NCBI RefSeq assembly: GCF_943736985.1
Contig: NZ_CALSFS010000002.1
Span: 1 to 64,000 of the forward strand
DNA: 64,000 nucleotides
Reading direction: 5' to 3'
Source of the DNA: Clostridium sp. Marseille-Q2269
Lineage (GTDB): Bacteria; Bacillota; Clostridia; Clostridiales; Clostridiaceae
Of the stretch, positions 1 to 64,000 are shown piece after piece. The notes under the pieces are model-generated. The model was given only the letters and a program-made list of their open reading frames with translations. It had not been told where the DNA came from and did not search any database. Within the stretch, counting starts at the first letter, position 1; each line of letters opens with the position of its first letter. A program made the position numbers and the translations under genes.

Positions 1-160
1 GTCCTGTTTACTTTACGCTTAAATCTTAGTTTACAAATAAAGTATTCTAATTATTTTTCTAGATATCTATTTTTCCTAAAAGTATTCCTTGTTTTAATCC
101 ATTTAAAGACTGTTATATAATTTTTCAGTTTCATATAAATATTTTAAATTTAAATATAAA

Positions 161-323
161 CAGAATTGTTGGCTTTAGAGGGAGTTTTACTCCTTATAAG
201 TCGTTATCCTTTAGGAAAAAATCGTTATACAACTTTCAAGAAAAGCAGAGAGTCCAAATCTTCGATTTGGTGCGAATGGCTTTCACAGAGTGCGATGGGA
301 GTACTAGAGGGGGTAGTCGTCGG
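161..323. mobile_element. 163-bp insertion inside repeat copy L
   Basis: Present in copy L and absent from copy R, where the flanks are contiguous. The insert is bounded by ATAAA at 156-160 and again at 324-328, as a target duplication would be. It is noticeably richer in G than its surroundings and holds a small stem with loop CTTCG at about 256-272. There is no ORF. It resembles a miniature insertion of unknown type. Loss from copy R is the alternative, but the duplicated ATAAA favours gain. Confidence 0.6.
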
Positions 324-544
324 ATAAAACAATTGGCGTAGCCAGGAAATTAATATAGGTAAATTTTATCAATGATACACTTACTCCGTATGCTACGCAT
401 GAATTTTCTAACGAAAATTTTTTAAAAGCCTTTTCTTTTAATAATAAAAATAATTGTAGATTTTATGTAACAAAGAGGATTAAAATGCTCATTTTGTACT
501 TCCTATTCCATAGAAAATTACGTTTAAATAGTTATATTATCTTT

Positions 545-759
545 CCTTAGATTAAAAAATTGGGATATGTGGTGTAAAAGGCATTTGAACAAAATTAGAG
601 ATCCTTATTTGTTTTCCCAAAATATATGTACATTCCAAATTATTGTTTGAGCGTTTAGCGAGTTATAATTTGGAATCATATATTTTAAGGAAAAACAAAT
701 TAGAATCTCTTATTGAAGTGAATTGCCTTTCAAGCCACATATCCTTTTTTAATCTAAGG
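545..759. repeat. 215-bp near-palindrome (long hairpin) in copy L
   Basis: Both ends read CCTTAGATTAAAAAA on opposite strands, and matching continues inward through GGATATGTGG, AAAGGCA, AGAGAT, TTTGTTTT and AAATATATG blocks to ATTCCAAATTAT beside the tip. As RNA it would fold into one ~95-bp imperfect stem with a small tip around GAGCGTTTAGCGAG. The same structure occurs at 46382-46597. Confidence 0.85.
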
Positions 760-792
760 TAGTGACTTTTTACGTCACAATTTTCTTAAGTA

Positions 793-821
793 TTGACAAA
801 AGTATGAGGTAACAATAAAAT
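793..821 (+). promoter_or_regulatory. Probable vegetative promoter of mnmA
   Basis: TTGACA at 793-798 and TAAAAT at 816-821 with a 17-bp spacer, 48 bp before the mnmA start and just outside the end of the repeat homology. Confidence 0.6.
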
Positions 822-868
822 AATCATATTGAATTATAGTAGATTAAAATAGGGAATTAGGTGATAAA

Positions 869-1930
869 ATGTCAAAGGGAACCGTTGCATTAGCTATGAG
901 TGGAGGAGTAGATAGTTCTGTATCTGCATATATATTAAAGGAAAAGGGTTATGATGTAATTGGAATTCATATGGATTTGTGGAGAGATGAAAGAAAAGAA
1001 TATTGTAATAAATCTGCAGCAGAGGATGCAAGAAAAGTAGCAGATAAATTAAATATTCCTTTTTACATTATAAATATTGAAAAGGAATTTAAAGATAATG
1101 TCATTGATTATTTTGTAGATGAATATTTAAGTGGAAGAACTCCTAATCCTTGTGTAGCTTGCAATAAAACTATAAAATTTGAAGCTTTTTTCAATGCTGC
1201 TAAACAATTTGGAGCGGATTTTATGGCTACAGGACATTATTGCAGAATAGAAGAGAGAAATGAAAGAAAAGTTATAGTTAAAGCTGAAGATGACAAAAAA
1301 GATCAAACTTATATGATGTATAATTTAAAACAATATCAGCTAGAGAGAACTATAATGCCTTGTGGTGAATATAAAAAAGATCACATAAGAAAAATAGCTG
1401 AAGACATAGGATTAGATGTTTATAATAAAAAGGATAGTCAAGAAATATGTTTTATACCAGATAATGATCATGGAGCATTTATCAAAAGAGTCTATAAAAA
1501 GAAAATAAAGCAGGGAAATTTTGCTGATAAACAAGGGAATATAATTGGTAAACATAAAGGTATAATATATTATACTATAGGACAAAGAAAAGGGTTAGGA
1601 ATTGCTTTAGGAAAACCAGCTTATGTAATAGATATAAACCCTGTTACTAATGAAGTAGTCATAGGAGATGAAAAAGACATTTTTCATACAGAATTAATAG
1701 CAAAAGCTGTAAACTTTATTTCTTTTGATAAATTGGAAGAACCAATAGAATTAGAAGCAAAGGTAAGATATTCTGGTAAGCCATCTAAAGCTACAATAAT
1801 ACCATTAGAAGATAATAGGGTGAAAGTAGTATTCCAGCATAAACAAAGGGCTATAACAAAGGGACAATCTGTAGTATTTTATGATAAAGATATGCTAGTT
1901 GGTGGAGGAATAATAGAAGGGATAGCATAA
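869..1930 (+). CDS. mnmA: tRNA-specific 2-thiouridylase MnmA
   Basis: This cytosolic enzyme adds sulfur to U34 of tRNAs for Glu, Gln and Lys, activating the base with ATP and taking persulfide sulfur from a cysteine desulfurase relay. The 353-residue product has the usual family length. The PP-loop ATP motif SGGVDSS is at residues 11-17. The catalytic Cys95 lies in NPCVAC and the second conserved Cys194 in SQEICFIPD. The C-terminal third fits the OB-fold/tRNA-binding region. The ATG is preceded by AGGTGAT. It stands alone, with its own promoter, directly downstream of repeat copy L. Confidence 0.96.
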
Positions 1931-2065
1931 TAAAATCTTTGCTTATAATTTTAAATATTAATTTTAAATTTTTATCTATAAAGAGCTATTATTGTACTAA
2001 GGGTTCTTTTTAGGTTTATTTATATGGTATTTATATGAATTTATTCAATAATTTTAAATAATGGT

Positions 2066-2107
2066 AAAAATCTATGAATAACAACCAGTTATCATAGATT
2101 TTTTTGT
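2066..2107 (+). terminator. Rho-independent terminator
   Basis: AAAAATCTATGA pairs with TCATAGATTTTT and is followed by a T tract. It lies 135 bp after mnmA and ends 79 bp before the next gene's start, so it insulates the regulator from mnmA readthrough. Confidence 0.75.
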
Positions 2108-2185
2108 GCTATAGTAAATATATATTTAATAAATTTATATATCAATAACAATAAATTATTTATAAATGTGAGAGGAGGTTAAAAG

Positions 2186-4090
2186 TTGGAAATTTATAAT
2201 CACCATGAGATAATAAAAAAATCTCACAATAGATGTATCAAATATGGTATAAAAAAAGAGAAAGTTTTTCCTACAACAATTCTTAAAGAGGATAAATTAA
2301 GAGTATTGTTGGAAAGAAACGGTGAGCTAATAAAAATTGCAAAGCATTTTATAAAAATACTTTATGATTTTTTAAAAGGATCTGGATTTGCATTATATCT
2401 TACAGATAAAACAGGTTTTCCACTTATAATTATAGGGGATGAAGATATAATAAAAGATATGGCAGATATGGGGATTGTAGAAGGTGCTGATATGAGTGAA
2501 AAGAGTACAGGCACCAATGCTATAGGTACTGCTCTTAAAGAAGATCGTTCCATTCAAATTTCGGGAGATGAGCATTACATTTATGCTTATAATGTATGGA
2601 CATGTTCTGCAGCTATCATTCACAATAAAGAAAGAAGTATAATTGGATGTCTTAATTTAACTGGAAGACGTCAATTGGTTCATCCTCATTCATTAGGACT
2701 AGTTGTAGCAGCGGTAAAGTCTATTGAAAATGGTTTAGAGGCAGAAAAATCGGAAAATGAACTTTTTAAAACACATCAATATTTGAATAAAGTTATAGAT
2801 TCTATAAATTCAGGAATGTTTGCTGCAGATATAAATGGATTAATAAAATCCATAAATAACAGTGCATGCATAATGTTGAATATTAAAAAAGAAAATATTA
2901 TGAAGATAAGGACACAAGATATTTTATGTAATTGGGAATATATATTAAATGCACTTAACAGTGGAAAAAAGTATGAAAATAAGGAGATTATATATTCAAA
3001 TAATAATAAAAAGAAAAGATTTAATATAACAGCCTACCCTATAAAGAATAAAAATGGAACTATAACAGGTGCAGTTGTAATGTTTAAAGACATGATGAAT
3101 GTATACAATTTGGTTAATAAATATACAGGAATGATTGCTACATATACCTTTGATGACATAGTTGGTAAAAGTGAAAAGTTTATAACAACAATAAGACAAG
3201 CCAAGAAAATATCTAATAGTCCTTCTACGGTTCTTATTCAAGGTGAAAGTGGAACAGGAAAAGAGCTTATTGCCCATTCAATACATAATAATAGCAACAG
3301 AAAAAATAATAGTTTTGTAGCTATAAATTGTGGAGCTATACCAAAGAGCCTAATAGAAAGTGAACTTTTTGGATATGAAGAGGGTGCCTTTACTGGTGCT
3401 AAACGTGGTGGACATGTAGGCAAATTTGAACTTGCTAGTGGAGGCACTTTGTTTTTAGACGAAATAGGGGAAATGCCATTACATATGCAAGTTAATCTTT
3501 TAAGGGTACTTCAAGAAGGTTCTTTTACAAGAATAGGTGGAAATAAATATATAAACATAGATATAAGAATAATTGCTGCTACAAATAAAGATTTAAAAGC
3601 TGAAGTAAAAAAAGGTACTTTTAGAGAGGATTTATATTATAGATTAAGTGTAATTCCCATATGTGTTCCCCCATTGAGAGAAAGAAAAGAAGATATAGAA
3701 ATACTCATAGAATATTTTCTAAAGGTTAAATCTATAAAATTAAACAAACCTATACCTAATATAAGTGAGGATTTATACGAAGAACTTATAAATTACAGAT
3801 GGCCAGGAAATGTTAGAGAAATAGAAAATTGCATTGAAAACATAGTAAATATGGATGGAAATATTTCTTTTGATTTTGAAACAAAATTTTTGGATAAGAC
3901 ATGGGAGAATATAGACAAAAACAATCTAGAAATTGAATTATGCTCTTTAGTACAACTAGAAAAGAGAGCAATAATAAATTCCATACAAAAATGCCATGGT
4001 AATATTACTAAAGTTTCTAAGATTCTGGGTATAAATAGAAGTACTTTATATTCAAAAATAAAAAAATACAATATAATTTTAAAAAGATAA
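2186..4090 (+). CDS. AcoR-like sigma-54 activator (GAF-PAS-AAA+-HTH)
   Basis: Enhancer-binding activator of RNA polymerase sigma-54. The 634-residue product has an N-terminal GAF-like sensor (about 30-190), a PAS-like segment (about 195-310), an AAA+ core (about 320-560) with Walker A GESGTGKE and the sigma-54 contact loop GAFTGA, and a Fis-type helix-turn-helix at the C-terminus (SKILGINRSTLYSKIKKY). The TTG start is chosen because AGAGGAGG lies 7 bases upstream. The next gene, an alcohol dehydrogenase, has a -24/-12 promoter, so that gene is the likely target. The activating signal cannot be read from the sequence; acetoin or an alcohol/ketone would fit the family. Confidence 0.9.
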   Translation: MEIYNHHEIIKKSHNRCIKYGIKKEKVFPTTILKEDKLRVLLERNGELIKIAKHFIKILYDFLKGSGFALYLTDKTGFPLIIIGDEDIIKDMADMGIVEGADMSEKSTGTNAIGTALKEDRSIQISGDEHYIYAYNVWTCSAAIIHNKERSIIGCLNLTGRRQLVHPHSLGLVVAAVKSIENGLEAEKSENELFKTHQYLNKVIDSINSGMFAADINGLIKSINNSACIMLNIKKENIMKIRTQDILCNWEYILNALNSGKKYENKEIIYSNNNKKKRFNITAYPIKNKNGTITGAVVMFKDMMNVYNLVNKYTGMIATYTFDDIVGKSEKFITTIRQAKKISNSPSTVLIQGESGTGKELIAHSIHNNSNRKNNSFVAINCGAIPKSLIESELFGYEEGAFTGAKRGGHVGKFELASGGTLFLDEIGEMPLHMQVNLLRVLQEGSFTRIGGNKYINIDIRIIAATNKDLKAEVKKGTFREDLYYRLSVIPICVPPLRERKEDIEILIEYFLKVKSIKLNKPIPNISEDLYEELINYRWPGNVREIENCIENIVNMDGNISFDFETKFLDKTWENIDKNNLEIELCSLVQLEKRAIINSIQKCHGNITKVSKILGINRSTLYSKIKKYNIILKR

Positions 4091-4108
4091 AATTTAATAT
4101 GAAATATT

Positions 4109-4187
4109 AATATTGTTTAAAAAAGCAACAATGTTGTTAAAAGCAACACTATTTTAATGAAAAACTGTTGTTTTTTTAAACAATATT
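4109..4187 (+). promoter_or_regulatory. Large inverted repeat: terminator and/or activator site
   Basis: Two 22-bp arms (4109-4130 and 4166-4187) match at 21 of 22 positions. Inside lies a smaller TGTTG/CAACA hairpin, so GCAACA or its complement occurs repeatedly. The second arm runs into a T tract, giving a terminator for the activator gene. The repeated GCAACA boxes 55-130 bp upstream of the -24 element also look like an upstream activating site. The two roles are not exclusive. Confidence 0.6.
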
Positions 4188-4241
4188 TTTTTATAAAATA
4201 ATTTTAGTGTGAAATGTAAGCTATAGGTTAAAAAAATACTT

Positions 4242-4257
4242 TGGCATGTTAATTGCT
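4242..4257 (+). promoter_or_regulatory. Sigma-54 (-24/-12) promoter of adh
   Basis: TGGCATG at 4242-4248, four bases, then TTGCT at 4253-4257. This matches the TGGCAC-N5-TTGC consensus with correct spacing, 52 bp upstream of the adh start and just after a sigma-54 activator gene. Confidence 0.85.
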
Positions 4258-4308
4258 AAATGAAAGTATATAAATATTTTAAAATTATACTTAGGAGGGA
4301 ATTATATT

Positions 4309-5370
4309 ATGAAGGGTTTTGCAATGTTAGGTATAAATAAAGTAGGTTGGATTGAAAAAGAAAATCCAAAGGCAGGTTCATATGACGCAATAGTACGTCC
4401 ATTAGCTATATCACCTTGTACATCAGATATACATACCGTTTTTGAGGGAGCTTTAGGTGATAGGCATAATATGATATTAGGACACGAATCTGTGGGCCAG
4501 GTTGTTGAAGTTGGCAGTGAAGTAAAAGATTTTAAACCTGGTGATAAAGTTATTGTTCCTGCAATAACTCCTGATTGGAGATCTTTAGAAGTTCAAGCTG
4601 GATTTCATCAACATTCAAATGGTATGTTAGCAGGTTGGAAATTTTCAAATTTTAAAGATGGAGTATTTGCAGAATTATTTCATGTAAATGATGCAGATAT
4701 GAATCTTGCAACTTTACCTGATAATATACCATTGGAAAGTGCGGTTATGATAACTGATATGATGACTACAGGATTTCATGGAGCAGAATTAGCGGATATA
4801 CAATTAGGATCAAGTGTTGTAGTAATTGGAATAGGTGCTGTTGGTTTAATGGCTATAGCAGGTGCTAAATTACGAGGGGCTGCTAGAATTATAGGAGTAG
4901 GAAGTAGGCCAGTTTGTGTTGAAGCTGCAAAATTTTATGGAGCATCAGATATTGTAAATTATAAAAATGGAGATATAGTTAAACAAGTCTTAGAATTGAC
5001 TAATGGAGAAGGTGTTAACCGTGTCATTATGGCAGGAGGTGGAGTTGATACTTTAAGACAAGCAGTGTCAATGGTTAAACCAGGAGGAACAATTTCAAAT
5101 ATTAACTATCATGGCACTGGTGAAACACTTCCAATACCTCGTGTAGAATGGGGATGTGGGATGGCTCATAAAAGCATTAGAGGAGGTCTTTGTCCTGGTG
5201 GACGTCTCAGAATGCAAATGCTTGCAGACCTTGTAAAATATAATCGTGTGGATTTAAGCAAATTGGTTACACATGTATTTGAAGGTTATGATAATATAGA
5301 AAAAGCTCTTCTGCTGATGAAGGATAAACCAAAGGATTTAATTAAACCTGTAGTATTACTAAATAAATAA
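4309..5370 (+). CDS. adh: NADP-dependent secondary alcohol dehydrogenase
   Basis: Zinc enzyme that interconverts secondary alcohols and ketones (for example 2-propanol/acetone) with NADP(H). The 353-residue sequence closely follows the C. beijerinckii/Thermoanaerobacter enzyme. Catalytic zinc ligands Cys37, His59, Glu60 and Asp150 are all present. The Rossmann motif GIGAVG is at about 174-179, and Ser199-Arg200 match the NADP-phosphate pocket of that family. AGGAGGG precedes the ATG. It is monocistronic: a sigma-54 promoter upstream, a terminator downstream. The physiological substrate is inferred from the family. Confidence 0.95.
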   Translation: MKGFAMLGINKVGWIEKENPKAGSYDAIVRPLAISPCTSDIHTVFEGALGDRHNMILGHESVGQVVEVGSEVKDFKPGDKVIVPAITPDWRSLEVQAGFHQHSNGMLAGWKFSNFKDGVFAELFHVNDADMNLATLPDNIPLESAVMITDMMTTGFHGAELADIQLGSSVVVIGIGAVGLMAIAGAKLRGAARIIGVGSRPVCVEAAKFYGASDIVNYKNGDIVKQVLELTNGEGVNRVIMAGGGVDTLRQAVSMVKPGGTISNINYHGTGETLPIPRVEWGCGMAHKSIRGGLCPGGRLRMQMLADLVKYNRVDLSKLVTHVFEGYDNIEKALLLMKDKPKDLIKPVVLLNK

Positions 5371-5416
5371 AACTTAAATATAGTTTGTGTAATTTGAAAT
5401 AAATGTATAATATTTT

Positions 5417-5452
5417 ATAGTGTAATAAAGTTTTTTATTGCACTATTTTTTA
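5417..5452 (+). terminator. Rho-independent terminator after adh
   Basis: ATAGTGTAATAAA pairs with TTTATTGCACTAT and is followed by T-rich sequence. Confidence 0.85.
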
Positions 5453-5643
5453 TTGTTTATAATGATGATATATTAATTTATTATGCTATAAAGCCTTTGT
5501 AATTATAGTTATTATATAGTAATTTATATATTTTAAAATGTATAAATTGCTATATAATAAAATAATAAAGTTAAATAAAATGAAAAAATCCTTATAAATA
5601 TGTTAAAATATTAAGGTCGTCTTTATATTTGAGGAGGTGCATT

Positions 5644-7926
5644 ATGGCTATTGAAAAAGAAAATTTTAATATTGAAAAAGAAAATCTTAATAAAACTATA
5701 AAATGGATAAAAGGAAAGATAGCATCTTTAAATGAAAGAGAAGAAGAAATATCAAATAAGATAAATCAAATAAATAAGGAAGTTAAGGGAGCATATAATT
5801 ATGAAGTAGAAGCATTGTATAATTCTTTACAAATAAATAAAAAAGATGTAGATTCTTATAATTCATCAGTTTCTATACCTTATTTTGCTAGAATTGATTT
5901 TAAAGAAAAATTAAGAGATAGTGAGAGTTTTTATATAGGAAAAGTAGGATTATTAGATGAAGATGACAAAGAAGAGATGGTTGTAGATTGGAGAGCTCCT
6001 ATAGCAGATCTTTATTATAGTGGAGTACAAGGTAAAGCTTCCTATGAAGCTCCTATTGGAAATATAGAAGGTGAACTTTTACTTAAGAGAAAATTTATTA
6101 TAAAAAATGAAAAATTAATAGATGCTTTTGATGAAGGAATAAATGAAATTATATTAAATTTTAATGAAGATAATGAAGAAAAAGCTTTAATAGATGAATT
6201 TTTAAAGATAAACTTAGAAGAGAATAGAGGAAATAAATTAAAAGATATAGTTTCAACTATACAAAAAGAACAAAATGATATTATAAGAGCAAATATGTAT
6301 AAGCCACTTATAATACAAGGTTCAGCAGGTTCAGGTAAAACCACAATAGCCCTTCATAGAATAGCGTATTTATTGTATAAATATAAGAATAAAATTACAG
6401 GAGAAGACATAATAATATTAGCTCCAAATGAATTGTTTTTAGATTATATATCTGAAGTTCTTCCTAATTTAGGAGTAGATAAAGTAAAACAGAGCACTTT
6501 TAATAAATTTTCTCAAGAAATATTAAACTTTAATTATGAGATAATAGATAAGGATAAAAAGTTAGTTAAAATTATAGAAGATAAGAATAATAAAGAAAAT
6601 AAATTTATAACTAATAGTAGTAAATTAAAAGGGTCTTTAGTTTATAAAAAGATGTTAGATAGATATATAAAGTATTTGGAATTAAATGATATATTTATAG
6701 ATGATATAGAAATAGACGGGTATGTATTGTTCCCTTCTAGAGAAATAGTAAGACTTTATAAGAATGATTTAAAACATCTTCCGTTAAACAAAAGAAAGAT
6801 TGAAATAGGAAGATATTTAAAGAATAAAATAGAAGAAAAAATTGAAAATGTGTGGAATGATATAGATAGAGATTATATTTTAAAAATAAGAAAAACAAGA
6901 GAACGATATGAAGGAAAACAGCAAAGGGATAATATTATAGAATTATATGAAGAAAGAGATGAAAAGAAGGAAAAAATAAAATTAGAAGCAGAATTAGTAT
7001 TGAATGATACCATTAAAGAATGGCTAATTGATGATGTGGTAGAAGTTTATAGAGATATGTACATTGATGAAGAAAACTTAAATTATGCAACAAATGGCAT
7101 AATACCAGAAGTATTAGTCAGTTATATGAAAAATAAAATAGAAAAAGAAATAGATCAGTGTAAAATAGACGAAGAAGATCTAGCAGCCATCTTATATTTA
7201 AAGATAAAAATAGATGGAGTAGATGATTATAAATTTGCACATATGGTTATAGATGAAGCTCAAGATTATAGTCCTTTAGAATTATATGTTTTGAAGTTGA
7301 TTTCTAAATCTAGAGGATACACTATAGTAGGTGATTTAGGGCAAAGTATATATTATTATAAAGGTATAGAAGACTGGGGCAAACTAGTTAAAGAGGTTTA
7401 TGAAGAGGGAGAATACATTCCATTAAAACAAAGTTATAGATCTACAGTAGAAATAGTGAATTTTGCCAATAAAGTATTAAGAAAACAAAAAAACAATTTA
7501 GAACCAGCAAAAGCAGTATTAAGGCATGGGAAATATCCAGAAAGTATTCAATATCAGGACGAAGAAGATTTTTATAAAAAATTAAATAATGTTATTGAAT
7601 ATATAGAAAAAAAAGCAGACAAGACTATAGCAATAATTTGTAAGGACTATGAACAATGTAAAAATCTAAAAAAGTTTTTATATTTGAAAGATCAAGAACA
7701 ATGGGAAATAGTAGATAAAAATACTGAAATATTACCCAAAAGAATAATTATCCCATCTTATATTACAAAGGGATTGGAATTCGATTGTTCTATAATTTAT
7801 GATTGTAGCCAAGAAAACTATGGAGAAAATGAATTAGATAAGAAGATTTTATATGTAGTATTAACAAGAGCATTGCATGAAGAATATGTATTTTATAGAG
7901 ATAAGATAACTAAACTATTAACATAA
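5644..7926 (+). CDS. helD: HelD-like UvrD-family helicase (RNA polymerase recycling factor)
   Basis: Superfamily 1 ATPase of the HelD group, which in Firmicutes binds RNA polymerase and frees stalled complexes. The 760-residue product starts with a long charged coiled-coil arm (about 1-60), then has Walker A GSAGSGKTT near 230, the Walker B-like VIDEAQDYSPLE near 540, motif GDLGQSIYYYKG, and a UvrD C-terminal part ending VVLTRALHEEY. The ATG at 5644 is preferred over a TTG at 5629 because GAGGAGG sits 6 bases before it. No partner genes are nearby. A related DNA-repair helicase is the alternative. Confidence 0.85.
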   Translation: MAIEKENFNIEKENLNKTIKWIKGKIASLNEREEEISNKINQINKEVKGAYNYEVEALYNSLQINKKDVDSYNSSVSIPYFARIDFKEKLRDSESFYIGKVGLLDEDDKEEMVVDWRAPIADLYYSGVQGKASYEAPIGNIEGELLLKRKFIIKNEKLIDAFDEGINEIILNFNEDNEEKALIDEFLKINLEENRGNKLKDIVSTIQKEQNDIIRANMYKPLIIQGSAGSGKTTIALHRIAYLLYKYKNKITGEDIIILAPNELFLDYISEVLPNLGVDKVKQSTFNKFSQEILNFNYEIIDKDKKLVKIIEDKNNKENKFITNSSKLKGSLVYKKMLDRYIKYLELNDIFIDDIEIDGYVLFPSREIVRLYKNDLKHLPLNKRKIEIGRYLKNKIEEKIENVWNDIDRDYILKIRKTRERYEGKQQRDNIIELYEERDEKKEKIKLEAELVLNDTIKEWLIDDVVEVYRDMYIDEENLNYATNGIIPEVLVSYMKNKIEKEIDQCKIDEEDLAAILYLKIKIDGVDDYKFAHMVIDEAQDYSPLELYVLKLISKSRGYTIVGDLGQSIYYYKGIEDWGKLVKEVYEEGEYIPLKQSYRSTVEIVNFANKVLRKQKNNLEPAKAVLRHGKYPESIQYQDEEDFYKKLNNVIEYIEKKADKTIAIICKDYEQCKNLKKFLYLKDQEQWEIVDKNTEILPKRIIIPSYITKGLEFDCSIIYDCSQENYGENELDKKILYVVLTRALHEEYVFYRDKITKLLT

Positions 7927-8196
7927 AATTATAAAAACTTATTGACAAAATTATTATAAATAAACAAAATTATGACAAATATTTAACAATATTGAAGAGA
8001 TTTTAAATTTTAGAAATATTAAAATCCTAAAAACTCTACTTTATATTTTATAAAAAATTTATCAAAAGCTTTATATAAATTTATCACCTTAAGACTTACA
8101 GATTAATTTTTTATAATAAAATATAATACTTAAGTTAAGTATTACTGCATATTTTAGGCAAATAAAAAGATCCGCATTTACATGCGGAGGGGAGTA

Positions 8197-8268
8197 ATGG
8201 GTTTATATTTGTTAGAGTTCTTTTTAGTGTACTCATATAACAATTTAATAATATCATATAGAAGATAA
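8197..8268 (+). CDS. Possible 23-residue hydrophobic peptide
   Basis: A short ORF starting MGLYLLEFFLVYSY, with a good GGAGGGGAG ribosome-binding site 2-6 bases upstream that is partly contained in a small CCGCAT/ATGCGG hairpin. Hydrophobic aromatic peptides of this size include type I toxins, but I see no antisense RNA promoter I would trust. It could be chance. No function is assigned. Confidence 0.25.
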   Translation: MGLYLLEFFLVYSYNNLIISYRR

Positions 8269-8364
8269 GGCAGTCAATAATTTAACAATTAAAAATTTCT
8301 TAATTTATTGACTATTCTATAAATTAAATGTTATAATCTAAAAATAATTTAATATAGTCATTCG

Positions 8365-8608
8365 GATGAAGGTAATGGGAGAGTTACAATTTTGTACACC
8401 GAAGAAGTTAATCTTTCAGGTTTCCTATTTTAGGATAAAGACCGTTACTGGACGGGCCTCTGGAGAGACTCTTAAAGAGCACCGAAGGAGCAAGTTTATT
8501 TAATTTACTTTTATAATATTTATAATATACAGTTTTGTGTTTAGAACATTGAATATTATAAAGATAAATTTATAAATGAAACTCTCAGGTAAAAGGACAG
8601 AGGACGGG
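8365..8608 (+). promoter_or_regulatory. Tandem glycine riboswitch
   Basis: Two glycine aptamers in series. The first has GGGAGAG at about 8377, ACACCGAAGAAG and TCTTTCAGGT. The second has GGAGAGAC at about 8462, GCACCGAAGGAGCAA and ACTCTCAGGTAAAAGGACAGAG ending near 8602. Both carry the conserved core of the class, joined by a short linker. It precedes an Na+:alanine/glycine symporter gene, which is now broken. Confidence 0.93.
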
Positions 8609-8621
8609 TTAAAGCATAACC

Positions 8622-8665
8622 AGAGGCCTTTTAATGTACTATTTTTATACATTAGGGGTCTTTTT
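8622..8665 (+). terminator. Riboswitch expression-platform terminator
   Basis: AGAGGCC...AATGTA pairs with TACATTAGGGGTCT followed by T5, directly after the second glycine aptamer and before the symporter gene. Glycine binding would be expected to alter its formation. Confidence 0.75.
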
Positions 8666-8719
8666 AGTTTTAGTCAATTCTTTTGTCCTCATTATTAACT
8701 AGATTAAGGAGGATAAAAA

Positions 8720-10100
8720 ATGCAACAAATCACTAGTATTTTAAACAAATTTGATTCTTTATTATGGGGACCACCATTACTAATTCTTTTGGTAGGTACA
8801 GGAATATATCTTACTATTAGACTTAGAACTATTCAAATCTACAAATTACCACTAGCATTAAAGTTAATTTTTACAAAGGATGAAGATGAACTAGAAGGAG
8901 AAGGGGATATATCTAGCTTTGCTGCTCTATGTACAGCTCTATCAGCAACTATTGGTACAGGAAATATAGTTGGGGTAGCTACAGCTGTTGCTGCAGGCGG
9001 TCCTGGAGCTATTTTTTGGATGTGGATGGCAGCTTTTTTTGGAATGGCAACTAAATATGCAGAGGGTCTTTTGGCTGTAAGATATAGAGCTATAGATGAA
9101 AATGGACAAATGTCTGGAGGACCAATGTATTACATAGAAAGAGGACTAAATAATAAAATATTAGCTAAATTATTTGCTTTGTTTGGCATAGGGGTAGCTT
9201 TATTTGGAATAGGTACATTAACTCAAGTTAATGCTATTTCTAATACTATAAAAATATCCTTTAATATACCTATACAAGTTACAGTGGGAATAATAACAAT
9301 TTTAGTAATACTAGTAACTTTAGGAGGAATAAAGAGTATTTCAAAAGTATCTGAAAAACTTATACCTTTCATGGCTTTATTTTACATAATAGGATCTTTA
9401 ATCATAATTTTATTTAATATAAATAAATTACCCTATGCTGTATCTTTAATAATAAAATCTGCCTTTACCACTAGTGCAGCCACAGGGGGATTTTTAGGAG
9501 CTACAGTGATGATGGCAGCTAAAAGTGGTATATCTAGAGGCGTTTTTTCCAATGAATCAGGATTAGGAAGTGCCCCTATAGCAGCGGCTGCTGCTAAAAC
9601 AAAATCTTGTGTCAGACAAGGACTTATTTCTATGACGGGTACTTTCTTTGATACTATAGTAGTATGTACAATGACAGGTATAGTAATAATAATAACAGGA
9701 GCATGGAGCATGAAGGGATTAGAAGGAGCAGCTATTACAAATACAGCTTTTCAACTAGGAATATCTAGTATGCCTAGAATTGGAGAATTTATTGTTACCA
9801 TTGGATTAATATTATTTGCGTTTACTACTATACTGGGATGGAATTATTATGGAGAAAGATGTACAGAATATTTATTTGGTGTTAAAGGAATAAAAATTAT
9901 AAATTTATATTTATATTTATAGTAGCCTTAGGTGCAATACCATCGTTAAATTAGATTTAATATGGATAGTGGCGGATATAGTTAATGGACTTATGGCAAT
10001 TCCTAATTTAATAGGATTGATAGGATTAAGAGAAGTTATTGTCAGTGAAACAAAGGATTTTTTTAATACAAAGAAAAATATTGAAGATATAGCTATGTAA
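8720..10100 (+). pseudogene. Na+:alanine/glycine symporter (AGCS), frameshifted near the C-terminus
   Basis: Membrane symporter for alanine or glycine. The first ~390 codons are an intact AGCS protein with many membrane helices and the family stretches ATIGTGNIVGVATA and GVFSNESGLGSAPIAAAAA. The open frame stops at 9922. Homologous sequence continues in another frame from about 9905 ([10 protein letters not shown]) and then in a third from about 9950 ([19 protein letters not shown], ending at the TAA at 10098-10100). Two single-base losses in AT-rich runs explain this. The last one to two helices and the tail are lost unless these are sequencing errors. AGGAGG precedes the ATG, and the gene is under a glycine riboswitch. 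Confidence 0.85.
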
Positions 10101-10145
10101 ATAATACAAATAAAAATAGAAAACAATAAAATAAGATAAATATTG

Positions 10146-10182
10146 ATTCAGATAGAGTAATATTCTATCTGAATTTTGTTTT
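10146..10182 (+). terminator. Rho-independent terminator after the symporter
   Basis: ATTCAGATAGA pairs with TCTATCTGAAT, followed by TTTGTTTT. Its position just after the old TAA at 10098-10100 supports that stop as the original gene end. The remaining 260 bp to the next riboswitch is AT-rich with nothing recognisable. Confidence 0.85.
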
Positions 10183-10445
10183 GATTATATTTGGCATTTA
10201 TATATAGTATGAATAAATATTTGAATTTTATATTTATAAATACAATAATAAATTATTTTATCATGTTTATTTTACAGCTAAATGTTAAAAATGGAAATAA
10301 TAGAATAAGAATATACGAACTATTAAAATAAAAATAATATTTAACATTCAAACTGATAGGAACATTAAAAGAAAATATATAACAAAAGTATTGACTAATT
10401 TATAAACATCAGTTATTATGTATTTGTAAGTTAAGTGAATATTTT

Positions 10446-10514
10446 TATCCATATAATCTTAATAATACGGGTTAAGAGTTTCTACTAGAGACCGCAAATC
10501 TCTGACTATGGGTA
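10446..10514 (+). promoter_or_regulatory. Purine riboswitch, guanine type
   Basis: Conserved purine aptamer core: ATATAATC, AATACGG loop, AGTTTCTAC, GACCGCAAA loop and GACTATG, closed by a TATCCATA/TATGGGTA stem. The base that decides ligand choice (position 74 in the xpt numbering) is C at 10506, which indicates guanine/hypoxanthine rather than adenine. Confidence 0.95.
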
Positions 10515-10538
10515 AGTCCATTTATTATTTAGTATACT

Positions 10539-10593
10539 AAAGTTTTTGTTTTGGATTTACTCATATATGATCCGTAAACAAAAACTTTTTTTA
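10539..10593 (+). terminator. Terminator of the guanine riboswitch
   Basis: AAAGTTTTTGTTT pairs with AAACAAAAACTTT and then a T run, between the aptamer and the permease start. This fits ligand-induced termination. Confidence 0.85.
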
Positions 10594-10611
10594 TTTGGGA
10601 GGATTATTACA

Positions 10612-12051
10612 ATGTATATGGAGAAGGAAAAAAATTATGGAAAGCCTAATAAAGGTTTTTTGGACTCATTTTTTAAATTATCAGAACGTGGTAGTAATGT
10701 TAAGACTGAGATTATAGCAGGTATTACTACATTTATTACTATGGCATACATAATATTTGTTAATCCAAATATATTAATGCAAGCTGGAATGAATTCTAAG
10801 GGGCTTGTAGGAGAAGCAGCAATAAAGGCTGGTTTATCTGCTGTAAATGATCCAGTTATCGGAGCAGTATTTGCAGCTACATGTATTTCAGCAGCTGTAG
10901 GTACTTTAATAATGGCTCTTTATGCTAATCTGCCTTTTGCGCAAGCGCCAGGTATGGGCTTAAATGCTTTCTTTACTTTTAGTGTATGTTTAACATTGGG
11001 ATATACTTGGCAACAAGCTTTAGGTGCAGTATTTATATCAGGACTACTTTTTATAGTTATAACACTTACATCTATAAGAGAGAAGATAGTTAACGCTCTT
11101 CCTCAAAATTTGAAATTTGCTATATCCGGTGGTATAGGCTTATTTATAGCTTTAGTAGGATTTAAATCAGGAGGTATAGTGGTTGCAAGTCCAGCAACAC
11201 TTATAAGTTTTGGAAACTTTACAGATCCAAAAACTTTATTAACTGTTATAGGTATTTGTATAACAGCTATTTTAATGGCTAAGAATATTAAAGGGTCTAT
11301 ATTAATAGGAATAATTGCCACTACATTAATAGGAATACCTTTTGGGGTAACAAAATTGGCTGGAGCAAGTATTATATCAGCACCACCTTCTTTGGCACCA
11401 ACTTTCTTAAAATTAGATTTAGCAGGACTTTTAGGTTTTGGCGGAGCAGGAATAATTGGAGCTTTAATGAGTGTTTTAACAGTAGTTATATCTTTTAGTT
11501 TAGTAGATATGTTTGATACTATAGGAACTTTAATTGGAACTGCAGAAAAAGCAGGAATGGTTGATGAAAATGGTAAAATGGAAGATTTAAATAAGGCTCT
11601 TTTAGCAGATGCAGTTGCTACTACAGCAGGAGCTTTAATTGGAACAAGTACTGTTACCACTTATGTAGAATCTACAGCGGGAGTATCAGAGGGAGGAAGA
11701 ACAGGTTTAACATCTTTTGTTACAGCTATGTTATTTATATTAGCAATGTTCTTTAGTGGACTTGTAGGTATAGTTCCAGCTGAAGCTACAGCACCAGCAC
11801 TTATAATAGTAGGTGTATTAATGATGGGAGCTATAACAAAAATAGATTTTAATGATTTTACAGAAGCATTACCAGCATTCTTTACTATAGCAATAATGCC
11901 ATTTAGCTATAGCATAGCAAACGGTATATCAGCGGGTATAATATTTTATCCAATAGTTAAAGTAGTTACAGGGAAGAGAAAAGAAGTTCACCCTATAATT
12001 TATATATTAGCAATATTATTTATAATTAGATTTACAATTCTTCCTAAATAA
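10612..12051 (+). CDS. Hypoxanthine/guanine permease (NCS2 family, PbuG-like)
   Basis: Proton-driven purine base importer of the azgA/PbuG branch, in the cytoplasmic membrane. The 479-residue product is almost wholly hydrophobic with about a dozen membrane segments. It has the family stretches TFITMAYIIFVNP, QAPGMGLNAFFTF and SFSLVDMFDTIGTLIGTAEKAG. The start is placed at 10612, 5-8 bases after GGGAGG; an in-frame ATG at 10546 lies inside the terminator hairpin and lacks a binding site. Guanine-riboswitch control supports purine as substrate. A strong terminator follows. Confidence 0.93.
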   Translation: MYMEKEKNYGKPNKGFLDSFFKLSERGSNVKTEIIAGITTFITMAYIIFVNPNILMQAGMNSKGLVGEAAIKAGLSAVNDPVIGAVFAATCISAAVGTLIMALYANLPFAQAPGMGLNAFFTFSVCLTLGYTWQQALGAVFISGLLFIVITLTSIREKIVNALPQNLKFAISGGIGLFIALVGFKSGGIVVASPATLISFGNFTDPKTLLTVIGICITAILMAKNIKGSILIGIIATTLIGIPFGVTKLAGASIISAPPSLAPTFLKLDLAGLLGFGGAGIIGALMSVLTVVISFSLVDMFDTIGTLIGTAEKAGMVDENGKMEDLNKALLADAVATTAGALIGTSTVTTYVESTAGVSEGGRTGLTSFVTAMLFILAMFFSGLVGIVPAEATAPALIIVGVLMMGAITKIDFNDFTEALPAFFTIAIMPFSYSIANGISAGIIFYPIVKVVTGKRKEVHPIIYILAILFIIRFTILPK

Positions 12052-12066
12052 AAGATAAATATATAA

Positions 12067-12112
12067 ATAGAGCCTGAACAATTATTAAAAATTGTTCAGG
12101 CTCTATTTTGAT
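12067..12112 (+). terminator. Rho-independent terminator after the purine permease
   Basis: ATAGAGCCTGAACAATT pairs perfectly with its complement across an ATTAAA loop and is followed by TTTTG. Confidence 0.92.
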
Positions 12113-12408
12113 TAAAGGAAGTTATATGTAATATTAATTAAAGCAATATGGGGGACTTATATAATGGGGGTTAATACATTTAGTATACTTACCAATAATA
12201 ATAATTTTATACACATAATCACAAAATTATTTAAAATATATTATACAATATAAAAATTCATATAATATAATTATCATATTTCCATTATATTATATGGATT
12301 TTTATATATTTTAAACTTATTATAGTTGTTAATACTAAATATAATTTTAAAAAATTCACAGTATATGTTATATTAAAAATTAGAGATACTTTTAAAACAT
12401 CAATATAA

Positions 12409-12488
12409 CTGTCAGTAAGATTGGCTCAAAGTTTAACTTAGCAAAATATGATTTGTAGAGCTAATTTAACCAGAACAATAGATTAATT
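12409..12488 (+). repeat. Dispersed ~80-bp repeat, single unit
   Basis: Contains GTTTAACTTAGCAAAATATG...GAGCTAATTTAAC, whose ends (GTTTAACTTAGC/GCTAATTTAAC) could pair. A copy occurs in reverse at 48250-48334 and a diverged one at 48336-48420. It lies in the 535-bp gene-free stretch between the purine permease and the DUF218 gene; the rest of that stretch is featureless AT-rich sequence. Confidence 0.7.
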
Positions 12489-12586
12489 TATATGTTGCAT
12501 TTAAATCAAGTGTAAAAGTTAATGAGTATAAATTATAATCACAAAAATTTTTTTCTGCGATTTATAAAGTATAAGGAGTGAGCAAT

Positions 12587-13183
12587 TTGATAAATCATAG
12601 AGTTAATAGTATATTTAAAAGTATTATTTTTATTGTAATTTTAATATTTTTAATAATAGCTTTTATAGCTTTTCAAACAATTTATTTTGGAATTAAATCC
12701 AAGCCTAAAAAATCAGATTGTATAATAATATTAGGATGCAAGGTTAAAGGAAACGATCCAACACCTTTTTTAAAATGGAGACTAGATGAAGGTTTAAATT
12801 TATATAGAAAAGGATATGGGAAATATATAATAGTTTCTGGTGCAAAGGGACCAGGGGAAAATATAAGTGAAGGAAAAGCAATGGAAAAATATCTACTACA
12901 AAAAGGTGTGGATAAGAGGTTTATAATAATAGAGGATAAATCAAAAAATACATTGGAAAATATAAAGTTTTCTAAAAATAAAATGGATATTAATAATCTA
13001 AAATCTTCTATAATAGTATCAAATAAATATCACTTAAAAAGAGCAGAAATATTATGTAAAAGAGAGGGAATAAAAGCAAGTTACTCTGGAGTTTTTGTTA
13101 AACCATATATCTCTCATGAGATAGTAGGATTCATAAGAGAAATACCTGCATTCTTAGTATATTATTTTAAAATACCAAATTAA
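12587..13183 (+). CDS. YdcF/SanA-family (DUF218) membrane protein
   Basis: The 198-residue product has one N-terminal membrane helix (about 10-35), then a DUF218 domain with the conserved IILGCKV..., WRLDEGLNLY, IIVSGAKG and NTLENIKFSK blocks. Family members act at the cell envelope, in antibiotic sensitivity or cell-wall precursor handling, but their reaction is poorly defined. A TTG at 12587 is chosen because AAGGAG lies 7 bases upstream; the GTG at 12578 touches the same site with no spacing. Apparently monocistronic. Confidence 0.8.
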   Translation: MINHRVNSIFKSIIFIVILIFLIIAFIAFQTIYFGIKSKPKKSDCIIILGCKVKGNDPTPFLKWRLDEGLNLYRKGYGKYIIVSGAKGPGENISEGKAMEKYLLQKGVDKRFIIIEDKSKNTLENIKFSKNKMDINNLKSSIIVSNKYHLKRAEILCKREGIKASYSGVFVKPYISHEIVGFIREIPAFLVYYFKIPN

Positions 13184-13328
13184 AATTATAGAATAATTCA
13201 ATGCTATTTATAAAAATAAATATTTAAATATGAAAAGATAACTAATAATATTTATGTAAATAAGATAATGTATTAAGAATGTTGACATTAATATTATTAA
13301 TTAAATATAAAATTTAAATAGTTAGATT

Positions 13329-13373
13329 AATAAAGCTTATGAGATATTATTTAAATATCTCATAAGCTTTATT
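13329..13373. terminator. Bidirectional terminator
   Basis: AATAAAGCTTATGAGATATT pairs with its complement across four bases, between convergent genes ending at 13183 (+) and 13347 (-). It includes the last codons of the SGNH hydrolase. Confidence 0.8.
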
Positions 13374-13919
13374 AAACATTATTTTATGTCCTAATGAAGT
13401 GGGATGAATTCCATCTACAAATAGTTCTGATGTATTACATTTTGATGTATGTTCTTTAATAGCTGAGAAAAAATCTATATATTTTAAATTATTTTCTATA
13501 CAAAGATTTAAGAGATAGTTCTTATATTCACTCAGTTTATTATTTACACTTAAATAATCTAAATCAGATGTCCAAATTTTTTGAGCCATAGTAATTTGTA
13601 TTTCCATGGGAATACCTATAATAGGAATTATATTGTTCTCTACAGATTCTTTAATTAATAAATTTAAATTTTTCTTTACATCTTCTATGGAGCGACCTAA
13701 TAAAAAGTCATTTGTTCCAGCTAAAATTATAACATGGGTTGGTTTGTTTTTTACTATATCTTTATAAGATCTTGTTAAAATGCCTGTAGTTGTATCACCA
13801 TTTATTCCTTTATTTATAACTTCATATTGTAGTATGTTTTTTAAAAGAGTAACCCAACAATGATTTCTATTAACACCATATCCAAAGGTTAAACTATCTC
13901 CAATACATATTAGTTTCAT
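13347..13919 (-). CDS. SGNH/GDSL-type hydrolase
   Basis: Predicted esterase/lipase-like hydrolase of 190 residues. The catalytic blocks are all present: GDSLTFG near the N-terminus (Ser8), Gly in NKGINGDTT, GTND at about 70, and the DGIHPTSLGH block with the Asp-His pair near 168-171. There is no signal peptide, so it is probably cytosolic, like the TesA-related SGNH group without a leader. Substrate unknown. GGAGGAGC (reverse strand) precedes the ATG. Confidence 0.88.
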   Translation of the reverse strand: MKLICIGDSLTFGYGVNRNHCWVTLLKNILQYEVINKGINGDTTTGILTRSYKDIVKNKPTHVIILAGTNDFLLGRSIEDVKKNLNLLIKESVENNIIPIIGIPMEIQITMAQKIWTSDLDYLSVNNKLSEYKNYLLNLCIENNLKYIDFFSAIKEHTSKCNTSELFVDGIHPTSLGHKIMFNKAYEIFK

Positions 13920-14033
13920 TTATGCTCCTCCTGTTTCATTCTGTTTCATTTTTATAGTGAATGACAATGATGAGATTACCTTTATATAATTAGCATATAA
14001 GCATAATTTAATATTTATAATTAGTGATAAATA

Positions 14034-14363
14034 TTATTGTTTACTATTTTCATTGAATTTTTTTAGTTCACTAAATAATTCTTCTTGAGTTGCTATTTGT
14101 TGCTGAATAGCCCACACATTATTAGCATAATAAAAGTTATGATTTAATATACTTATAAAATTTTCTTTCCAATTTTTATTTAAAAGGGACATAAATTTTT
14201 CCTTTTTATTTTGATCCATAGAATGATAATAAGTCTCTATGTATTTGTTAAAAGCTTCTAGATTACTTATTAATTCATTTTTCCTATTCTTATAGTTATT
14301 TCTAGATATCCACATTGCTAGCATCAATATGAATATAAAAATTACCAAAGGTAAAAATTTCAT
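14034..14363 (-). CDS. Hypothetical protein with N-terminal membrane anchor
   Basis: I do not recognise this 109-residue protein. Residues 4-18 form a single hydrophobic segment (LPLVIFIFILMLAMW), followed by a basic, charged, largely helical soluble part rich in Lys, Asn and Gln. It has the organisation of a small membrane-anchored protein facing one side of the membrane. The ATG is preceded by GGAAGG. It is separated from the neighbouring operon by a terminator. Confidence 0.65.
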   Translation of the reverse strand: MKFLPLVIFIFILMLAMWISRNNYKNRKNELISNLEAFNKYIETYYHSMDQNKKEKFMSLLNKNWKENFISILNHNFYYANNVWAIQQQIATQEELFSELKKFNENSKQ

Positions 14364-14438
14364 TTTATCATACCTTCCATGAAAAGTTTTATTATTAAAT
14401 TTTACTCTATTATAGCAGATTTAAGATGTGAAAAATAG

Positions 14439-14474
14439 AAAATCCTGCACATTTACTAAATGGACAGGATTTTT
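14439..14474 (-). terminator. Terminator of the yqeC-to-binding-protein operon
   Basis: Read on the minus strand, AAAATCCTGTCCATTTAG pairs with TAAATGTGCAGGATTTT. It lies immediately after the stop of the substrate-binding protein gene and ends an eight-gene minus-strand operon. Confidence 0.85.
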
Positions 14475-14476
14475 AT

Positions 14477-15532
14477 TTATTTATTAGGTATATTTGTTTT
14501 TAAAAGGTCATTAACCTCTTCCTGGGAAAGATCTTTATGATAAAATAATTTAAAGAATTCTTTTGTATCTTTCTGTATATCTCCTTTATATAAATTTGGA
14601 TATAAGCAAGACTGAAGCCATTTTATTCCCATTAATCTATTGATTGATGGTGGCTTATCGAACCAACTAAAGGGTAATGATGGAATTATGTAAAGTTTAT
14701 TTTCTTTTACTGCAGAAATCTGGTTCCATGAATTATCTTTAAACACATTTACATTTGTATCTGAAACAATGACATCAGGATTCCAAGATATAATTTGTTC
14801 CATAGATATAACATTTCGTTCTTTATGCTTTACAGGGAAGTTTGCTACATTTTTCCCACCTGCATATTTTATTACTTCAGAATGAAGAGATCCTTCTGGA
14901 TCTGTTTCTAATCCTTTGGTGCCTTCCGCATAATAGACTTTTATTTTTTTATTTTCTTTAATATTTTTTATAACATCTTTTGAGTCTTTAAGAGATTTTT
15001 CACAGTATTTAGCTAGATTTTCAGCTTCATCTTTTTTATTTAATAAGTTTCCAACAAATCTATAGGCAGAAGGTAATTTATCCATTTTACCATCCACAAG
15101 GATAAATGGAATATTAGATTGTTTTTGAAACTTTTCTACCTGAGATATAGTTAAATCATTTATGTCTCCCATAGATATTACTATATCAGGTTTCAATTTT
15201 GATATTTCTTCTATATTACCGGACTTTTTACCTTGTAAGCTACCTGCTATAGGAAGCTTATTGGTATCTGGTTTTAGATATTTCAAAGATTTTTTTGGAA
15301 GTTTGTTATTCCATGCAGCTAACTTTTCAGGGCATAATGAATAAATAAATACAGAACCTAAGGGACTTGTACAATATATTTTCTCTATTTTAGATGGTAT
15401 TTTTACCTCTCTTCTAGCTTGGTCTGTTATAGTTTTATAACTATTGGAAGAAGACGTAGATGTAAAACTACAGCCAGAAAGAGAAAATACAATAATTAAA
15501 GTTAGCAATAGACTTGTAATTTTTTTTCTCAT
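14477..15532 (-). CDS. ABC transporter substrate-binding lipoprotein, probable molybdate/tungstate (MolA-like)
   Basis: Extracytoplasmic binding protein of the class that works with FecCD-type permeases. The 351-residue product has a lipoprotein signal: a basic start, hydrophobic core, then LSGC with lipidated Cys21. The mature protein shows the two-lobed helical-backbone pattern (ISKLKPDIVISMG, NPDVIVSDTN). Siderophore and cobalamin binding proteins share this fold. The operon carries only molybdenum-cofactor genes, so molybdate or tungstate is the better inference, as for the MolABC system. It is last in the operon, after the ATPase by 18 bp. Confidence 0.75.
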   Translation of the reverse strand: MRKKITSLLLTLIIVFSLSGCSFTSTSSSNSYKTITDQARREVKIPSKIEKIYCTSPLGSVFIYSLCPEKLAAWNNKLPKKSLKYLKPDTNKLPIAGSLQGKKSGNIEEISKLKPDIVISMGDINDLTISQVEKFQKQSNIPFILVDGKMDKLPSAYRFVGNLLNKKDEAENLAKYCEKSLKDSKDVIKNIKENKKIKVYYAEGTKGLETDPEGSLHSEVIKYAGGKNVANFPVKHKERNVISMEQIISWNPDVIVSDTNVNVFKDNSWNQISAVKENKLYIIPSLPFSWFDKPPSINRLMGIKWLQSCLYPNLYKGDIQKDTKEFFKLFYHKDLSQEEVNDLLKTNIPNK

Positions 15533-15550
15533 TTTGTTAGTACTCCTTTT

Positions 15551-16345
15551 TTATTTAAAATCAAATGGTATACATACATTTTTGGTTAAGCTTTCATTAA
15601 TGTTAGTTTCTACTATTTTTATATTTACTCCATAAATATCTTTTATAACTTCAGTAGTAATTTCATGGCATGGTTCACCAAAGGAGAATAAACCTCCTCG
15701 TTTCATAATAGCAACCTTTGTTCCATACAAAAGAGCGTGGTTAGGATTGTGACAGGACATAATTATAGTTTGATTGCTATTTGTACATAGAGATTTTATT
15801 AATGTTAAAACTTTTATTTGATTTCCATAGTCAAGGTTTGATGTAGGTTCATCCATTATTATTATAGATGCTTCTTGGGCAATAGCTCTTGCAATTAATA
15901 CTAATTGTCTTTCTCCTCCACTTAGTTCTGTATAAATTTTATTTTTAAAATGGCTTATATCTAAAAGATTCAAAGAGTTTTCTGCTATTTTCTTATCCAT
16001 CTTACTTGGACATGAAAAATCCTTTATGTAAGCGGCACGTCCCATTAATACTACATCCATTACTGTAAAAGGAAATGGTGGGGTATGTGCCTGCGGTACA
16101 TAAGCTATACATTTGTATAGTTTTTTATAAGGAAAAGTATTTATATTCTTACCATCTATTAAGATTTCCCCAGATTTTAATTTTAAAAGCATTAATATAG
16201 TTTTAAAAAGGGTAGTTTTGCCTATGCCATTAGGACCCAGTACACATAATAATTCTCCAGAATTTAAACTAAAAGACAAGTTAGTGTAAAGTATATTTTC
16301 ACCATATCCAAAGGAAGCTTTTCGTATTTCTAGTTTCATAACCAA
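15551..16345 (-). CDS. ABC transporter ATP-binding protein (FecE/MolC-like)
   Basis: Cytosolic ATPase of the importer encoded on either side. The 264-residue product has Walker A GPNGIGKTT near residue 40, the Q-loop in AYVPQAHTPPFPFTVMDVV, the signature LSGGERQ near 140, Walker B IIIMDEPTS and the switch His in SCHNPNH. The gene overlaps the permease by 10 bp, so translation is probably coupled. Confidence 0.85.
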   Translation of the reverse strand: MVMKLEIRKASFGYGENILYTNLSFSLNSGELLCVLGPNGIGKTTLFKTILMLLKLKSGEILIDGKNINTFPYKKLYKCIAYVPQAHTPPFPFTVMDVVLMGRAAYIKDFSCPSKMDKKIAENSLNLLDISHFKNKIYTELSGGERQLVLIARAIAQEASIIIMDEPTSNLDYGNQIKVLTLIKSLCTNSNQTIIMSCHNPNHALLYGTKVAIMKRGGLFSFGEPCHEITTEVIKDIYGVNIKIVETNINESLTKNVCIPFDFK

Positions 16346-17304
16346 CCCTTCTTTACATTTATTAATAAGTAAGCGAAAAATGGTATTCCAATCAAAGAGG
16401 TTAATATTCCAAGGGGAACCTCTACAGGAAACATGAGCCTAGCTAAATCATCCACTAATAACATATACAAGCTACCTATGAAAAAAGAAGCTGGCAGTAA
16501 AACTTTATAATTAGGACCATATATTGAACGTGTTAAATGAGGGATAACTAATCCAACCCATCCAATAACTCCGCAATAGGAAACTATTGAAGCACTAAGT
16601 AGAGTAGAGCATATTATTACAATGACTCTTATCCTATCAGTATTTACTCCCAAGGTTTTTGCTTCATCTTCTGGAAAAGATAATATATTAAGTTTCCATC
16701 TTATTAAAAGTAGAGGAATCAATCCTGCAATTATAGGTATTATCATAATTTGCAAATCATTTGATGTTATAGAAGATAAACCACCCATAAGCCAAAAGGT
16801 TATAGCAGGAAGTTTATCATAAGGATCGCATATGTATTTTACAAGGGACACTGCAGATGTAAATAATCCTTGAACCAACATGCCAGATAAAACTAAAACT
16901 AAGCTTGGATCATGATGGGGAATTCTTCTGCTTATTTTCCAGGAGCTTATAACTGCTATTAAGCCAAATATAAATGCTAAGATTTGTATAAGATTAACAT
17001 TAAAAGAAAGCAATATTCCTAGGGCAACACCAAAACTAGCACCAGCGGATGCGCCTAAAATATCAGGAGATACTAAAGGATTTTTAAACATGCCCTGATA
17101 AGAAGCACCAGCAGTAGACAAAGCTCCACCTACCAATAGAGCAGTTATAATTCTAGGTAGACGTAAGTTGAAAAATATGGTCATAGCTTTATCATTTAGG
17201 GAGAGTAAATCATATAAGGATATGGAATATCTTCCTATACATATAGATAATAGAATTAAAGTAGCTCCTATAGGAAATATTAAATATTTTTTTATTTTTA
17301 CCAT
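16336..17304 (-). CDS. ABC transporter permease (FecCD/BtuC-like)
   Basis: Integral membrane subunit of 322 residues with about ten hydrophobic segments and the FecCD family blocks RLPRIITALLVGGALSTAG, NPLVSPDILGASAGAS, GWVGLVIPHLTRSI and EVPLGILTSLIGIPFF. It pairs with the ATPase and the binding protein that follow. It overlaps the upstream NTPase gene by 7 bp. Substrate (molybdate/tungstate) is inferred from the operon only. Confidence 0.85.
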   Translation of the reverse strand: MVKIKKYLIFPIGATLILLSICIGRYSISLYDLLSLNDKAMTIFFNLRLPRIITALLVGGALSTAGASYQGMFKNPLVSPDILGASAGASFGVALGILLSFNVNLIQILAFIFGLIAVISSWKISRRIPHHDPSLVLVLSGMLVQGLFTSAVSLVKYICDPYDKLPAITFWLMGGLSSITSNDLQIMIIPIIAGLIPLLLIRWKLNILSFPEDEAKTLGVNTDRIRVIVIICSTLLSASIVSYCGVIGWVGLVIPHLTRSIYGPNYKVLLPASFFIGSLYMLLVDDLARLMFPVEVPLGILTSLIGIPFFAYLLINVKKGWL

Positions 17305-17843
17305 AAAATCATCTCATTTTTAGGTTTTATAGAAGAAATCCAATTTTCTAATATATCTAATATATGGTTTTTAATATTATTTCTATTATCTAAAGTAACT
17401 TTTACTATGGAGATATCTGTCCTATTACGTATTTCATTTAAAAAGGGAGAATTTAATTCTTTTAATACGCCTAATACTATTTTGTTACTATCTAAAACTT
17501 TTCTTATGGAAGATTTGAATTCCTCGGCAGTTTCTTCAAGAAAACCTATTTCATCTAATATTATTAAGTCACTATTTTCTAAGCTGGTATTTAATATTTC
17601 AACTCCTTTGGTCTCAAAGGCATATATATTTGCAATTGGATTTTTATTTTTTGTGCATTCCCCAATTATGTTGTTATTTTCTTTATCTTTAACAGATATC
17701 ATATCGAAGTAAATATTGCCTTCATTATTTATGCAACGTTCTACTTGAAATCCTCCTATTGAAATATTTAATTCACATAATATTTTTTTTATTATGGTAC
17801 TTTTACCAGTTCCACTAGGGGCTGTAAGAAACAAATTATGCAT
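17298..17843 (-). CDS. THEP1-type nucleoside-triphosphatase
   Basis: Small P-loop NTPase of 181 residues: Walker A APSGTGKST at 8-16 and Walker B-like DLIILDEIGFLE near 92-103, the layout of the THEP1/NTPase_1 family. Its role in this operon is unknown. Family members hydrolyse nucleoside triphosphates in vitro. Here it is translationally linked to a metal-type ABC permease and to XdhC, so a helper function in cofactor assembly or metal delivery is possible. Confidence 0.75.
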   Translation of the reverse strand: MHNLFLTAPSGTGKSTIIKKILCELNISIGGFQVERCINNEGNIYFDMISVKDKENNNIIGECTKNKNPIANIYAFETKGVEILNTSLENSDLIILDEIGFLEETAEEFKSSIRKVLDSNKIVLGVLKELNSPFLNEIRNRTDISIVKVTLDNRNNIKNHILDILENWISSIKPKNEMILW

Positions 17844-17866
17844 AGTAAGTCTCCTTTGTTTAAAAT

Positions 17867-18676
17867 CTAAAAGACTATATTATTTAAATCTTTAACATGA
17901 TTTAAAGTTCCTTTATTTTTAATTAATAAAATTTCACTTAAAATACCTAGAGCTATCTCTTCAGGTTTTTCACAAGCTATATCTAATCCAATAGGAGCAA
18001 ATACTTTTTTTAGTTTTTCTCTAGAAATACCTTTGGATACTAAATTGTTCATAATATAAGATGTTTTATGAGCGCTTCCTATCATACCTATATAAGCAGC
18101 TTCTTTAGAAACTACAGTCTCTAAAGCTAAAGAATCATCCTTGTGTCCTCTTGTTACTATAACGATGTATGTATTTTTATTTATAGGATATTTATTTAGA
18201 GCTTCATCAACTTTTTCCACTATTATTTCATTTGCATTAGGAAATCTGTCTTTATTTGCAAAATTTTCTCTATCATCTATTATTACTGTATAAAAATTTA
18301 AAATTTTAGCTATCTTGTGAAGATGAAATGCTATATGACCTGCACCAACTATTATTAGTTTAGTTTCAGGAGAAAATATTTTTATAAAGCCTTTAGCTTC
18401 TCCACCGCAGCGCATACCTAACTCACCATTTTCATTTAGGCTGTATTCAAAGGAACTGTTTTCATTGTATTTAATACATTCTAAGGATTTCTTTATAATT
18501 TCATGTTCAACTTTACCTCCCCCTACAGTACCTTCAATTTTACCATCTTTCCATACTGCCATTATTGCTCCGGTTTTACCAGGAGTAGAACCGGAAATAT
18601 AAGTTATAGTAGCCAAAGCTACAGTATCACCTTTATTAACGCTTTCATAAATCTTTCTTAGGATATTTTGTTCCAT
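17867..18676 (-). CDS. xdhC: XdhC/CoxI-family molybdenum hydroxylase maturation factor
   Basis: XdhC-type proteins bind molybdenum cofactor, help place the terminal sulfur (or selenium) ligand and deliver it to xanthine dehydrogenase. The 269-residue product has the N-terminal XdhC/CoxI domain (TITYISGSTPGKTGAIMAV, GTVGGGKVE, MRCGGEA) and the C-terminal Rossmann domain (LIIVGAGHIAFHLHKIA; IGMIGSAHKTSYI; FAPIGLDIACEKPEEIALGI). It overlaps yqeB by 19 bp. The client is presumably the xdh product at 34814-37369. Confidence 0.9.
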   Translation of the reverse strand: MEQNILRKIYESVNKGDTVALATITYISGSTPGKTGAIMAVWKDGKIEGTVGGGKVEHEIIKKSLECIKYNENSSFEYSLNENGELGMRCGGEAKGFIKIFSPETKLIIVGAGHIAFHLHKIAKILNFYTVIIDDRENFANKDRFPNANEIIVEKVDEALNKYPINKNTYIVIVTRGHKDDSLALETVVSKEAAYIGMIGSAHKTSYIMNNLVSKGISREKLKKVFAPIGLDIACEKPEEIALGILSEILLIKNKGTLNHVKDLNNIVF

Positions 18677-19494
18677 AAATTTATCCTCCTTTCAGGATTT
18701 TTATTAGTAAAATATAAAATAGCTTCCAATACACTACCACCTATACTTCGTGCTTTATCAGATATGGTATAACAATTTTTTATTTCATGACATCTTGGAT
18801 CTACATCGCCTATTTTAAGACCCTTGTTAATTTTACTACCATCTCTTATAAGACCTCTTAACAATCCACTTATTTGTGTTTTGATTTCACAATCATCTAC
18901 ATAAGCTAATATTTCACCAGCACAAACAAAATCTCCTATTTGGCGGATACTTTTAATAATTCCTTTGGTTGGACTATATATGACTCTTTCTTTAGAGTAT
19001 CCTCCAATTTCTCCAGGAATTCCTGTGTTTTTCATTGCTGGTCCCTTTAATATAACTCTTCCTAAGTTATGTCCACGCATGGTTTCTATAACTGCATTTA
19101 CATCTTTACCAGCTTCAAAACCAGGACCTAGACCTATTGTTATTTCAGCCATATCTATTTTTGTACCTAAATTTTTTTTTGCAAGTATAGCATCTACTAA
19201 TACTTTAGGTTTTAACATATCTATAAATTTTCCATGAGGATCAATTGTAATAGGAATTTTATTATTTTGCCAACACTTTAATATTTCATTAAAATTATTT
19301 GCTTTTATAGCTGTAGCATTTTCAATAGTAATTTTACCATCATATATAGCCTCGCTATAGCATACGTTTCGTCTTATAGAAGTAGGATTATTGGTTTCCA
19401 GAACTAATATTTTAAAGCCGCTTTTATGAAGCCTATTTATAGTACCAGAAGCTATATCTCCTGCACCTCTAACAATTATAATATCTTTATACAT
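18658..19494 (-). CDS. yqeB: YqeB, selenium-dependent molybdenum hydroxylase accessory protein
   Basis: Member of the YqeB family that occurs with selenium-dependent molybdenum hydroxylases. The 278-residue product begins with a Rossmann-like IIIVRGAGDIASGTINRLHK, then the family blocks PHGKFIDMLKPKVLVDAILAKKN and AEITIGLGPGFEAGKDVNAVIETMRGH. It is thought to help install the selenium-containing cofactor form; the exact reaction is not established. It sits between mocA and xdhC in the operon. Confidence 0.88.
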   Translation of the reverse strand: MYKDIIIVRGAGDIASGTINRLHKSGFKILVLETNNPTSIRRNVCYSEAIYDGKITIENATAIKANNFNEILKCWQNNKIPITIDPHGKFIDMLKPKVLVDAILAKKNLGTKIDMAEITIGLGPGFEAGKDVNAVIETMRGHNLGRVILKGPAMKNTGIPGEIGGYSKERVIYSPTKGIIKSIRQIGDFVCAGEILAYVDDCEIKTQISGLLRGLIRDGSKINKGLKIGDVDPRCHEIKNCYTISDKARSIGGSVLEAILYFTNKNPERRINLWNKIS

Positions 19495-19510
19495 ATTTAA
19501 CCCATCCTTA

Positions 19511-20089
19511 TTATAAATTTGTGTTTAATATATACTCATAATCTTGGATTGTATCAATATCTAATAAGCAACTACCGCTTTCTAAATCTACAAATAAAAC
19601 TTCATCCATATTATTATGTATAACAGTTTTACCACCTATATCTCCTTGTAAATTAAGTAATTGATTTTTGAATTTTGCAGAAAATATAGTAGGAGAACCA
19701 ACCTTGTTTTTGTACCTAGGTATTATTATAGAGTTTTTATTGTTTATGAAAGCATCTAATAATAAGTTTATAGTATAGGAGTCTATTAATGGTTGATCAG
19801 CAGTGAAAAACATATACCCGTCTGATGCACACGTATTTAAAATACCTAGCTTGATAGACTGGCTTTGTCCTTTATAGGATTCTTTATTTAAAATAGTTAA
19901 AATATTGTTATCTTTAGCTATATCTAACATTTGTTGCTCTTTACCAACTAGTATAATGTTATTGAAATTACATTGTTTTACAGAATCTATAACATGTTCA
20001 ACAATGAACTTGCCTTTATATGGCAGCGTTAATTTATTTGTTCCCATTCTAGTTGAATTACCAGATGCCATTATAATAGCGTTTACCAT
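19511..20089 (-). CDS. mocA: Molybdenum cofactor cytidylyltransferase-like protein (MocA)
   Basis: Nucleotidyltransferase that couples CTP (or a related nucleotide) to molybdopterin, making the dinucleotide cofactor form used by xanthine dehydrogenase-type enzymes. The 192-residue product has the MobA/MocA start motif IIMASGNSTRMGTNKL with the Lys of the nucleotide loop, and FFTADQPLID (the metal-binding DQP, GDQP in most members). The ATG at 20089 is chosen because GGAGG lies 5 bases upstream; an upstream in-frame ATG overlaps the yqeC stop. Nucleotide specificity is inferred from context. Confidence 0.85.
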   Translation of the reverse strand: MVNAIIMASGNSTRMGTNKLTLPYKGKFIVEHVIDSVKQCNFNNIILVGKEQQMLDIAKDNNILTILNKESYKGQSQSIKLGILNTCASDGYMFFTADQPLIDSYTINLLLDAFINNKNSIIIPRYKNKVGSPTIFSAKFKNQLLNLQGDIGGKTVIHNNMDEVLFVDLESGSCLLDIDTIQDYEYILNTNL

Positions 20090-20100
20090 ACGAACCTCCA

Positions 20101-20838
20101 TTAAAGACAGATTGAATTATATTTGTTTTCTTTTAAGCTTCCTATAACTATTTTATGTATAGATAAGTTAGATGTTTTAAGCAAATTATGTATCAATTTA
20201 TATGCAATTAGCATAGTATACTTATCTTCTACCTTATTTATAAATAATATCTTTTCTCCTTTAGAGCTTTTGAAAAGTCCCAAAGGATGAGTTATTAAGG
20301 AACTTATCATCTGTATAGATATTTTTTCATTTACATTTCCATTAGTTATTTTTATAAAATGATTTACTCTATGAACGTTAACATCATTTATTATTTTATT
20401 TATACAAGTTATATCTAGAACACCTATGGTATTGGTTGTGTTTTCACATATAACTGGTTCGTTTTCTTGCCAGCCCTTAATGGGCTTTCTTTTTGATCCA
20501 TCTGCTTCTATAAGAGAGTAATCAAAATAATTAAATTTATCATAGAGAAATTCTTTTGTTAAACCTATTAATTTATTGTCATGATTTATAAGTTTTCCAT
20601 ATACATATAAGCCATTAACTTTCAAAGTATCATACATAGAGCAATTTTCTTCACCAATACAAATGAAATCATATGAAGATTTCTCCGGCTTATATATTTT
20701 GGTGGTGGTTGTTAATAGGACTTTATTACAAGGCCGTAATTCCTTTGCTATATTAAACATTAGAGTGGTTTTTCCACCAGCTCCAACTATAGATACCACA
20801 GATCCTTTTGTTAATTCTAATATACTTGAAATAAGCAT
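20101..20838 (-). CDS. yqeC: YqeC, selenium-dependent hydroxylase accessory protein
   Basis: First gene of the minus-strand cofactor operon. The 245-residue product has the YqeC family P-loop VSIVGAGGKTTLMFNIAKEL near residue 15, a TTTTKIYKP block, and SLIEADGSKRKPIKGWQENEPVI, the family signature near the middle. YqeC proteins accompany selenium-dependent molybdenum hydroxylases and are needed for their maturation; the chemical role is unknown. A sigma-54 promoter lies 39 bp upstream, so the whole operon is probably activator-dependent. Confidence 0.88.
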   Translation of the reverse strand: MLISSILELTKGSVVSIVGAGGKTTLMFNIAKELRPCNKVLLTTTTKIYKPEKSSYDFICIGEENCSMYDTLKVNGLYVYGKLINHDNKLIGLTKEFLYDKFNYFDYSLIEADGSKRKPIKGWQENEPVICENTTNTIGVLDITCINKIINDVNVHRVNHFIKITNGNVNEKISIQMISSLITHPLGLFKSSKGEKILFINKVEDKYTMLIAYKLIHNLLKTSNLSIHKIVIGSLKENKYNSICL

Positions 20839-20876
20839 TTTTACCTCTATAATTTTTATTTTGTAAAATTAATGAA

Positions 20877-20892
20877 AGCAACAACCATGCCA
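20877..20892 (-). promoter_or_regulatory. Sigma-54 promoter of the yqeC operon (minus strand)
   Basis: On the minus strand, TGGCATG (20892-20886), four bases, then TTGCT (20881-20877): a full -24/-12 element with correct spacing, 39 bp before the yqeC start. Confidence 0.85.
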
Positions 20893-21005
20893 AATATTTT
20901 CATGGTTTTTGTATTCATAATCAAAGATTATATAGGGTACAAACAATGATAAAATAATGTATTTGGAAAATAAACTATATTAAAAATAATATGGATATAT
21001 AATAA

Positions 21006-21095
21006 TTATCAAAATGATATATTTTTATAATATTGATAAATCATTTATTCTCTAAGTTTTCAATGGCTAATTAAAAATTTTTATAATATTGATAA
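21006..21095. promoter_or_regulatory. Three palindromic activator sites between yqeC and ygeV
   Basis: TTATCAAAATGATAT at 21006-21020, TTATAATATTGATAA at 21025-21039 and the same 15-mer at 21081-21095. All fit TTATCAnnnTGATAA, and the first two start 19 bp apart. They lie 114-200 bp upstream of the minus-strand -24/-12 element, the usual distance for sigma-54 enhancer sites. They also sit upstream of ygeV and could act on it. Confidence 0.7.
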
Positions 21096-21212
21096 AAATA
21101 TTAACTCAAATATTATTTTAATTTATATTTAATTGTGTTAAGATTAAATTATGGTATTTATTGAGAACTATTGTAGAAAAAAACAAAAATATTGTTTAAG
21201 GAATGATATAAA

Positions 21213-22982
21213 ATGAAAAATTCTACATTATTGCAAATTCAAGATACAGTAGCTAAGTATGCAAGTATAATTTCAAACGTAATAAAAGTGGATGTAGAGA
21301 TTGTAGATGAAAATTTATGCAGAATAGCAGGTACTGGTATCTATGAAAACGAAATAAATAAAGATATATCAAAAGAAGGGTATGTATACAACCATGTTAT
21401 AAAAACTAGAGAAAAGCAGATAATAAAAACTCCAGGTGACCATATGCTGTGTAAGGAATGTAACCACAGGAATAATTGTGTAGAAAAAATGCTGGTATGT
21501 ACTCCTATTATTTTGAATGAAGACATTATAGGAGTAATAGGGCTTATATGTTCAAAAAGTAGTCAGAGAGATCATTTTATAGAAAACTTAGATTCATATA
21601 TGCAGGTGTTAGATCAAATATCGGACTTTATAAGCACTAAATCGTATGAACATTCTGAAAGTAAAAGAAATAATATGATGTTAGAATTATTAAAGCAGAT
21701 AATAGATAGTGTAGATAAAGGAGTTTTAGTTACTAAAAATAATCATATAATTCATATGAATGCAAGTGCTACTAGACAGCTGAAGATTAATCCTAATGAT
21801 GATATAAATAAAAAAATAGAAATTACATCCACCAGTGAATATATAATGGGCGGAGATGTGTATAATGTAGTCATAAATAACAAGAAATTTAAACTTATGG
21901 GTAGAATTATACCTGTTTTTCCAGTACTACCTTCTTATGATAGAATATTTGTATTTGAAGAAATAAAACATTTAAAGTCTAAAATATGCAAGGTTAGTGG
22001 TGGAAGAGAAGTTATAAAAGTTGATGATATTATTGGAAAATCAAAGTCTATGATTCAGCTTAAAAATAGAATTAAAAAGATTTCTTGTTCAAGATCTACT
22101 GTACTTATAACTGGAGAAAGTGGTACGGGAAAAGAAGTGATTGCAAGGGCTATACATTGTGAAAGTGACAAAAGTACTAATCCATTTATAGCTATAAATT
22201 GTGGAGCTATACCGGATGCACTTTTAGAGAGTGAGCTGTTTGGATATGTTAGAGGTGCCTTTAGTGGAGCAGATCCAAATGGAAGAGTCGGGAAATTTGA
22301 GTTAGCTAATAAAGGAATAATATTTTTAGATGAAATAGGGGACATGCCTTTGTATCTTCAGGTTAAGATATTAAGGGTACTTCAGGAAAGAAAATTAGTA
22401 AGGATAGGTTCAAATCATCTGATTGATTTAGACATAAGGGTTATAGCAGCTACCAATAAAGATCTTAAGAAGCTTATAAAAGAAAATAAATTTAGGGAAG
22501 ATTTATATTATAGACTTAATGTTATACCACTAAATATACCACCTTTAAGAGAACGAAAAGAAGATATAGAACTTCTTATGAAAATGCTGATAGAAAAATA
22601 TAATGGATTATTCGGAAAATCTGTTTATGAGATTGATAAAAAGTGTAAAGATATTTTGCTTAATTATCCTTGGTATGGCAATGTAAGAGAATTAGAGAAT
22701 GCCGTGGAATTTATGATAAATATGGCTGATGATACAGGCATAATAGCTAAGGATATGCTTCCATTAAATATAGTAGAGAGTCAAAATTATCAAACACATG
22801 AAAGCTGTATAAATGGAGATATAAAACCTTTAAAGGATATAGAAAAAGAGTATATTTTAAAAGCATTAGATATATATGGGAACGACACTAAAGGTAAGCA
22901 ATTAGCTGCAAAACATCTAGGCATAGGTATAGCTACTTTATATAGAAAACTAGAAGGAATAAAGGATTTATCAAAATTATAA
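21213..22982 (+). CDS. ygeV: YgeV-type sigma-54 activator of purine catabolism
   Basis: Enhancer-binding protein of 589 residues, close in length to E. coli YgeV, whose gene lies in the equivalent cluster. The N-terminal sensor region (about 1-170) contains a cysteine-rich patch (CKECNHRNNC...C) that could bind metal or an Fe-S centre. A PAS-like stretch follows (about 165-260). The AAA+ domain has Walker A GESGTGKE, and its sigma-54 loop reads GAFSGA rather than GAFTGA. A Fis-type HTH ends the protein (AAKHLGIGIATLYRKLEG). Three -24/-12 promoters around it share a palindromic site, so it is probably their activator. The effector is unknown; a purine or pathway intermediate would fit. Confidence 0.88.
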   Translation: MKNSTLLQIQDTVAKYASIISNVIKVDVEIVDENLCRIAGTGIYENEINKDISKEGYVYNHVIKTREKQIIKTPGDHMLCKECNHRNNCVEKMLVCTPIILNEDIIGVIGLICSKSSQRDHFIENLDSYMQVLDQISDFISTKSYEHSESKRNNMMLELLKQIIDSVDKGVLVTKNNHIIHMNASATRQLKINPNDDINKKIEITSTSEYIMGGDVYNVVINNKKFKLMGRIIPVFPVLPSYDRIFVFEEIKHLKSKICKVSGGREVIKVDDIIGKSKSMIQLKNRIKKISCSRSTVLITGESGTGKEVIARAIHCESDKSTNPFIAINCGAIPDALLESELFGYVRGAFSGADPNGRVGKFELANKGIIFLDEIGDMPLYLQVKILRVLQERKLVRIGSNHLIDLDIRVIAATNKDLKKLIKENKFREDLYYRLNVIPLNIPPLRERKEDIELLMKMLIEKYNGLFGKSVYEIDKKCKDILLNYPWYGNVRELENAVEFMINMADDTGIIAKDMLPLNIVESQNYQTHESCINGDIKPLKDIEKEYILKALDIYGNDTKGKQLAAKHLGIGIATLYRKLEGIKDLSKL

Positions 22983-23025
22983 TTTTAAGTTATTTAATTT
23001 ACTGTAAGTTATAATACTGAGCATT

Positions 23026-23059
23026 TTATCACAATGATAAGTAATTATTATTTTGATAA
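23026..23059 (+). promoter_or_regulatory. Two palindromic activator sites upstream of ygeX
   Basis: TTATCACAATGATAA (23026-23040) is a perfect 6-3-6 palindrome, and TTATTATTTTGATAA (23045-23059) is a near copy starting 19 bp later. They lie 154-187 bp before the ygeX -24 element. Confidence 0.7.
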
Positions 23060-23090
23060 CAAAATTACATATTTTTAAGGATGAGATTTT

Positions 23091-23129
23091 ATAAAAATAC
23101 AAAGCAACCTATAAGCTTTGTATTTTTAT
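23091..23129 (+). terminator. Terminator after ygeV
   Basis: ATAAAAATACAAAGC pairs with GCTTTGTATTTTTAT across nine bases. It separates ygeV from ygeX although both point the same way. Confidence 0.85.
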
Positions 23130-23212
23130 ATTTAATTAGAAAATAGAAAATTCAAACAGATGCTATTTTAAGAAGAATATAAAAATATATATTTTAGCTA
23201 ATAGTTAAATTA

Positions 23213-23228
23213 TGGCACAACTATTGCT
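23213..23228 (+). promoter_or_regulatory. Sigma-54 promoter of ygeX
   Basis: TGGCACA at 23213-23219 and TTGCT at 23224-23228, a near-perfect -24/-12 element 45 bp before the ygeX start. Confidence 0.9.
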
Positions 23229-23272
23229 AGTAACTATTTATTAAAAAGCAAAAAAAGAAAAGAGGGAATAGA

Positions 23273-24484
23273 ATGAGTAAAAAAATAAAATGGCAGAAAA
23301 ATACTATGGCTAATGAGTCTAATAAGGTATCTGTAGAATTTTTGGGGGAGAGAGAAATGAAAAAAGCTAGAGCTTTTCATCAAAGCTTTCCTCAATTTAC
23401 AAAAACTCCTTTAGTAAGTTTAGATAATTTATCTAAGCATTTAGGATTAGGTGGAATATATGTAAAAGATGAATCTTATCGTTTTGGACTTAATGCTTTT
23501 AAGGTATTGGGTGGTTCATATTCTATGGGAAAATATTTAGCAAAGCAATTAGGTAAAGATATTTCAGAATTAAGTTATGAAAAGCTTACTTCAGAAGAAA
23601 TAAGAAAAGAACTTGGAGATATAACATTTATCACAGCTACAGATGGAAATCATGGTAGAGGAGTAGCATGGACTGCAGCACAATTAAATCAAAAATCAGT
23701 AGTTTACATGCCAAAGGGATCTTCACTTACACGTCTTGAAAATATAAGAAAAGAAGGAGCTGACGCATCTATAACTGATCTAAATTATGATGATGCAGTA
23801 AGACTTGCAGCTTCACATGCTGAAAAAAACGGTTGGGTTATGGTTCAAGATACTGCATGGGAAGGATATGAAGAAATTCCTACTTGGATCATGCAAGGTT
23901 ATGGAACTATGGCATCAGAAGCATTAGAACAATTAAAAGAATTAAATGTAGAGAGCCCTACTCATGTATTTGTGCAAGCTGGCGTTGGTTCTTTAGCAGG
24001 TGGCGTTCAAGGATATTTTGCTTCAGTATTTAAAGATGAATGTCCAACAACTGTAATAGTAGAAGCTGATGAGGCAGCTTGTTTATATAAATCAGCAGTG
24101 GCTGGAGATGGAAAGCCAAGAGCAGTAACAGGAGATATGCCTACTATAATGGCTGGACTTGCTTGTGGAGAAGCTAATACTATAGGTTGGGAAGTTTTAA
24201 AATCTTATAGTTCAGTATTTGTATCTTGTCCAGATTGGGTTTCAGCAAATGGTATGAGAATGTTAGGAAATCCTATTAAGGAAGATAGAAGAGTAATATC
24301 AGGAGAGTCAGGAGCGGTAACGGCGGGACTTTTAAAGGCTCTAATGACAAGAGATGATATGAAGGAATTAAGGGAAAAATTAAAATTAGATGAAAATTCA
24401 AGAGTGCTTTTATTTAGTACTGAAGGAGATACAGACCCAGATAAATATAGAAGTATCGTTTGGAATGGGGAATACTCTGATTAA
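23273..24484 (+). CDS. ygeX: 2,3-diaminopropionate ammonia-lyase YgeX
   Basis: PLP enzyme that splits 2,3-diaminopropionate into pyruvate and two ammonia. The 403-residue product has the family length. The Schiff-base Lys77 is in FGLNAFKVLGGS, with TATDGNHGRGVAW (substrate/PLP contact) and the QAGVGSLAGGVQGYF phosphate-binding loop further on. In gut anaerobes this gene belongs to the urate-degradation cluster, where it yields pyruvate from the opened purine ring. It is first after a sigma-54 promoter and is followed by a permease gene 41 bp away. Confidence 0.95.
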   Translation: MSKKIKWQKNTMANESNKVSVEFLGEREMKKARAFHQSFPQFTKTPLVSLDNLSKHLGLGGIYVKDESYRFGLNAFKVLGGSYSMGKYLAKQLGKDISELSYEKLTSEEIRKELGDITFITATDGNHGRGVAWTAAQLNQKSVVYMPKGSSLTRLENIRKEGADASITDLNYDDAVRLAASHAEKNGWVMVQDTAWEGYEEIPTWIMQGYGTMASEALEQLKELNVESPTHVFVQAGVGSLAGGVQGYFASVFKDECPTTVIVEADEAACLYKSAVAGDGKPRAVTGDMPTIMAGLACGEANTIGWEVLKSYSSVFVSCPDWVSANGMRMLGNPIKEDRRVISGESGAVTAGLLKALMTRDDMKELREKLKLDENSRVLLFSTEGDTDPDKYRSIVWNGEYSD

Positions 24485-24525
24485 AATTTATTAAAATAGT
24501 AAATGAAAAGACGTGGGGTATAAAA

Positions 24526-25914
24526 ATGGATAGTAAGGTAAATAATGAAACGGCTCCTGTTGATGAGTTACTTCCACCACAGCAGTTATTTATTTTGGGG
24601 CTACAGCATGTTTTAGCAATGTGTGCAGGCGCAGTTGCTGTTCCTTTGATAATAGGAGGTGCATTGAAATTATCTGCAGATCAGATAATATTTCTTATAA
24701 ATGCAGATCTCTTTGTTTCAGGAATAGCAACTTTGGTACAATCATTAGGGGTGAAAAATTTTATTGGAGCAAAAGTTCCTGTTATTGAGGGAGCAAGTTT
24801 TGCATCTGTGTCAGCAATAATAGCTATTGCAAATACTTATCCAGGAGATCCAGTTACAGGTATTACAACAATATTTGGAGCTACATTTGTAGCTGGATTA
24901 TTTTGTTTTATTATGGCACCTTTTTTCGGAAAACTAATAAGATTTTTCCCTAAAGTAGTAACTGGAACAGTAATAACTATAATAGGTTTATCATTGCTTC
25001 CAGTGGCAGTTAAATGGTGTGCAGGAAATGATGTAAAATCCCCTACATTTGGAAGTCCTAAGAATATATTATTAGCATTATTTGTTTTAATACTAACTTT
25101 GATTATGTATAGGTTTTTTAAAGGAATCTTAGGGAATATATCTATATTATTAGGAATAATCATAGGAACTATAGTTGCTTCAATGCTAGGAATGTCAGAC
25201 TTTAGCAGAGTTAATAGTTCAGGATGGATTAATATAGATATTCCTTTATATTTTGGTATGATTAAGTTTAATTTAACAGCTATAATATCAATGATATTAG
25301 TTATGTTAGTTATGATGACAGAAGCCACAGGAAATATGATGGCTATACATGAATTGGTTGACAAGAAAATAGATGATAAGAATTTAACTAGGGGTCTTAG
25401 AACAGATGGATTTGCTACAATGCTAGCTGGGATATTTAATACTTTTCCTCATACTGCTTTTGGTCAAAATGTTGGACTTATAAATCTAACAGGAGTAAAA
25501 AGCCGTTTTGTAGTAGCTACTTCAGGAGGAATTTTGATATTACTAGGATTGTTCCCAAAGGCAGGAGCTGTGGTAGCTTCCATACCATACCCTGTTCTTG
25601 GGGGAGCAGGTATAGCTATGTTTGGTATGGTAGCATCAGGTGGCATTTCCACTCTTGGTAAGGTGGAATTTAAAGGCACTAAAAATGCTATGATAATAGC
25701 AGTAAGTATTGGACTTTCAATGATTCCCTTAGCAGTACCAACTTTTTATAGTGGATTCCCACAATGGGTAGAAACTTTATTTCATAGTGGAATAACAACA
25801 GGAAGTTTAACAGCTATAATTTTAAATTTGTTTTTCAATGAACTTGGTAAAAGTAAGAATTCCATAATAAAAGAAAATATAGAAAATGGAGAAAAAGTAG
25901 CAAAAAATATATGA
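24526..25914 (+). CDS. Xanthine/uric acid permease (NCS2 family)
   Basis: Nucleobase:cation symporter of the cytoplasmic membrane, 462 residues with about 12-14 membrane segments. Family blocks are QHVLAMCAGAVAVPLIIGGAL, VKNFIGAKVPVIEGASFASVSAI, the central MMTEATGNMMAI and NTFPHTAFGQNVGLINLTGVKSRFV. This is the xanthine/urate (XanQ/UacT/PucJ-like) branch, unlike the PbuG-type permease at 10612. It probably imports the cluster's substrate. It is cotranscribed with ygeX and hydA. Confidence 0.9.
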   Translation: MDSKVNNETAPVDELLPPQQLFILGLQHVLAMCAGAVAVPLIIGGALKLSADQIIFLINADLFVSGIATLVQSLGVKNFIGAKVPVIEGASFASVSAIIAIANTYPGDPVTGITTIFGATFVAGLFCFIMAPFFGKLIRFFPKVVTGTVITIIGLSLLPVAVKWCAGNDVKSPTFGSPKNILLALFVLILTLIMYRFFKGILGNISILLGIIIGTIVASMLGMSDFSRVNSSGWINIDIPLYFGMIKFNLTAIISMILVMLVMMTEATGNMMAIHELVDKKIDDKNLTRGLRTDGFATMLAGIFNTFPHTAFGQNVGLINLTGVKSRFVVATSGGILILLGLFPKAGAVVASIPYPVLGGAGIAMFGMVASGGISTLGKVEFKGTKNAMIIAVSIGLSMIPLAVPTFYSGFPQWVETLFHSGITTGSLTAIILNLFFNELGKSKNSIIKENIENGEKVAKNI

Positions 25915-25962
25915 ATTTTAAAAAGTGTTTTTTATTATATATAAAAGGAGATGTATTTTCAT

Positions 25963-27354
25963 ATGGCCACTTTAATAAAAAATGGGATTATTGTTACTTC
26001 AGGAGAGACTTTTAAAGGAGATATATATATAAATAATGGCATTATAACTAAAATAGGTATGAACCTATATGAAGATGCTGAAGAAATAATTAATGCAGAT
26101 GGTAAATATATAATTCCTGGAGGCGTAGATGTTCATACTCATCTTAACTTAGATACAGGAATAGCTGTGGCCACAGATGATTTTTATACTGGAACTGTAG
26201 CAGCCGCATGTGGTGGAACTACAACTATAGTCGATCATTTAGCATTTGGTCCTAAAGAATGTAATCTACATCATCAAGTAAATATATATCATAGCTATGC
26301 TAAAGGTAATGCGGTTATAGATTATGGGTTTCATGCAGTTACTCAATATGTAAACGATGGCATGTTAAAAGAGCTTGAAGAGCTTTCCAATGAAGGGGTG
26401 ACAAGCAATAAGATTTATTTGACTTATGACTATAAATTGAGTGATTTAGAAGTATTTAAGATACTGATGAAATCTAAGGAAATAGGAATGATTACTGCTG
26501 TACACCCAGAGAATAATGATGTTGTTAATTATTTAAGACAATATTATTCAACCAATGGATTTACATCTCCTATGTATCATGCAAAAAGTAGACCTATATA
26601 TTGTGAAGTTGAATCTATAAATAGAATGATAAATATTGCTAAAATGGCGGGAGATGCTCCTTTATACATAGTACATCTTTCTTGTAAGCTAGGATTAGAT
26701 TATATAAAAATGGCAAAAGATAATGGACAAAAAAATATTTTTACAGAGACATGTCCTCAATATTTATTTTTAGATGAGGAAAAATATAAAGGTGAAGACA
26801 ATGATGGATTAAAATACATTCTTAGTCCTCCTTTAAGAGAAAAGTCTAATCAAGATGGATTGTGGAAGGGAATTCAAGATGGATATATACAAGTTATTGC
26901 TACAGATCATTGTCCTTTTAATCTTAATGTAGAAAAACAATTGGGAAAAGATGATTTTACTAAGTGCCCAAGTGGAATGCCTGGTATAGAAACTAGAGTT
27001 CCTTTAATATTTTCAGAAGGAGTTATGAAAAAAAGAATATCTTTAAATAGATTTGTAGATTTAATAAGTACAAAGCCAGCAAAAATATTTGGATTGTATC
27101 CTAAGAAAGGAAGCATTTCTGTTGGTGCTGATGGTGATATAGTTATAATAGACCCTAATAAAAAAGTGAAAATCACAAAATCACTGCTTCATGAAAATGT
27201 GGATTATACTCCTTATGAAGGAATGAAGCTTCAAGGATATCCTATAGTTACTATTTCCCGAGGAAAGATTATAGTTAAGGATAATAAGTTTATTGGAGAA
27301 AAAGGATATGGAAAGTTTTTAAAAAGAAAAAAAGCAGATCTTTCTACAATATAG
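25963..27354 (+). CDS. hydA: Dihydropyrimidinase/hydantoinase-type amidohydrolase (HydA)
   Basis: Cyclic-amide hydrolase that would open a ring in purine breakdown. About 463 residues. Metal-binding DVHTHLN near residue 55, TTIVDHLAFGP, the Lys in KIYLTYDYK that aligns with the carbamylated metal-bridging lysine, VHPENND, YIVHLSCK and ATDHCPFN are all present, as in dihydropyrimidinases. An ATG at 25951 directly abuts AAGGAG, so the ATG at 25963 is preferred. Third gene after the ygeX sigma-54 promoter; a terminator follows. Confidence 0.9.
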   Translation: MATLIKNGIIVTSGETFKGDIYINNGIITKIGMNLYEDAEEIINADGKYIIPGGVDVHTHLNLDTGIAVATDDFYTGTVAAACGGTTTIVDHLAFGPKECNLHHQVNIYHSYAKGNAVIDYGFHAVTQYVNDGMLKELEELSNEGVTSNKIYLTYDYKLSDLEVFKILMKSKEIGMITAVHPENNDVVNYLRQYYSTNGFTSPMYHAKSRPIYCEVESINRMINIAKMAGDAPLYIVHLSCKLGLDYIKMAKDNGQKNIFTETCPQYLFLDEEKYKGEDNDGLKYILSPPLREKSNQDGLWKGIQDGYIQVIATDHCPFNLNVEKQLGKDDFTKCPSGMPGIETRVPLIFSEGVMKKRISLNRFVDLISTKPAKIFGLYPKKGSISVGADGDIVIIDPNKKVKITKSLLHENVDYTPYEGMKLQGYPIVTISRGKIIVKDNKFIGEKGYGKFLKRKKADLSTI

Positions 27355-27366
27355 TTAAATAATTAT

Positions 27367-27450
27367 AGAGCCTTCTTTTGTAGGTTTAAAGTTAAGAGTA
27401 TCTTTTATAGAAGATGACTTAATATATTAACTCAAAAGAGGCTCTTTTGC
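27367..27450 (+). terminator. Terminator after hydA
   Basis: AGAGCC...TCTTTTG at one end pairs with CAAAAGAGGCTCT at the other, followed by TTTTG. The loop is long (about 55 bases) and may hold secondary stems. Confidence 0.7.
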
Positions 27451-27468
27451 ATTGTATTTATATATAAT

Positions 27469-27570
27469 TTATCAAAATGATAAATTATATTATGGTATGA
27501 AAATTTAAAAGAAAGATTATCAATATTTATCACAATTATTATTAAAATGATAAAATTATCATTTTAATAA
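27469..27570 (+). promoter_or_regulatory. Cluster of palindromic activator sites upstream of ygeW
   Basis: TTATCAAAATGATAA (27469-27483, perfect), TTATTAAAATGATAA (27539-27553) and TTATCATTTTAATAA (27556-27570), with weaker TTATCA half-sites near 27517 and 27527. They sit 55-156 bp before the ygeW -24 element and match the sites near yqeC and ygeX. Confidence 0.72.
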
Positions 27571-27624
27571 TGGATTTTTTACTATAATTTTTATAAACTA
27601 ACCATTTGTAGTGGTAAATTACTT

Positions 27625-27640
27625 TGGCATAGATATTGCT
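27625..27640 (+). promoter_or_regulatory. Sigma-54 promoter of ygeW
   Basis: TGGCATA at 27625-27631 and TTGCT at 27636-27640, correct -24/-12 spacing, 115 bp before the ygeW start. The leader between them is unstructured AT-rich sequence. Confidence 0.87.
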
Positions 27641-27754
27641 TGTATAAAATAGTGAGGGAGGATATAAAAGATAAATACAAATATAAAGTTTTAACATTAA
27701 ATAATTTAGTATGCAAACATAATATTTAATTATAAAATTTAGGAGGCGTATGTA

Positions 27755-28951
27755 ATGGAAAATATTAAAAAATTAACTGGAGAATTAAAAAAATTAGATT
27801 TTAGGGAAATGTATAATAATGATTTTTTTCTAACTTGGGAAAGAACTGATGATGAGTTAAAAGCAGTATTTACCGTAGCAGATATTTTACGCAAAATGAG
27901 AGAAAACAATATATCAACAAAAATATTTGATAGTGGACTTGGAATTTCAGTTTTCCGTGATAATTCAACAAGAACAAGATTTAGTTTTGCAAGTGCATGT
28001 AACCTATTAGGATTAGAAGTGCAGGATTTAGATGAAGGAAAATCACAAATTGCTCATGGAGAAACAGTTCGTGAAACAGCAAATATGATTTCATTTATGG
28101 CTGACGTTATAGGAATTAGAGATGATATGTTTATAGGTAAAGGAAATAAATATATGCATGAAGTAGCTGATGCAGTTAAAGAAGGTCATGAATCAGGAGT
28201 TTTAGAACAACGTCCTACACTTGTAAATCTTCAATGTGACATAGATCATCCAACTCAATGTATGGCAGATTTGTTACATATGATCCATTATTTTGGTGGA
28301 GTAGAAAATCTTAAAGGTAAAAAAGTAGCTATGTCATGGGCATATTCACCATCTTATGGTAAACCACTTTCAGTACCTCAAGGGGTAATAGGATTAATGA
28401 CAAGAATGGGAATGGATGTTGTGCTTGCACATCCAGAAGGATATGATTTAATGCCAGAAGTAGAAGAGGTAGCAAAAAAGAATAGTGAAGTAAGTGGTGG
28501 AAAATTCACAAAAACTAATTCAATGAAGGAAGCTTTTGAAAATGCAGATATAGTATATCCTAAGAGTTGGGCACCTTTTGCGTTCATGGAAAAACGTACA
28601 GATCTATATGGAGAAGGTAAGTTTAAAGAAATAGATGTATTAGAAAAAGAATTATTAGCTGAAAATGCTAAACATAAAGATTGGGAATGCACAGAAGAAA
28701 TGATGAAGCTTACTAAGGATGAAAAAGCATTATATTTACATTGCTTACCAGCTGATATTACTGGAGTTAGTTGCGATGAAGGAGAAGTAGCTGCATCAGT
28801 ATTTGATCGTTACCGTGACCCACTTTATAAAGAAGCAGGATATAAACCTTATATTATTGCAGCAATGATGTTTTTAAGTAAAATTAAAGATCCAGTTGCA
28901 AAATTTGAAGAACTTATGAAAGTAAATAAACCAAGATTTAATGGAAAATAA
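27755..28951 (+). CDS. ygeW: YgeW, knotted carbamoyltransferase-fold protein
   Basis: Transcarbamylase-family protein of 398 residues. The carbamoyl-phosphate loop FRDNSTRTRFSFASA is near residue 70, DIDHPTQCMADLL near 168 and HCLPAD near 331, as in this family. YgeW has an unusual knotted substrate-binding fold, and its amino-group substrate is not firmly known. In the anaerobic purine cluster it may release a carbamoyl group from a ring-opened intermediate. AGGAGG precedes the ATG. It leads a run of genes ygeW-ygfK-ssnA-ygeY that ends at a hairpin before xdh. Confidence 0.94.
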   Translation: MENIKKLTGELKKLDFREMYNNDFFLTWERTDDELKAVFTVADILRKMRENNISTKIFDSGLGISVFRDNSTRTRFSFASACNLLGLEVQDLDEGKSQIAHGETVRETANMISFMADVIGIRDDMFIGKGNKYMHEVADAVKEGHESGVLEQRPTLVNLQCDIDHPTQCMADLLHMIHYFGGVENLKGKKVAMSWAYSPSYGKPLSVPQGVIGLMTRMGMDVVLAHPEGYDLMPEVEEVAKKNSEVSGGKFTKTNSMKEAFENADIVYPKSWAPFAFMEKRTDLYGEGKFKEIDVLEKELLAENAKHKDWECTEEMMKLTKDEKALYLHCLPADITGVSCDEGEVAASVFDRYRDPLYKEAGYKPYIIAAMMFLSKIKDPVAKFEELMKVNKPRFNGK

Positions 28952-29000
28952 TTTTAATATAGTAGGGTATATATTATACCCTTAGGGAGGGGAATTTTAT

Positions 29001-32000
29001 ATGAGTGATAAGATGCGACCAATCTCTTTTCAAAAAGCCGTTATGTGGATTATGAAAGAACTTAAAGAGAAGGAATCTATATTTGGAATTCATAAAAATA
29101 AATTTTATAAAAATAATAGTGGTAAGTTTATAGAACTATTTGGAGAAAAATTAGCATCTCCACTTGGCCCAGCAGCAGGTCCTAATTCTCAGTTGACACA
29201 AAACATAGTTGCATCTTACCTTACAGGAAGCCGTTTTATTGAGTTGAAAACAGTACAAGTTATTGATGGGGAAGATCTACCTGTAGCTAAACCATGTATT
29301 CATGCTCAAGATGAATGCTATAACGTAGAATGGTCTACAGAGTTAGCAGTACCAGAAGCGTTTAATGAATATATAAAAGCGTGGTTTTTACTTCATGTTT
29401 TAATGAAAGAATTAAATATAAGTGAAGAAAGAGATTTTATGTTTAATATGAGCGTAGGTTACGATTTAGAGGGCATAAAATCTCCTAAGGTAGATACTTA
29501 CATAGAAGGAATGAGAAATGCATCTAATACAAAAATCTGGAATGAGTGCAAAGAAACCTTACTTTGTAATATGGATTTATTCTCTAAATTTAGTAGAGAA
29601 GATTTAGATAAAATTTCTCCTATAGTTTGTCCATCTATTACATTATCTACACTTCATGGATGTCCTCCAGAGGAGATAGAGAGAATTGGGAAATATCTTT
29701 TAGAAGAAAAAAATCTGCATACATTTATAAAAATGAATCCAACTCTTTTAGGAGAAGAATTTGTTAGGAATACATTTGACAAGATGGGATATGATTATAT
29801 AGTTCTTAATCCAAATCATTTTGTAAACGACCTACAATATGAAGATGGAATAGCCATGCTTACTCGTTTAAAATCAGTGGCTAAAAAGTTAAATCTACAA
29901 ATGGGTGTTAAACTTACAAATACTTTACCTGTGAAGATTTTAAATGACGAACTACCAGGAGAAGAAATGTATATGTCAGGACGTTCTCTTTTCCCTCTTA
30001 CAATAACTTTAGCAAGCAAATTATCTTCAGAATTTAATGGAGATCTACAAATATCTTATTCAGGTGGTGCAGATTTCTTTAATGTAGAAAAGATTTTGAA
30101 AGCAGGCATACAGCCAATTACTTTTGCAACCACTATACTAAAACCAGGTGGATATGAAAGAATAACTCAAATGTCAAAAAAAATAGAAGAACATTTAAGC
30201 GGTGTATTTAGTGGTATTGATACAGAATTCTTAAGTAAGTTAGCAGATTCTTCTATAACTGATAAATATCATGTTAAAGATCTTAGACCTGTAAGTAGTA
30301 GGAAAGTTTCTTTAGAACTTCCAATTTATGATTGTGCAATAGCTCCATGTACTATAGGATGTCCTATAAATCAGCAAATACCTGAATATGTAGCTTTAGT
30401 TGGTGAAAAAAAATATGACGAAGCTTTCAAGATTATAGCTAAAGATAATACTTCACCAGCAATTACAGGAACTATTTGTAATCATAATTGTCAATATAAA
30501 TGTACAAGACTTGATTATGATCAGTCAGTTTCAATCAGAGATATGAAAAAAATAGCAGTTTTAAATGCTGAAGATAAGTATATTGAGAGTATAAAGGAAG
30601 CTGATATCAAAAGTAATAAAAAAGTAGGAATTGTAGGAGCTGGACCAGCAGGATTAGCATCAGCACTTTTCTTAAGAAGAAATGGTATGGATGTAACTGT
30701 AATGGATAGGAAAGAAAAGCCTTATGGAGTTATACAATATGTTATTCCAGAGTTTAGAATTTCTTCTGAAATGATCAAAAAAGATTTTGACCTTGTGAAA
30801 AAGCAAGGAGTAAAATTTGAATTTGGTATAGATGAAAATTTAAATATAGATAATCTAAAAAATAAATATGATTATTTGATATTAGCAATAGGGGCTTGGA
30901 AACCAGGTAAGTTACATTTAACACAAGGAGAAGAAAAAGCAATGGGTGCTATTTCATTCCTTGAAAAACATAAAGAAACTAATGGAAATATTGATTTAGG
31001 CAAAAATGTTTGTATCATCGGCGGTGGGGACGTAGCAATGGATGCAGCACGTGCTGCCAAGAGAACACCAGGAGTAGAGAATGTTTATATAGTTTATAGA
31101 AGAACTGAAAAATATATGCCAGCCAGTATTGAAGAAATAGAATTAGCTAAATCAGAAGGAATATTATTTAAAGAATTACTTTCACCTATGGTAATAGAAG
31201 ATGGAAAACTGACTTGCGAAGAAATGAAATTAGGAGAAAAAGATGCTTCAGGAAGAAGAAGACCTATTGGAACTGGTAATAATATAGAGTTACAAGCAGA
31301 CACAGTCATCTCGGCTGTAGGAGAGCAAGTAGATAGTGATTTACTTGAAAAGAACAAAATAGAATTAGATGGTAAAGGATGTCCTAAAGTAAATAATGCC
31401 TGTGAGACAAGTATTTCTAATGTATATGCTGCAGGAGATATGAAAAAAGGACCAGCCACTATTGTTAAAGCTATAGCTGATGGCAAGGCAGTAGCCAAAG
31501 ACATTTTATCAAAAGAAGGATTAAGTAATGATTTCCATAAAGAAGTTATTGCTGCAGATAAAAAAGACATATATAGCAAAAAGGGAATATTAAAAGCTGC
31601 TAGTTGTTCAGAAGAAGAATCACAAAGATGTTTATCCTGTAATAATATATGTGAATTATGTGTAGATGTTTGTCCGAACAGAGCTAATATGGTTATTAAT
31701 GTGGAGGGAGAATTCGAATCTTCACATCAAATAGTTCATATTGATGGAATGTGCAATGAATGTGGTAACTGTGGTATATTCTGTCCTTATAAAGGAAATC
31801 CATACAAGGATAAAATAACACTTTTCTGGACAAATGATGATTTTGAAGATAGTACAAATAAAGGTTTCTTAGTTATAGATAATAATAAAGGGGTATGTAA
31901 GGTTAGAAAAGAAGATGGCGAAGTAGTAGATTATACTATTGGGCAGAAGGAAATAATTTCAAATGAAATGGAAAGTATAATTAAAATTTTTATAAATAAA

Positions 32001-32018
32001 TACAGTTACATGTTATAG
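29001..32018 (+). CDS. ygfK: YgfK, iron-sulfur flavoprotein linked to selenium/purine metabolism
   Basis: A 1005-residue electron-transfer enzyme annotated in its family as a putative selenate reductase subunit. The N-terminal ~430 residues resemble a dihydropyrimidine/dihydroorotate dehydrogenase barrel (ITLSTLHGCPPEEI). The middle (about 440-850) is GltD-like: cysteine clusters CTIGCP and CNHNCQYKC, FAD motif GIVGAGPAGLASALFLRR and NAD motif CIIGGGDVAMDAARAAKR. The C-terminal ~100 residues hold two ferredoxin clusters (CLSCNNICELCVDVCPN; CNECGNCGIFCPYKGNP). It may carry electrons to or from xanthine dehydrogenase, which has no FAD subunit gene here. GGAGGGG precedes the ATG. Confidence 0.93.
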   Translation: MSDKMRPISFQKAVMWIMKELKEKESIFGIHKNKFYKNNSGKFIELFGEKLASPLGPAAGPNSQLTQNIVASYLTGSRFIELKTVQVIDGEDLPVAKPCIHAQDECYNVEWSTELAVPEAFNEYIKAWFLLHVLMKELNISEERDFMFNMSVGYDLEGIKSPKVDTYIEGMRNASNTKIWNECKETLLCNMDLFSKFSREDLDKISPIVCPSITLSTLHGCPPEEIERIGKYLLEEKNLHTFIKMNPTLLGEEFVRNTFDKMGYDYIVLNPNHFVNDLQYEDGIAMLTRLKSVAKKLNLQMGVKLTNTLPVKILNDELPGEEMYMSGRSLFPLTITLASKLSSEFNGDLQISYSGGADFFNVEKILKAGIQPITFATTILKPGGYERITQMSKKIEEHLSGVFSGIDTEFLSKLADSSITDKYHVKDLRPVSSRKVSLELPIYDCAIAPCTIGCPINQQIPEYVALVGEKKYDEAFKIIAKDNTSPAITGTICNHNCQYKCTRLDYDQSVSIRDMKKIAVLNAEDKYIESIKEADIKSNKKVGIVGAGPAGLASALFLRRNGMDVTVMDRKEKPYGVIQYVIPEFRISSEMIKKDFDLVKKQGVKFEFGIDENLNIDNLKNKYDYLILAIGAWKPGKLHLTQGEEKAMGAISFLEKHKETNGNIDLGKNVCIIGGGDVAMDAARAAKRTPGVENVYIVYRRTEKYMPASIEEIELAKSEGILFKELLSPMVIEDGKLTCEEMKLGEKDASGRRRPIGTGNNIELQADTVISAVGEQVDSDLLEKNKIELDGKGCPKVNNACETSISNVYAAGDMKKGPATIVKAIADGKAVAKDILSKEGLSNDFHKEVIAADKKDIYSKKGILKAASCSEEESQRCLSCNNICELCVDVCPNRANMVINVEGEFESSHQIVHIDGMCNECGNCGIFCPYKGNPYKDKITLFWTNDDFEDSTNKGFLVIDNNKGVCKVRKEDGEVVDYTIGQKEIISNEMESIIKIFINKYSYML

Positions 32019-32051
32019 CTTGATAGTAATAAATGGGGGGAGAAATAATAA

Positions 32052-33380
32052 ATGTTATTAATTGGGAATGGAAAAGTTATAACCAGAGATAATGGTAGAA
32101 CAATTATAGATAATGGATGTGTTGCTGTTGATAAAAATAAAATTATTGAAATTGGTTTAACTAAGGATCTTAAAGAAAAATATAAAGAACATAAATTCAT
32201 AGATGCAAAAGGAAAATTAATAATGCCAGGTTTTATAAATACTCATATGCATTATTACAGTACCTTTGGAAGAGGAATATCTAATGATAGTCCACCAGCA
32301 AAATCATTACCTGATATACTTAAAGGTCTTTGGTGGAGATTAGATAAAGTTTTAACTTTGGAAGATGTTTATTATAGTGCCATTGCACCAATGATTGACC
32401 AAGTAAAAAATGGTGTAACAACTGTATTTGATCATCATGCAAGCCCTTATGCAGCTAAAGGAAGTTTGTTTAAAATTGCAGAAGCAGCAGAAAAGATAGG
32501 TATAAGAAGCAATTTATGTTATGAAACATCTGATAGAGATGGAGAGAAAATTGCCAATGACGGTATAAATGAAAATGTAGAATTTATAAAATACTGTAAT
32601 TCTAAAAATGATGACATGATTAAAGCTATGTTTGGTCTTCATGCATCTATGACAATTTCTGATAAGACTTTAGAGAGATGTTTAGAAGCAGTAAATGGTT
32701 TAAGCACAGGATTCCATGTTCATTGCGCAGAAGGAATTGAGGATTTGCAAGATTCAAAAGCTAAATATGGTAAAGGTGTTATACAAAGATGGTATGATGC
32801 TGGAGTTCTTTCAGATAAAACTATAGCGGTACATTGCATTTATACTTCAGATGAAGAGATGGAAATGCTTAAAGAAAAAAATGCAATAGTAGTTCATAAT
32901 CCTGAATCAAATATGGGTAATGCAGTAGGCGTTTCTCCTGTGCTGGAAATGTATAAAAAGGGAATTTTATTAGGACTAGGAACAGATGGATATACTTCAG
33001 ATATGACTGAGTCTTATAAAGTAGCAAATATTATTCATAAACATGCTAAGGCTGATTCAACTGTTGCATGGGGAGAAATTCCGGATATGCTATTTAATAA
33101 TAATAAAAGGATTACTGAAAGATTTATAGATGGAAAAGTAGGTGTTTTAAAAGAAGGCGCACTAGCAGATATAATAGTAGTAGATTACAATCCACCAACA
33201 CCAATAAATGAGAACAATATTAATAGTCATATATTATTTGGTATAACTGGAAGATGTGTAGATACAACTATTATAAATGGTAAAGTGTTAATGGAAAACA
33301 AAAATCTTGTTAATATTGATGAAGAAAGAATTATGGCTAGAAGTAGAGAATTAGCAACTGAAGTTTGGAAACGTTTTTAA
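32052..33380 (+). CDS. ssnA: SsnA, metal-dependent aminohydrolase
   Basis: Amidohydrolase-superfamily deaminase of 442 residues, related to guanine deaminase and chlorohydrolases. Metal-binding residues are visible in NTHMHYYS (near 67), GFHVHCAEG (near 223), AVHCIYTS (near 260) and LGTDGY (near 312). In this cluster it presumably deaminates or hydrolyses a purine-derived intermediate. GGGGG precedes the ATG, 34 bp after ygfK. Confidence 0.93.
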   Translation: MLLIGNGKVITRDNGRTIIDNGCVAVDKNKIIEIGLTKDLKEKYKEHKFIDAKGKLIMPGFINTHMHYYSTFGRGISNDSPPAKSLPDILKGLWWRLDKVLTLEDVYYSAIAPMIDQVKNGVTTVFDHHASPYAAKGSLFKIAEAAEKIGIRSNLCYETSDRDGEKIANDGINENVEFIKYCNSKNDDMIKAMFGLHASMTISDKTLERCLEAVNGLSTGFHVHCAEGIEDLQDSKAKYGKGVIQRWYDAGVLSDKTIAVHCIYTSDEEMEMLKEKNAIVVHNPESNMGNAVGVSPVLEMYKKGILLGLGTDGYTSDMTESYKVANIIHKHAKADSTVAWGEIPDMLFNNNKRITERFIDGKVGVLKEGALADIIVVDYNPPTPINENNINSHILFGITGRCVDTTIINGKVLMENKNLVNIDEERIMARSRELATEVWKRF

Positions 33381-33402
33381 TATAAAAATTGGAGGGATTT
33401 AA

Positions 33403-34620
33403 ATGGAAACTATTAAAAAGGAAGAAATATTAAAATTAGCTGAAAAGTATAAACCAGAAATATCAAAATTTTTAAGAGATATGGCTAGAATTCCAAGTGA
33501 AAGCTGTCAAGAAAAAGAGGTAATACTTAGAATAAAAGAAGAAATGGAAAAAGTAGGATTTGACAAGGTAGAAATAGATCCTATGGGAAATGTATTAGGA
33601 TTTATAGGACATGGTAAACATGTTATTGCTATGGATGCTCATATAGACACAGTTGGAATAGGGGATAGAAATTTATGGGATTATGATCCATATGAAGGCT
33701 ATGAAGATGATGAAATAATAATAGGAAGAGGCGTAACAGACCAAGAAGGTGGAATGGCTTCTATGGTATATGCAGGAAAGATAATCAAAGATCTTGAATT
33801 AGAAGATGATTATACATTAATAGTAACAGGTACAGTTCAAGAAGAAGATTGTGATGGATTATGTTGGCAATATATAGTTAATGAAGACAAAATAAAACCT
33901 GAATTTGTTGTTATTACAGAACCAACTTCATTAAATATATATAGAGGACATAGAGGAAGAATGGAGATAAAGGTTACAACTCATGGAATTAGTTGTCATG
34001 GATCAGCACCTGAAAGAGGAGATAACGCAATATTTAAAATGGGTCCAATATTAAATGAATTGAAAGCTTTAAATGAAAATTTAAAGGATGATGAATTCTT
34101 AGGAAAGGGTACTTTAACTGTATCTGAAATATTCTTTTCATCACCTTCAAGATGTGCTGTTGCAGATGGATGCACTATATCAGTAGACAGAAGACTTACT
34201 GATGGAGAAACTTGGGAATATGCAATTCAACAAATTAAGAATTTACCATCAGTTAAAGCTGCAAAGGCTGAAGTTGAAATGTATAGTTATGAAAGACCTT
34301 CATATACTGATTTAGTATATCCAACAGAATGCTTCTTCCCAACTTGGGTATTAAAAGAAGATCATCCTATATGCCAAAATGCTGTTAAATGTTATAAAGA
34401 TTTATTTAACAGTGAGCCAAAAGTTGATAAATGGACATTCTCTACAAATGCAGTTTCTATAATGGGAAGATATGGAATACCATGTATAGGATTTGGTCCA
34501 GGCCACGAAGATCAAGCACATGCACCTAACGAAAGAACTTGGAAAGATGAATTAGTAAAATGTGCTGCAATGTATGCATTAATCCCAATAACTTATGTTA
34601 AAGAATTTGCTAATAAATAA
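33403..34620 (+). CDS. ygeY: YgeY, M20-family hydrolase linked to selenium/purine metabolism
   Basis: Zinc-dependent amidohydrolase/peptidase of the M20 fold, 405 residues. Metal and catalytic motifs are MDAHIDTVG (near 80), [10 protein letters not shown] (bridging Asp), QEEDCDG (catalytic Glu pair) and [14 protein letters not shown] near the C-terminus (His ligand). The family YgeY is defined by co-occurrence with selenium-dependent molybdenum hydroxylases. In urate-degrading anaerobes it acts after ring opening. It follows ssnA by 22 bp with GGAGGG before the ATG. Confidence 0.94.
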
Positions 34621-34677
34621 TAAATTAGATTATATAATAAAATAATATGCTCACATAAACTTAAGAAGATTAATATA

Positions 34678-34746
34678 TTCTAAAAAACAAAAATAAATTG
34701 AGAAATGGAGAGCATTTATCTCCATTTCTTAATTATATTTTTAGAA
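34678..34746. terminator. Long hairpin between ygeY and xdh
   Basis: An inner stem GAGAAATGGAGA/TCTCCATTTCTT with a seven-base loop, extended outward to TTCTAAAAA/TTTTTAGAA. It could be a weak terminator or attenuator for xdh, or protect the ygeY mRNA end. The T stretch after the inner stem is interrupted. Confidence 0.55.
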
Positions 34747-34813
34747 TAGTTGTTGTTTATATACTTATGAAATGAGATATTTGTCAGTACATAAATATGT
34801 GGGGGTAATAATT

Positions 34814-37369
34814 ATGTATGAATTTATATTAAATGGAAAAAATGTATCTGTTGCAGAGGACATTAATTTACTGGAATACTTAAGAGATTATGAAGATCTA
34901 ACTTCAGTAAAAAATGGATGTGCAGAGGGTGCATGTGGAGCTTGTATGATACTGGTTGATGGCAAGGCTGTCAGAGCATGTATATTTACAACTGCAAAGG
35001 CACATGGTAAAGAGGTTAAGACTGTAGAGGGATTAACAGAATTTGAAGAAAAGGTTTTCACATGGGCTTTTTCTAAAGCTGGAGCAGTTCAGTGTGGATT
35101 CTGTATACCAGGGATGATAATAAGTGCAAAATCTCTTTTAGATAAAAATTTAAATCCAAATAAAAAGGAAATTAAGAATGCTATTAGAGGAAATGTATGT
35201 AGATGTACAGGATATGTTAAGATAATAAAAGCCATTGAAATGGCTGCAGAAGCATTTAGAAATGGTGAAATTTCATATGATGAAGAATATAAAGGAAAGA
35301 TAGGAGAAAATATTCCGAGAATAGATGCAAAAGATAAGATTTTAGGTATAGGAAAATATGTGGATGATATAAAAATAGAAGGTATGATTTACGGTTCTGC
35401 CCTGAGATCTGAATATCCTAGAGCTTTAGTAAAAAGTATTGATATAAGTGAAGCTTTAAAACATCCACAGGTTGAGGCAGTTCTTACTGCAAAAGATATC
35501 CCGGGAAATAGATTTATAGGGCATATTGTAAAAGATTGGCCAGCTATGATAGGTATAGGTGAAGAAACAAGATATGTTGGTGATGCAGTAGCTTTGGTTG
35601 CAGCAAAAAGTAAAAAAGCTGTGAGAGAAATACTTAATCTTATAAAGGTAGAGTATGAGGAGTTAGAGCCACTTTGTAATCCTAAAATGGCAATGGTAGA
35701 TGGAGCGCCCAAAATTCATTCAAATGGGAATGTATTAACAGTAGAAAAAGTTAATAGAGGTAATGTAGATGATGCAATAAATAGTTCTAAATATGTTGTT
35801 ACTAATCATTATTCCACTCCTTTTACAGAACATGCTTTTTTAGAACCAGAAAGTGCATTAGCTATGCCAGATGGAGATGGAGTGACCATTTATACAGGAA
35901 GCCAAGGTATATATGATGAGCAAAGAGAAATTTCTGAGCTTTTAGGATTGCCAAAAGAAAAAGTAAGGTGTATTAGCAAATATGTTGGAGGAGGTTTTGG
36001 TGGAAAGGAAGATATGAGTGTACAACATCATGCTTCTCTTCTTGCTTTCATTATTAAAAAACCTGTGAAAATAACGTTAACCCGTAAAGAAAGTATGAAA
36101 ATCCATCCTAAAAGACATGCCATGGAGATGTCTATTACTACAGCTTGTGATGAAAATGGGAATTTAACTGCATTTAAAGCAGATATTATAGCAGATACCG
36201 GAGCATATGCATCTTTAGGAGGACCAGTACTTCAAAGAGCTTGTACTCATGCAGCGGGACCATATAGATGTCCCAATGTACAGATAAAAGGTACTGCTGT
36301 GTATACAAACAATCCTCCAGCAGGAGCTTTTAGAGGTTTTGGAGTAACTCAATCAGTTTTTGCATCAGAAAGTAATTTAAATCTTTTAGCTGAAAAAGTA
36401 GGTATATCTCCATGGGAAATAAGATTTAAAAATGCTATAGAACCAGGACAAGCACTTCCTAATGGACAAATTGCTGATAAAGGTACAGCAATTAAAGAGA
36501 CTATATTAGCTGTAAAGGATATATATGAAAACAGTAAATATGCAGGTATAGCATGTTGTATGAAGAATTCAGGTGTTGGTGTTGGTATTCCTGATATAGG
36601 TAGATGCGATTTAGAAGTACTAAATGGAAAAGTGCATATAAAAACTAGTGCTGCGTGCATAGGTCAAGGGCTAGGAACAATTCTCACACAGATAGTATGT
36701 GAAACTACAAATATATTGCCAAGTTATGTAGTATTAGATCCACCAGATACATTTAGAACTCCAAATTCAGGTACAACTACAGCCTCAAGGCAGACAGTAT
36801 TTACTGGAGAAGCTACAAAAATAGCGGCACTAAAGCTTAAAGATAGACTTTTAACTAAAACATTAAAAGAATGTGAAGGAGAAGAGTTTTATGGTCAATA
36901 TGAAGGAATTACGGATCCTATTAATTCAAAAAAGAAAAATCCAGTAAGTCATGTGGCTTATGGATATGCAACACAGGTGGTTATACTTAATAAAGATGGA
37001 AAAGTAGACAAAGTTATTGCAGCTCATGACGTGGGAAAAGCTATAAATGTTACTAATGTGGAAGGTCAGATTGAAGGTGGAATAGTTATGGGACTTGGAT
37101 ATGCATTTACAGAGGATTATCCATTAAATAAATCTGTTCCAACTGCTAAATTCGGAACATTAGGTTTATTTAGAGCTACGGATATACCTGAAATTGAACC
37201 TATAATAATTGAAAAGAATACAAATGACTTAGCTTATGGTGCAAAAGGAATAGGAGAAATTACAACCATACCAACAGCACCTGCATCTCAAGGAGCTTAC
37301 TTAAAGTTTGATGGTGAATTCAGAACTAAACTTCCTCTAGAGAATACGGCTTATAGAAGAAAAAAGTAA
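34814..37369 (+). CDS. xdh: Selenium-dependent xanthine dehydrogenase (Fe-S plus molybdenum domains)
   Basis: Molybdenum hydroxylase that interconverts hypoxanthine, xanthine and urate. One 851-residue chain fuses two [2Fe-2S] domains (GCAEGACGACMILVDGKAVRAC near 39-60 and QCGFC...VCRCTGY near 96-140) to the molybdopterin domains (about 170-851) with GGGFGGKED, GAFRGFG and the GAKGIGEIT block ending in the catalytic Glu. There is no FAD domain, as in E. coli XdhD. The accessory genes yqeB, yqeC, xdhC and mocA point to the selenium-dependent type. The ATG at 34814 is chosen over one at 34772 because the conserved domain starts there and GTGGGGG lies upstream. Confidence 0.93.
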   Translation: MYEFILNGKNVSVAEDINLLEYLRDYEDLTSVKNGCAEGACGACMILVDGKAVRACIFTTAKAHGKEVKTVEGLTEFEEKVFTWAFSKAGAVQCGFCIPGMIISAKSLLDKNLNPNKKEIKNAIRGNVCRCTGYVKIIKAIEMAAEAFRNGEISYDEEYKGKIGENIPRIDAKDKILGIGKYVDDIKIEGMIYGSALRSEYPRALVKSIDISEALKHPQVEAVLTAKDIPGNRFIGHIVKDWPAMIGIGEETRYVGDAVALVAAKSKKAVREILNLIKVEYEELEPLCNPKMAMVDGAPKIHSNGNVLTVEKVNRGNVDDAINSSKYVVTNHYSTPFTEHAFLEPESALAMPDGDGVTIYTGSQGIYDEQREISELLGLPKEKVRCISKYVGGGFGGKEDMSVQHHASLLAFIIKKPVKITLTRKESMKIHPKRHAMEMSITTACDENGNLTAFKADIIADTGAYASLGGPVLQRACTHAAGPYRCPNVQIKGTAVYTNNPPAGAFRGFGVTQSVFASESNLNLLAEKVGISPWEIRFKNAIEPGQALPNGQIADKGTAIKETILAVKDIYENSKYAGIACCMKNSGVGVGIPDIGRCDLEVLNGKVHIKTSAACIGQGLGTILTQIVCETTNILPSYVVLDPPDTFRTPNSGTTTASRQTVFTGEATKIAALKLKDRLLTKTLKECEGEEFYGQYEGITDPINSKKKNPVSHVAYGYATQVVILNKDGKVDKVIAAHDVGKAINVTNVEGQIEGGIVMGLGYAFTEDYPLNKSVPTAKFGTLGLFRATDIPEIEPIIIEKNTNDLAYGAKGIGEITTIPTAPASQGAYLKFDGEFRTKLPLENTAYRRKK

Positions 37370-37453
37370 TTACTTATAGAAAAATATGAAAAGATAGATT
37401 TGATTTAAACAGTGAGTATGTATAAATAAATTTAATTTCAACAGTGAATATAT

Positions 37454-37507
37454 AAAAGTACACTTATAAATCCATTATTTGATTTATAAGTGTACTTTAG
37501 TTTTTTT
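37454..37507 (+). terminator. Terminator after xdh
   Basis: AAAGTACACTTATAAATC pairs perfectly with its complement across eight bases, followed by AG and T7. Confidence 0.9.
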
Positions 37508-37572
37508 ATATTAAATAAAATCTAATCTGTTTTTTAATGTTATTTATTAAGAAATTATTATATATATTCAAT

Positions 37573-37652
37573 ATGAAATATACATATATTATAAAGATAT
37601 TAGAAATTCAGGATGAAATATACATATATTATAAAGATATTAGAAATTCAGG
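37573..37652 (+). repeat. Two tandem copies of a 40-bp unit
   Basis: The unit beginning ATGAAATATACATATATTAT is repeated exactly at 37573-37612 and 37613-37652, in the 600-bp gene-free stretch before purE. The rest of that stretch holds a terminator, AT-rich sequence and the purE riboswitch. Confidence 0.85.
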
Positions 37653-37795
37653 ATAATCTATAATATTCGCACCATTACGAATTATATTATAAAAAATATG
37701 ATAAAAAATCAAATAAATACGAATGATATTATAAAAACAGATTGATTTATTAAGAAATATATGTTACCATGAGTACATATAATAAAGAAATATAT

Positions 37796-37866
37796 CATCC
37801 ATATAATCTCAATAATAAGGTTTGAGAGTTTCTACGAGGAGACCATAAATTTCCTGTCTATGGATG
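37796..37866 (+). promoter_or_regulatory. Purine riboswitch, guanine type, of the pur operon
   Basis: Aptamer core ATATAATC, AATAAGG loop, AGTTTCTAC, ACCATAAAT loop and GTCTATG, closed by CATCCATA/TATGGATG. The specificity base is C (37858), predicting guanine. The base before it is T where A is usual, and the second loop reads CCATAAA instead of CCGTAAA, so it is a mild variant. Confidence 0.9.
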
Positions 37867-37896
37867 AATCTTAGCTATGCTTTAGCAGTGCGCTTA

Positions 37897-37943
37897 AGTT
37901 CCGCTCTAGGATTCTCCATATGAATCTTTGCGGAATTTTTTTT
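37897..37943 (+). terminator. Terminator of the pur riboswitch
   Basis: AGTTCCGC pairs with GCGGAATT followed by an uninterrupted T tract, between the aptamer and purE. Confidence 0.85.
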
Positions 37944-37971
37944 ATATTTAAATATTAAGGAGGATTAATAC

Positions 37972-38451
37972 ATGAAAGTAGCCATTATCTTTGGAAGTCA
38001 ATCTGATACTGATAAAATGAAAGGATCAGCTAAAGCTCTAAAAGAGTTTAATATAGAATATAAAGCATATATACTTTCAGCACATAGAGTACCAGAAAAA
38101 TTGATGGATACAATTAAAGAACTAGAAAATGAAGGTTACGAATGTATAATTGCTGGAGCTGGGCTTGCGGCACATCTACCTGGTGTTATAGCTTCCCACA
38201 CTGTTCTTCCTGTTATAGGGGTTCCTATAGAGGCTGCAGTTGGAGGAATGGATTCACTTTTATCAATAGTTCAAATGCCTAAATCTATACCTGTAGCTAC
38301 AGTAGGAATAAATAATAGCTACAATGCAGGCATGCTTGCGGCACAAATTTTATCTTTAAAGTATGAAGATCTAAAACAAAAACTAGTACAGTATAGAAAA
38401 TCTATGAAAGAAAAATTTATAAATGATAATAAAGAGGGAGTGGAGTTATAA
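37972..38451 (+). CDS. purE: N5-carboxyaminoimidazole ribonucleotide mutase PurE
   Basis: Converts N5-CAIR to CAIR in de novo purine synthesis. The 159-residue product has GSQSDTDKM, the SAHRVPEKL block with the catalytic His, [14 protein letters not shown] and [12 protein letters not shown], all typical of class I PurE. A partner purK is not in the window. First gene of the pur operon, behind the guanine riboswitch; its stop overlaps the purC start by one base. Confidence 0.95.
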
Positions 38452-39155
38452 TGGAAAAAAAGGATATGTTATATGAAGGAAAAGCTAAAAAAATATTTGG
38501 AACATATGATAAGGATACAGTTATTGTTTATTATAAAGATGATGCCACAGCTTTTAATGGGGAAAAAAAGGGTGCTATTGAAGATAAGGGAGTTATGAAT
38601 AACTCTATAACCTCAATGTTATTTGAACTTTTAGAAAAAAAAGGTGTAAAAACACATTTCATAGAAAAGATAAATGAAAGAGAACAACTTTGTAAGAAAG
38701 TAGAAATAGTTCCACTAGAGGTTATAGTTAGAAATATAGCAGCAGGAAGCATGGCAAAAAGATTAGGTCTTTCAGAAGGAAGAAAGTTAGATACTACTGT
38801 ATTTGAAATAAGTTATAAAAATGATGATTTAAATGATCCACTTATAAATGATCATCATGCAGTGGCAATAGGGCTTACAACTTTTGAAGAATTAAAAGAA
38901 ATGTATTTCATAGCAGAAAAAGTAAATAACACTTTAAAAGAATTTTTTGATGAACAAGGAATAATTTTAGTTGATTTTAAAATAGAAATAGGAAGATTTA
39001 ATGGAGAACTTCTTTTGGCAGACGAAATATCACCAGATACTTGCAGATTGTGGGATAAGAGTACGAGAGAAAAATTAGATAAAGATAGATTTAGAAGAGA
39101 TATGGGGAATGTAAAAGAAGCTTATATGGAAATATTAAAAAGAATTAATAATTAG
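38451..39155 (+). CDS. purC: SAICAR synthetase PurC
   Basis: ATP-dependent ligase that joins CAIR and aspartate. The 234-residue product has [11 protein letters not shown], the signature [19 protein letters not shown] and [14 protein letters not shown]. Length and motifs match the family. Translationally coupled to purE. Confidence 0.96.
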
Positions 39156-39250
39156 AGATTTATAGGTGAAAATTAATTTGTTGACAGTTTAAAATAATTT
39201 ATAAAATGCTTAATTTTAAAAATAGAAACTAGGTAGGGAGTAAAAAGAGT

Positions 39251-40693
39251 ATGTGCTATATGTTAGATGATTTAAGTGATAATATGCCCTTTGATTTAGA
39301 ACAAGATAAGTTTAAGGAAGAATGTGGTGTATTTGGAGTATTTTCTAAAAATGAAGATTCTAGAGTAGCAGAGATGACTTACTATGGACTATATGCTCTT
39401 CAACATAGAGGACAAGAAAGTGCAGGTATAGTTGTATCTGATAGAGAAAAGTTTAAATATCACAAAGATATGGGTCTTGTATCAGATGTTTTTAGCAAGG
39501 AAATTATAGAAGAGCTTAGGGGAAATTCTGCTATAGGGCATGTTAGATATTCCACAACAGGAGCTAGTAAATCTGATAATGCACAACCTATAGTAGGCAC
39601 TTATAAGCTAGGATCTATTGCCATAGCACATAATGGCAATTTAGTTAACGCTGCAGTAATAAGAGAACTTCTAGAGGATGGTGGATGTATTTTTCAAACA
39701 TCTATAGATACAGAAGTATTATTAAATTTAATAGCAAGAAGTGCTAAAAAGGGAATTGATAAAGCAGTGGTTGATGCCATACAAGCTATTAAAGGTTCTT
39801 ATGCTATTGTTATACTTACAAAAGATAAGCTAATAGGAGCAAGAGATCCACATGGCATAAGGCCTATGTGTTTGGGCAAAATTGGTGATGATTATTTGTT
39901 GAGTTCAGAAAGCTGTGCTTTTGATTGCATAGGGGGAGAATTTATAAGAGATGTAGAACCTGGGGAAATAATTATTATAGATGACAGTGGAATAAATTCA
40001 ATTAAGTTTGCAGAAAAGACAAAATGCCAGACATGCTCCTTTGAGTATATATATTTTGCAAGACCGGATAGTACTATGGATGATATAAATGTTTATGAAT
40101 CAAGAGTTAGAGCAGGAAGAATGCTTTATAAAGAACACCCAGTTAAAGCAGATATAGTTATAGGCGTTCCGGATTCAGGTATAGCAGCGGCAGTTGGTTA
40201 TGCAGAGGCTTCCCAAATACCTTATGGTATAGGATTCATAAAAAATAAATATGTAGGAAGAACATTTATATCACCTTCTCAAGAATTAAGAGAAAGAGCT
40301 GTATCTGTAAAGTTAAATCCACTTAAAATAAATGTAGATGGAAAAAGAGTAGTAATAATAGATGATTCAATAGTTAGGGGAACTACTAGTAAAAGATTGG
40401 TACAAATATTAAGAAAAGCTGGAGCAAAAGAAGTACATTTTAGAGTATCATCACCAATGGTTAAATATCCATGTTATTTTGGAATAGATACTCCTTATAG
40501 AAAGGATTTAATAGGAGCTCATCTAGGTGCTGAAGAAATAAGAGAAAAAATAGGGGCAGATAGCTTAGCATATATAAGCATGGAAGGATTGGTAGAAACA
40601 CTTAATAAAGATAAAGGTTTTTGTTTGGGATGCTTTAATGGTATATATCCTATATCAGCTCCTATAGAAATGGCTAAAGATAGTTTGGAATAG
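39251..40693 (+). CDS. purF: Amidophosphoribosyltransferase PurF
   Basis: First committed enzyme of purine synthesis; makes phosphoribosylamine from PRPP and glutamine. The 480-residue product carries a short N-terminal propeptide (about 24 residues) before the nucleophilic Cys of EECGVFG, the glutaminase domain, and a PRPP loop VVIIDDSIVRGTTS. Cysteines in CQTCSFEYIYF, YPCYFGIDTP and GFCLGCFNG match the oxygen-sensitive [4Fe-4S] form known from B. subtilis. GGGAG lies 10 bases before the ATG. Confidence 0.95.
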   Translation: MCYMLDDLSDNMPFDLEQDKFKEECGVFGVFSKNEDSRVAEMTYYGLYALQHRGQESAGIVVSDREKFKYHKDMGLVSDVFSKEIIEELRGNSAIGHVRYSTTGASKSDNAQPIVGTYKLGSIAIAHNGNLVNAAVIRELLEDGGCIFQTSIDTEVLLNLIARSAKKGIDKAVVDAIQAIKGSYAIVILTKDKLIGARDPHGIRPMCLGKIGDDYLLSSESCAFDCIGGEFIRDVEPGEIIIIDDSGINSIKFAEKTKCQTCSFEYIYFARPDSTMDDINVYESRVRAGRMLYKEHPVKADIVIGVPDSGIAAAVGYAEASQIPYGIGFIKNKYVGRTFISPSQELRERAVSVKLNPLKINVDGKRVVIIDDSIVRGTTSKRLVQILRKAGAKEVHFRVSSPMVKYPCYFGIDTPYRKDLIGAHLGAEEIREKIGADSLAYISMEGLVETLNKDKGFCLGCFNGIYPISAPIEMAKDSLE

Positions 40694-40860
40694 ATAATTT
40701 AAGTAGTGTAAATTTGCGTAAAAAAACTGATTAATGGGTGGCACTAAAATTGATTTATATTTAAATGATTATTTTTTAATCATCTCAAAGTTATACTAAA
40801 TTTAACATAGTTTTTTAAATTTGTAGAATAACTAGTAATACAAAGAAGGGAATGTTATTC

Positions 40861-41856
40861 ATGGTATCTTATAAAGAAGCGGGAGTTAATATAGAAGAAG
40901 GCTATAAATCTGTAGATCTTATAAAAAAACATGCTTCAAAGACATTTACAAAAGGAGTACTAAATAATTTAGGAAGTTTTGCAGGTATGTTTGAACTTCC
41001 TAAGTATAAAAATCCTGTTCTAGTATCAGGTACTGATGGGGTTGGAACTAAATTGGATATAGCATTTAGAATGGGAAAATATAATACAGTTGGTATAGAC
41101 TGTGTAGCTATGTGTGTAAATGACATATTATGTCATGGAGCTAAGCCATTATTTTTCTTGGATTATATTGCCTGTGGAAAATTAGAGGCAGAAGTTGCAG
41201 GTCAGCTCGTAGAAGGGGTTAGTAATGGGTGTGTACAAGGAGAATGTGCATTAATAGGTGGAGAAACAGCAGAAATGCCAGGATTTTATAAAGATGGGGA
41301 ATATGATATAGCTGGTTTTGCTGTAGGATTAGCAGAAAAAGATGAAATAATAGATGGAAGCAAAATACAACATGGTGATATATTAATAGGAATAGCATCA
41401 TCAGGACCACATAGCAATGGATATTCTCTTATAAGAAAACTAGTAGAAGATTTACATAAAGATTTTGAAGGAGAAAAAATAGGCAGTACTCTTTTAACTC
41501 CTACAAAAATATATGTAAAACCTGTAATAAAACTTTTAGAGAAATATAATGTAAAAGGTATGGCTCATGTAACTGGGGGAGGTTTTTATGAAAACATACC
41601 AAGAATGTTTAAAGAGGATTTTACAGCAGTTATAAATAAAAAATCTTACCCAATGCCAAGCATATTCAATTATCTAATGAGCCTAGGGATTGAAGAAAAT
41701 CAGATGTACAACACTTTTAATATGGGGATTGGTTTTGTACTGTGTGTAGATGAAAAAGATGCTGAAGATATAATAAAAGATCTGATAGAAATGGGAGAAA
41801 CGGCTTATAAAATAGGGTATGTTAAAAAAGGAAATAAATCTGTGGAATTGATTTAA
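40861..41856 (+). CDS. purM: AIR synthetase PurM
   Basis: Closes the imidazole ring: FGAM to aminoimidazole ribonucleotide with ATP. The 331-residue product has YKEAGVNIEEGY at the start, VSGTDGVGTKLDIAF and GGETAEMPGFY. An ATG at 40852 touches the AGAAGGG ribosome site, so the ATG at 40861 is preferred; it also gives the usual MVSYKEAGVN start. The 167-bp gap after purF is AT-rich without a clear hairpin terminator. Confidence 0.95.
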   Translation: MVSYKEAGVNIEEGYKSVDLIKKHASKTFTKGVLNNLGSFAGMFELPKYKNPVLVSGTDGVGTKLDIAFRMGKYNTVGIDCVAMCVNDILCHGAKPLFFLDYIACGKLEAEVAGQLVEGVSNGCVQGECALIGGETAEMPGFYKDGEYDIAGFAVGLAEKDEIIDGSKIQHGDILIGIASSGPHSNGYSLIRKLVEDLHKDFEGEKIGSTLLTPTKIYVKPVIKLLEKYNVKGMAHVTGGGFYENIPRMFKEDFTAVINKKSYPMPSIFNYLMSLGIEENQMYNTFNMGIGFVLCVDEKDAEDIIKDLIEMGETAYKIGYVKKGNKSVELI

Positions 41857-41993
41857 AAAATCATAGCACATAGGTAAACAATTTATAATAAAAATTTGGA
41901 GTAGATTATATTTAGTTTTAAAATAATTAGTTGGGGAATTAATTATTTATAGAATATATAGAAAAATTTTTATTTATATTAGAGGAGAATAAC

Positions 41994-42614
41994 ATGTTTA
42001 AAATTGCAGTGCTTGCCTCTGGAGGTGGAAGCAATCTTCAATCTATAATAGATAAAATAGAAGATGGATACATAAAAAATTGTAAAATAGAGATATTTAT
42101 AGGAGATAGACCTAATATTTATGCTATAGAAAGAGCAGAAAAAAAGGGAATTGAAACTTTAATTTTAGATAGAAAAGTATATAAAAATGGTCTATCTAAT
42201 AAAATATGTGAATGTTTATATGGAAAGGTAGATCTAATAGTTTTAGCAGGATGGTTGTCTATATTAAATGGGGATTTAATAAATAAATTTGAAAATAAAA
42301 TAATAAACATTCATCCTTCACTAATACCAAGCTTTTCTGGAAATGGAATGTATGGCATAAAAGTGCATGAGAAAGCTTTAGAATATGGAGTGAAATTATC
42401 TGGATGCACTGTTCATTTTGTAGATGAAGGTACAGATAGTGGCCCTATAATAATACAAAAATCAGTACCAGTATTTGAAGATGATACACCAGAATTATTA
42501 CAAAGAAGAGTTTTAGAAAAAGAACATATAGCATTACCTGAAGCTGTAAAACTTATAAGTGAAGGAACAGTAAAGTTGCAAGGAAGAAAAGTTTTAATAA
42601 ATAAAGGCCTATAA
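41994..42614 (+). CDS. purN: Phosphoribosylglycinamide formyltransferase PurN
   Basis: Transfers the formyl group of 10-formyltetrahydrofolate to GAR. The 206-residue product shows VLASGGGSNLQSII at the N-terminus, the catalytic IHPSLIPSFSG block (Asn-His) and GCTVHFVDEGTDSGPII with the catalytic Asp. AGAGGAG precedes the ATG. Confidence 0.96.
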   Translation: MFKIAVLASGGGSNLQSIIDKIEDGYIKNCKIEIFIGDRPNIYAIERAEKKGIETLILDRKVYKNGLSNKICECLYGKVDLIVLAGWLSILNGDLINKFENKIINIHPSLIPSFSGNGMYGIKVHEKALEYGVKLSGCTVHFVDEGTDSGPIIIQKSVPVFEDDTPELLQRRVLEKEHIALPEAVKLISEGTVKLQGRKVLINKGL

Positions 42615-42813
42615 TATAAAATTTAAAAGTATTACTTTAACATATAAGAATGAAAATCTTATTAGGATAATTGGATTATTTATATATTAAAGTTTGCAAT
42701 TTACACATTAAAATAGTGCCACTTATATGTTTTCTTTAAAAGATGATGTATTGGTGGCAATTCCTTATGAAATAAATATAAATAATAAAACCATTAAAAT
42801 TGGGGGAGTTAAA

Positions 42814-44313
42814 TTGATAAAAAGAGCATTAATAAGTGTATTTGATAAAACAGGTGTTTTAGATTTAGCAAAATTTTTGGAGAATAAAGGTGTAGAAATA
42901 ATATCTACAGGTGGAACTTACAAACATTTAAGAGAAAATGGAATAAAAGTAATAGATATAGAAGAAGTAACAAATTTTCCCGAAATGTTAGATGGAAGAG
43001 TGAAAACATTAAATCCTTTAATTCATGGAGGTATATTGGCCATAAGAGATAATGAAGAACATATGAGGGTCATAGAGAAAAAAGGAATTAAGCCTATAGA
43101 TATGGTAGTGGTTAATTTATATCCATTTTTTAATAAGGTACAGGAAGATTTAAATTTTGACGAAAAAGTAGAATTTATAGATATTGGTGGACCTACTATG
43201 ATAAGAGCAGCGGCTAAAAATTTTAGAGATGTAGTAGTGTTAACAGATACAAAGGATTATGAAAATGTAATAAATGAGATAGAAGAAAGTAATGAAGTTA
43301 GTATAAAAACTAGAAAAAAATTAGCAGGGAAAGTTTTTAATCTAATGTCAGCTTATGATGCAGCTATAAGTAATTTCTTATTAGATGAGGAATACCCAGA
43401 ATATTTAACTCTATCTTATAAAAAGAATATGGATTTAAGATACGGAGAAAATCCGCATCAAACAGCAGCTTATTACACATCTACTGTTGGAAAATACCCC
43501 ATGAAAAATTTTGAAAAATTAAATGGGAAAGAGCTATCTTATAATAACATAAAAGATATGGATATAGCTTGGAAAACTGTTTGTGAATTTGAAGAAGTAG
43601 CTTGTTGTGCATTAAAGCACAATACACCTTGTGGTGTGGCAATAGGAGAAACATTAGAAGAAGTTTACACTAAGGCTTATGAATGTGATCCTGTATCTAT
43701 ATTCGGTGGAATAGTTGCTTTTAATACAACTGTAGATAAAGAAACAGCAGAAAAGCTTTCAAAGATATTTTTAGAAATAGTTGTAGCACCGGATTTTGAT
43801 GAAGAAGCTCTAGAAGTATTAAAGAAAAAGAAAAATCTAAGGGTTATAAAATGTGAAGAAAAATCTACAGAGGAAAAGGATATGGCAAAAGTAGATGGTG
43901 GAATACTAGTGCAGCAGGGAGACAATAAATTATTAGATGATACAAAAGTAGTTACAGAGAAATATCCAACAGATAAAGAGATGAAAGATCTTATATTTGG
44001 TATGAAGGTAGTTAAGTATGTAAAATCTAATGCAATTGTAGTAGTTAAAGATGGCATGGCAACAGGTGTTGGAGCAGGCCAAGTAAATAGAATATGGGCA
44101 GCAAAAGAAGCTTTAGATAGAGCAGGACATGGTGCAGTTTTAGCTTCAGATGCTTTCTTCCCATTTAAAGATGTAGTAGAAGAAGCAGCAAAATGGGGAA
44201 TAAAGGCTATAATTCAACCAGGTGGATCTATAAGAGATGAAGAATCTATAAAGGAATGCAATGAAAATGGTATTGCTATGGTATTCACAGGAATAAGACA
44301 CTTTAAACATTAG
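42814..44313 (+). CDS. purH: Bifunctional AICAR transformylase/IMP cyclohydrolase PurH
   Basis: Catalyses the last two steps to IMP. The 499-residue product has an N-terminal MGS-like cyclohydrolase domain ([45 protein letters not shown]) and a C-terminal transformylase domain ([41 protein letters not shown]). The TTG at 42814 is chosen: GGGGGAG ends 5 bases before it and the conserved domain begins there. An in-frame ATG at 42727 would add 29 unrelated residues. Confidence 0.94.
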
Positions 44314-44410
44314 ATTTAGATATTTCTATATAAGTGTATTTTTAAATGACTTGTCTAAGTGTTGTATAAATTAATGCATAAGAATTAAATATGTTAAAGG
44401 GGTAAAAAGC

Positions 44411-45652
44411 ATGAAAATATTAATAATTGGCTCAGGGGGAAGAGAGCATGCTATAGCATGGAAAATTGGTAAGAATCCTTTAGTGGAAAAAATATTTTGT
44501 GCTCCTGGGAATGGTTGCACTGAGCTAGAGTATAAGTGTGAAAATGTTAATATCTCTGATACTGAAGAACTGTTAACATTTGCTTTAAAAAATAACATAG
44601 ATTTAACTATTGTAGGACCAGAGATTCCTTTAATGGAAGGAATAGTAGATTTATTTAAAGAAAATGGACTTAACATATTTGGACCAGATAAAAAAACAGC
44701 TTTATTAGAAGGAAGCAAGGCATTTGCAAAAGATTTTATGAAAAAATATAATATAAAAACTGCATCTTATGAAGTGTTTCAAGAAGAAAAAGAAGCTTTA
44801 AATTACTTAGAAAGCGTTGAGCATCCAGTTGTAATAAAAGCAGATGGATTAGCAGCAGGAAAAGGTGTTGTTATAAGTAAATCTTTTGAAGAAAGCAAGA
44901 AGACCTTAGAAGAATTTATGATTAAAGACAAATTTAAAGGAGCAGGTAAAAAAGTTGTTATAGAGGATTTTTTAGAGGGGCCAGAAGCTTCAATATTATC
45001 TATAACAGATGGAGAAACTATAATACCTTTTATATCTTCAAAGGATCATAAGCAAATATATGATGGAGGACTAGGCCCTAATACGGGTGGCATGGGAGTT
45101 GTTGCTCCAAATTCTTATTGTACAAAAGAGGTATTAAAAGATTTTAATGAAAATATATTACAACCAACATTAAGGGGATTAGAGAAAGAGCAACTGAAAT
45201 TTTCAGGTATAATTTTTTTTGGAATAATGCTAACTAAAAAAGGACCATATCTTTTAGAATATAATTTAAGAATGGGAGATCCAGAAACAGAAGCTGTTCT
45301 TCCTTTAATGGAAAGTGATTTATTGGATTTAATAATGAAAGCAATGAATAAAGAATTAAAATCTACAAATATAGTATGGAAAAAAGCATATTCTACTTGT
45401 GTTGTAGCAGTATCTAAAGGATATCCTGAAAATTATGAAAAAGGATTTTTAATAAAAGGAATAGAAAATCTAGAAGGTGTATTTGGAGCAGGCGTTAAAT
45501 TAGAACATAACCACATAGTAACTAATGGGGGAAGAGTATTGTGTACTCAAGCCATAGGAAAAACTTTAGATGAAAGTATAAATAAGGCGTATGAAAATAT
45601 GGAAAAGATCGATTTTGAAGGTATATATTACAGAAAAGATATAGGTAAATAA
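44411..45652 (+). CDS. purD: GAR synthetase PurD
   Basis: ATP-grasp ligase joining phosphoribosylamine and glycine. The 413-residue product has IIGSGGREHAIAWK, KADGLAAGKGVVI, DGGLGPNTGGMGVVAP and EYNLRMGDPETEAVLPL. Last gene of the pur operon. No purL, purQ, purS, purB or purK lies in this cluster, so those steps must be encoded elsewhere. Confidence 0.96.
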   Translation: MKILIIGSGGREHAIAWKIGKNPLVEKIFCAPGNGCTELEYKCENVNISDTEELLTFALKNNIDLTIVGPEIPLMEGIVDLFKENGLNIFGPDKKTALLEGSKAFAKDFMKKYNIKTASYEVFQEEKEALNYLESVEHPVVIKADGLAAGKGVVISKSFEESKKTLEEFMIKDKFKGAGKKVVIEDFLEGPEASILSITDGETIIPFISSKDHKQIYDGGLGPNTGGMGVVAPNSYCTKEVLKDFNENILQPTLRGLEKEQLKFSGIIFFGIMLTKKGPYLLEYNLRMGDPETEAVLPLMESDLLDLIMKAMNKELKSTNIVWKKAYSTCVVAVSKGYPENYEKGFLIKGIENLEGVFGAGVKLEHNHIVTNGGRVLCTQAIGKTLDESINKAYENMEKIDFEGIYYRKDIGK

Positions 45653-45657
45653 TAAAG

Positions 45658-45698
45658 AGCAGATACATATAAAGGAGTTTTGTTTATATGTATCTGCT
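45658..45698 (+). terminator. Hairpin after purD
   Basis: AGCAGATACATATAAA pairs with TTTATATGTATCTGCT. There is no T tract immediately after, so it may be an mRNA 3'-end stem rather than a classical terminator. Confidence 0.55.
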
Positions 45699-45950
45699 GC
45701 TGTTAGCTTTAAAAAAATTAAGTTTAACTAGTAAATAACTTATACCATGTTCATATCTTATTTCATTTGAAGAACTTAAATTAATATTGTTAAAAGCCTT
45801 CAATAAAGAATATTAGAAATTATAATCTGAAAACACTAGATAAAATAATTGAATTCAATTTACAAAAATACAATTAATTTCAAATTATCTATAATGCTAT
45901 TTATGGTATAATATTATTAAGATATTTTATTTATAAGGAGTGAAGATATT

Positions 45951-46355
45951 TTGCCCAAATGTGAGGTATGTGGCAGAGAAGGAGCTGAAATACATCATAT
46001 AATTCATAAATGTGAAGGCGGAATGGATTTAGAAATAAATTATAAATATTTATGTGGAAGACATCATAGAGGAAAACACAGTCCTCATAAAGATCATAAT
46101 ATAGATGTAAGTTATAAACTAGAATTACAAAATACATTGGAAAAGTTATTTATAAAAGAATATTATTCTTTCAATAGTATTCAGCATATATTAAATATAA
46201 ATAAAAACAAATGCAAAAAAATAGTACAAGATTTGAAATTATATAAAGAAGGTTATAAATCTAAAGATATAATATATAAACTTATGGGAAAAAAACATTA
46301 TAATGAGTACAATTTATTTCATTGCCAAGAATTTATAGCATTAGGTGTAATATAA
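45951..46355 (+). CDS. Small HNH-motif protein
   Basis: A 134-residue protein whose first 45 residues form a zinc-HNH module: CEVCG, then EIHHIIHKCEGG, then CGRHHRGKHSPH. The remaining part looks helical, with two possible DNA-binding helix pairs (FNSIQHILNINKNKCKKIVQDLK and GYKSKDIIYKLMG). It could be a nicking or homing-type nuclease or a DNA-binding protein; no partner gene adjoins. The TTG start follows AAGGAG by 10 bases. It ends exactly where the inverted repeat copy R begins. Confidence 0.75.
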   Translation: MPKCEVCGREGAEIHHIIHKCEGGMDLEINYKYLCGRHHRGKHSPHKDHNIDVSYKLELQNTLEKLFIKEYYSFNSIQHILNINKNKCKKIVQDLKLYKEGYKSKDIIYKLMGKKHYNEYNLFHCQEFIALGVI

Positions 46356-46381
46356 GAAAATTGCGACGTAAAAGGTTACTA

Positions 46382-46597
46382 CCTTAGATTAAAAAAGGGA
46401 TATGTGGCTTGAAAGGCAATTCACTTCAATAAGAGATTCTAATTTGTTTTTCCTTAAAATATATAATTTCAAATTATAACTCGCTGAACGCTCAAACAAT
46501 AATTTGGAATATACATATATTTTGGGAAAACAAATGAGAATCTCTAATTTTGTTCAAATGCCTTTTACACCACATATCCCAATTTTTTAATCTAAGG
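46382..46597. repeat. 216-bp near-palindrome in copy R
   Basis: Counterpart of 545-759. Ends read CCTTAGATTAAAAAA on both strands, arms about 95 bp. Differences from copy L occur in both arms while the overall pairing is kept. Confidence 0.85.
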
Positions 46598-46923
46598 AAA
46601 GATAGTATAACTATTTAAACGTAATTTTCTGTGGAATAGGAAGTGCAAAAGGAGGATTTTACTCCTCTTTGTTACGTAAAATCTGCAATTATTTTTTCAT
46701 TAAAAGAAAGGGCTTTAAAAAAATTTTCGTTAGAAAATTCATGCGTAGCATGCGGAGTAAGTATATCATTCATAAAATTTACATATGTTAATTTTTATAC
46801 TAAATATTTATGCATTAGCAATAAAAATTCGTATGATCAATTTCCTGGCTACGCCAATTGTTTTATATTTAAATTTAAAATATTTATATGAAACTGAAAA
46901 TTTATATAACAGTCTTTAAATGG

Positions 46924-47145
46924 ATTAAAACAAGGAATACTTTTAGGAAAAATAGATATCTAGAAAAATAATTAGAATACTTTATTTGTAAACTAAGATT
47001 TAAGCGTAAAGTAAACAGGACGTTTACTTAGGACTAGTTGCCACAGGACGTGGCATTAGACCGTTAGCTTAAATCTTAGGATACAAATATTAGTATTCTT
47101 TATTTTTATAGCCATCTATTGACTAAAAATATTCCCTGTTTTAAT
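46924..47145. repeat. Second large hairpin of copy R with two AGGAC-loop stems at its tip
   Basis: 46924-47002 is an imperfect inverted repeat of 47067-47145 (arms about 79 bp, starting ATTAAAACA). Between them lie two short perfect stems: AAGTAAAC-AGGAC-GTTTACTT near 47009-47029 and TGCCAC-AGGAC-GTGGCA near 47039-47055. The stems differ but the five-base loops are identical. Copy L begins inside the first of these stems at the window edge. Confidence 0.8.
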
Positions 47146-47214
47146 TTTTATGCTTTAAAAGGTGTTAAGTCGTAATTTTATTATGTTGTACAACATATGA
47201 TTTAGTAGTTTTAC

Positions 47215-48108
47215 TTATAATTTTTTAAAATAATAAAGCTTACCATCTTCTATGGAATAATTAATAAGATTCTTATCAAAAAGATAAGTTATAAATGCAC
47301 TTAATGCTCCTAAATATAAGTGATATTGGTTAAAGCTTAATTTTAATTCTTCTAGTATTACTAGATTTTCTAATATATCCTCTTTGGTTAAAGGTTCATC
47401 TAAGAGATCTAAAATTATATTTATATTATTTTTTATATTCTCTTTATTTTTATTTACTAGATTGAGAATTTCATTTTTTTCTAATACTTTATTACAATGA
47501 CTTATAACGAAATAATCAGCTTCTATATTTTTTATTATATCTAAGGTTTCTATAGATTCTTTTAAATCATAATAATATGGAAATGAGTATTTTTCTATTG
47601 TTTCATCACTAAAAATACTATCACCTAAAAAGCATACTTTTTCAGGGGTTATAAGTCCTATTTGTTCTGGAGAATGCCCTTTAAGACTTATAATTTCAAA
47701 TTTTTCATCATTAATTTTATTTATACCATAATCTAATATGTAATCAACATCTATATTTTTGTGGCTTTTATGTAAAAGCTTTATTGGTGATGCTGAAAAT
47801 AGCATAGCAACATTTAAATTTTGATTTTCCATAAACAATTTTTCTTTAAAAGACGTATAAGTTATGCATCCAGGATAGTTTTCTTTAAATAAAATATTTC
47901 CTCCACAATGGTCTAGATGATTGTGTGTATTTACTATATATTTTGGATGAAGACCATTTTTAAGTAAAACTTCCTCTATTTTTTTTCCATCATATTTATT
48001 TTTACCTGTATCAATTAATAAACAATTTTTATTTTTAAAAGTATACACTCCAATATTGGTAGGAAAGTCTATGTAGTAAGAGTTTCCTTTAATTTTAGTA
48101 AGTTTCAT
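47215..48108 (-). CDS. Metallo-beta-lactamase-fold hydrolase
   Basis: A 297-residue MBL-fold enzyme. The metal motif is NTHNHLDHCGG (HxHxDH) near residue 61, followed by LKGHSPEQIG (third His) near 143, VCFLGDSIFSD with the bridging Asp near 159, and FVISHCNK near 201. The C-terminal ~80 residues look like a winged-helix or helical tail, as in LACTB2-like and RNase Z-like relatives. Substrate unknown; hydrolysis of a thioester, lactone or phosphodiester is possible. GGAAGTG precedes the ATG on the minus strand. Confidence 0.85.
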   Translation of the reverse strand: MKLTKIKGNSYYIDFPTNIGVYTFKNKNCLLIDTGKNKYDGKKIEEVLLKNGLHPKYIVNTHNHLDHCGGNILFKENYPGCITYTSFKEKLFMENQNLNVAMLFSASPIKLLHKSHKNIDVDYILDYGINKINDEKFEIISLKGHSPEQIGLITPEKVCFLGDSIFSDETIEKYSFPYYYDLKESIETLDIIKNIEADYFVISHCNKVLEKNEILNLVNKNKENIKNNINIILDLLDEPLTKEDILENLVILEELKLSFNQYHLYLGALSAFITYLFDKNLINYSIEDGKLYYFKKL

Positions 48109-48249
48109 AAGATCACTTCCTTGGTAAAATAATTGTTATTAAATAATTAATTAGTAATATATATATTATTAGATATATTTTAGATTAACACAATTTTAAA
48201 AAATTGTTTATTAATATGTTCATTTTAAATCTAAAATATAAGCCTTTCA

Positions 48250-48420
48250 AAATAATAATAACATAATCTATTGCGATAGTTAAAGTAGCTCTAGGAATCA
48301 TATTTTGCTAAGTTAAACTTTGAGTGAATATTACTGTCAGTTGATTTAGCTTTGGGTTAATGTGCAAAATATTATTATGTAAGCTCAATTTAACTAGCAC
48401 AACAAGATAACATAATAAAT
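48250..48420. repeat. 171-bp imperfect palindrome of two dispersed-repeat units
   Basis: 48250-48334 (reverse) and 48336-48420 (forward) are diverged copies of the unit at 12409-12488, head to head around CTGTCAG. The reverse unit carries GTTTAACTTAGCAAAATATG as in the 12409 copy. It lies in the 520-bp gene-free stretch upstream of pepD; the remainder there is featureless. Confidence 0.75.
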
Positions 48421-48629
48421 TTGTATAAGTAACCTTATAAATGAAAAAACAACAATAATAGTAGAACTATTTATAAAATAGTGAAAAACAGACAATATTA
48501 GGTTAAATAAGTTGTAATTTAACTATATATTTAGTAGAATGAGGTTAGTGGCGTATTAACATTAAATAGATATAGATTTCACCAACAAGGTAATTTTCAA
48601 ATTTAATTTTAAAAGGAGGATATATTATT

Positions 48630-50066
48630 ATGTTGGAAAATTTACAACCAAAATCAGTATTTCATTTTTTTGAGGAATTAACTAAAATACCACATGGTTC
48701 AGGGGACGAAAAAAGAATAAGTGACTATTTAGTTAATTTTGCAAAGGAAAGAAATTTAGAAGTTATTCAAGATGAAGTTTTAAATGTAATAATAAGAAAA
48801 CCAGCTACAAAAGGCTATGAGAATGCTCCTACTGTAATTATTCAAGGACATATGGATATGGTTTGCGAAAAAATTAAGGAAAGTGATCATGATTTTGAAA
48901 AAGATCCTTTAAAGTTAAGAATAGAAGGAGATCATCTATATGCTACAGGAACAACATTAGGTGGAGATGATGGTATTGCTGTTGCTTATGGACTAGCTGT
49001 ATTAGATTCAAAGGATATAGAACACCCTAGTATAGAACTTCTTGCAACAACTTCAGAAGAGACAGGCATGAATGGTGCTATGGGGTTAGATACATCTAAA
49101 TTAAAAGGCAAAATTTTATTAAATATTGATTCAGAAGAAGAAGGAATATTTTTAGCTAGTTGCTCTGGGGGAGTGAATCCTATAGTTTCTATACCTACAG
49201 AATACGAAAAAGTTACAGGAAAGTGTATAGATATAGAAATAAAAGGCTTAAATGGTGGACATTCAGGTATGGAAATCATTAAACAAAGAGCTAATGCTAA
49301 TAAGTTAATGGGTAGAGTATTATATGAATTAAAGAAAAAAATAGATTTTAACATTGTTTCAATAAATGGTGGTTCAAAACATAATGCTATTGCACTACAT
49401 GCTAATGCAGTATTATCAATAGATGAAAATAAATTAGATGAAGTTAAAGAACTCTTCAATAAACTACAAGAAGACTTCCAAAATGAATTTAGAGTAGAGG
49501 ATCCAAATATACAAGTTGTAGTTGAAAATATAGAAAACAAAGAAAAACAATTTACTAAAAAAGTAACAGATAGCATAATAAGTTTCTTAACATTGGTTCC
49601 TTATGGAGTACAAACTATGAGTAAGGATATAGATGGTCTAGTTGAAAGTAGTTTAAACATTGGTGTAGTTGAAAACAAGGAAGATGAAATTAAAATTACA
49701 ATATCTGTTAGAAGTTCAGTAAGTAGCTTACAATTAGAAATTGTAGATAGAATAGAAGCTTTATGTTCATTAATAAATGCAAAATGTACTAAGGAAGACA
49801 AATATCCAGCATGGCAGTTTGATCCAGAATCTAAAATAAAAGATTTATGTGTTGATATATATACTAAATTATATGAAAAACCAGAAGTATCAGCAATACA
49901 TGCAGGATTAGAGTGTGGACTATTTAAAGGTACAATGAAAGATACTGATATGATAAGCTTTGGACCAAATTTATATGATGTTCATACACCAAATGAACAC
50001 TTAAGCATATCTTCAGTAGAAAGAATATGGAAATTCTTAGTAGAGTTATTAAAAAACATAAAATAA
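48630..50066 (+). CDS. pepD: Aminoacyl-histidine dipeptidase PepD (M20 family)
   Basis: Cytosolic zinc dipeptidase (Xaa-His and broad dipeptides). The 478-residue product has QGHMDMVCEK (metal His and catalytic Asp), GTTLGGDDGIAVAYG (bridging Asp), ATTSEETGMNGAMGLD (catalytic Glu), HSGMEI and HAGLECGLFKG near the C-terminus. AGGAGG precedes the ATG. Monocistronic, followed by the riboflavin riboswitch region. Confidence 0.93.
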   Translation: MLENLQPKSVFHFFEELTKIPHGSGDEKRISDYLVNFAKERNLEVIQDEVLNVIIRKPATKGYENAPTVIIQGHMDMVCEKIKESDHDFEKDPLKLRIEGDHLYATGTTLGGDDGIAVAYGLAVLDSKDIEHPSIELLATTSEETGMNGAMGLDTSKLKGKILLNIDSEEEGIFLASCSGGVNPIVSIPTEYEKVTGKCIDIEIKGLNGGHSGMEIIKQRANANKLMGRVLYELKKKIDFNIVSINGGSKHNAIALHANAVLSIDENKLDEVKELFNKLQEDFQNEFRVEDPNIQVVVENIENKEKQFTKKVTDSIISFLTLVPYGVQTMSKDIDGLVESSLNIGVVENKEDEIKITISVRSSVSSLQLEIVDRIEALCSLINAKCTKEDKYPAWQFDPESKIKDLCVDIYTKLYEKPEVSAIHAGLECGLFKGTMKDTDMISFGPNLYDVHTPNEHLSISSVERIWKFLVELLKNIK

Positions 50067-50130
50067 AAATTAATTGTTGACATAGATAAGTAAAAAGAGT
50101 ATATTAAAATTGTAAAATTTAATAACATAA

Positions 50131-50243
50131 ATCCTTCAGGGCGGGGCGTAATTCCCCACCGGCGGTAAAGTCCGCGAGCTACTTGTAGCATGATTCGGTG
50201 AAACTCCGAAACCGACAGTTAAAGTCTGGATGAAAGATAGGAT
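50131..50243 (+). promoter_or_regulatory. FMN riboswitch (RFN element)
   Basis: All RFN core blocks are present: ATCCTTCAGGGCGGGG, AATTCCCCACCGGCGGTAAAG, CCGCGAGC, GATTCGGTGAAACTCCG, ACCGACAGTTAAAGTC and GGATGAAAGATAGGAT, the ends forming the closing stem. It heads the riboflavin synthesis operon. Confidence 0.97.
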
Positions 50244-50284
50244 TATAAATAATAATTTTTATGTTATTATTTTGTTTCGCATAT

Positions 50285-50316
50285 AAATCTCTGGAGGAAA
50301 CTCTAGAGATTTTTTA
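50285..50316 (+). terminator. Terminator of the FMN riboswitch
   Basis: AAATCTCTGGAG pairs with CTCTAGAGATTT across four bases followed by a T tract. FMN binding should favour it. Confidence 0.88.
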
Positions 50317-50492
50317 TTTTATAAAAAATTGTATAAACACTATATCTTACAAAATTTTACTAATTTAAAAATGGTATACCAAATCAAATTTCAATATTAA
50401 AATAGATAAATTTATACTAGTATAATATAAACAATTTAATTAATTGCACAATTTAATATGAGTTATTAGTTGTATAAGGTGGTGTGTTTAAA

Positions 50493-51593
50493 ATGGATGA
50501 TCATAATTTTTATATGGAAAAAGCCTTAGACTTAGCTAAAAAAGGTGATGGGAAAGTTAATCCTAATCCTAAAGTTGGGACCATAATTGTTAAAGATAAT
50601 AAAATAATTGGCAAAGGTTATCACAAATATTTTGGAGGACCTCATGCAGAAGTTTATGCACTTAAAGAAGCAGGAGCAAAAGCTAAAGGGGCTACTTTGT
50701 ATGTTACATTAGAACCGTGTTCTCATTATGGTAAAACACCCCCATGTGCAGAGGCCATAGTAAAGGCAGGTATAACTAAGGTTCTAATAGCTATGGAAGA
50801 TCCTAACCCTTTAGTTAGAGGAAAAGGAATAGATATTTTAAAGGAAAATAATATAGAAGTTATAACAGGAATCATGGAAAAAGACAGTAAAAAACTAAAT
50901 GAAGTATTTATTAAATATATAACAAAAACAGAACCTTTTGTGGTTTTAAAAACAGCCTCTACATTAGATGGTAAAATTGCTACAAAAACAGGAGAGTCTA
51001 AATGGATAACAGGAGTAGAAGCAAGATATAAAGTACATGACATAAGAAATGATTTATCTGGAATAATGGTTGGAATAGGGACAATTCTAAAAGATAATCC
51101 CATGCTAACAACTAGAATAGATGGTGGAAAAGATCCTAAGGCAATAATAATAGATTCTAAGCTTAGAATTCCATTAGAAGCTAAAATAATAAAAACCATT
51201 AATGGTAGAAATATCTATATAGCAACTACAAAAAGTCATAATAATTTATGTAAAAAAAATGAGCTAAAAAAATTAGGAGTTAAAATTTTAGAGCTTGAAG
51301 AAAATGAAGAAGGTAAAGTTCCGTTAAAAAAACTAATGAAACTTTTAGGAAAAGAAGAAATAGACAGTATTTTGTTAGAGGGAGGAAGCACTTTAAATTT
51401 TTCTGCATTAAAGGAAGACATAGTGGATAAAGTAATGTGTTTTATTGCTCCAAAGATAATAGGAGGAGAGGATTCAAAATCTATGATAGGTGGAACTGGA
51501 GTGGAAGATTTAAAAGATTCATTTAATTTAAATAACTTGAAAATTGAAAAAATAGGACGGGATATACTTATTGAAGGTTATTTACATGAGTAA
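50493..51593 (+). CDS. ribD: Riboflavin biosynthesis deaminase/reductase RibD
   Basis: Bifunctional enzyme for the second and third steps of riboflavin synthesis from GTP. The N-terminal deaminase domain (about 1-145) has the zinc motif HAEVYAL and PCSHYGKTPPC. The C-terminal NADPH reductase domain (about 147-366) has KTASTLDGKIAT and LLEGGSTLNFSAL. ATG 50493 lies 10 bases after AAGGTGG; a GTG at 50484 is less likely. First gene of the rib operon. Confidence 0.95.
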   Translation: MDDHNFYMEKALDLAKKGDGKVNPNPKVGTIIVKDNKIIGKGYHKYFGGPHAEVYALKEAGAKAKGATLYVTLEPCSHYGKTPPCAEAIVKAGITKVLIAMEDPNPLVRGKGIDILKENNIEVITGIMEKDSKKLNEVFIKYITKTEPFVVLKTASTLDGKIATKTGESKWITGVEARYKVHDIRNDLSGIMVGIGTILKDNPMLTTRIDGGKDPKAIIIDSKLRIPLEAKIIKTINGRNIYIATTKSHNNLCKKNELKKLGVKILELEENEEGKVPLKKLMKLLGKEEIDSILLEGGSTLNFSALKEDIVDKVMCFIAPKIIGGEDSKSMIGGTGVEDLKDSFNLNNLKIEKIGRDILIEGYLHE

Positions 51594-51608
51594 AAAGAAG
51601 GTGTTAGA

Positions 51609-52259
51609 TTGTTTACTGGTATAGTAGAAGAAATTGGGAAAGTATTAAAAATAGAACAAGGACAGGATTTTCTGCATATAACCATAGAGGGAAGTAAGGT
51701 TGTAACTGACCTAAATTTAGGGGATAGTATAGCTGTAAATGGTGTATGCCTTACGGTAACTAATTTTAATAATAATAACTTTACTGCAGATGTTATGCCA
51801 GAAACTTTAAAGAAAAGCAGTTTAGGTACTTTAGTAAAAAATAGTTTAGTAAATTTAGAGACAGCGTTAACTTTAAACAAGCCCTTAGGGGGACATATAG
51901 TTTATGGACATATAGATGGCATAGGAGAAATAATAAGTATTAAAAAAGAAGGTATTGCTAATTTATTAGAAATAAAGACAAAAGAAAGCTTATTAACATA
52001 TATGGTGCCTAAAGGCTCTATAGCATTAGATGGAGTAAGTTTAACTTTAGTAGATATAAAAGAAAAAAGTTTTACAGTATCATTAATACCTCATACTAAA
52101 AAAGAAACTATATTAATGGACAAAAAGATAGGTAGCATATTAAACATAGAATGTGATGCTTTAGGCAAATATGTATATAAATTTATTCATTCAAAAAAAG
52201 AAGAAACTCACAACAACAATATAAGTTTAGATTTGCTAACTAGAACAGGATTTTTGTAA
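51609..52259 (+). CDS. ribE: Riboflavin synthase alpha chain RibE
   Basis: Dismutates two lumazines to riboflavin. The 216-residue product shows two lumazine-binding repeats: MFTGIVEEIG...GDSIAVNGVCLTV and HIVYGHIDGIGEI...GSIALDGVSLTLV. The TTG start follows AAGAAGGTG by 5 bases. It starts 15 bp after ribD. Confidence 0.95.
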   Translation: MFTGIVEEIGKVLKIEQGQDFLHITIEGSKVVTDLNLGDSIAVNGVCLTVTNFNNNNFTADVMPETLKKSSLGTLVKNSLVNLETALTLNKPLGGHIVYGHIDGIGEIISIKKEGIANLLEIKTKESLLTYMVPKGSIALDGVSLTLVDIKEKSFTVSLIPHTKKETILMDKKIGSILNIECDALGKYVYKFIHSKKEETHNNNISLDLLTRTGFL

Positions 52260-52428
52260 TATAAGCTATTTAGTAATAAATAATTTAAAATTAATAAACT
52301 TTAAATGAAATATTTATGAAATGTGATAATCATTATAAAGTTAAAGCGAGCAGTAGATATATAAATACAATTACCATCTTGTGTAAGAAGAATATAAAAA
52401 TTCAATAATACGTTTAGGGGGAATTCAA

Positions 52429-53634
52429 ATGAATTATAAATTTAATAGTATAGAGGAAGCTATAGAAGATGTGAAAAAAGGAAGAATTATTGTGGTTGTG
52501 GATGATGAAGATAGAGAGAATGAAGGAGATCTTTTAATGGCAGCAGAAAAGGTTACTTCAGAGGCTATAAATTTTATGGCCAAAGAGGGAAGAGGGCTCA
52601 TCTGTACTCCAGTAAAAAAATCTAAACTAGAAGAGCTAGAAATATATCAAATGGTAAATAAAAATAAAGATAATTTTGGAACTGCTTTTACAGTATCAGT
52701 AGATGCTGTAGGAACATCTACAGGTATATCTGCTTTTGATAGAGCCTTTACTGTATCAAAAATAATTGATTTAGATTCAAAAAAAGAAGATTTTTTAAAG
52801 CCAGGGCATGTTTTCCCATTGGCAGCTAAAGATGGAGGGGTTTTAGTTAGGGCAGGTCATACAGAAGCTGCAGTAGATATGGCAAGATTGGCAGGTTTTT
52901 GTGAAGCAGGAGTCATATGTGAAATAATGAATGAAGATGGAACTATGGCAAGAGTTCCACAGCTTATGGAATTTGTAAAGAAACATAATTTAAAGATAAT
53001 AACTATAGCAGATTTAATTAAATATAGAAGTAAACAGGAGAAATTAATTAAAGCTCTAAAACCAGTGAAGTTTCCATCTAAATATGGGGATTTTATAGTT
53101 ATAGGTTACGAAAATTTAATAACCGGAGAAGAACATGTAGCTTTGGTAAAAGGAGATGTAAAAGGAGAAGAACCAGTACTTGTTAGGGTTCATTCAGAAT
53201 GTTTAACAGGAGATGTTTTTGGTTCTTTAAGGTGCGATTGTGGAGAGCAAATAGCTAAAGCTCTTACTAAAATAGAAGAAGAAGGAAAAGGAGTTTTAGT
53301 GTATATGAGGCAAGAAGGTAGAGGAATTGGTTTATTAAATAAATTAAAAGCTTATGCTCTTCAAGATGAAGGGATGGATACTATAGAAGCAAATTTAGCA
53401 CTAGGATTTCCAGAAGATCTAAGAGATTATGGTATAGGAGCACAAATATTAAAAGATTTAGGTGTGAAAAATATAAAGCTAATGACTAATAATCCTAAAA
53501 AAATATCAGGTCTTTCAGGCTATGACATAGAAATAGTAGATAGAGTTCCTATAGATATGGGATGCCAAAAAGATAATCATAGATATTTAAAAACTAAAAA
53601 AGAAAAGATGGGACATTTAATTGATGTAGTATAG
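52429..53634 (+). CDS. ribBA: RibBA: DHBP synthase/GTP cyclohydrolase II
   Basis: Supplies both precursors of riboflavin. The N-terminal half (about 1-200) is 3,4-dihydroxy-2-butanone-4-phosphate synthase: [27 protein letters not shown]. The C-terminal half is GTP cyclohydrolase [22 protein letters not shown] with the three zinc cysteines, [13 protein letters not shown] and LTNNPKK-like MTNNPKK. GGGGG precedes the ATG. The 169-bp gap after ribE has no clear terminator. Confidence 0.96.
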
Positions 53635-53753
53635 ATATAATAATTTAATTATATGACTTGAATTAAATTTGAAAAGTAATATTTATATAAATAAAGTTTT
53701 ATTTATTAGGTAAATATCTCATTAAACTTAATAAAAATTAGGGGGAAATAAAA

Positions 53754-54218
53754 ATGAAAATATATGAAGGAAAATTAATAGCTAAGGATATAAAAGTAGG
53801 AATAATAGTATCAAGATTCAATGAATTTATAACATCAAAATTATTGGCAGGGTCAATAGATTGTTTAAAAAGACATGGGGGAGAAGATGAAAATATAGAA
53901 ATATGCTGGGTACCTGGGGCTTTTGAAATACCTGTAATAGCAAAAAACATGGCATCACAGGATAAATATGATGCAATAATTTGTCTAGGTGCAGTAATAA
54001 GAGGAGCAACACCACATTTTGATTATGTATCTAGTGAGGTTTCAAAAGGTGTAGCCAACGTATCCTTAGATAAAGAAGTACCAGTAATATTTGGAGTGTT
54101 AACCACAGATACTATAGAGCAAGCTATAGAAAGAGCAGGTACAAAGGCAGGAAACAAGGGATATGATGCAGCTATGTCAGCTATAGAAATGGCTAATTTA
54201 TTGAAGACTTTGGATTAA
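53754..54218 (+). CDS. ribH: Lumazine synthase RibH
   Basis: Condenses the two RibBA/RibD products to 6,7-dimethyl-8-ribityllumazine in an icosahedral or pentameric shell. The 154-residue product has [39 protein letters not shown] (catalytic His) and [19 protein letters not shown]. Last gene of the rib operon. Confidence 0.96.
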
Positions 54219-54304
54219 CTATAGAACATTAGCTAAATTTTGTTTTGAAATATAAAGTTAATTAAAGAACAGCTAATTAAAAATTTTATAATTATTATAA
54301 AAAA

Positions 54305-54360
54305 GAGCATATATAAGTTAAAATTTATTGCATTTTAACTTATATATGCTTTATTATTTT
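54305..54360 (+). terminator. Terminator after ribH
   Basis: GCATATATAAGTTAAAAT pairs perfectly with its complement across a short loop, followed by TTTATTATTTT. Confidence 0.88.
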
Positions 54361-54484
54361 AATACTCATTAACAGTTTGCTTTATACATTTAAATTATAA
54401 TTTATCTAGAGCTCAACAATAAAGATTTATTATTTATTAATAAATCAGACTAATGTATTAATGTATAATTATTGGAACAATATT

Positions 54485-55291
54485 TTATATAATGGTTTGA
54501 TACAATACTTTTATAGCTATTAAAAGTGAAATAGTAGTAAAAACTGGTTTTATTATTTTAGAACCTTTATTTAGAGCCATTTTTGTTCCAAGTTTAGCAC
54601 CAATTATCATGGATAAGGATACAGGTATAGCTAGTTTGTAGTTTATTTGGCCATGAATAGCAAATAGAATTAAAGATGCTAGATTGCTTATAGCACTTAA
54701 TGATTTTGAATTTCCACTAGCTCCTATGAAATCAAATTTAAAAACTCCAATCAATCCAATCATCATAAAGGCCCCAGTACCAGGACCAAAAAACCCTGTA
54801 TAGAAACCCATAGAGAAAGATAAAAGTATTCCAAATAGAATATTTTTTTTATTTAGACCATGGAAATTATTCTTTAGTCCTATATTTTTACAGAATATAG
54901 TGAATAGTGCTACTATAACTAATAAAATAAGAACTATAATGTTTAGATATTTAGCGTTAATACCCATTACTGCATTTACACCTAATATAGCACCTACCAA
55001 TGAAAAGGGAGCTAATATTTTAAATATGTTTAAATTAACCTTTCCTGATTGAGCAAAATTAAAACAACTTGTTAATGAAGAACAGGTAGCACAAAGTTTA
55101 TTTGTGCCTAAAGCCATGTGAGGTGGAACTCCTGCCATTAAATATGCAGGTATAGTAATTAGTCCTCCACCGCCAGCTATGGCATCTATGATTGCAGCTA
55201 AAAATCCTGCAAAACATAGAAGTAAAATAGTAAACAAAAGGATCCATCTCCAATCTATAAAATTAATTATAAAAATAAAATAATAACTCAA
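54485..55291 (-). CDS. TauE/SafE-family (YfcA-like) membrane transporter
   Basis: Predicted anion or sulfur-compound exporter with about eight membrane segments, 268 residues. Family blocks: AAIIDAIAGGGGLITIPAYL and GTNKLCATCSS near the N-terminus, GFYTGFFGPGTGAFMMIG in the middle. The start is uncertain: the TTG at 55291 lacks a good ribosome site, and a TTG at 55237, ten bases after GGAG, would give a shorter protein that still contains the full domain. Substrate unknown. It faces ribH convergently. Confidence 0.85.
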   Translation of the reverse strand: MSYYFIFIINFIDWRWILLFTILLLCFAGFLAAIIDAIAGGGGLITIPAYLMAGVPPHMALGTNKLCATCSSLTSCFNFAQSGKVNLNIFKILAPFSLVGAILGVNAVMGINAKYLNIIVLILLVIVALFTIFCKNIGLKNNFHGLNKKNILFGILLSFSMGFYTGFFGPGTGAFMMIGLIGVFKFDFIGASGNSKSLSAISNLASLILFAIHGQINYKLAIPVSLSMIIGAKLGTKMALNKGSKIIKPVFTTISLLIAIKVLYQTII

Positions 55292-55646
55292 TAGTTATAT
55301 AGGTATGTTTTATATTTTTTTATGTTCATCTTTCCTTTATATGTTATAATAACAATTGTGCTTAATATTAAATGGATTAAACATAAATATATATAAATTT
55401 TAATATTTTATATGTAAAATTAAAAATCATCCTTATATAGTATAAACTATAAATAAAATAATTGTAATAAAAAAGAGGATAAAAATACTATAAAATCTAA
55501 AATTTATAGAAATATAGATTTTTTATTAAAAAAATAATAACTTATTAAAAACATATAATTTATATGAATATAACGTATTTACATAAGAACAATACTATAG
55601 CATAATATAATTTGACTTAGTTGTAAAATATGAGGAGGAATAATAT

Positions 55647-56048
55647 ATGTTAAATAATGATGAAACAAAAGCTTCAAAAGAAGCAGCAGAAAATACAAAA
55701 AATGAAAAGGGAGAAAACGAAACAAAACAAGTTAATGAAGAAAAAAGTAAAACAGATAATATAGATGATTCTATAAAAGAAGATAAACAAGAAAATATTA
55801 AAACAGTAAAAGATAATAATGATTCAACAGATAAGCTTAGATTTTCACAATACTTAAAAGAAGGAATAAAAAATACTTTAGGAACTTTTGTAGTATCTAT
55901 TGGAGTTTTAGCAGTATTAGGATTAATTTTAAGGTATATAATAGGATTATATGTAGTAGATGCTTGGGGAATGCTATTTATAGTATATTTAATAGTATCT
56001 TTATTTTACCCATATATAAAATCTAAATTTTTCAGAAAAAATAAATAG
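55647..56048 (+). CDS. Small membrane protein with long charged N-terminal tail
   Basis: I do not recognise the family. Residues 1-65 are highly charged and low complexity (Glu, Lys, Asn, Asp), probably disordered. Two membrane helices follow (about 77-101 and 106-125), then a short basic tail (KSKFFRKNK) that should stay in the cytoplasm. AGGAGG precedes the ATG. The 355-bp gap upstream is AT-rich with only a weak 7-bp stem near 55495-55525. Confidence 0.75.
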   Translation: MLNNDETKASKEAAENTKNEKGENETKQVNEEKSKTDNIDDSIKEDKQENIKTVKDNNDSTDKLRFSQYLKEGIKNTLGTFVVSIGVLAVLGLILRYIIGLYVVDAWGMLFIVYLIVSLFYPYIKSKFFRKNK

Positions 56049-56055
56049 AGTCATA

Positions 56056-56099
56056 AATAATTAAGAGTAACTATAAATTGGCTCTTAATTATTCTTTTT
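56056..56099 (+). terminator. Rho-independent terminator
   Basis: AATAATTAAGAG pairs with CTCTTAATTATT followed by CTTTTT, between the small membrane protein and rlmD. Confidence 0.82.
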
Positions 56100-56172
56100 A
56101 ATATGGAAAAATTTTTCAAATACAAATATAATATTTAAAATAAATTAGATCTGAAAGGATGAAAATAAACAT

Positions 56173-57558
56173 ATGAGAAAAGGTAATGAGTATGAATTTC
56201 TTATAGAAGAAACGGAATTCCCAGGAACAGGCGTAGCACAAAAAGGCGGTGTACCGGTTTATATAAAGGGAACAATTCCGGGACAAAAGGTTATGGCAAA
56301 AGTAACTAAAAAAAGAAGAGAATATGCTCAGGCTAAACTTTTAGAAATAATTGAAAATGTAGATTATGCTATAGAAAATAAATGTCCACACTTTGGCCAA
56401 TGTGGAGGATGTTCAACACAATATATACCATATGATAAACAATTAGAAATTAAGGAAAAACAATTATTAAAATTATTTGAAAATAAAAACATAGAAGGTT
56501 TTGAATTTTTAGGTGTAGAGAAAAGTCCAGAAGAATATGAATATAGAAATAAGATGGAATTCACCTTTGGGGATATGGAAAAAGGTGGAGATCTTACATT
56601 AGGCATGCATGTTAAAAATAGAAACTTTTCTATTATAACTGTAGATAATTGTGAAATTGTGGATAAAGATTTTAGAAATATATTAATAGTTGTGATTAAT
56701 TATTTTAATAAAAAGGAATTACCTAAATACAGAGTAATGAGTCATGAAGGTTTTCTAAGAAATTTGGTTATAAGAAAAGGCAAAAATACAGGGGAAATAT
56801 TAGTAAATATAGTAACCACATCTCAGATAGAATTTGATTTTAAAGAAATAGTAGATATATTATTAAATGAAGATTATGAAGGTGAAATAAAAGGTATTCT
56901 TCATACTATAAATGATACTTTATCTGATGTGGTGCAAGTAGATAAATTAGAAATACTATATGGAAGAGACTATATAATAGAAGAGTTGTTAGGATTAAAA
57001 TTTAAAATAGCCCCAGAAGCTTTTTTTCAAACAAACTCAAAAGGAGCAGAAAAATTATATAGCATAGTAAAAGATTTCTTAGGTGATGCTAGTTCAAAAG
57101 TGATTTTTGATCTTTATTGTGGTACAGGAACCATAGGCCAAATAGTTGCACCAAGAGCTAAAAAAGTGGTAGGTATAGAATTAATAGAGGAAGCAGTGAA
57201 AGCTGCAAATGAAAATGCAAAATTAAATGGTTTAGATAATTGTGAATTTATAGCTGGAGATGTTGCAAAAGTAATAAAAGATGTAAAATATAAACCAGAT
57301 ATAATTATATTGGACCCACCAAGACCAGGTGTACATCCAGTGGCTTTAGAATATGTAGTTAAATTTCAACCAAAAGAAATAATATATGTGTCTTGTAATC
57401 CTAAAACTTTGGTAGAAGATTTAAAATATTTAATAGACAATGGATATAAATTAGAAAAAGTTAAGGGCATGGATATGTTTCCACATACCCCTCATGTGGA
57501 GACGTGCGTACTTTTGTCCCACAAAAACCCCCACCGTCCTTATAAACAGGAAAATTGA
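56173..57558 (+). CDS. rlmD: 23S rRNA (uracil-C5)-methyltransferase RlmD/RumA, 3' end altered by integration
   Basis: SAM-dependent methylation of a uracil in 23S rRNA. The 461-residue product has an N-terminal TRAM-like domain, the Fe-S cysteine cluster ([10 protein letters not shown]), SAM motif [12 protein letters not shown], the catalytic [12 protein letters not shown] and the family end [15 protein letters not shown]. From about 57500 the sequence turns GC-richer and the last ~12 residues ([12 protein letters not shown]) are unusual. The 3' end of this gene is a known insertion site for serine-recombinase elements, and a recombinase remnant starts on the other strand inside it. The enzyme core is intact, so it is probably functional. 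Confidence 0.93.
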
Positions 57559-58214
57559 ATAAAATAGACTTCAAAGGCAATTCAGCCTCGTCACATGGGA
57601 AAATCTCTATTTCTTTGATTAACGAAGAAATCAGAGATTTTTTCTCTTCATCGCTGATTTTATCATATACCTTATCAAAGTTTGCCAGTAGGGTGTAGAT
57701 GTTTTCCAGTGTGATAGCATCTTGCTCCACGGCTTTACGGCGCAGCTTTACATCCTCGATTTTTTCTTCCAGCTCTACGATGGTGTCATACAGCCCATCA
57801 AGGCGTAGGGTCATATCGTGAAGCTTGCGTTCTCTAAAACGAGTATCTTCCGGCAGGCTGTCAATTTCATTTTCAAGACGGGTTTTATTAAGCTCGACCT
57901 CCCGCAGATTGGATTCATAATTGCTTAGTTCTCTGTTTAAAGTGGATGTATCAATTTCTTTGCCTATCCTTGATTTGATTTCTGATGCAAAATCTTGATT
58001 TTTAATCAGCTCTCTGATTGCTTCAACGACAAGCGGCTCAATGTCAGTTTTCTTGAGCATAGCTTTATAGTCACAGCTCTTTCCCCGTTCTGTTCGAGCC
58101 TTACTGCACACATAATAGTAAATCTCTTTATATGTACCGTCTTTGTTTGTCTAAGCGTGTTTATTGGTGTATATCGGGCCACCGCATTTCGGGCATTTTA
58201 ATATACTGGTCTTA
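57461..58214 (-). pseudogene. Large serine recombinase, C-terminal remnant
   Basis: The C-terminal ~250 codons of a TndX/TnpX-type large serine recombinase. The zinc-ribbon part starts near 58210 (ILKCPKCGGPIY ... YYYVC), followed by a long coiled-coil segment (REVELNKTRLENEIDSL ... LEEKIEDVKLRRK). An in-frame TAG at 58151-58153 interrupts the zinc ribbon, and the catalytic N-terminal domain is gone, cut off by an IS3 fragment. Base composition is clearly richer in GC than its surroundings, a sign of transfer. Its last codons overlap the rlmD 3' end on the opposite strand, which marks the attachment junction. Confidence 0.88.
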
Positions 58215-58333
58215 TGTCAATATCTTGGACACAAAAAGTCAAACTTTTTTATGCTACACTTCTAGCTAATAATTCACATTGATCTGGGGTCATGTAATTA
58301 ATAGAAGAGTGTAGCCTTTTTCTGTTATACCAT
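58215..58333 (-). mobile_element. IS3-family transposase, C-terminal fragment with one end
   Basis: On the minus strand, WYNRKRLHSSINYMTPDQCELLARSVA then TAA (58249-58251) is the typical end of an IS3-family OrfB. It is followed by a terminal TGTCAATATCTTGGACAC-type end at about 58215, exactly where recombinase homology stops. Only about 120 bp remain; the rest is deleted at about 58333, at the junction with the RloB fragment. Confidence 0.8.
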
Positions 58334-58601
58334 CCTCCACATTACCCTTTTGTATAATTTCACGTATAATCCCTTTGTCCGCTTTATTATAATCTTTACT
58401 TAAATGATAACTCAGTTTATTATAAATCTGATTTTTTCCAAACCTGTTATCTACATTTTCAAAATACATAAGCAGCCAAATTTCAAATAAAGGATTTGAT
58501 ACAAGAAGAGAATAGCCATTGTTAAGCATATCCCCTATAACATCTTGTATATTAGGAGGATCATCACAATCAAAAAATAGATATTTATTGCAAGTCACCA
58601 C
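58334..58601 (-). pseudogene. RloB-like protein, fragment
   Basis: An open stretch reading NKYLFFDCDDPPNIQDV ... SNPLFEIWLLMYFENV ... YNKLSYHLSKDYNKADKGI matches the middle and C-terminal part of RloB, the partner of RloA ATPases. The N-terminal ~80-100 residues expected for RloB are missing, since the rloA stop lies only 14 bp inside this frame. The 3' end runs into the IS3 fragment. Both ends are damaged, so it is very unlikely to work. Confidence 0.7.
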
Positions 58602-59853
58602 CAATAATATCATTATATTTAAATATAGGTATAGCTCCATATTTACCTTGAATATAATCCTTATTAAAAGTAGCATCTTCACGAACTTTAAGGTCAGAAA
58701 GAACATATATATGAGATACTCCCCTTAAATCCTTATCAACAAATACAACTTCATCCCGTCTAAACTGTTCTTTGTTTAATAAAGATATATCATGAGTTGT
58801 AAAAATCAATTGTGCCCTTTTGTTTGAGCTAGATTGGAACATGTCCACAATGAATTTTGTTAAAAGAGGATGTAATCTTGCAGACATTTCATCAATTATA
58901 AAAACCCCACCTTTTTCAATCATATCAATAATATTTTGTATATATGATAAAAATCTAAGTGTTCCTGTAGACTCTTGAAAAAGATCAAAATACTTCTGAT
59001 CTATTACATTTTCAGAATCATCATAAACATTATGGATAGTTTTTATAATTTTTTTATTTTCTTCTTTTCCAGTTTCATCATTAAAAACTACCTTATCTTC
59101 AATCTTCAATCCAGCTATACCTACATCAATTTGTTTAAGATATTTTTCTGCTTTCATTCTATAATCTTTATCTAAAATAAGTTTTTTATTTAAACTTATA
59201 TTATTAGCTACTTTTTTTACACTAGATTTAAAGAATATTTCAAGATAAACATTATAATCCTCAACAAAAAAATCAATAAAATCTTTTAATATTAAATCCT
59301 TTGCTTCTTCATCTAAGAAATACTCAAGGACTGAAATATATAACCTTTCCTTAGGAAATTTAGTATACATTCTAAGTTGGTTTTCATATTTTTTTCCAAA
59401 AGAAACTGTAGAGTTCCTTTCAAATACTTTTTTATCATCAATATAATACCATTCATTTAAAACCTCAGAAGAAGTGCACTCAAAACCATATTGAATCTGC
59501 TTGTTATTATAATAAAATATTATTTCAAACTCAGATACATCATTTACACTATTGGTAAGCATAAATGGTTCTAAATTAGTTTTAAATTTTTGCTCTTTTA
59601 AAATAGAATCATCATTTTTACTATTAGAAATAAATTGATCAAATATATATTTTTCAAAGAAAAACATTGCAGAAATAAGATTAGACTTTCCTGATGCATT
59701 AGCACCATATACCGCCGTAGTCTTTAAAAGTTTTAAATCCTTTTTTGCATTAATAACATGAGAAGGATGTTGTTTATATGATGTAGCCCTTAAATCTAAA
59801 AAAACCTCATCTTTAAAGGACGTAAAATTTTTCGCTTTAAACATAATAAGCAT
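58585..59853 (-). CDS. RloA-like AAA family ATPase
   Basis: ABC-type ATPase of the RloA/AAA15 group, about 422 residues, found in restriction-linked and other defence loci. The start MFKAKNFTSFKDEVFLDLRA is the family N-terminus; Walker A is YGANASGKSN near 50, the D-loop/Walker B region GGVFIIDEMSARLHP near 333, and FTTHDISLLN (His switch) follows. The end, GKYGAIPIF, is family-like, so the ATPase seems complete. Its partner rloB is broken. An IS607 element ends 8-17 bp before the start, replacing the native promoter and ribosome site, so expression is doubtful. Confidence 0.8.
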   Translation of the reverse strand: MLIMFKAKNFTSFKDEVFLDLRATSYKQHPSHVINAKKDLKLLKTTAVYGANASGKSNLISAMFFFEKYIFDQFISNSKNDDSILKEQKFKTNLEPFMLTNSVNDVSEFEIIFYYNNKQIQYGFECTSSEVLNEWYYIDDKKVFERNSTVSFGKKYENQLRMYTKFPKERLYISVLEYFLDEEAKDLILKDFIDFFVEDYNVYLEIFFKSSVKKVANNISLNKKLILDKDYRMKAEKYLKQIDVGIAGLKIEDKVVFNDETGKEENKKIIKTIHNVYDDSENVIDQKYFDLFQESTGTLRFLSYIQNIIDMIEKGGVFIIDEMSARLHPLLTKFIVDMFQSSSNKRAQLIFTTHDISLLNKEQFRRDEVVFVDKDLRGVSHIYVLSDLKVREDATFNKDYIQGKYGAIPIFKYNDIIGGDLQ

Positions 59854-59860
59854 ACTATTC

Positions 59861-60014
59861 ACCGTTGCCAAAACCTTATAAAACTCTATAAGTTTGTTTA
59901 ATTCCCTGTTCAACGTACTCCATTTTGCCGTAGCTACTTTGGTTTGTATAGCACTCCGAGGGCTTAACTTCGGATACAACGAATCCTACACCTCAAACAT
60001 AACTGTTTTAGTAG
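59861..60014 (-). ncRNA. Putative guide (omega) RNA and right end of the IS607 element
   Basis: Downstream of tnpB lies a stretch rich in short stems: GTTGTATCCGAAG, CCGAAGTTAAGCCCTCGG (a CCGAAG/CCTCGG-type stem), and GTAGCTAC, ending in AACTTATAGAGTTTTATAAGG and TTTTGGCAACGGT. TnpB nucleases use an RNA from exactly this place, with the guide reading into flanking DNA. Here the guide would come from the rloA start region. The boundary near 59861 is estimated. Confidence 0.6.
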
Positions 60015-61127
60015 TTATGCTGAATATCTGCTTAAATTTATTGAAGCATTAAAATCTCTATCAATTACTGCTCCACATTCTTCACAGATATAAGTTCTTT
60101 CAGATAGTGATAACTTAGTCTTTTTATGTCCACATTTACTACATATCTTTGATGATGGATACCATTTATCAGCTTCAATAAATTCAATTCCATAAAATTC
60201 ACATTTATATTGAAGTTGCTTTTTAAACTCATATAAGCATTGCTTAGCTATAGCTTTAGATAAATGTTTATTTTTCATCATACCTTTAATATTAAGTGTT
60301 TCCATAACTACTTTTGATGGTTTGGTTTTCACTATTTTAGTAGTTGTTTGGTGTAAGTGGTTATTCCTAATATTAGATAATCTTCTATGAAGTAATCTAA
60401 TTTGCTTTTCAAGTTTTATAATGTTGCTAGTTTTGACGAACTTCCTCCCTTCTTTATTTAACTCATATTTTTTAGATATTTTACGTTGCAACCTACGTAA
60501 TCTTTTTTCTAATTTCTTAACCAATCTTGTTTTATTAATATTTTTAAAAGTCATTCCATTTGAGCATATAGCAAGATCTTTAATTCCAACATCTATGCCT
60601 ATACTCTCATTAGTTAACTCTAATATTTGATTTTCTTTTTCTATACCTACAGATAAATACCAATACTTACCGTCAAAACTTACTCTTGGATTATTATATT
60701 TAACATTCATAGGTATTTGTTCTGATGTTTTAACCCAACCCACTTTTTCAATAAGAACCTGTTTGGGTTTAACTTTTAGTTTTATATTGTCATTATAGAA
60801 TGATGGTCTGCTTTTCTTTCTGCTTTTAAATCTTGGCTTATCTGCTAACCCTTTAAAAAATCTTTTATAAGCATTACAGGCATCTTTTACAGCTTGTTTT
60901 GCTATATTGTTAGATACTTCATTAAGCCAACTTAATTCCTTTTTCTTTAGTTGAGTTATTTCTTTTCTTAAATCACCATGTTTAATAAATTTACCACCAT
61001 TTTTATAATTTTCTTCTTGTTTATTAAGTGTCCAATTATATATAAATCTTGCAGTGCCAACTGATTTCCAAAGTTCTTGTTCCTGACCTATGTTTGGGCT
61101 AATCCTAGTTTTCTTTGACAGTATCAT
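60015..61127 (-). CDS. tnpB: TnpB RNA-guided nuclease of the IS607 element
   Basis: A 370-residue OrfB/TnpB protein. N-terminal basic helical domain, then the RuvC-like nuclease with all three acidic residues visible: Asp in GIDVGIKDLAI (near 195), Glu in VVMETLNIKGM (near 276) and Asp in DRDFNASINL (near 359). The zinc finger CSKCG ... CEEC lies between the last two. No frameshift or missing key residue, so it could be active. It overlaps tnpA by 23 bp. Confidence 0.93.
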   Translation of the reverse strand: MILSKKTRISPNIGQEQELWKSVGTARFIYNWTLNKQEENYKNGGKFIKHGDLRKEITQLKKKELSWLNEVSNNIAKQAVKDACNAYKRFFKGLADKPRFKSRKKSRPSFYNDNIKLKVKPKQVLIEKVGWVKTSEQIPMNVKYNNPRVSFDGKYWYLSVGIEKENQILELTNESIGIDVGIKDLAICSNGMTFKNINKTRLVKKLEKRLRRLQRKISKKYELNKEGRKFVKTSNIIKLEKQIRLLHRRLSNIRNNHLHQTTTKIVKTKPSKVVMETLNIKGMMKNKHLSKAIAKQCLYEFKKQLQYKCEFYGIEFIEADKWYPSSKICSKCGHKKTKLSLSERTYICEECGAVIDRDFNASINLSRYSA

Positions 61128-61731
61128 CTTTCAATAACTCCTTAATCATTTTCTTAGCTTTATTTGCTCTTTTGCCTTGCAACCTACAACTAAAAACTGT
61201 AACAATTTGAATTAAATCCTCAACTAATTCCTGTTCTTCGGTCTTTTCAGTATTATCTATAATTTCAATAGTAGTTCCATATTTGTTACATAGGTTTTCT
61301 ATAATTTCAAAACCAAACCTTAACAATCTATCTTTATATAAAATCACTATCTTTTCAACTTCTGAATTAGTTATCATATCTATTAGTTGATTTAATCCTT
61401 TTTTATTGTAATTAATTCCACTACCTATATCAGTAATAACATCAAAAGAATATCCTTTTGCGATCATATATGTTTTAACATTTTCAATTTGTCTTTCTAA
61501 ATTGTCTTTTTGCTTATTACTTGATACTCTACAATATCCTATTACCTTTTTAGTTTTAGTTTCAATACCTTTAATTCCTAAAAAATGATTAAGTTGCTCC
61601 TGTGAATAATATCTATATCCCGTTGGGGAAACATGATGTGGTTTTAATATATCTTTTTTATCCCACTCTCTTAATGTTTGAGAATTTTTACCTATAAATT
61701 TTGCAAATTCTCCTATTGAATAATATTTCAC
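61105..61731 (-). CDS. tnpA: IS607-family serine transposase TnpA
   Basis: A 208-residue serine recombinase with an N-terminal MerR-like helix-turn-helix (YSIGEFAKFIGKNSQTLREW) and a catalytic domain with the active Ser in YCRVSSNKQKDNLERQ (near 70) and the DRLLRFGFEIIENLC block. Length and order match IS607 OrfA. It appears complete. Confidence 0.93.
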   Translation of the reverse strand: MKYYSIGEFAKFIGKNSQTLREWDKKDILKPHHVSPTGYRYYSQEQLNHFLGIKGIETKTKKVIGYCRVSSNKQKDNLERQIENVKTYMIAKGYSFDVITDIGSGINYNKKGLNQLIDMITNSEVEKIVILYKDRLLRFGFEIIENLCNKYGTTIEIIDNTEKTEEQELVEDLIQIVTVFSCRLQGKRANKAKKMIKELLKDDTVKEN

Positions 61732-62053
61732 TTATATCACCTCTTGAATTTATTATAATACAAACATTATATAAATTCAATATAGTAATATAAACTTCTA
61801 TAATGTTTTCTTAACTGTCATTATCCCTCTTTAATATACTAGTTTAATACTATTATATTAATAACAAACATAATAATCAATGGTATTTACGAAAATATCG
61901 TATATATTAACTATTATACACTTGTTTTTATGAATATATTCTTATTATATTAGTTTAAATCGTATTATATAAAATTCTCTACTGTGAAATTTCAATAAAA
62001 CTTAAAATAAAAAATCAAACTTTTAATCTATAATTATTTTCCTTTCCAACTAT

Positions 62054-62165
62054 TTAAACAGTATAATCTTTTGCCATTTCAATTATCCTGCTTCCTATAG
62101 CTTCATCAAAATCTAGGAGCCTTTCTACGGCAAATTCAGAACTAACTATTATAAGTTCTATAATT
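62054..62165 (-). pseudogene. Short decayed coding fragment
   Basis: On the minus strand about 37 codons read IELIIVSSEFAVERLLDFDEAIGSRIIEMAKDYTV then stop, with protein-like composition in otherwise non-coding DNA. There is no start or upstream continuation (an in-frame TAA lies just before). It resembles the inside of a larger enzyme, possibly a sugar kinase-like protein, but I cannot identify it. The rest of the 720-bp gap 61732-62452 shows only AT-rich sequence. Confidence 0.35.
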
Positions 62166-62452
62166 AATTATTTCAAACATTGTATTTGTATCAGATTCAT
62201 TTATTTAACCTTAAATAAATGATCTATAAGAAGAATCCTTGACCTTCTATACTTTGATAAAACCTTTCTAAATTTATTTCTTATATTTATAAATGGTTGT
62301 TATAAAAGTTTATGTAACAAAAATCTTTCAAGAAAATATTTTAATAGTATGAGGATAAATTAGGAGGTTTACAGGGTTCAGAAAATTATATAAATAATTA
62401 TAATGAAATATATTTAATTAATACCTATATAAATTTTGGGGGTGGATTTTTA

Positions 62453-63730
62453 ATGAAAGTTGTAGTTATAGGTGGCGGTTGGGCTGGATGTTCCGCAGCT
62501 ATTTGCGCTAAGAAAGCTGGAGCTGATGTTAGTCTTTTTGAAAAAACAGATTTACTTTTAGGATTAGGTAATGTTGGTGGAATAATGAGGAATAACGGTA
62601 GGTTTACTGCTGCAGAAGAACTTATTGCTTTAGGAGCTGGTGACTTAATAAATATAACAGATGAAAACAGTAGACATAAGAACATAGATTTTCCTGGTCA
62701 TAAACATGCGTGGCTTTACGATGTGAACAAAATAGAACCTGCTGTAAAAGATCATATGCTAAATATGGGAATAGATATTAACCTTACTTGTAGAATAGTT
62801 GATGTAGAAAAAGATAATGATAAATTAAAAGGCATATATATGTCTGATGGAAATTATGTAGAAGGGGATGTATTTATAGAAACCACCGGTTCTACTGGAC
62901 CAATGGGTAATTGTTTAAGATATGGTAATGGATGTTCTATGTGCATTTTAAGATGTCCTGCCTTTGGCCCTAGGGTAAGTTTAACATCAAGAGCTGGTAT
63001 AGAGGATTTTCAAGGGGAAAGAGAAGATGATTTGTTAGGTGCATTTAGTGGTTCCTGTAAGCTCGCTAAAGAAACCATGTCTGATGAATTAGTAAAAGAG
63101 CTGGATGAAACTGGAGTCCTAGTTTTAAAAGTGCCAAAAGAAGATATAAACCTCGATAAATTAAAGATGAAGGTTTGTCAACAATATGCTTTAAAGGAAT
63201 TTGCAGAAAATATAGTAATTCTGGATACTGGTCATGCAAAATTGATGACATCTTACTACCCTTTAGAAAAGTTAAGAAAAATAAAGGGATTAGAAAAAGT
63301 AAAATATATTGATCCTTATGCGGGTGGTAAAGGAAATTCCATAAGATATTTATCCGTAGCTCCAAGAACAAATGATATGAAAGTAAAAGGATTAAAAAAT
63401 CTTTTTGTTGGTGGAGAGAAAAGCGGTTTATTCGTTGGTCATACAGAAGCCATGGCCACAGGCAGTTTAGCTGGTCATAATGCTGTTAGATACTGCTTAG
63501 GTATGCCATTATTAATCTTACCAAGAAGTATTGCTCTAGGTGATTTAATATCATATGCTAATGAAAAACTTTATTCAAAGGAAGGGAGAAAAAATAGATA
63601 TACTTTCGCCGGTGCAGAATACTTCAAGAAAATGGTAGAAGAAAACTTGTATACTACAGATAAAGATGAAATAAAGAAAAAAGTTTCAAAGTTAAATTTA
63701 GAAAATGCTTTATCTCAAAGACTTATATAA
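62453..63730 (+). CDS. FAD-dependent oxidoreductase (TrmFO/GidA-like fold)
   Basis: A 425-residue flavoprotein. It opens with the dinucleotide motif VVVIGGGWAGCSAAICAKKAGADVSLFEK and ends its FAD domain with LKNLFVGGEKSGLFVGHTEAMATGSLAGHNAVR, an arrangement like TrmFO/GidA proteins, though the sequence is not clearly either. A cysteine cluster in NGCSMCILRCPAFGPR could bind an Fe-S centre or act in redox chemistry. No partner genes are in view. GGGGGTGG precedes the ATG. The substrate is unknown. Confidence 0.8.
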   Translation: MKVVVIGGGWAGCSAAICAKKAGADVSLFEKTDLLLGLGNVGGIMRNNGRFTAAEELIALGAGDLINITDENSRHKNIDFPGHKHAWLYDVNKIEPAVKDHMLNMGIDINLTCRIVDVEKDNDKLKGIYMSDGNYVEGDVFIETTGSTGPMGNCLRYGNGCSMCILRCPAFGPRVSLTSRAGIEDFQGEREDDLLGAFSGSCKLAKETMSDELVKELDETGVLVLKVPKEDINLDKLKMKVCQQYALKEFAENIVILDTGHAKLMTSYYPLEKLRKIKGLEKVKYIDPYAGGKGNSIRYLSVAPRTNDMKVKGLKNLFVGGEKSGLFVGHTEAMATGSLAGHNAVRYCLGMPLLILPRSIALGDLISYANEKLYSKEGRKNRYTFAGAEYFKKMVEENLYTTDKDEIKKKVSKLNLENALSQRLI

Positions 63731-63734
63731 AATT

Positions 63735-63765
63735 TTAGGAGCCATTTCATTATGGCTCCTTTTAA
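63735..63765 (+). terminator. Terminator after the FAD oxidoreductase
   Basis: AGGAGCCAT pairs with ATGGCTCCT across five bases, then TTTT. Confidence 0.85.
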
Positions 63766-63825
63766 AACCCTATATGTTAAAACAAATAATTTTTTCATAA
63801 TATAATTAAATTTAGGTTCTTTTAC

Positions 63826-63893
63826 CCATAAAAATACTCCCCTTTGTAGTAGCAGATTTTACTTTTAATCTATCTACCTTAAAGAGGAGCATA
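63826..63893 (-). terminator. Minus-strand terminator
   Basis: Read on the minus strand, TGCTCCTCTTT pairs with AAAGGGGAGTA, with an inner GTAG/CTAC stem, followed by TTTTT. It should end a minus-strand gene lying beyond the right window edge. The remaining ~100 bp shows nothing else. Confidence 0.65.
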
Positions 63894-64000
63894 TTACTTT
63901 TTAAATTGTATATTCTATATAATATACTTTCAGAAAACTACTTCATTAAAAGTCTATTACACCATAATTTTATATATTTCTAATTATAAATTTCATCTTT

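Follow-up and report, generated by a model that had tools for sequence, protein, structure and literature searches.

The window analysed here, a 64,000-nucleotide stretch of Clostridium sp. Marseille-Q2269 (contig NZ_CALSFS010000002.1, positions 1 to 64,000), holds two copies of an element that are inverted relatives of each other by blastn and that bound 45 kb in inverted orientation. The complete copy (copy 2) consists, in the order read on the plus strand, of a near-palindrome that we term B, a linker, and a second near-palindrome carrying the TwoAYGGAY motif (Rfam family RF01731), and the other (copy 1) lies on the minus strand and runs off the start of the window. The features referred to below are as follows.

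1..786, minus strand: copy 1 of the element (blastn), running off the window start, with the TwoAYGGAY tip expected before base 1
169..323, no strand assigned: 155-bp linker block private to copy 1 (blastn coordinates)
545..759, minus strand: near-palindrome B of copy 1, 215 bp, 136 bits
770..788, minus strand: terminal repeat of copy 1, with TA at 787-788
45951..46355, plus strand: small HNH-domain gene, 134 aa (PF01844, 21.7 bits against a cut-off of 21.4), probable insertion target
46352..46371, plus strand: left terminal inverted repeat as compared, with TA at 46353-46354 taken as target site
46355..47181, plus strand: copy 2 of the element, complete, 827 bp, delimited by the end of homology, terminal inverted repeats and TA flanks
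46382..46597, plus strand: near-palindrome B of copy 2, 216 bp, self-reverse-complement match of 156 bits over 46355-46630
46598..46923, plus strand: linker of copy 2 with small hairpins
46795..46838, no strand assigned: 44-bp linker block private to copy 2 (blastn coordinates), within the preceding feature
46924..47145, plus strand: second near-palindrome, 222 bp, 119 bits, the long stem of the TwoAYGGAY hairpin
46960..47114, plus strand: RF01731 (TwoAYGGAY) match, 57.1 bits against a cut-off of 43 (Rfam, lax filters)
47165..47184, minus strand: right terminal inverted repeat as compared, with TA at 47182-47183 taken as target site

Three blastn matches relate the two copies. Positions 347-788 are the reverse complement of 46353-46794 (443 columns, 93.9% identity), positions 1-168 are that of 46855-47021 (168 columns, 98.2% identity), and between these two longer matches lies a 28-bp module that is 100% identical (324-351 and 46839-46866). 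The inverted pair recognised in a preliminary description of this DNA, 1-788 and 46356-47020, is therefore confirmed, but copy 2 extends to 47181 rather than 47020, and the extra part contains the second long near-palindrome, the copy 1 counterpart of which would be expected before base 1. The description placed the indels in loops and linkers, and both private blocks sit in the linker; it also reported a series of hairpins together with a near-palindrome of about 215 bp, which we find at 545-759 and 46382-46597. Folding is far beyond that of dinucleotide shuffles for both 1-869 (z −6.4) and 46356-47020 (z −7.9), none of 20 shuffles being as good in either case, and B of copy 2 has a fold energy of −85 kcal/mol. 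The description also reported no conserved ORF, and closed ORFs (the count leaves out those running off the window start) reach at most 53 aa in copy 1 and 82 aa in copy 2, so that the element has no transposase gene. The 155-bp block of copy 1 has no Rfam match up to an E value of 5.

Nine near-palindromes of at least 60 bits are present in the window, and the three that reach at least 100 bits (545-759, 46355-46630 and 46924-47145) all lie within the element copies, while a single Markov copy of the window gave none. The six weaker ones (62-74 bits) were set aside, five having 11-14% G+C and one lying inside an ORF. Six near-palindromes of at least 100 bits were also found in a 627-kb plasmid of Lachnospira eligens that is considered below, and none was found either in five other records lacking an RF01731 match (400 kb of each, none of them whole) or in seven Markov controls, one per sequence.

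Homology between the copies stops at the terminal repeat (position 46353), at the sole end that is visible in both. The left end of copy 2 is ATAAGAAAATTGCGACGTAA and its right end, as the reverse complement, is ATAATAAAATTACGACTTAA; the visible end of copy 1 is TTAAGAAAATTGTGACGTAA, and a mobilising transposon would be expected to have ends like TAAGAAAATTGCGACGTAA. The two ends of copy 2 match at 17 of 20 positions in inverted orientation, a value reached by 4 of 300 Markov controls, for a test region that was picked after the repeat had been spotted by eye and for the one pair of ends that a single complete copy provides. A motif derived from the three ends, with up to three mismatches allowed, has eight sites in the window (the three ends and five poorer ones) against 3.1 expected, a count reached by 2 of 100 shuffles, and because of the five extra sites the motif alone is no safe marker. 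All three visible ends (both of copy 2 and one of copy 1) have a TA, two bases that are common in this DNA and are weak evidence of a target-site duplication. With the TA at 46353-46354 and that at 47182-47183 taken as duplicated, the element spans 46355-47181.

The left end of copy 2 coincides with the end of the HNH gene, the stop codon of which, TAA, is made up of the TA and the first base of the element. If the element is deleted together with one TA, the frame continues for seven residues (...GVIYVVQHMI) and then reaches a stop, so the reading frame is consistent with an insertion but is no proof of one. That the gene belongs to the element was considered and rejected; we take it to be the target, as the sequence shared by the copies does not continue into it. 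Among the phages, plasmids and viral contigs searched, no relative covers at least 80% of the HNH protein and none covers its C-terminus.

The RF01731 match in the second near-palindrome was absent from the fast default Rfam scan of the whole window and was listed with lax filters. Its two tips read AGGAC (47017-47021 and 47045-47049), each being one base shorter than the AYGGAY of the family consensus. Families of miRNA that matched the palindrome in the lax search were rejected, as their scores fell far short of the cut-offs and any long hairpin would give such matches. TwoAYGGAY was first published in 2010 (PMC2864571) and, in the accessible part of that paper, is rated as probably an RNA and probably not cis-regulatory, in contrast to its Rfam type, which is cis-regulatory. 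TwoAYGGAY and the reverse complement of Bacillaceae-1 have since been proposed to be CsrA-binding sRNAs in Clostridia, and the external stem of TwoAYGGAY has been described as poorly conserved (PMC4333381, accessible part). The portion of the TwoAYGGAY literature available to us contains no tested function for the motif, nor does that portion, or the same for neighbouring subjects, link it to a mobile element, which is why we regard its association with such an element as new.

At an E value of 0.05, RF01731 matched in 3 of the 16 records searched, the absences being soft ones, as part of the scans used stricter filters and one scan returned no match of any kind. Two of the three records are the same L. 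eligens plasmid from two strains, with an identical element, which in NC_012780 comprises the following.

99399-99565: RF01731 match, 104.5 bits, within a 274-bp near-palindrome
99745-99970: second near-palindrome, 226 bp, located 126 bp from the TwoAYGGAY palindrome

The window and the plasmid have the same order of palindromes, with B coming first on the TwoAYGGAY strand, and in both the match exceeds the family cut-off, and there is no DNA similarity between the two elements in a direct blastn comparison (E 1e-3). Rfam models 168 positions of this family, whereas here the stem extends into a near-palindrome of 222-274 bp that stands beside a second palindrome. The TwoAYGGAY pair accounts for two of the six palindromes of at least 100 bits in the plasmid, a further pair lies at 276 kb, and the other two stand alone, one at 278 kb and one at 500 kb. 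With five others on 627 kb the chance of a neighbour within 126 bp is about 0.2%, assuming independence, though palindromes tend to pair. At 278 kb, 2 kb away, lies a second version of the 276-kb palindrome (95% across 306 columns) along with a stretch of its partner (91% across 119 columns), so the two members of the pair were duplicated jointly. Partial relatives of the 500-kb palindrome are present at 318 kb (80%) and 454 kb (71%). For the L. eligens element the best end-to-end repeat was an unconvincing 10 of 16, so that the case for its mobility depends on the duplication at 276/278 kb, and local duplication could explain this. The third record is a 40-kb viral contig with two RF01731 matches, one of them above the cut-off, and its pieces L049 (60% G+C), L067 and L068 contain no palindrome above 37 bits. 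The layout of two palindromes with TwoAYGGAY was observed in two of the three lineages, the viral contig being the exception.

The element copies in the 64-kb window number two. The element had no match in plasmids and phages at an E value of 1e-5, and at an E value of 10 it returned 50 plasmid records, the best covering 7%. A scan of genome contigs with the element gave one match, which is unrelated. Patterns derived from the element, when run against viral contigs, gave no match or chance matches only, and the loci with at least four pairs in both hairpins were one of 35 (L026) and one of 28 (L049). Three further loci were judged to be unlike the element by their fold and two more, together with L001, by their palindromes and Rfam matches, and one more pattern scan re-found L026 only.

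We propose that this is probably a MITE-like, non-autonomous mobile element about 0.83 kb long, in which a variable linker joins two long near-palindromic hairpins and the outer limits are short imperfect inverted repeats at TA sites. Of the two possibilities raised in the preliminary description, a mobile element is favoured because of the common end, the terminal inverted repeats, the TA at the three visible ends and the stop codon that the element completes, while a structured RNA gained a match above the RF01731 cut-off but is faced with arm mismatches in the window that have no bias toward RNA on that strand (see below). Insertion at TA would depend on a transposase that is encoded elsewhere and recognises the ends and that, judging from the TA only, would probably be of the IS630/Tc1 type. 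Copy 2 would have landed at the 3′ end of the small HNH gene, the stop codon of which it now completes. Both hairpins would fold in the RNA of any transcripts that run through the element, and the outer one would then display two TwoAYGGAY loops, which might bind CsrA. By analogy with ERIC and Correia elements, the likely consequences would be RNase processing or a change in mRNA stability. We conclude that TwoAYGGAY here forms the tip of a long palindrome of a probably MITE-like element, which is new.

The simplest account of the element would be that it is related in kind to the ERIC, RUP and Correia elements, although it is larger and has two hairpins. ERIC, RUP and Correia/NEMIS elements are likewise long imperfect stem-loops with terminal inverted repeats and TA ends, and are described with target duplication (PMC2229807, accessible part), and they are often located near gene ends (PMC10969869, accessible part). 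In the same partly accessible sources they measure 107-155 bp, whereas the element is 827 bp long and combines two separate long hairpins with a linker and with an Rfam RNA at its tip. The REP/BIME sequences resemble it in being palindromes outside genes but differ in that REPs are only 20-40 bp long (PMC3733652, accessible part).

Alternatively, the two copies could have arisen by duplication of a gene that encodes a large structured RNA acting as a CsrA-binding decoy like CsrB or RsmZ, in which TwoAYGGAY would provide the binding domain and B a further one. We consider this unlikely in spite of the RF01731 score and the CsrA-binding sRNA proposed in Clostridia. The tests of RNA-level selection are mixed. 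If pairing is maintained in an RNA from one strand, G-T mismatches between the arms should exceed A-C mismatches (in an ad hoc arm alignment), and this is so for the TwoAYGGAY stem of L. eligens (13 versus 4) but not for its B (1 versus 4), nor in the window for either the B arms (4 versus 6) or the TwoAYGGAY stem (2 versus 7). Covarying pairs, by which the preliminary description would have the RNA judged, can be followed between the two copies and are well kept within B, where the copies differ at 3 of the 164 paired positions and at 4 of the 52 unpaired ones, and pairing survives in both of the altered pairs. Outside B, however, 69 of the 97 pairs in the fold of copy 2 are the same, 9 are kept through a change and 19 are broken; 12 of the broken pairs are at 46783-46894, where the private blocks make the alignment unsafe, and elsewhere 7 are broken versus 3 kept. 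A promoter-like site (10 of 12 matches, 875-846, minus strand) faces into copy 1 and reads in the direction of the TwoAYGGAY strand, but such sites are not more frequent than in shuffles (8 versus a mean of 14.0 in 45600-47300 and 5 versus 4.7 in 1-900), whereas terminator-like hairpins exceed the shuffles in both copies (2 versus a mean of 0.2 and 1 versus 0.3 in the same regions).

CsrB-type RNAs have many GGA tips. Like CsrB, CsrC and RsmX/Y/Z, the element has GGA in hairpin tips and, in copy 2, GGA is more common on the TwoAYGGAY strand than on the other (16 versus 5). However, the RF01731 part has two such tips rather than many, both shortened by a base, and only 3 of the 16 GGA are unpaired in the fold of copy 2.

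Quite improbable, in our estimate, is that the element was mobile in origin and is now retained as a 3′-UTR or intercistronic RNA structure (an RNase site or a stabiliser), its place after stop codons being functional. Copy 2 lies behind the stop of the HNH gene, and in L. eligens palindromes lie close behind the same-strand stops of RS10945, RS11850, RS13805 and RS12825. The stop codons of the first and third of these genes fall within palindromes, and that of RS11850 marks the end of the 306-column homology. Cleavage of Correia elements by RNase III and the action of ERIC at gene 3′ ends (PMC10969869, accessible part) would also agree with this. The B end of copy 1, however, faces the start of mnmA and not a stop, and selection against gene damage would leave insertions near gene ends too.

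Inverted copies this alike (168 columns at 98% and 443 at 94%) would be able to recombine, but that they flip the 45-kb segment as a switch is hardly credible. The scanned neighbours in the window (mnmA, the HNH gene and a metallo-beta-lactamase-fold gene, the left neighbour of copy 1 being outside the window) are not recombinases, and the GC skew gives no support for the segment having flipped, as all 4-kb blocks between 20 and 56 kb, to the left of copy 2 as well as to its right, are positive. Elsewhere in the window the skew is positive from 1 to 16 kb, negative from 16 to 20 kb and near zero from 56 kb. None of the results points to a functional tie between the two copies.

If the element is MITE-like, a wider and doubtful extension would be that TwoAYGGAY, and perhaps Bacillaceae-1, are the tips of a class of palindromic mobile elements of composite build rather than ordinary RNA genes. 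Present in Clostridia and beyond, such elements would spread CsrA-type GGA hairpins and thereby seed or titrate CsrA regulation. If TwoAYGGAY sits at the tip of a palindrome that moves, this could account for a scattered distribution and for its poorly conserved outer stem (PMC4333381, accessible part), and the function of the motif becomes a testable question, namely whether the element moves and whether its tip binds CsrA. It would also be a warning that covariation in such RNA families may partly reflect the upkeep of a palindrome in DNA. Bacillaceae-1 (RF01690) has the CAGGACG tip in common with TwoAYGGAY, on the opposite strand, and matches weakly at 47012-47072, although at 26.9 bits this is below its cut-off of 35. 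The viral-contig locus L026 has three RF01690 matches, in both orientations, and its best palindrome scores 51 bits over 152 bp.

Bacillaceae-1 RNA (RF01690) is matched three times in the viral-contig locus L026, at 680-746, 7848-7914 and 7939-8005, with scores of 74-77 bits. These matches occur in both orientations, and two of the three lie divergently inside a single inter-ORF gap, an arrangement that would be odd for an RNA gene and is natural for a dispersed repeat. In a different viral contig of 40 kb, from which L049 was also fetched, the pieces L067 and L068 each carry a match to TwoAYGGAY (RF01731, cut-off 43 bits), of 43.7 and 39.2 bits, and the two are in opposite orientation and close to the two ends of the contig.

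The Lachnospira eligens plasmid NC_012780 has a pair of long palindromes at 276091-276721 that is without an RF01731 match. A partial duplicate of this pair is present 2 kb away, at 278212-278681, and the final codons of the plasmid gene RS13805 fall inside it.

Further features were recorded within the window:

169-323: 155-bp block with small hairpins, in copy 1 of the double-hairpin element and absent from copy 2
34772-37369: selenium-dependent xanthine dehydrogenase gene (TIGR03311, 1596.7 bits)
37779-37880: purine riboswitch, after the xanthine dehydrogenase gene
59902-59962, - strand: match to RAGATH-18 RNA, scoring 60.5 bits (cut-off 44.9)

The copy-1 block gave no Rfam match up to an E value of 5, and its closed ORFs are all of 53 amino acids or fewer. 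The RAGATH-18 match falls within the 5' part of a mechanically called ORF (58585-59979, - strand).
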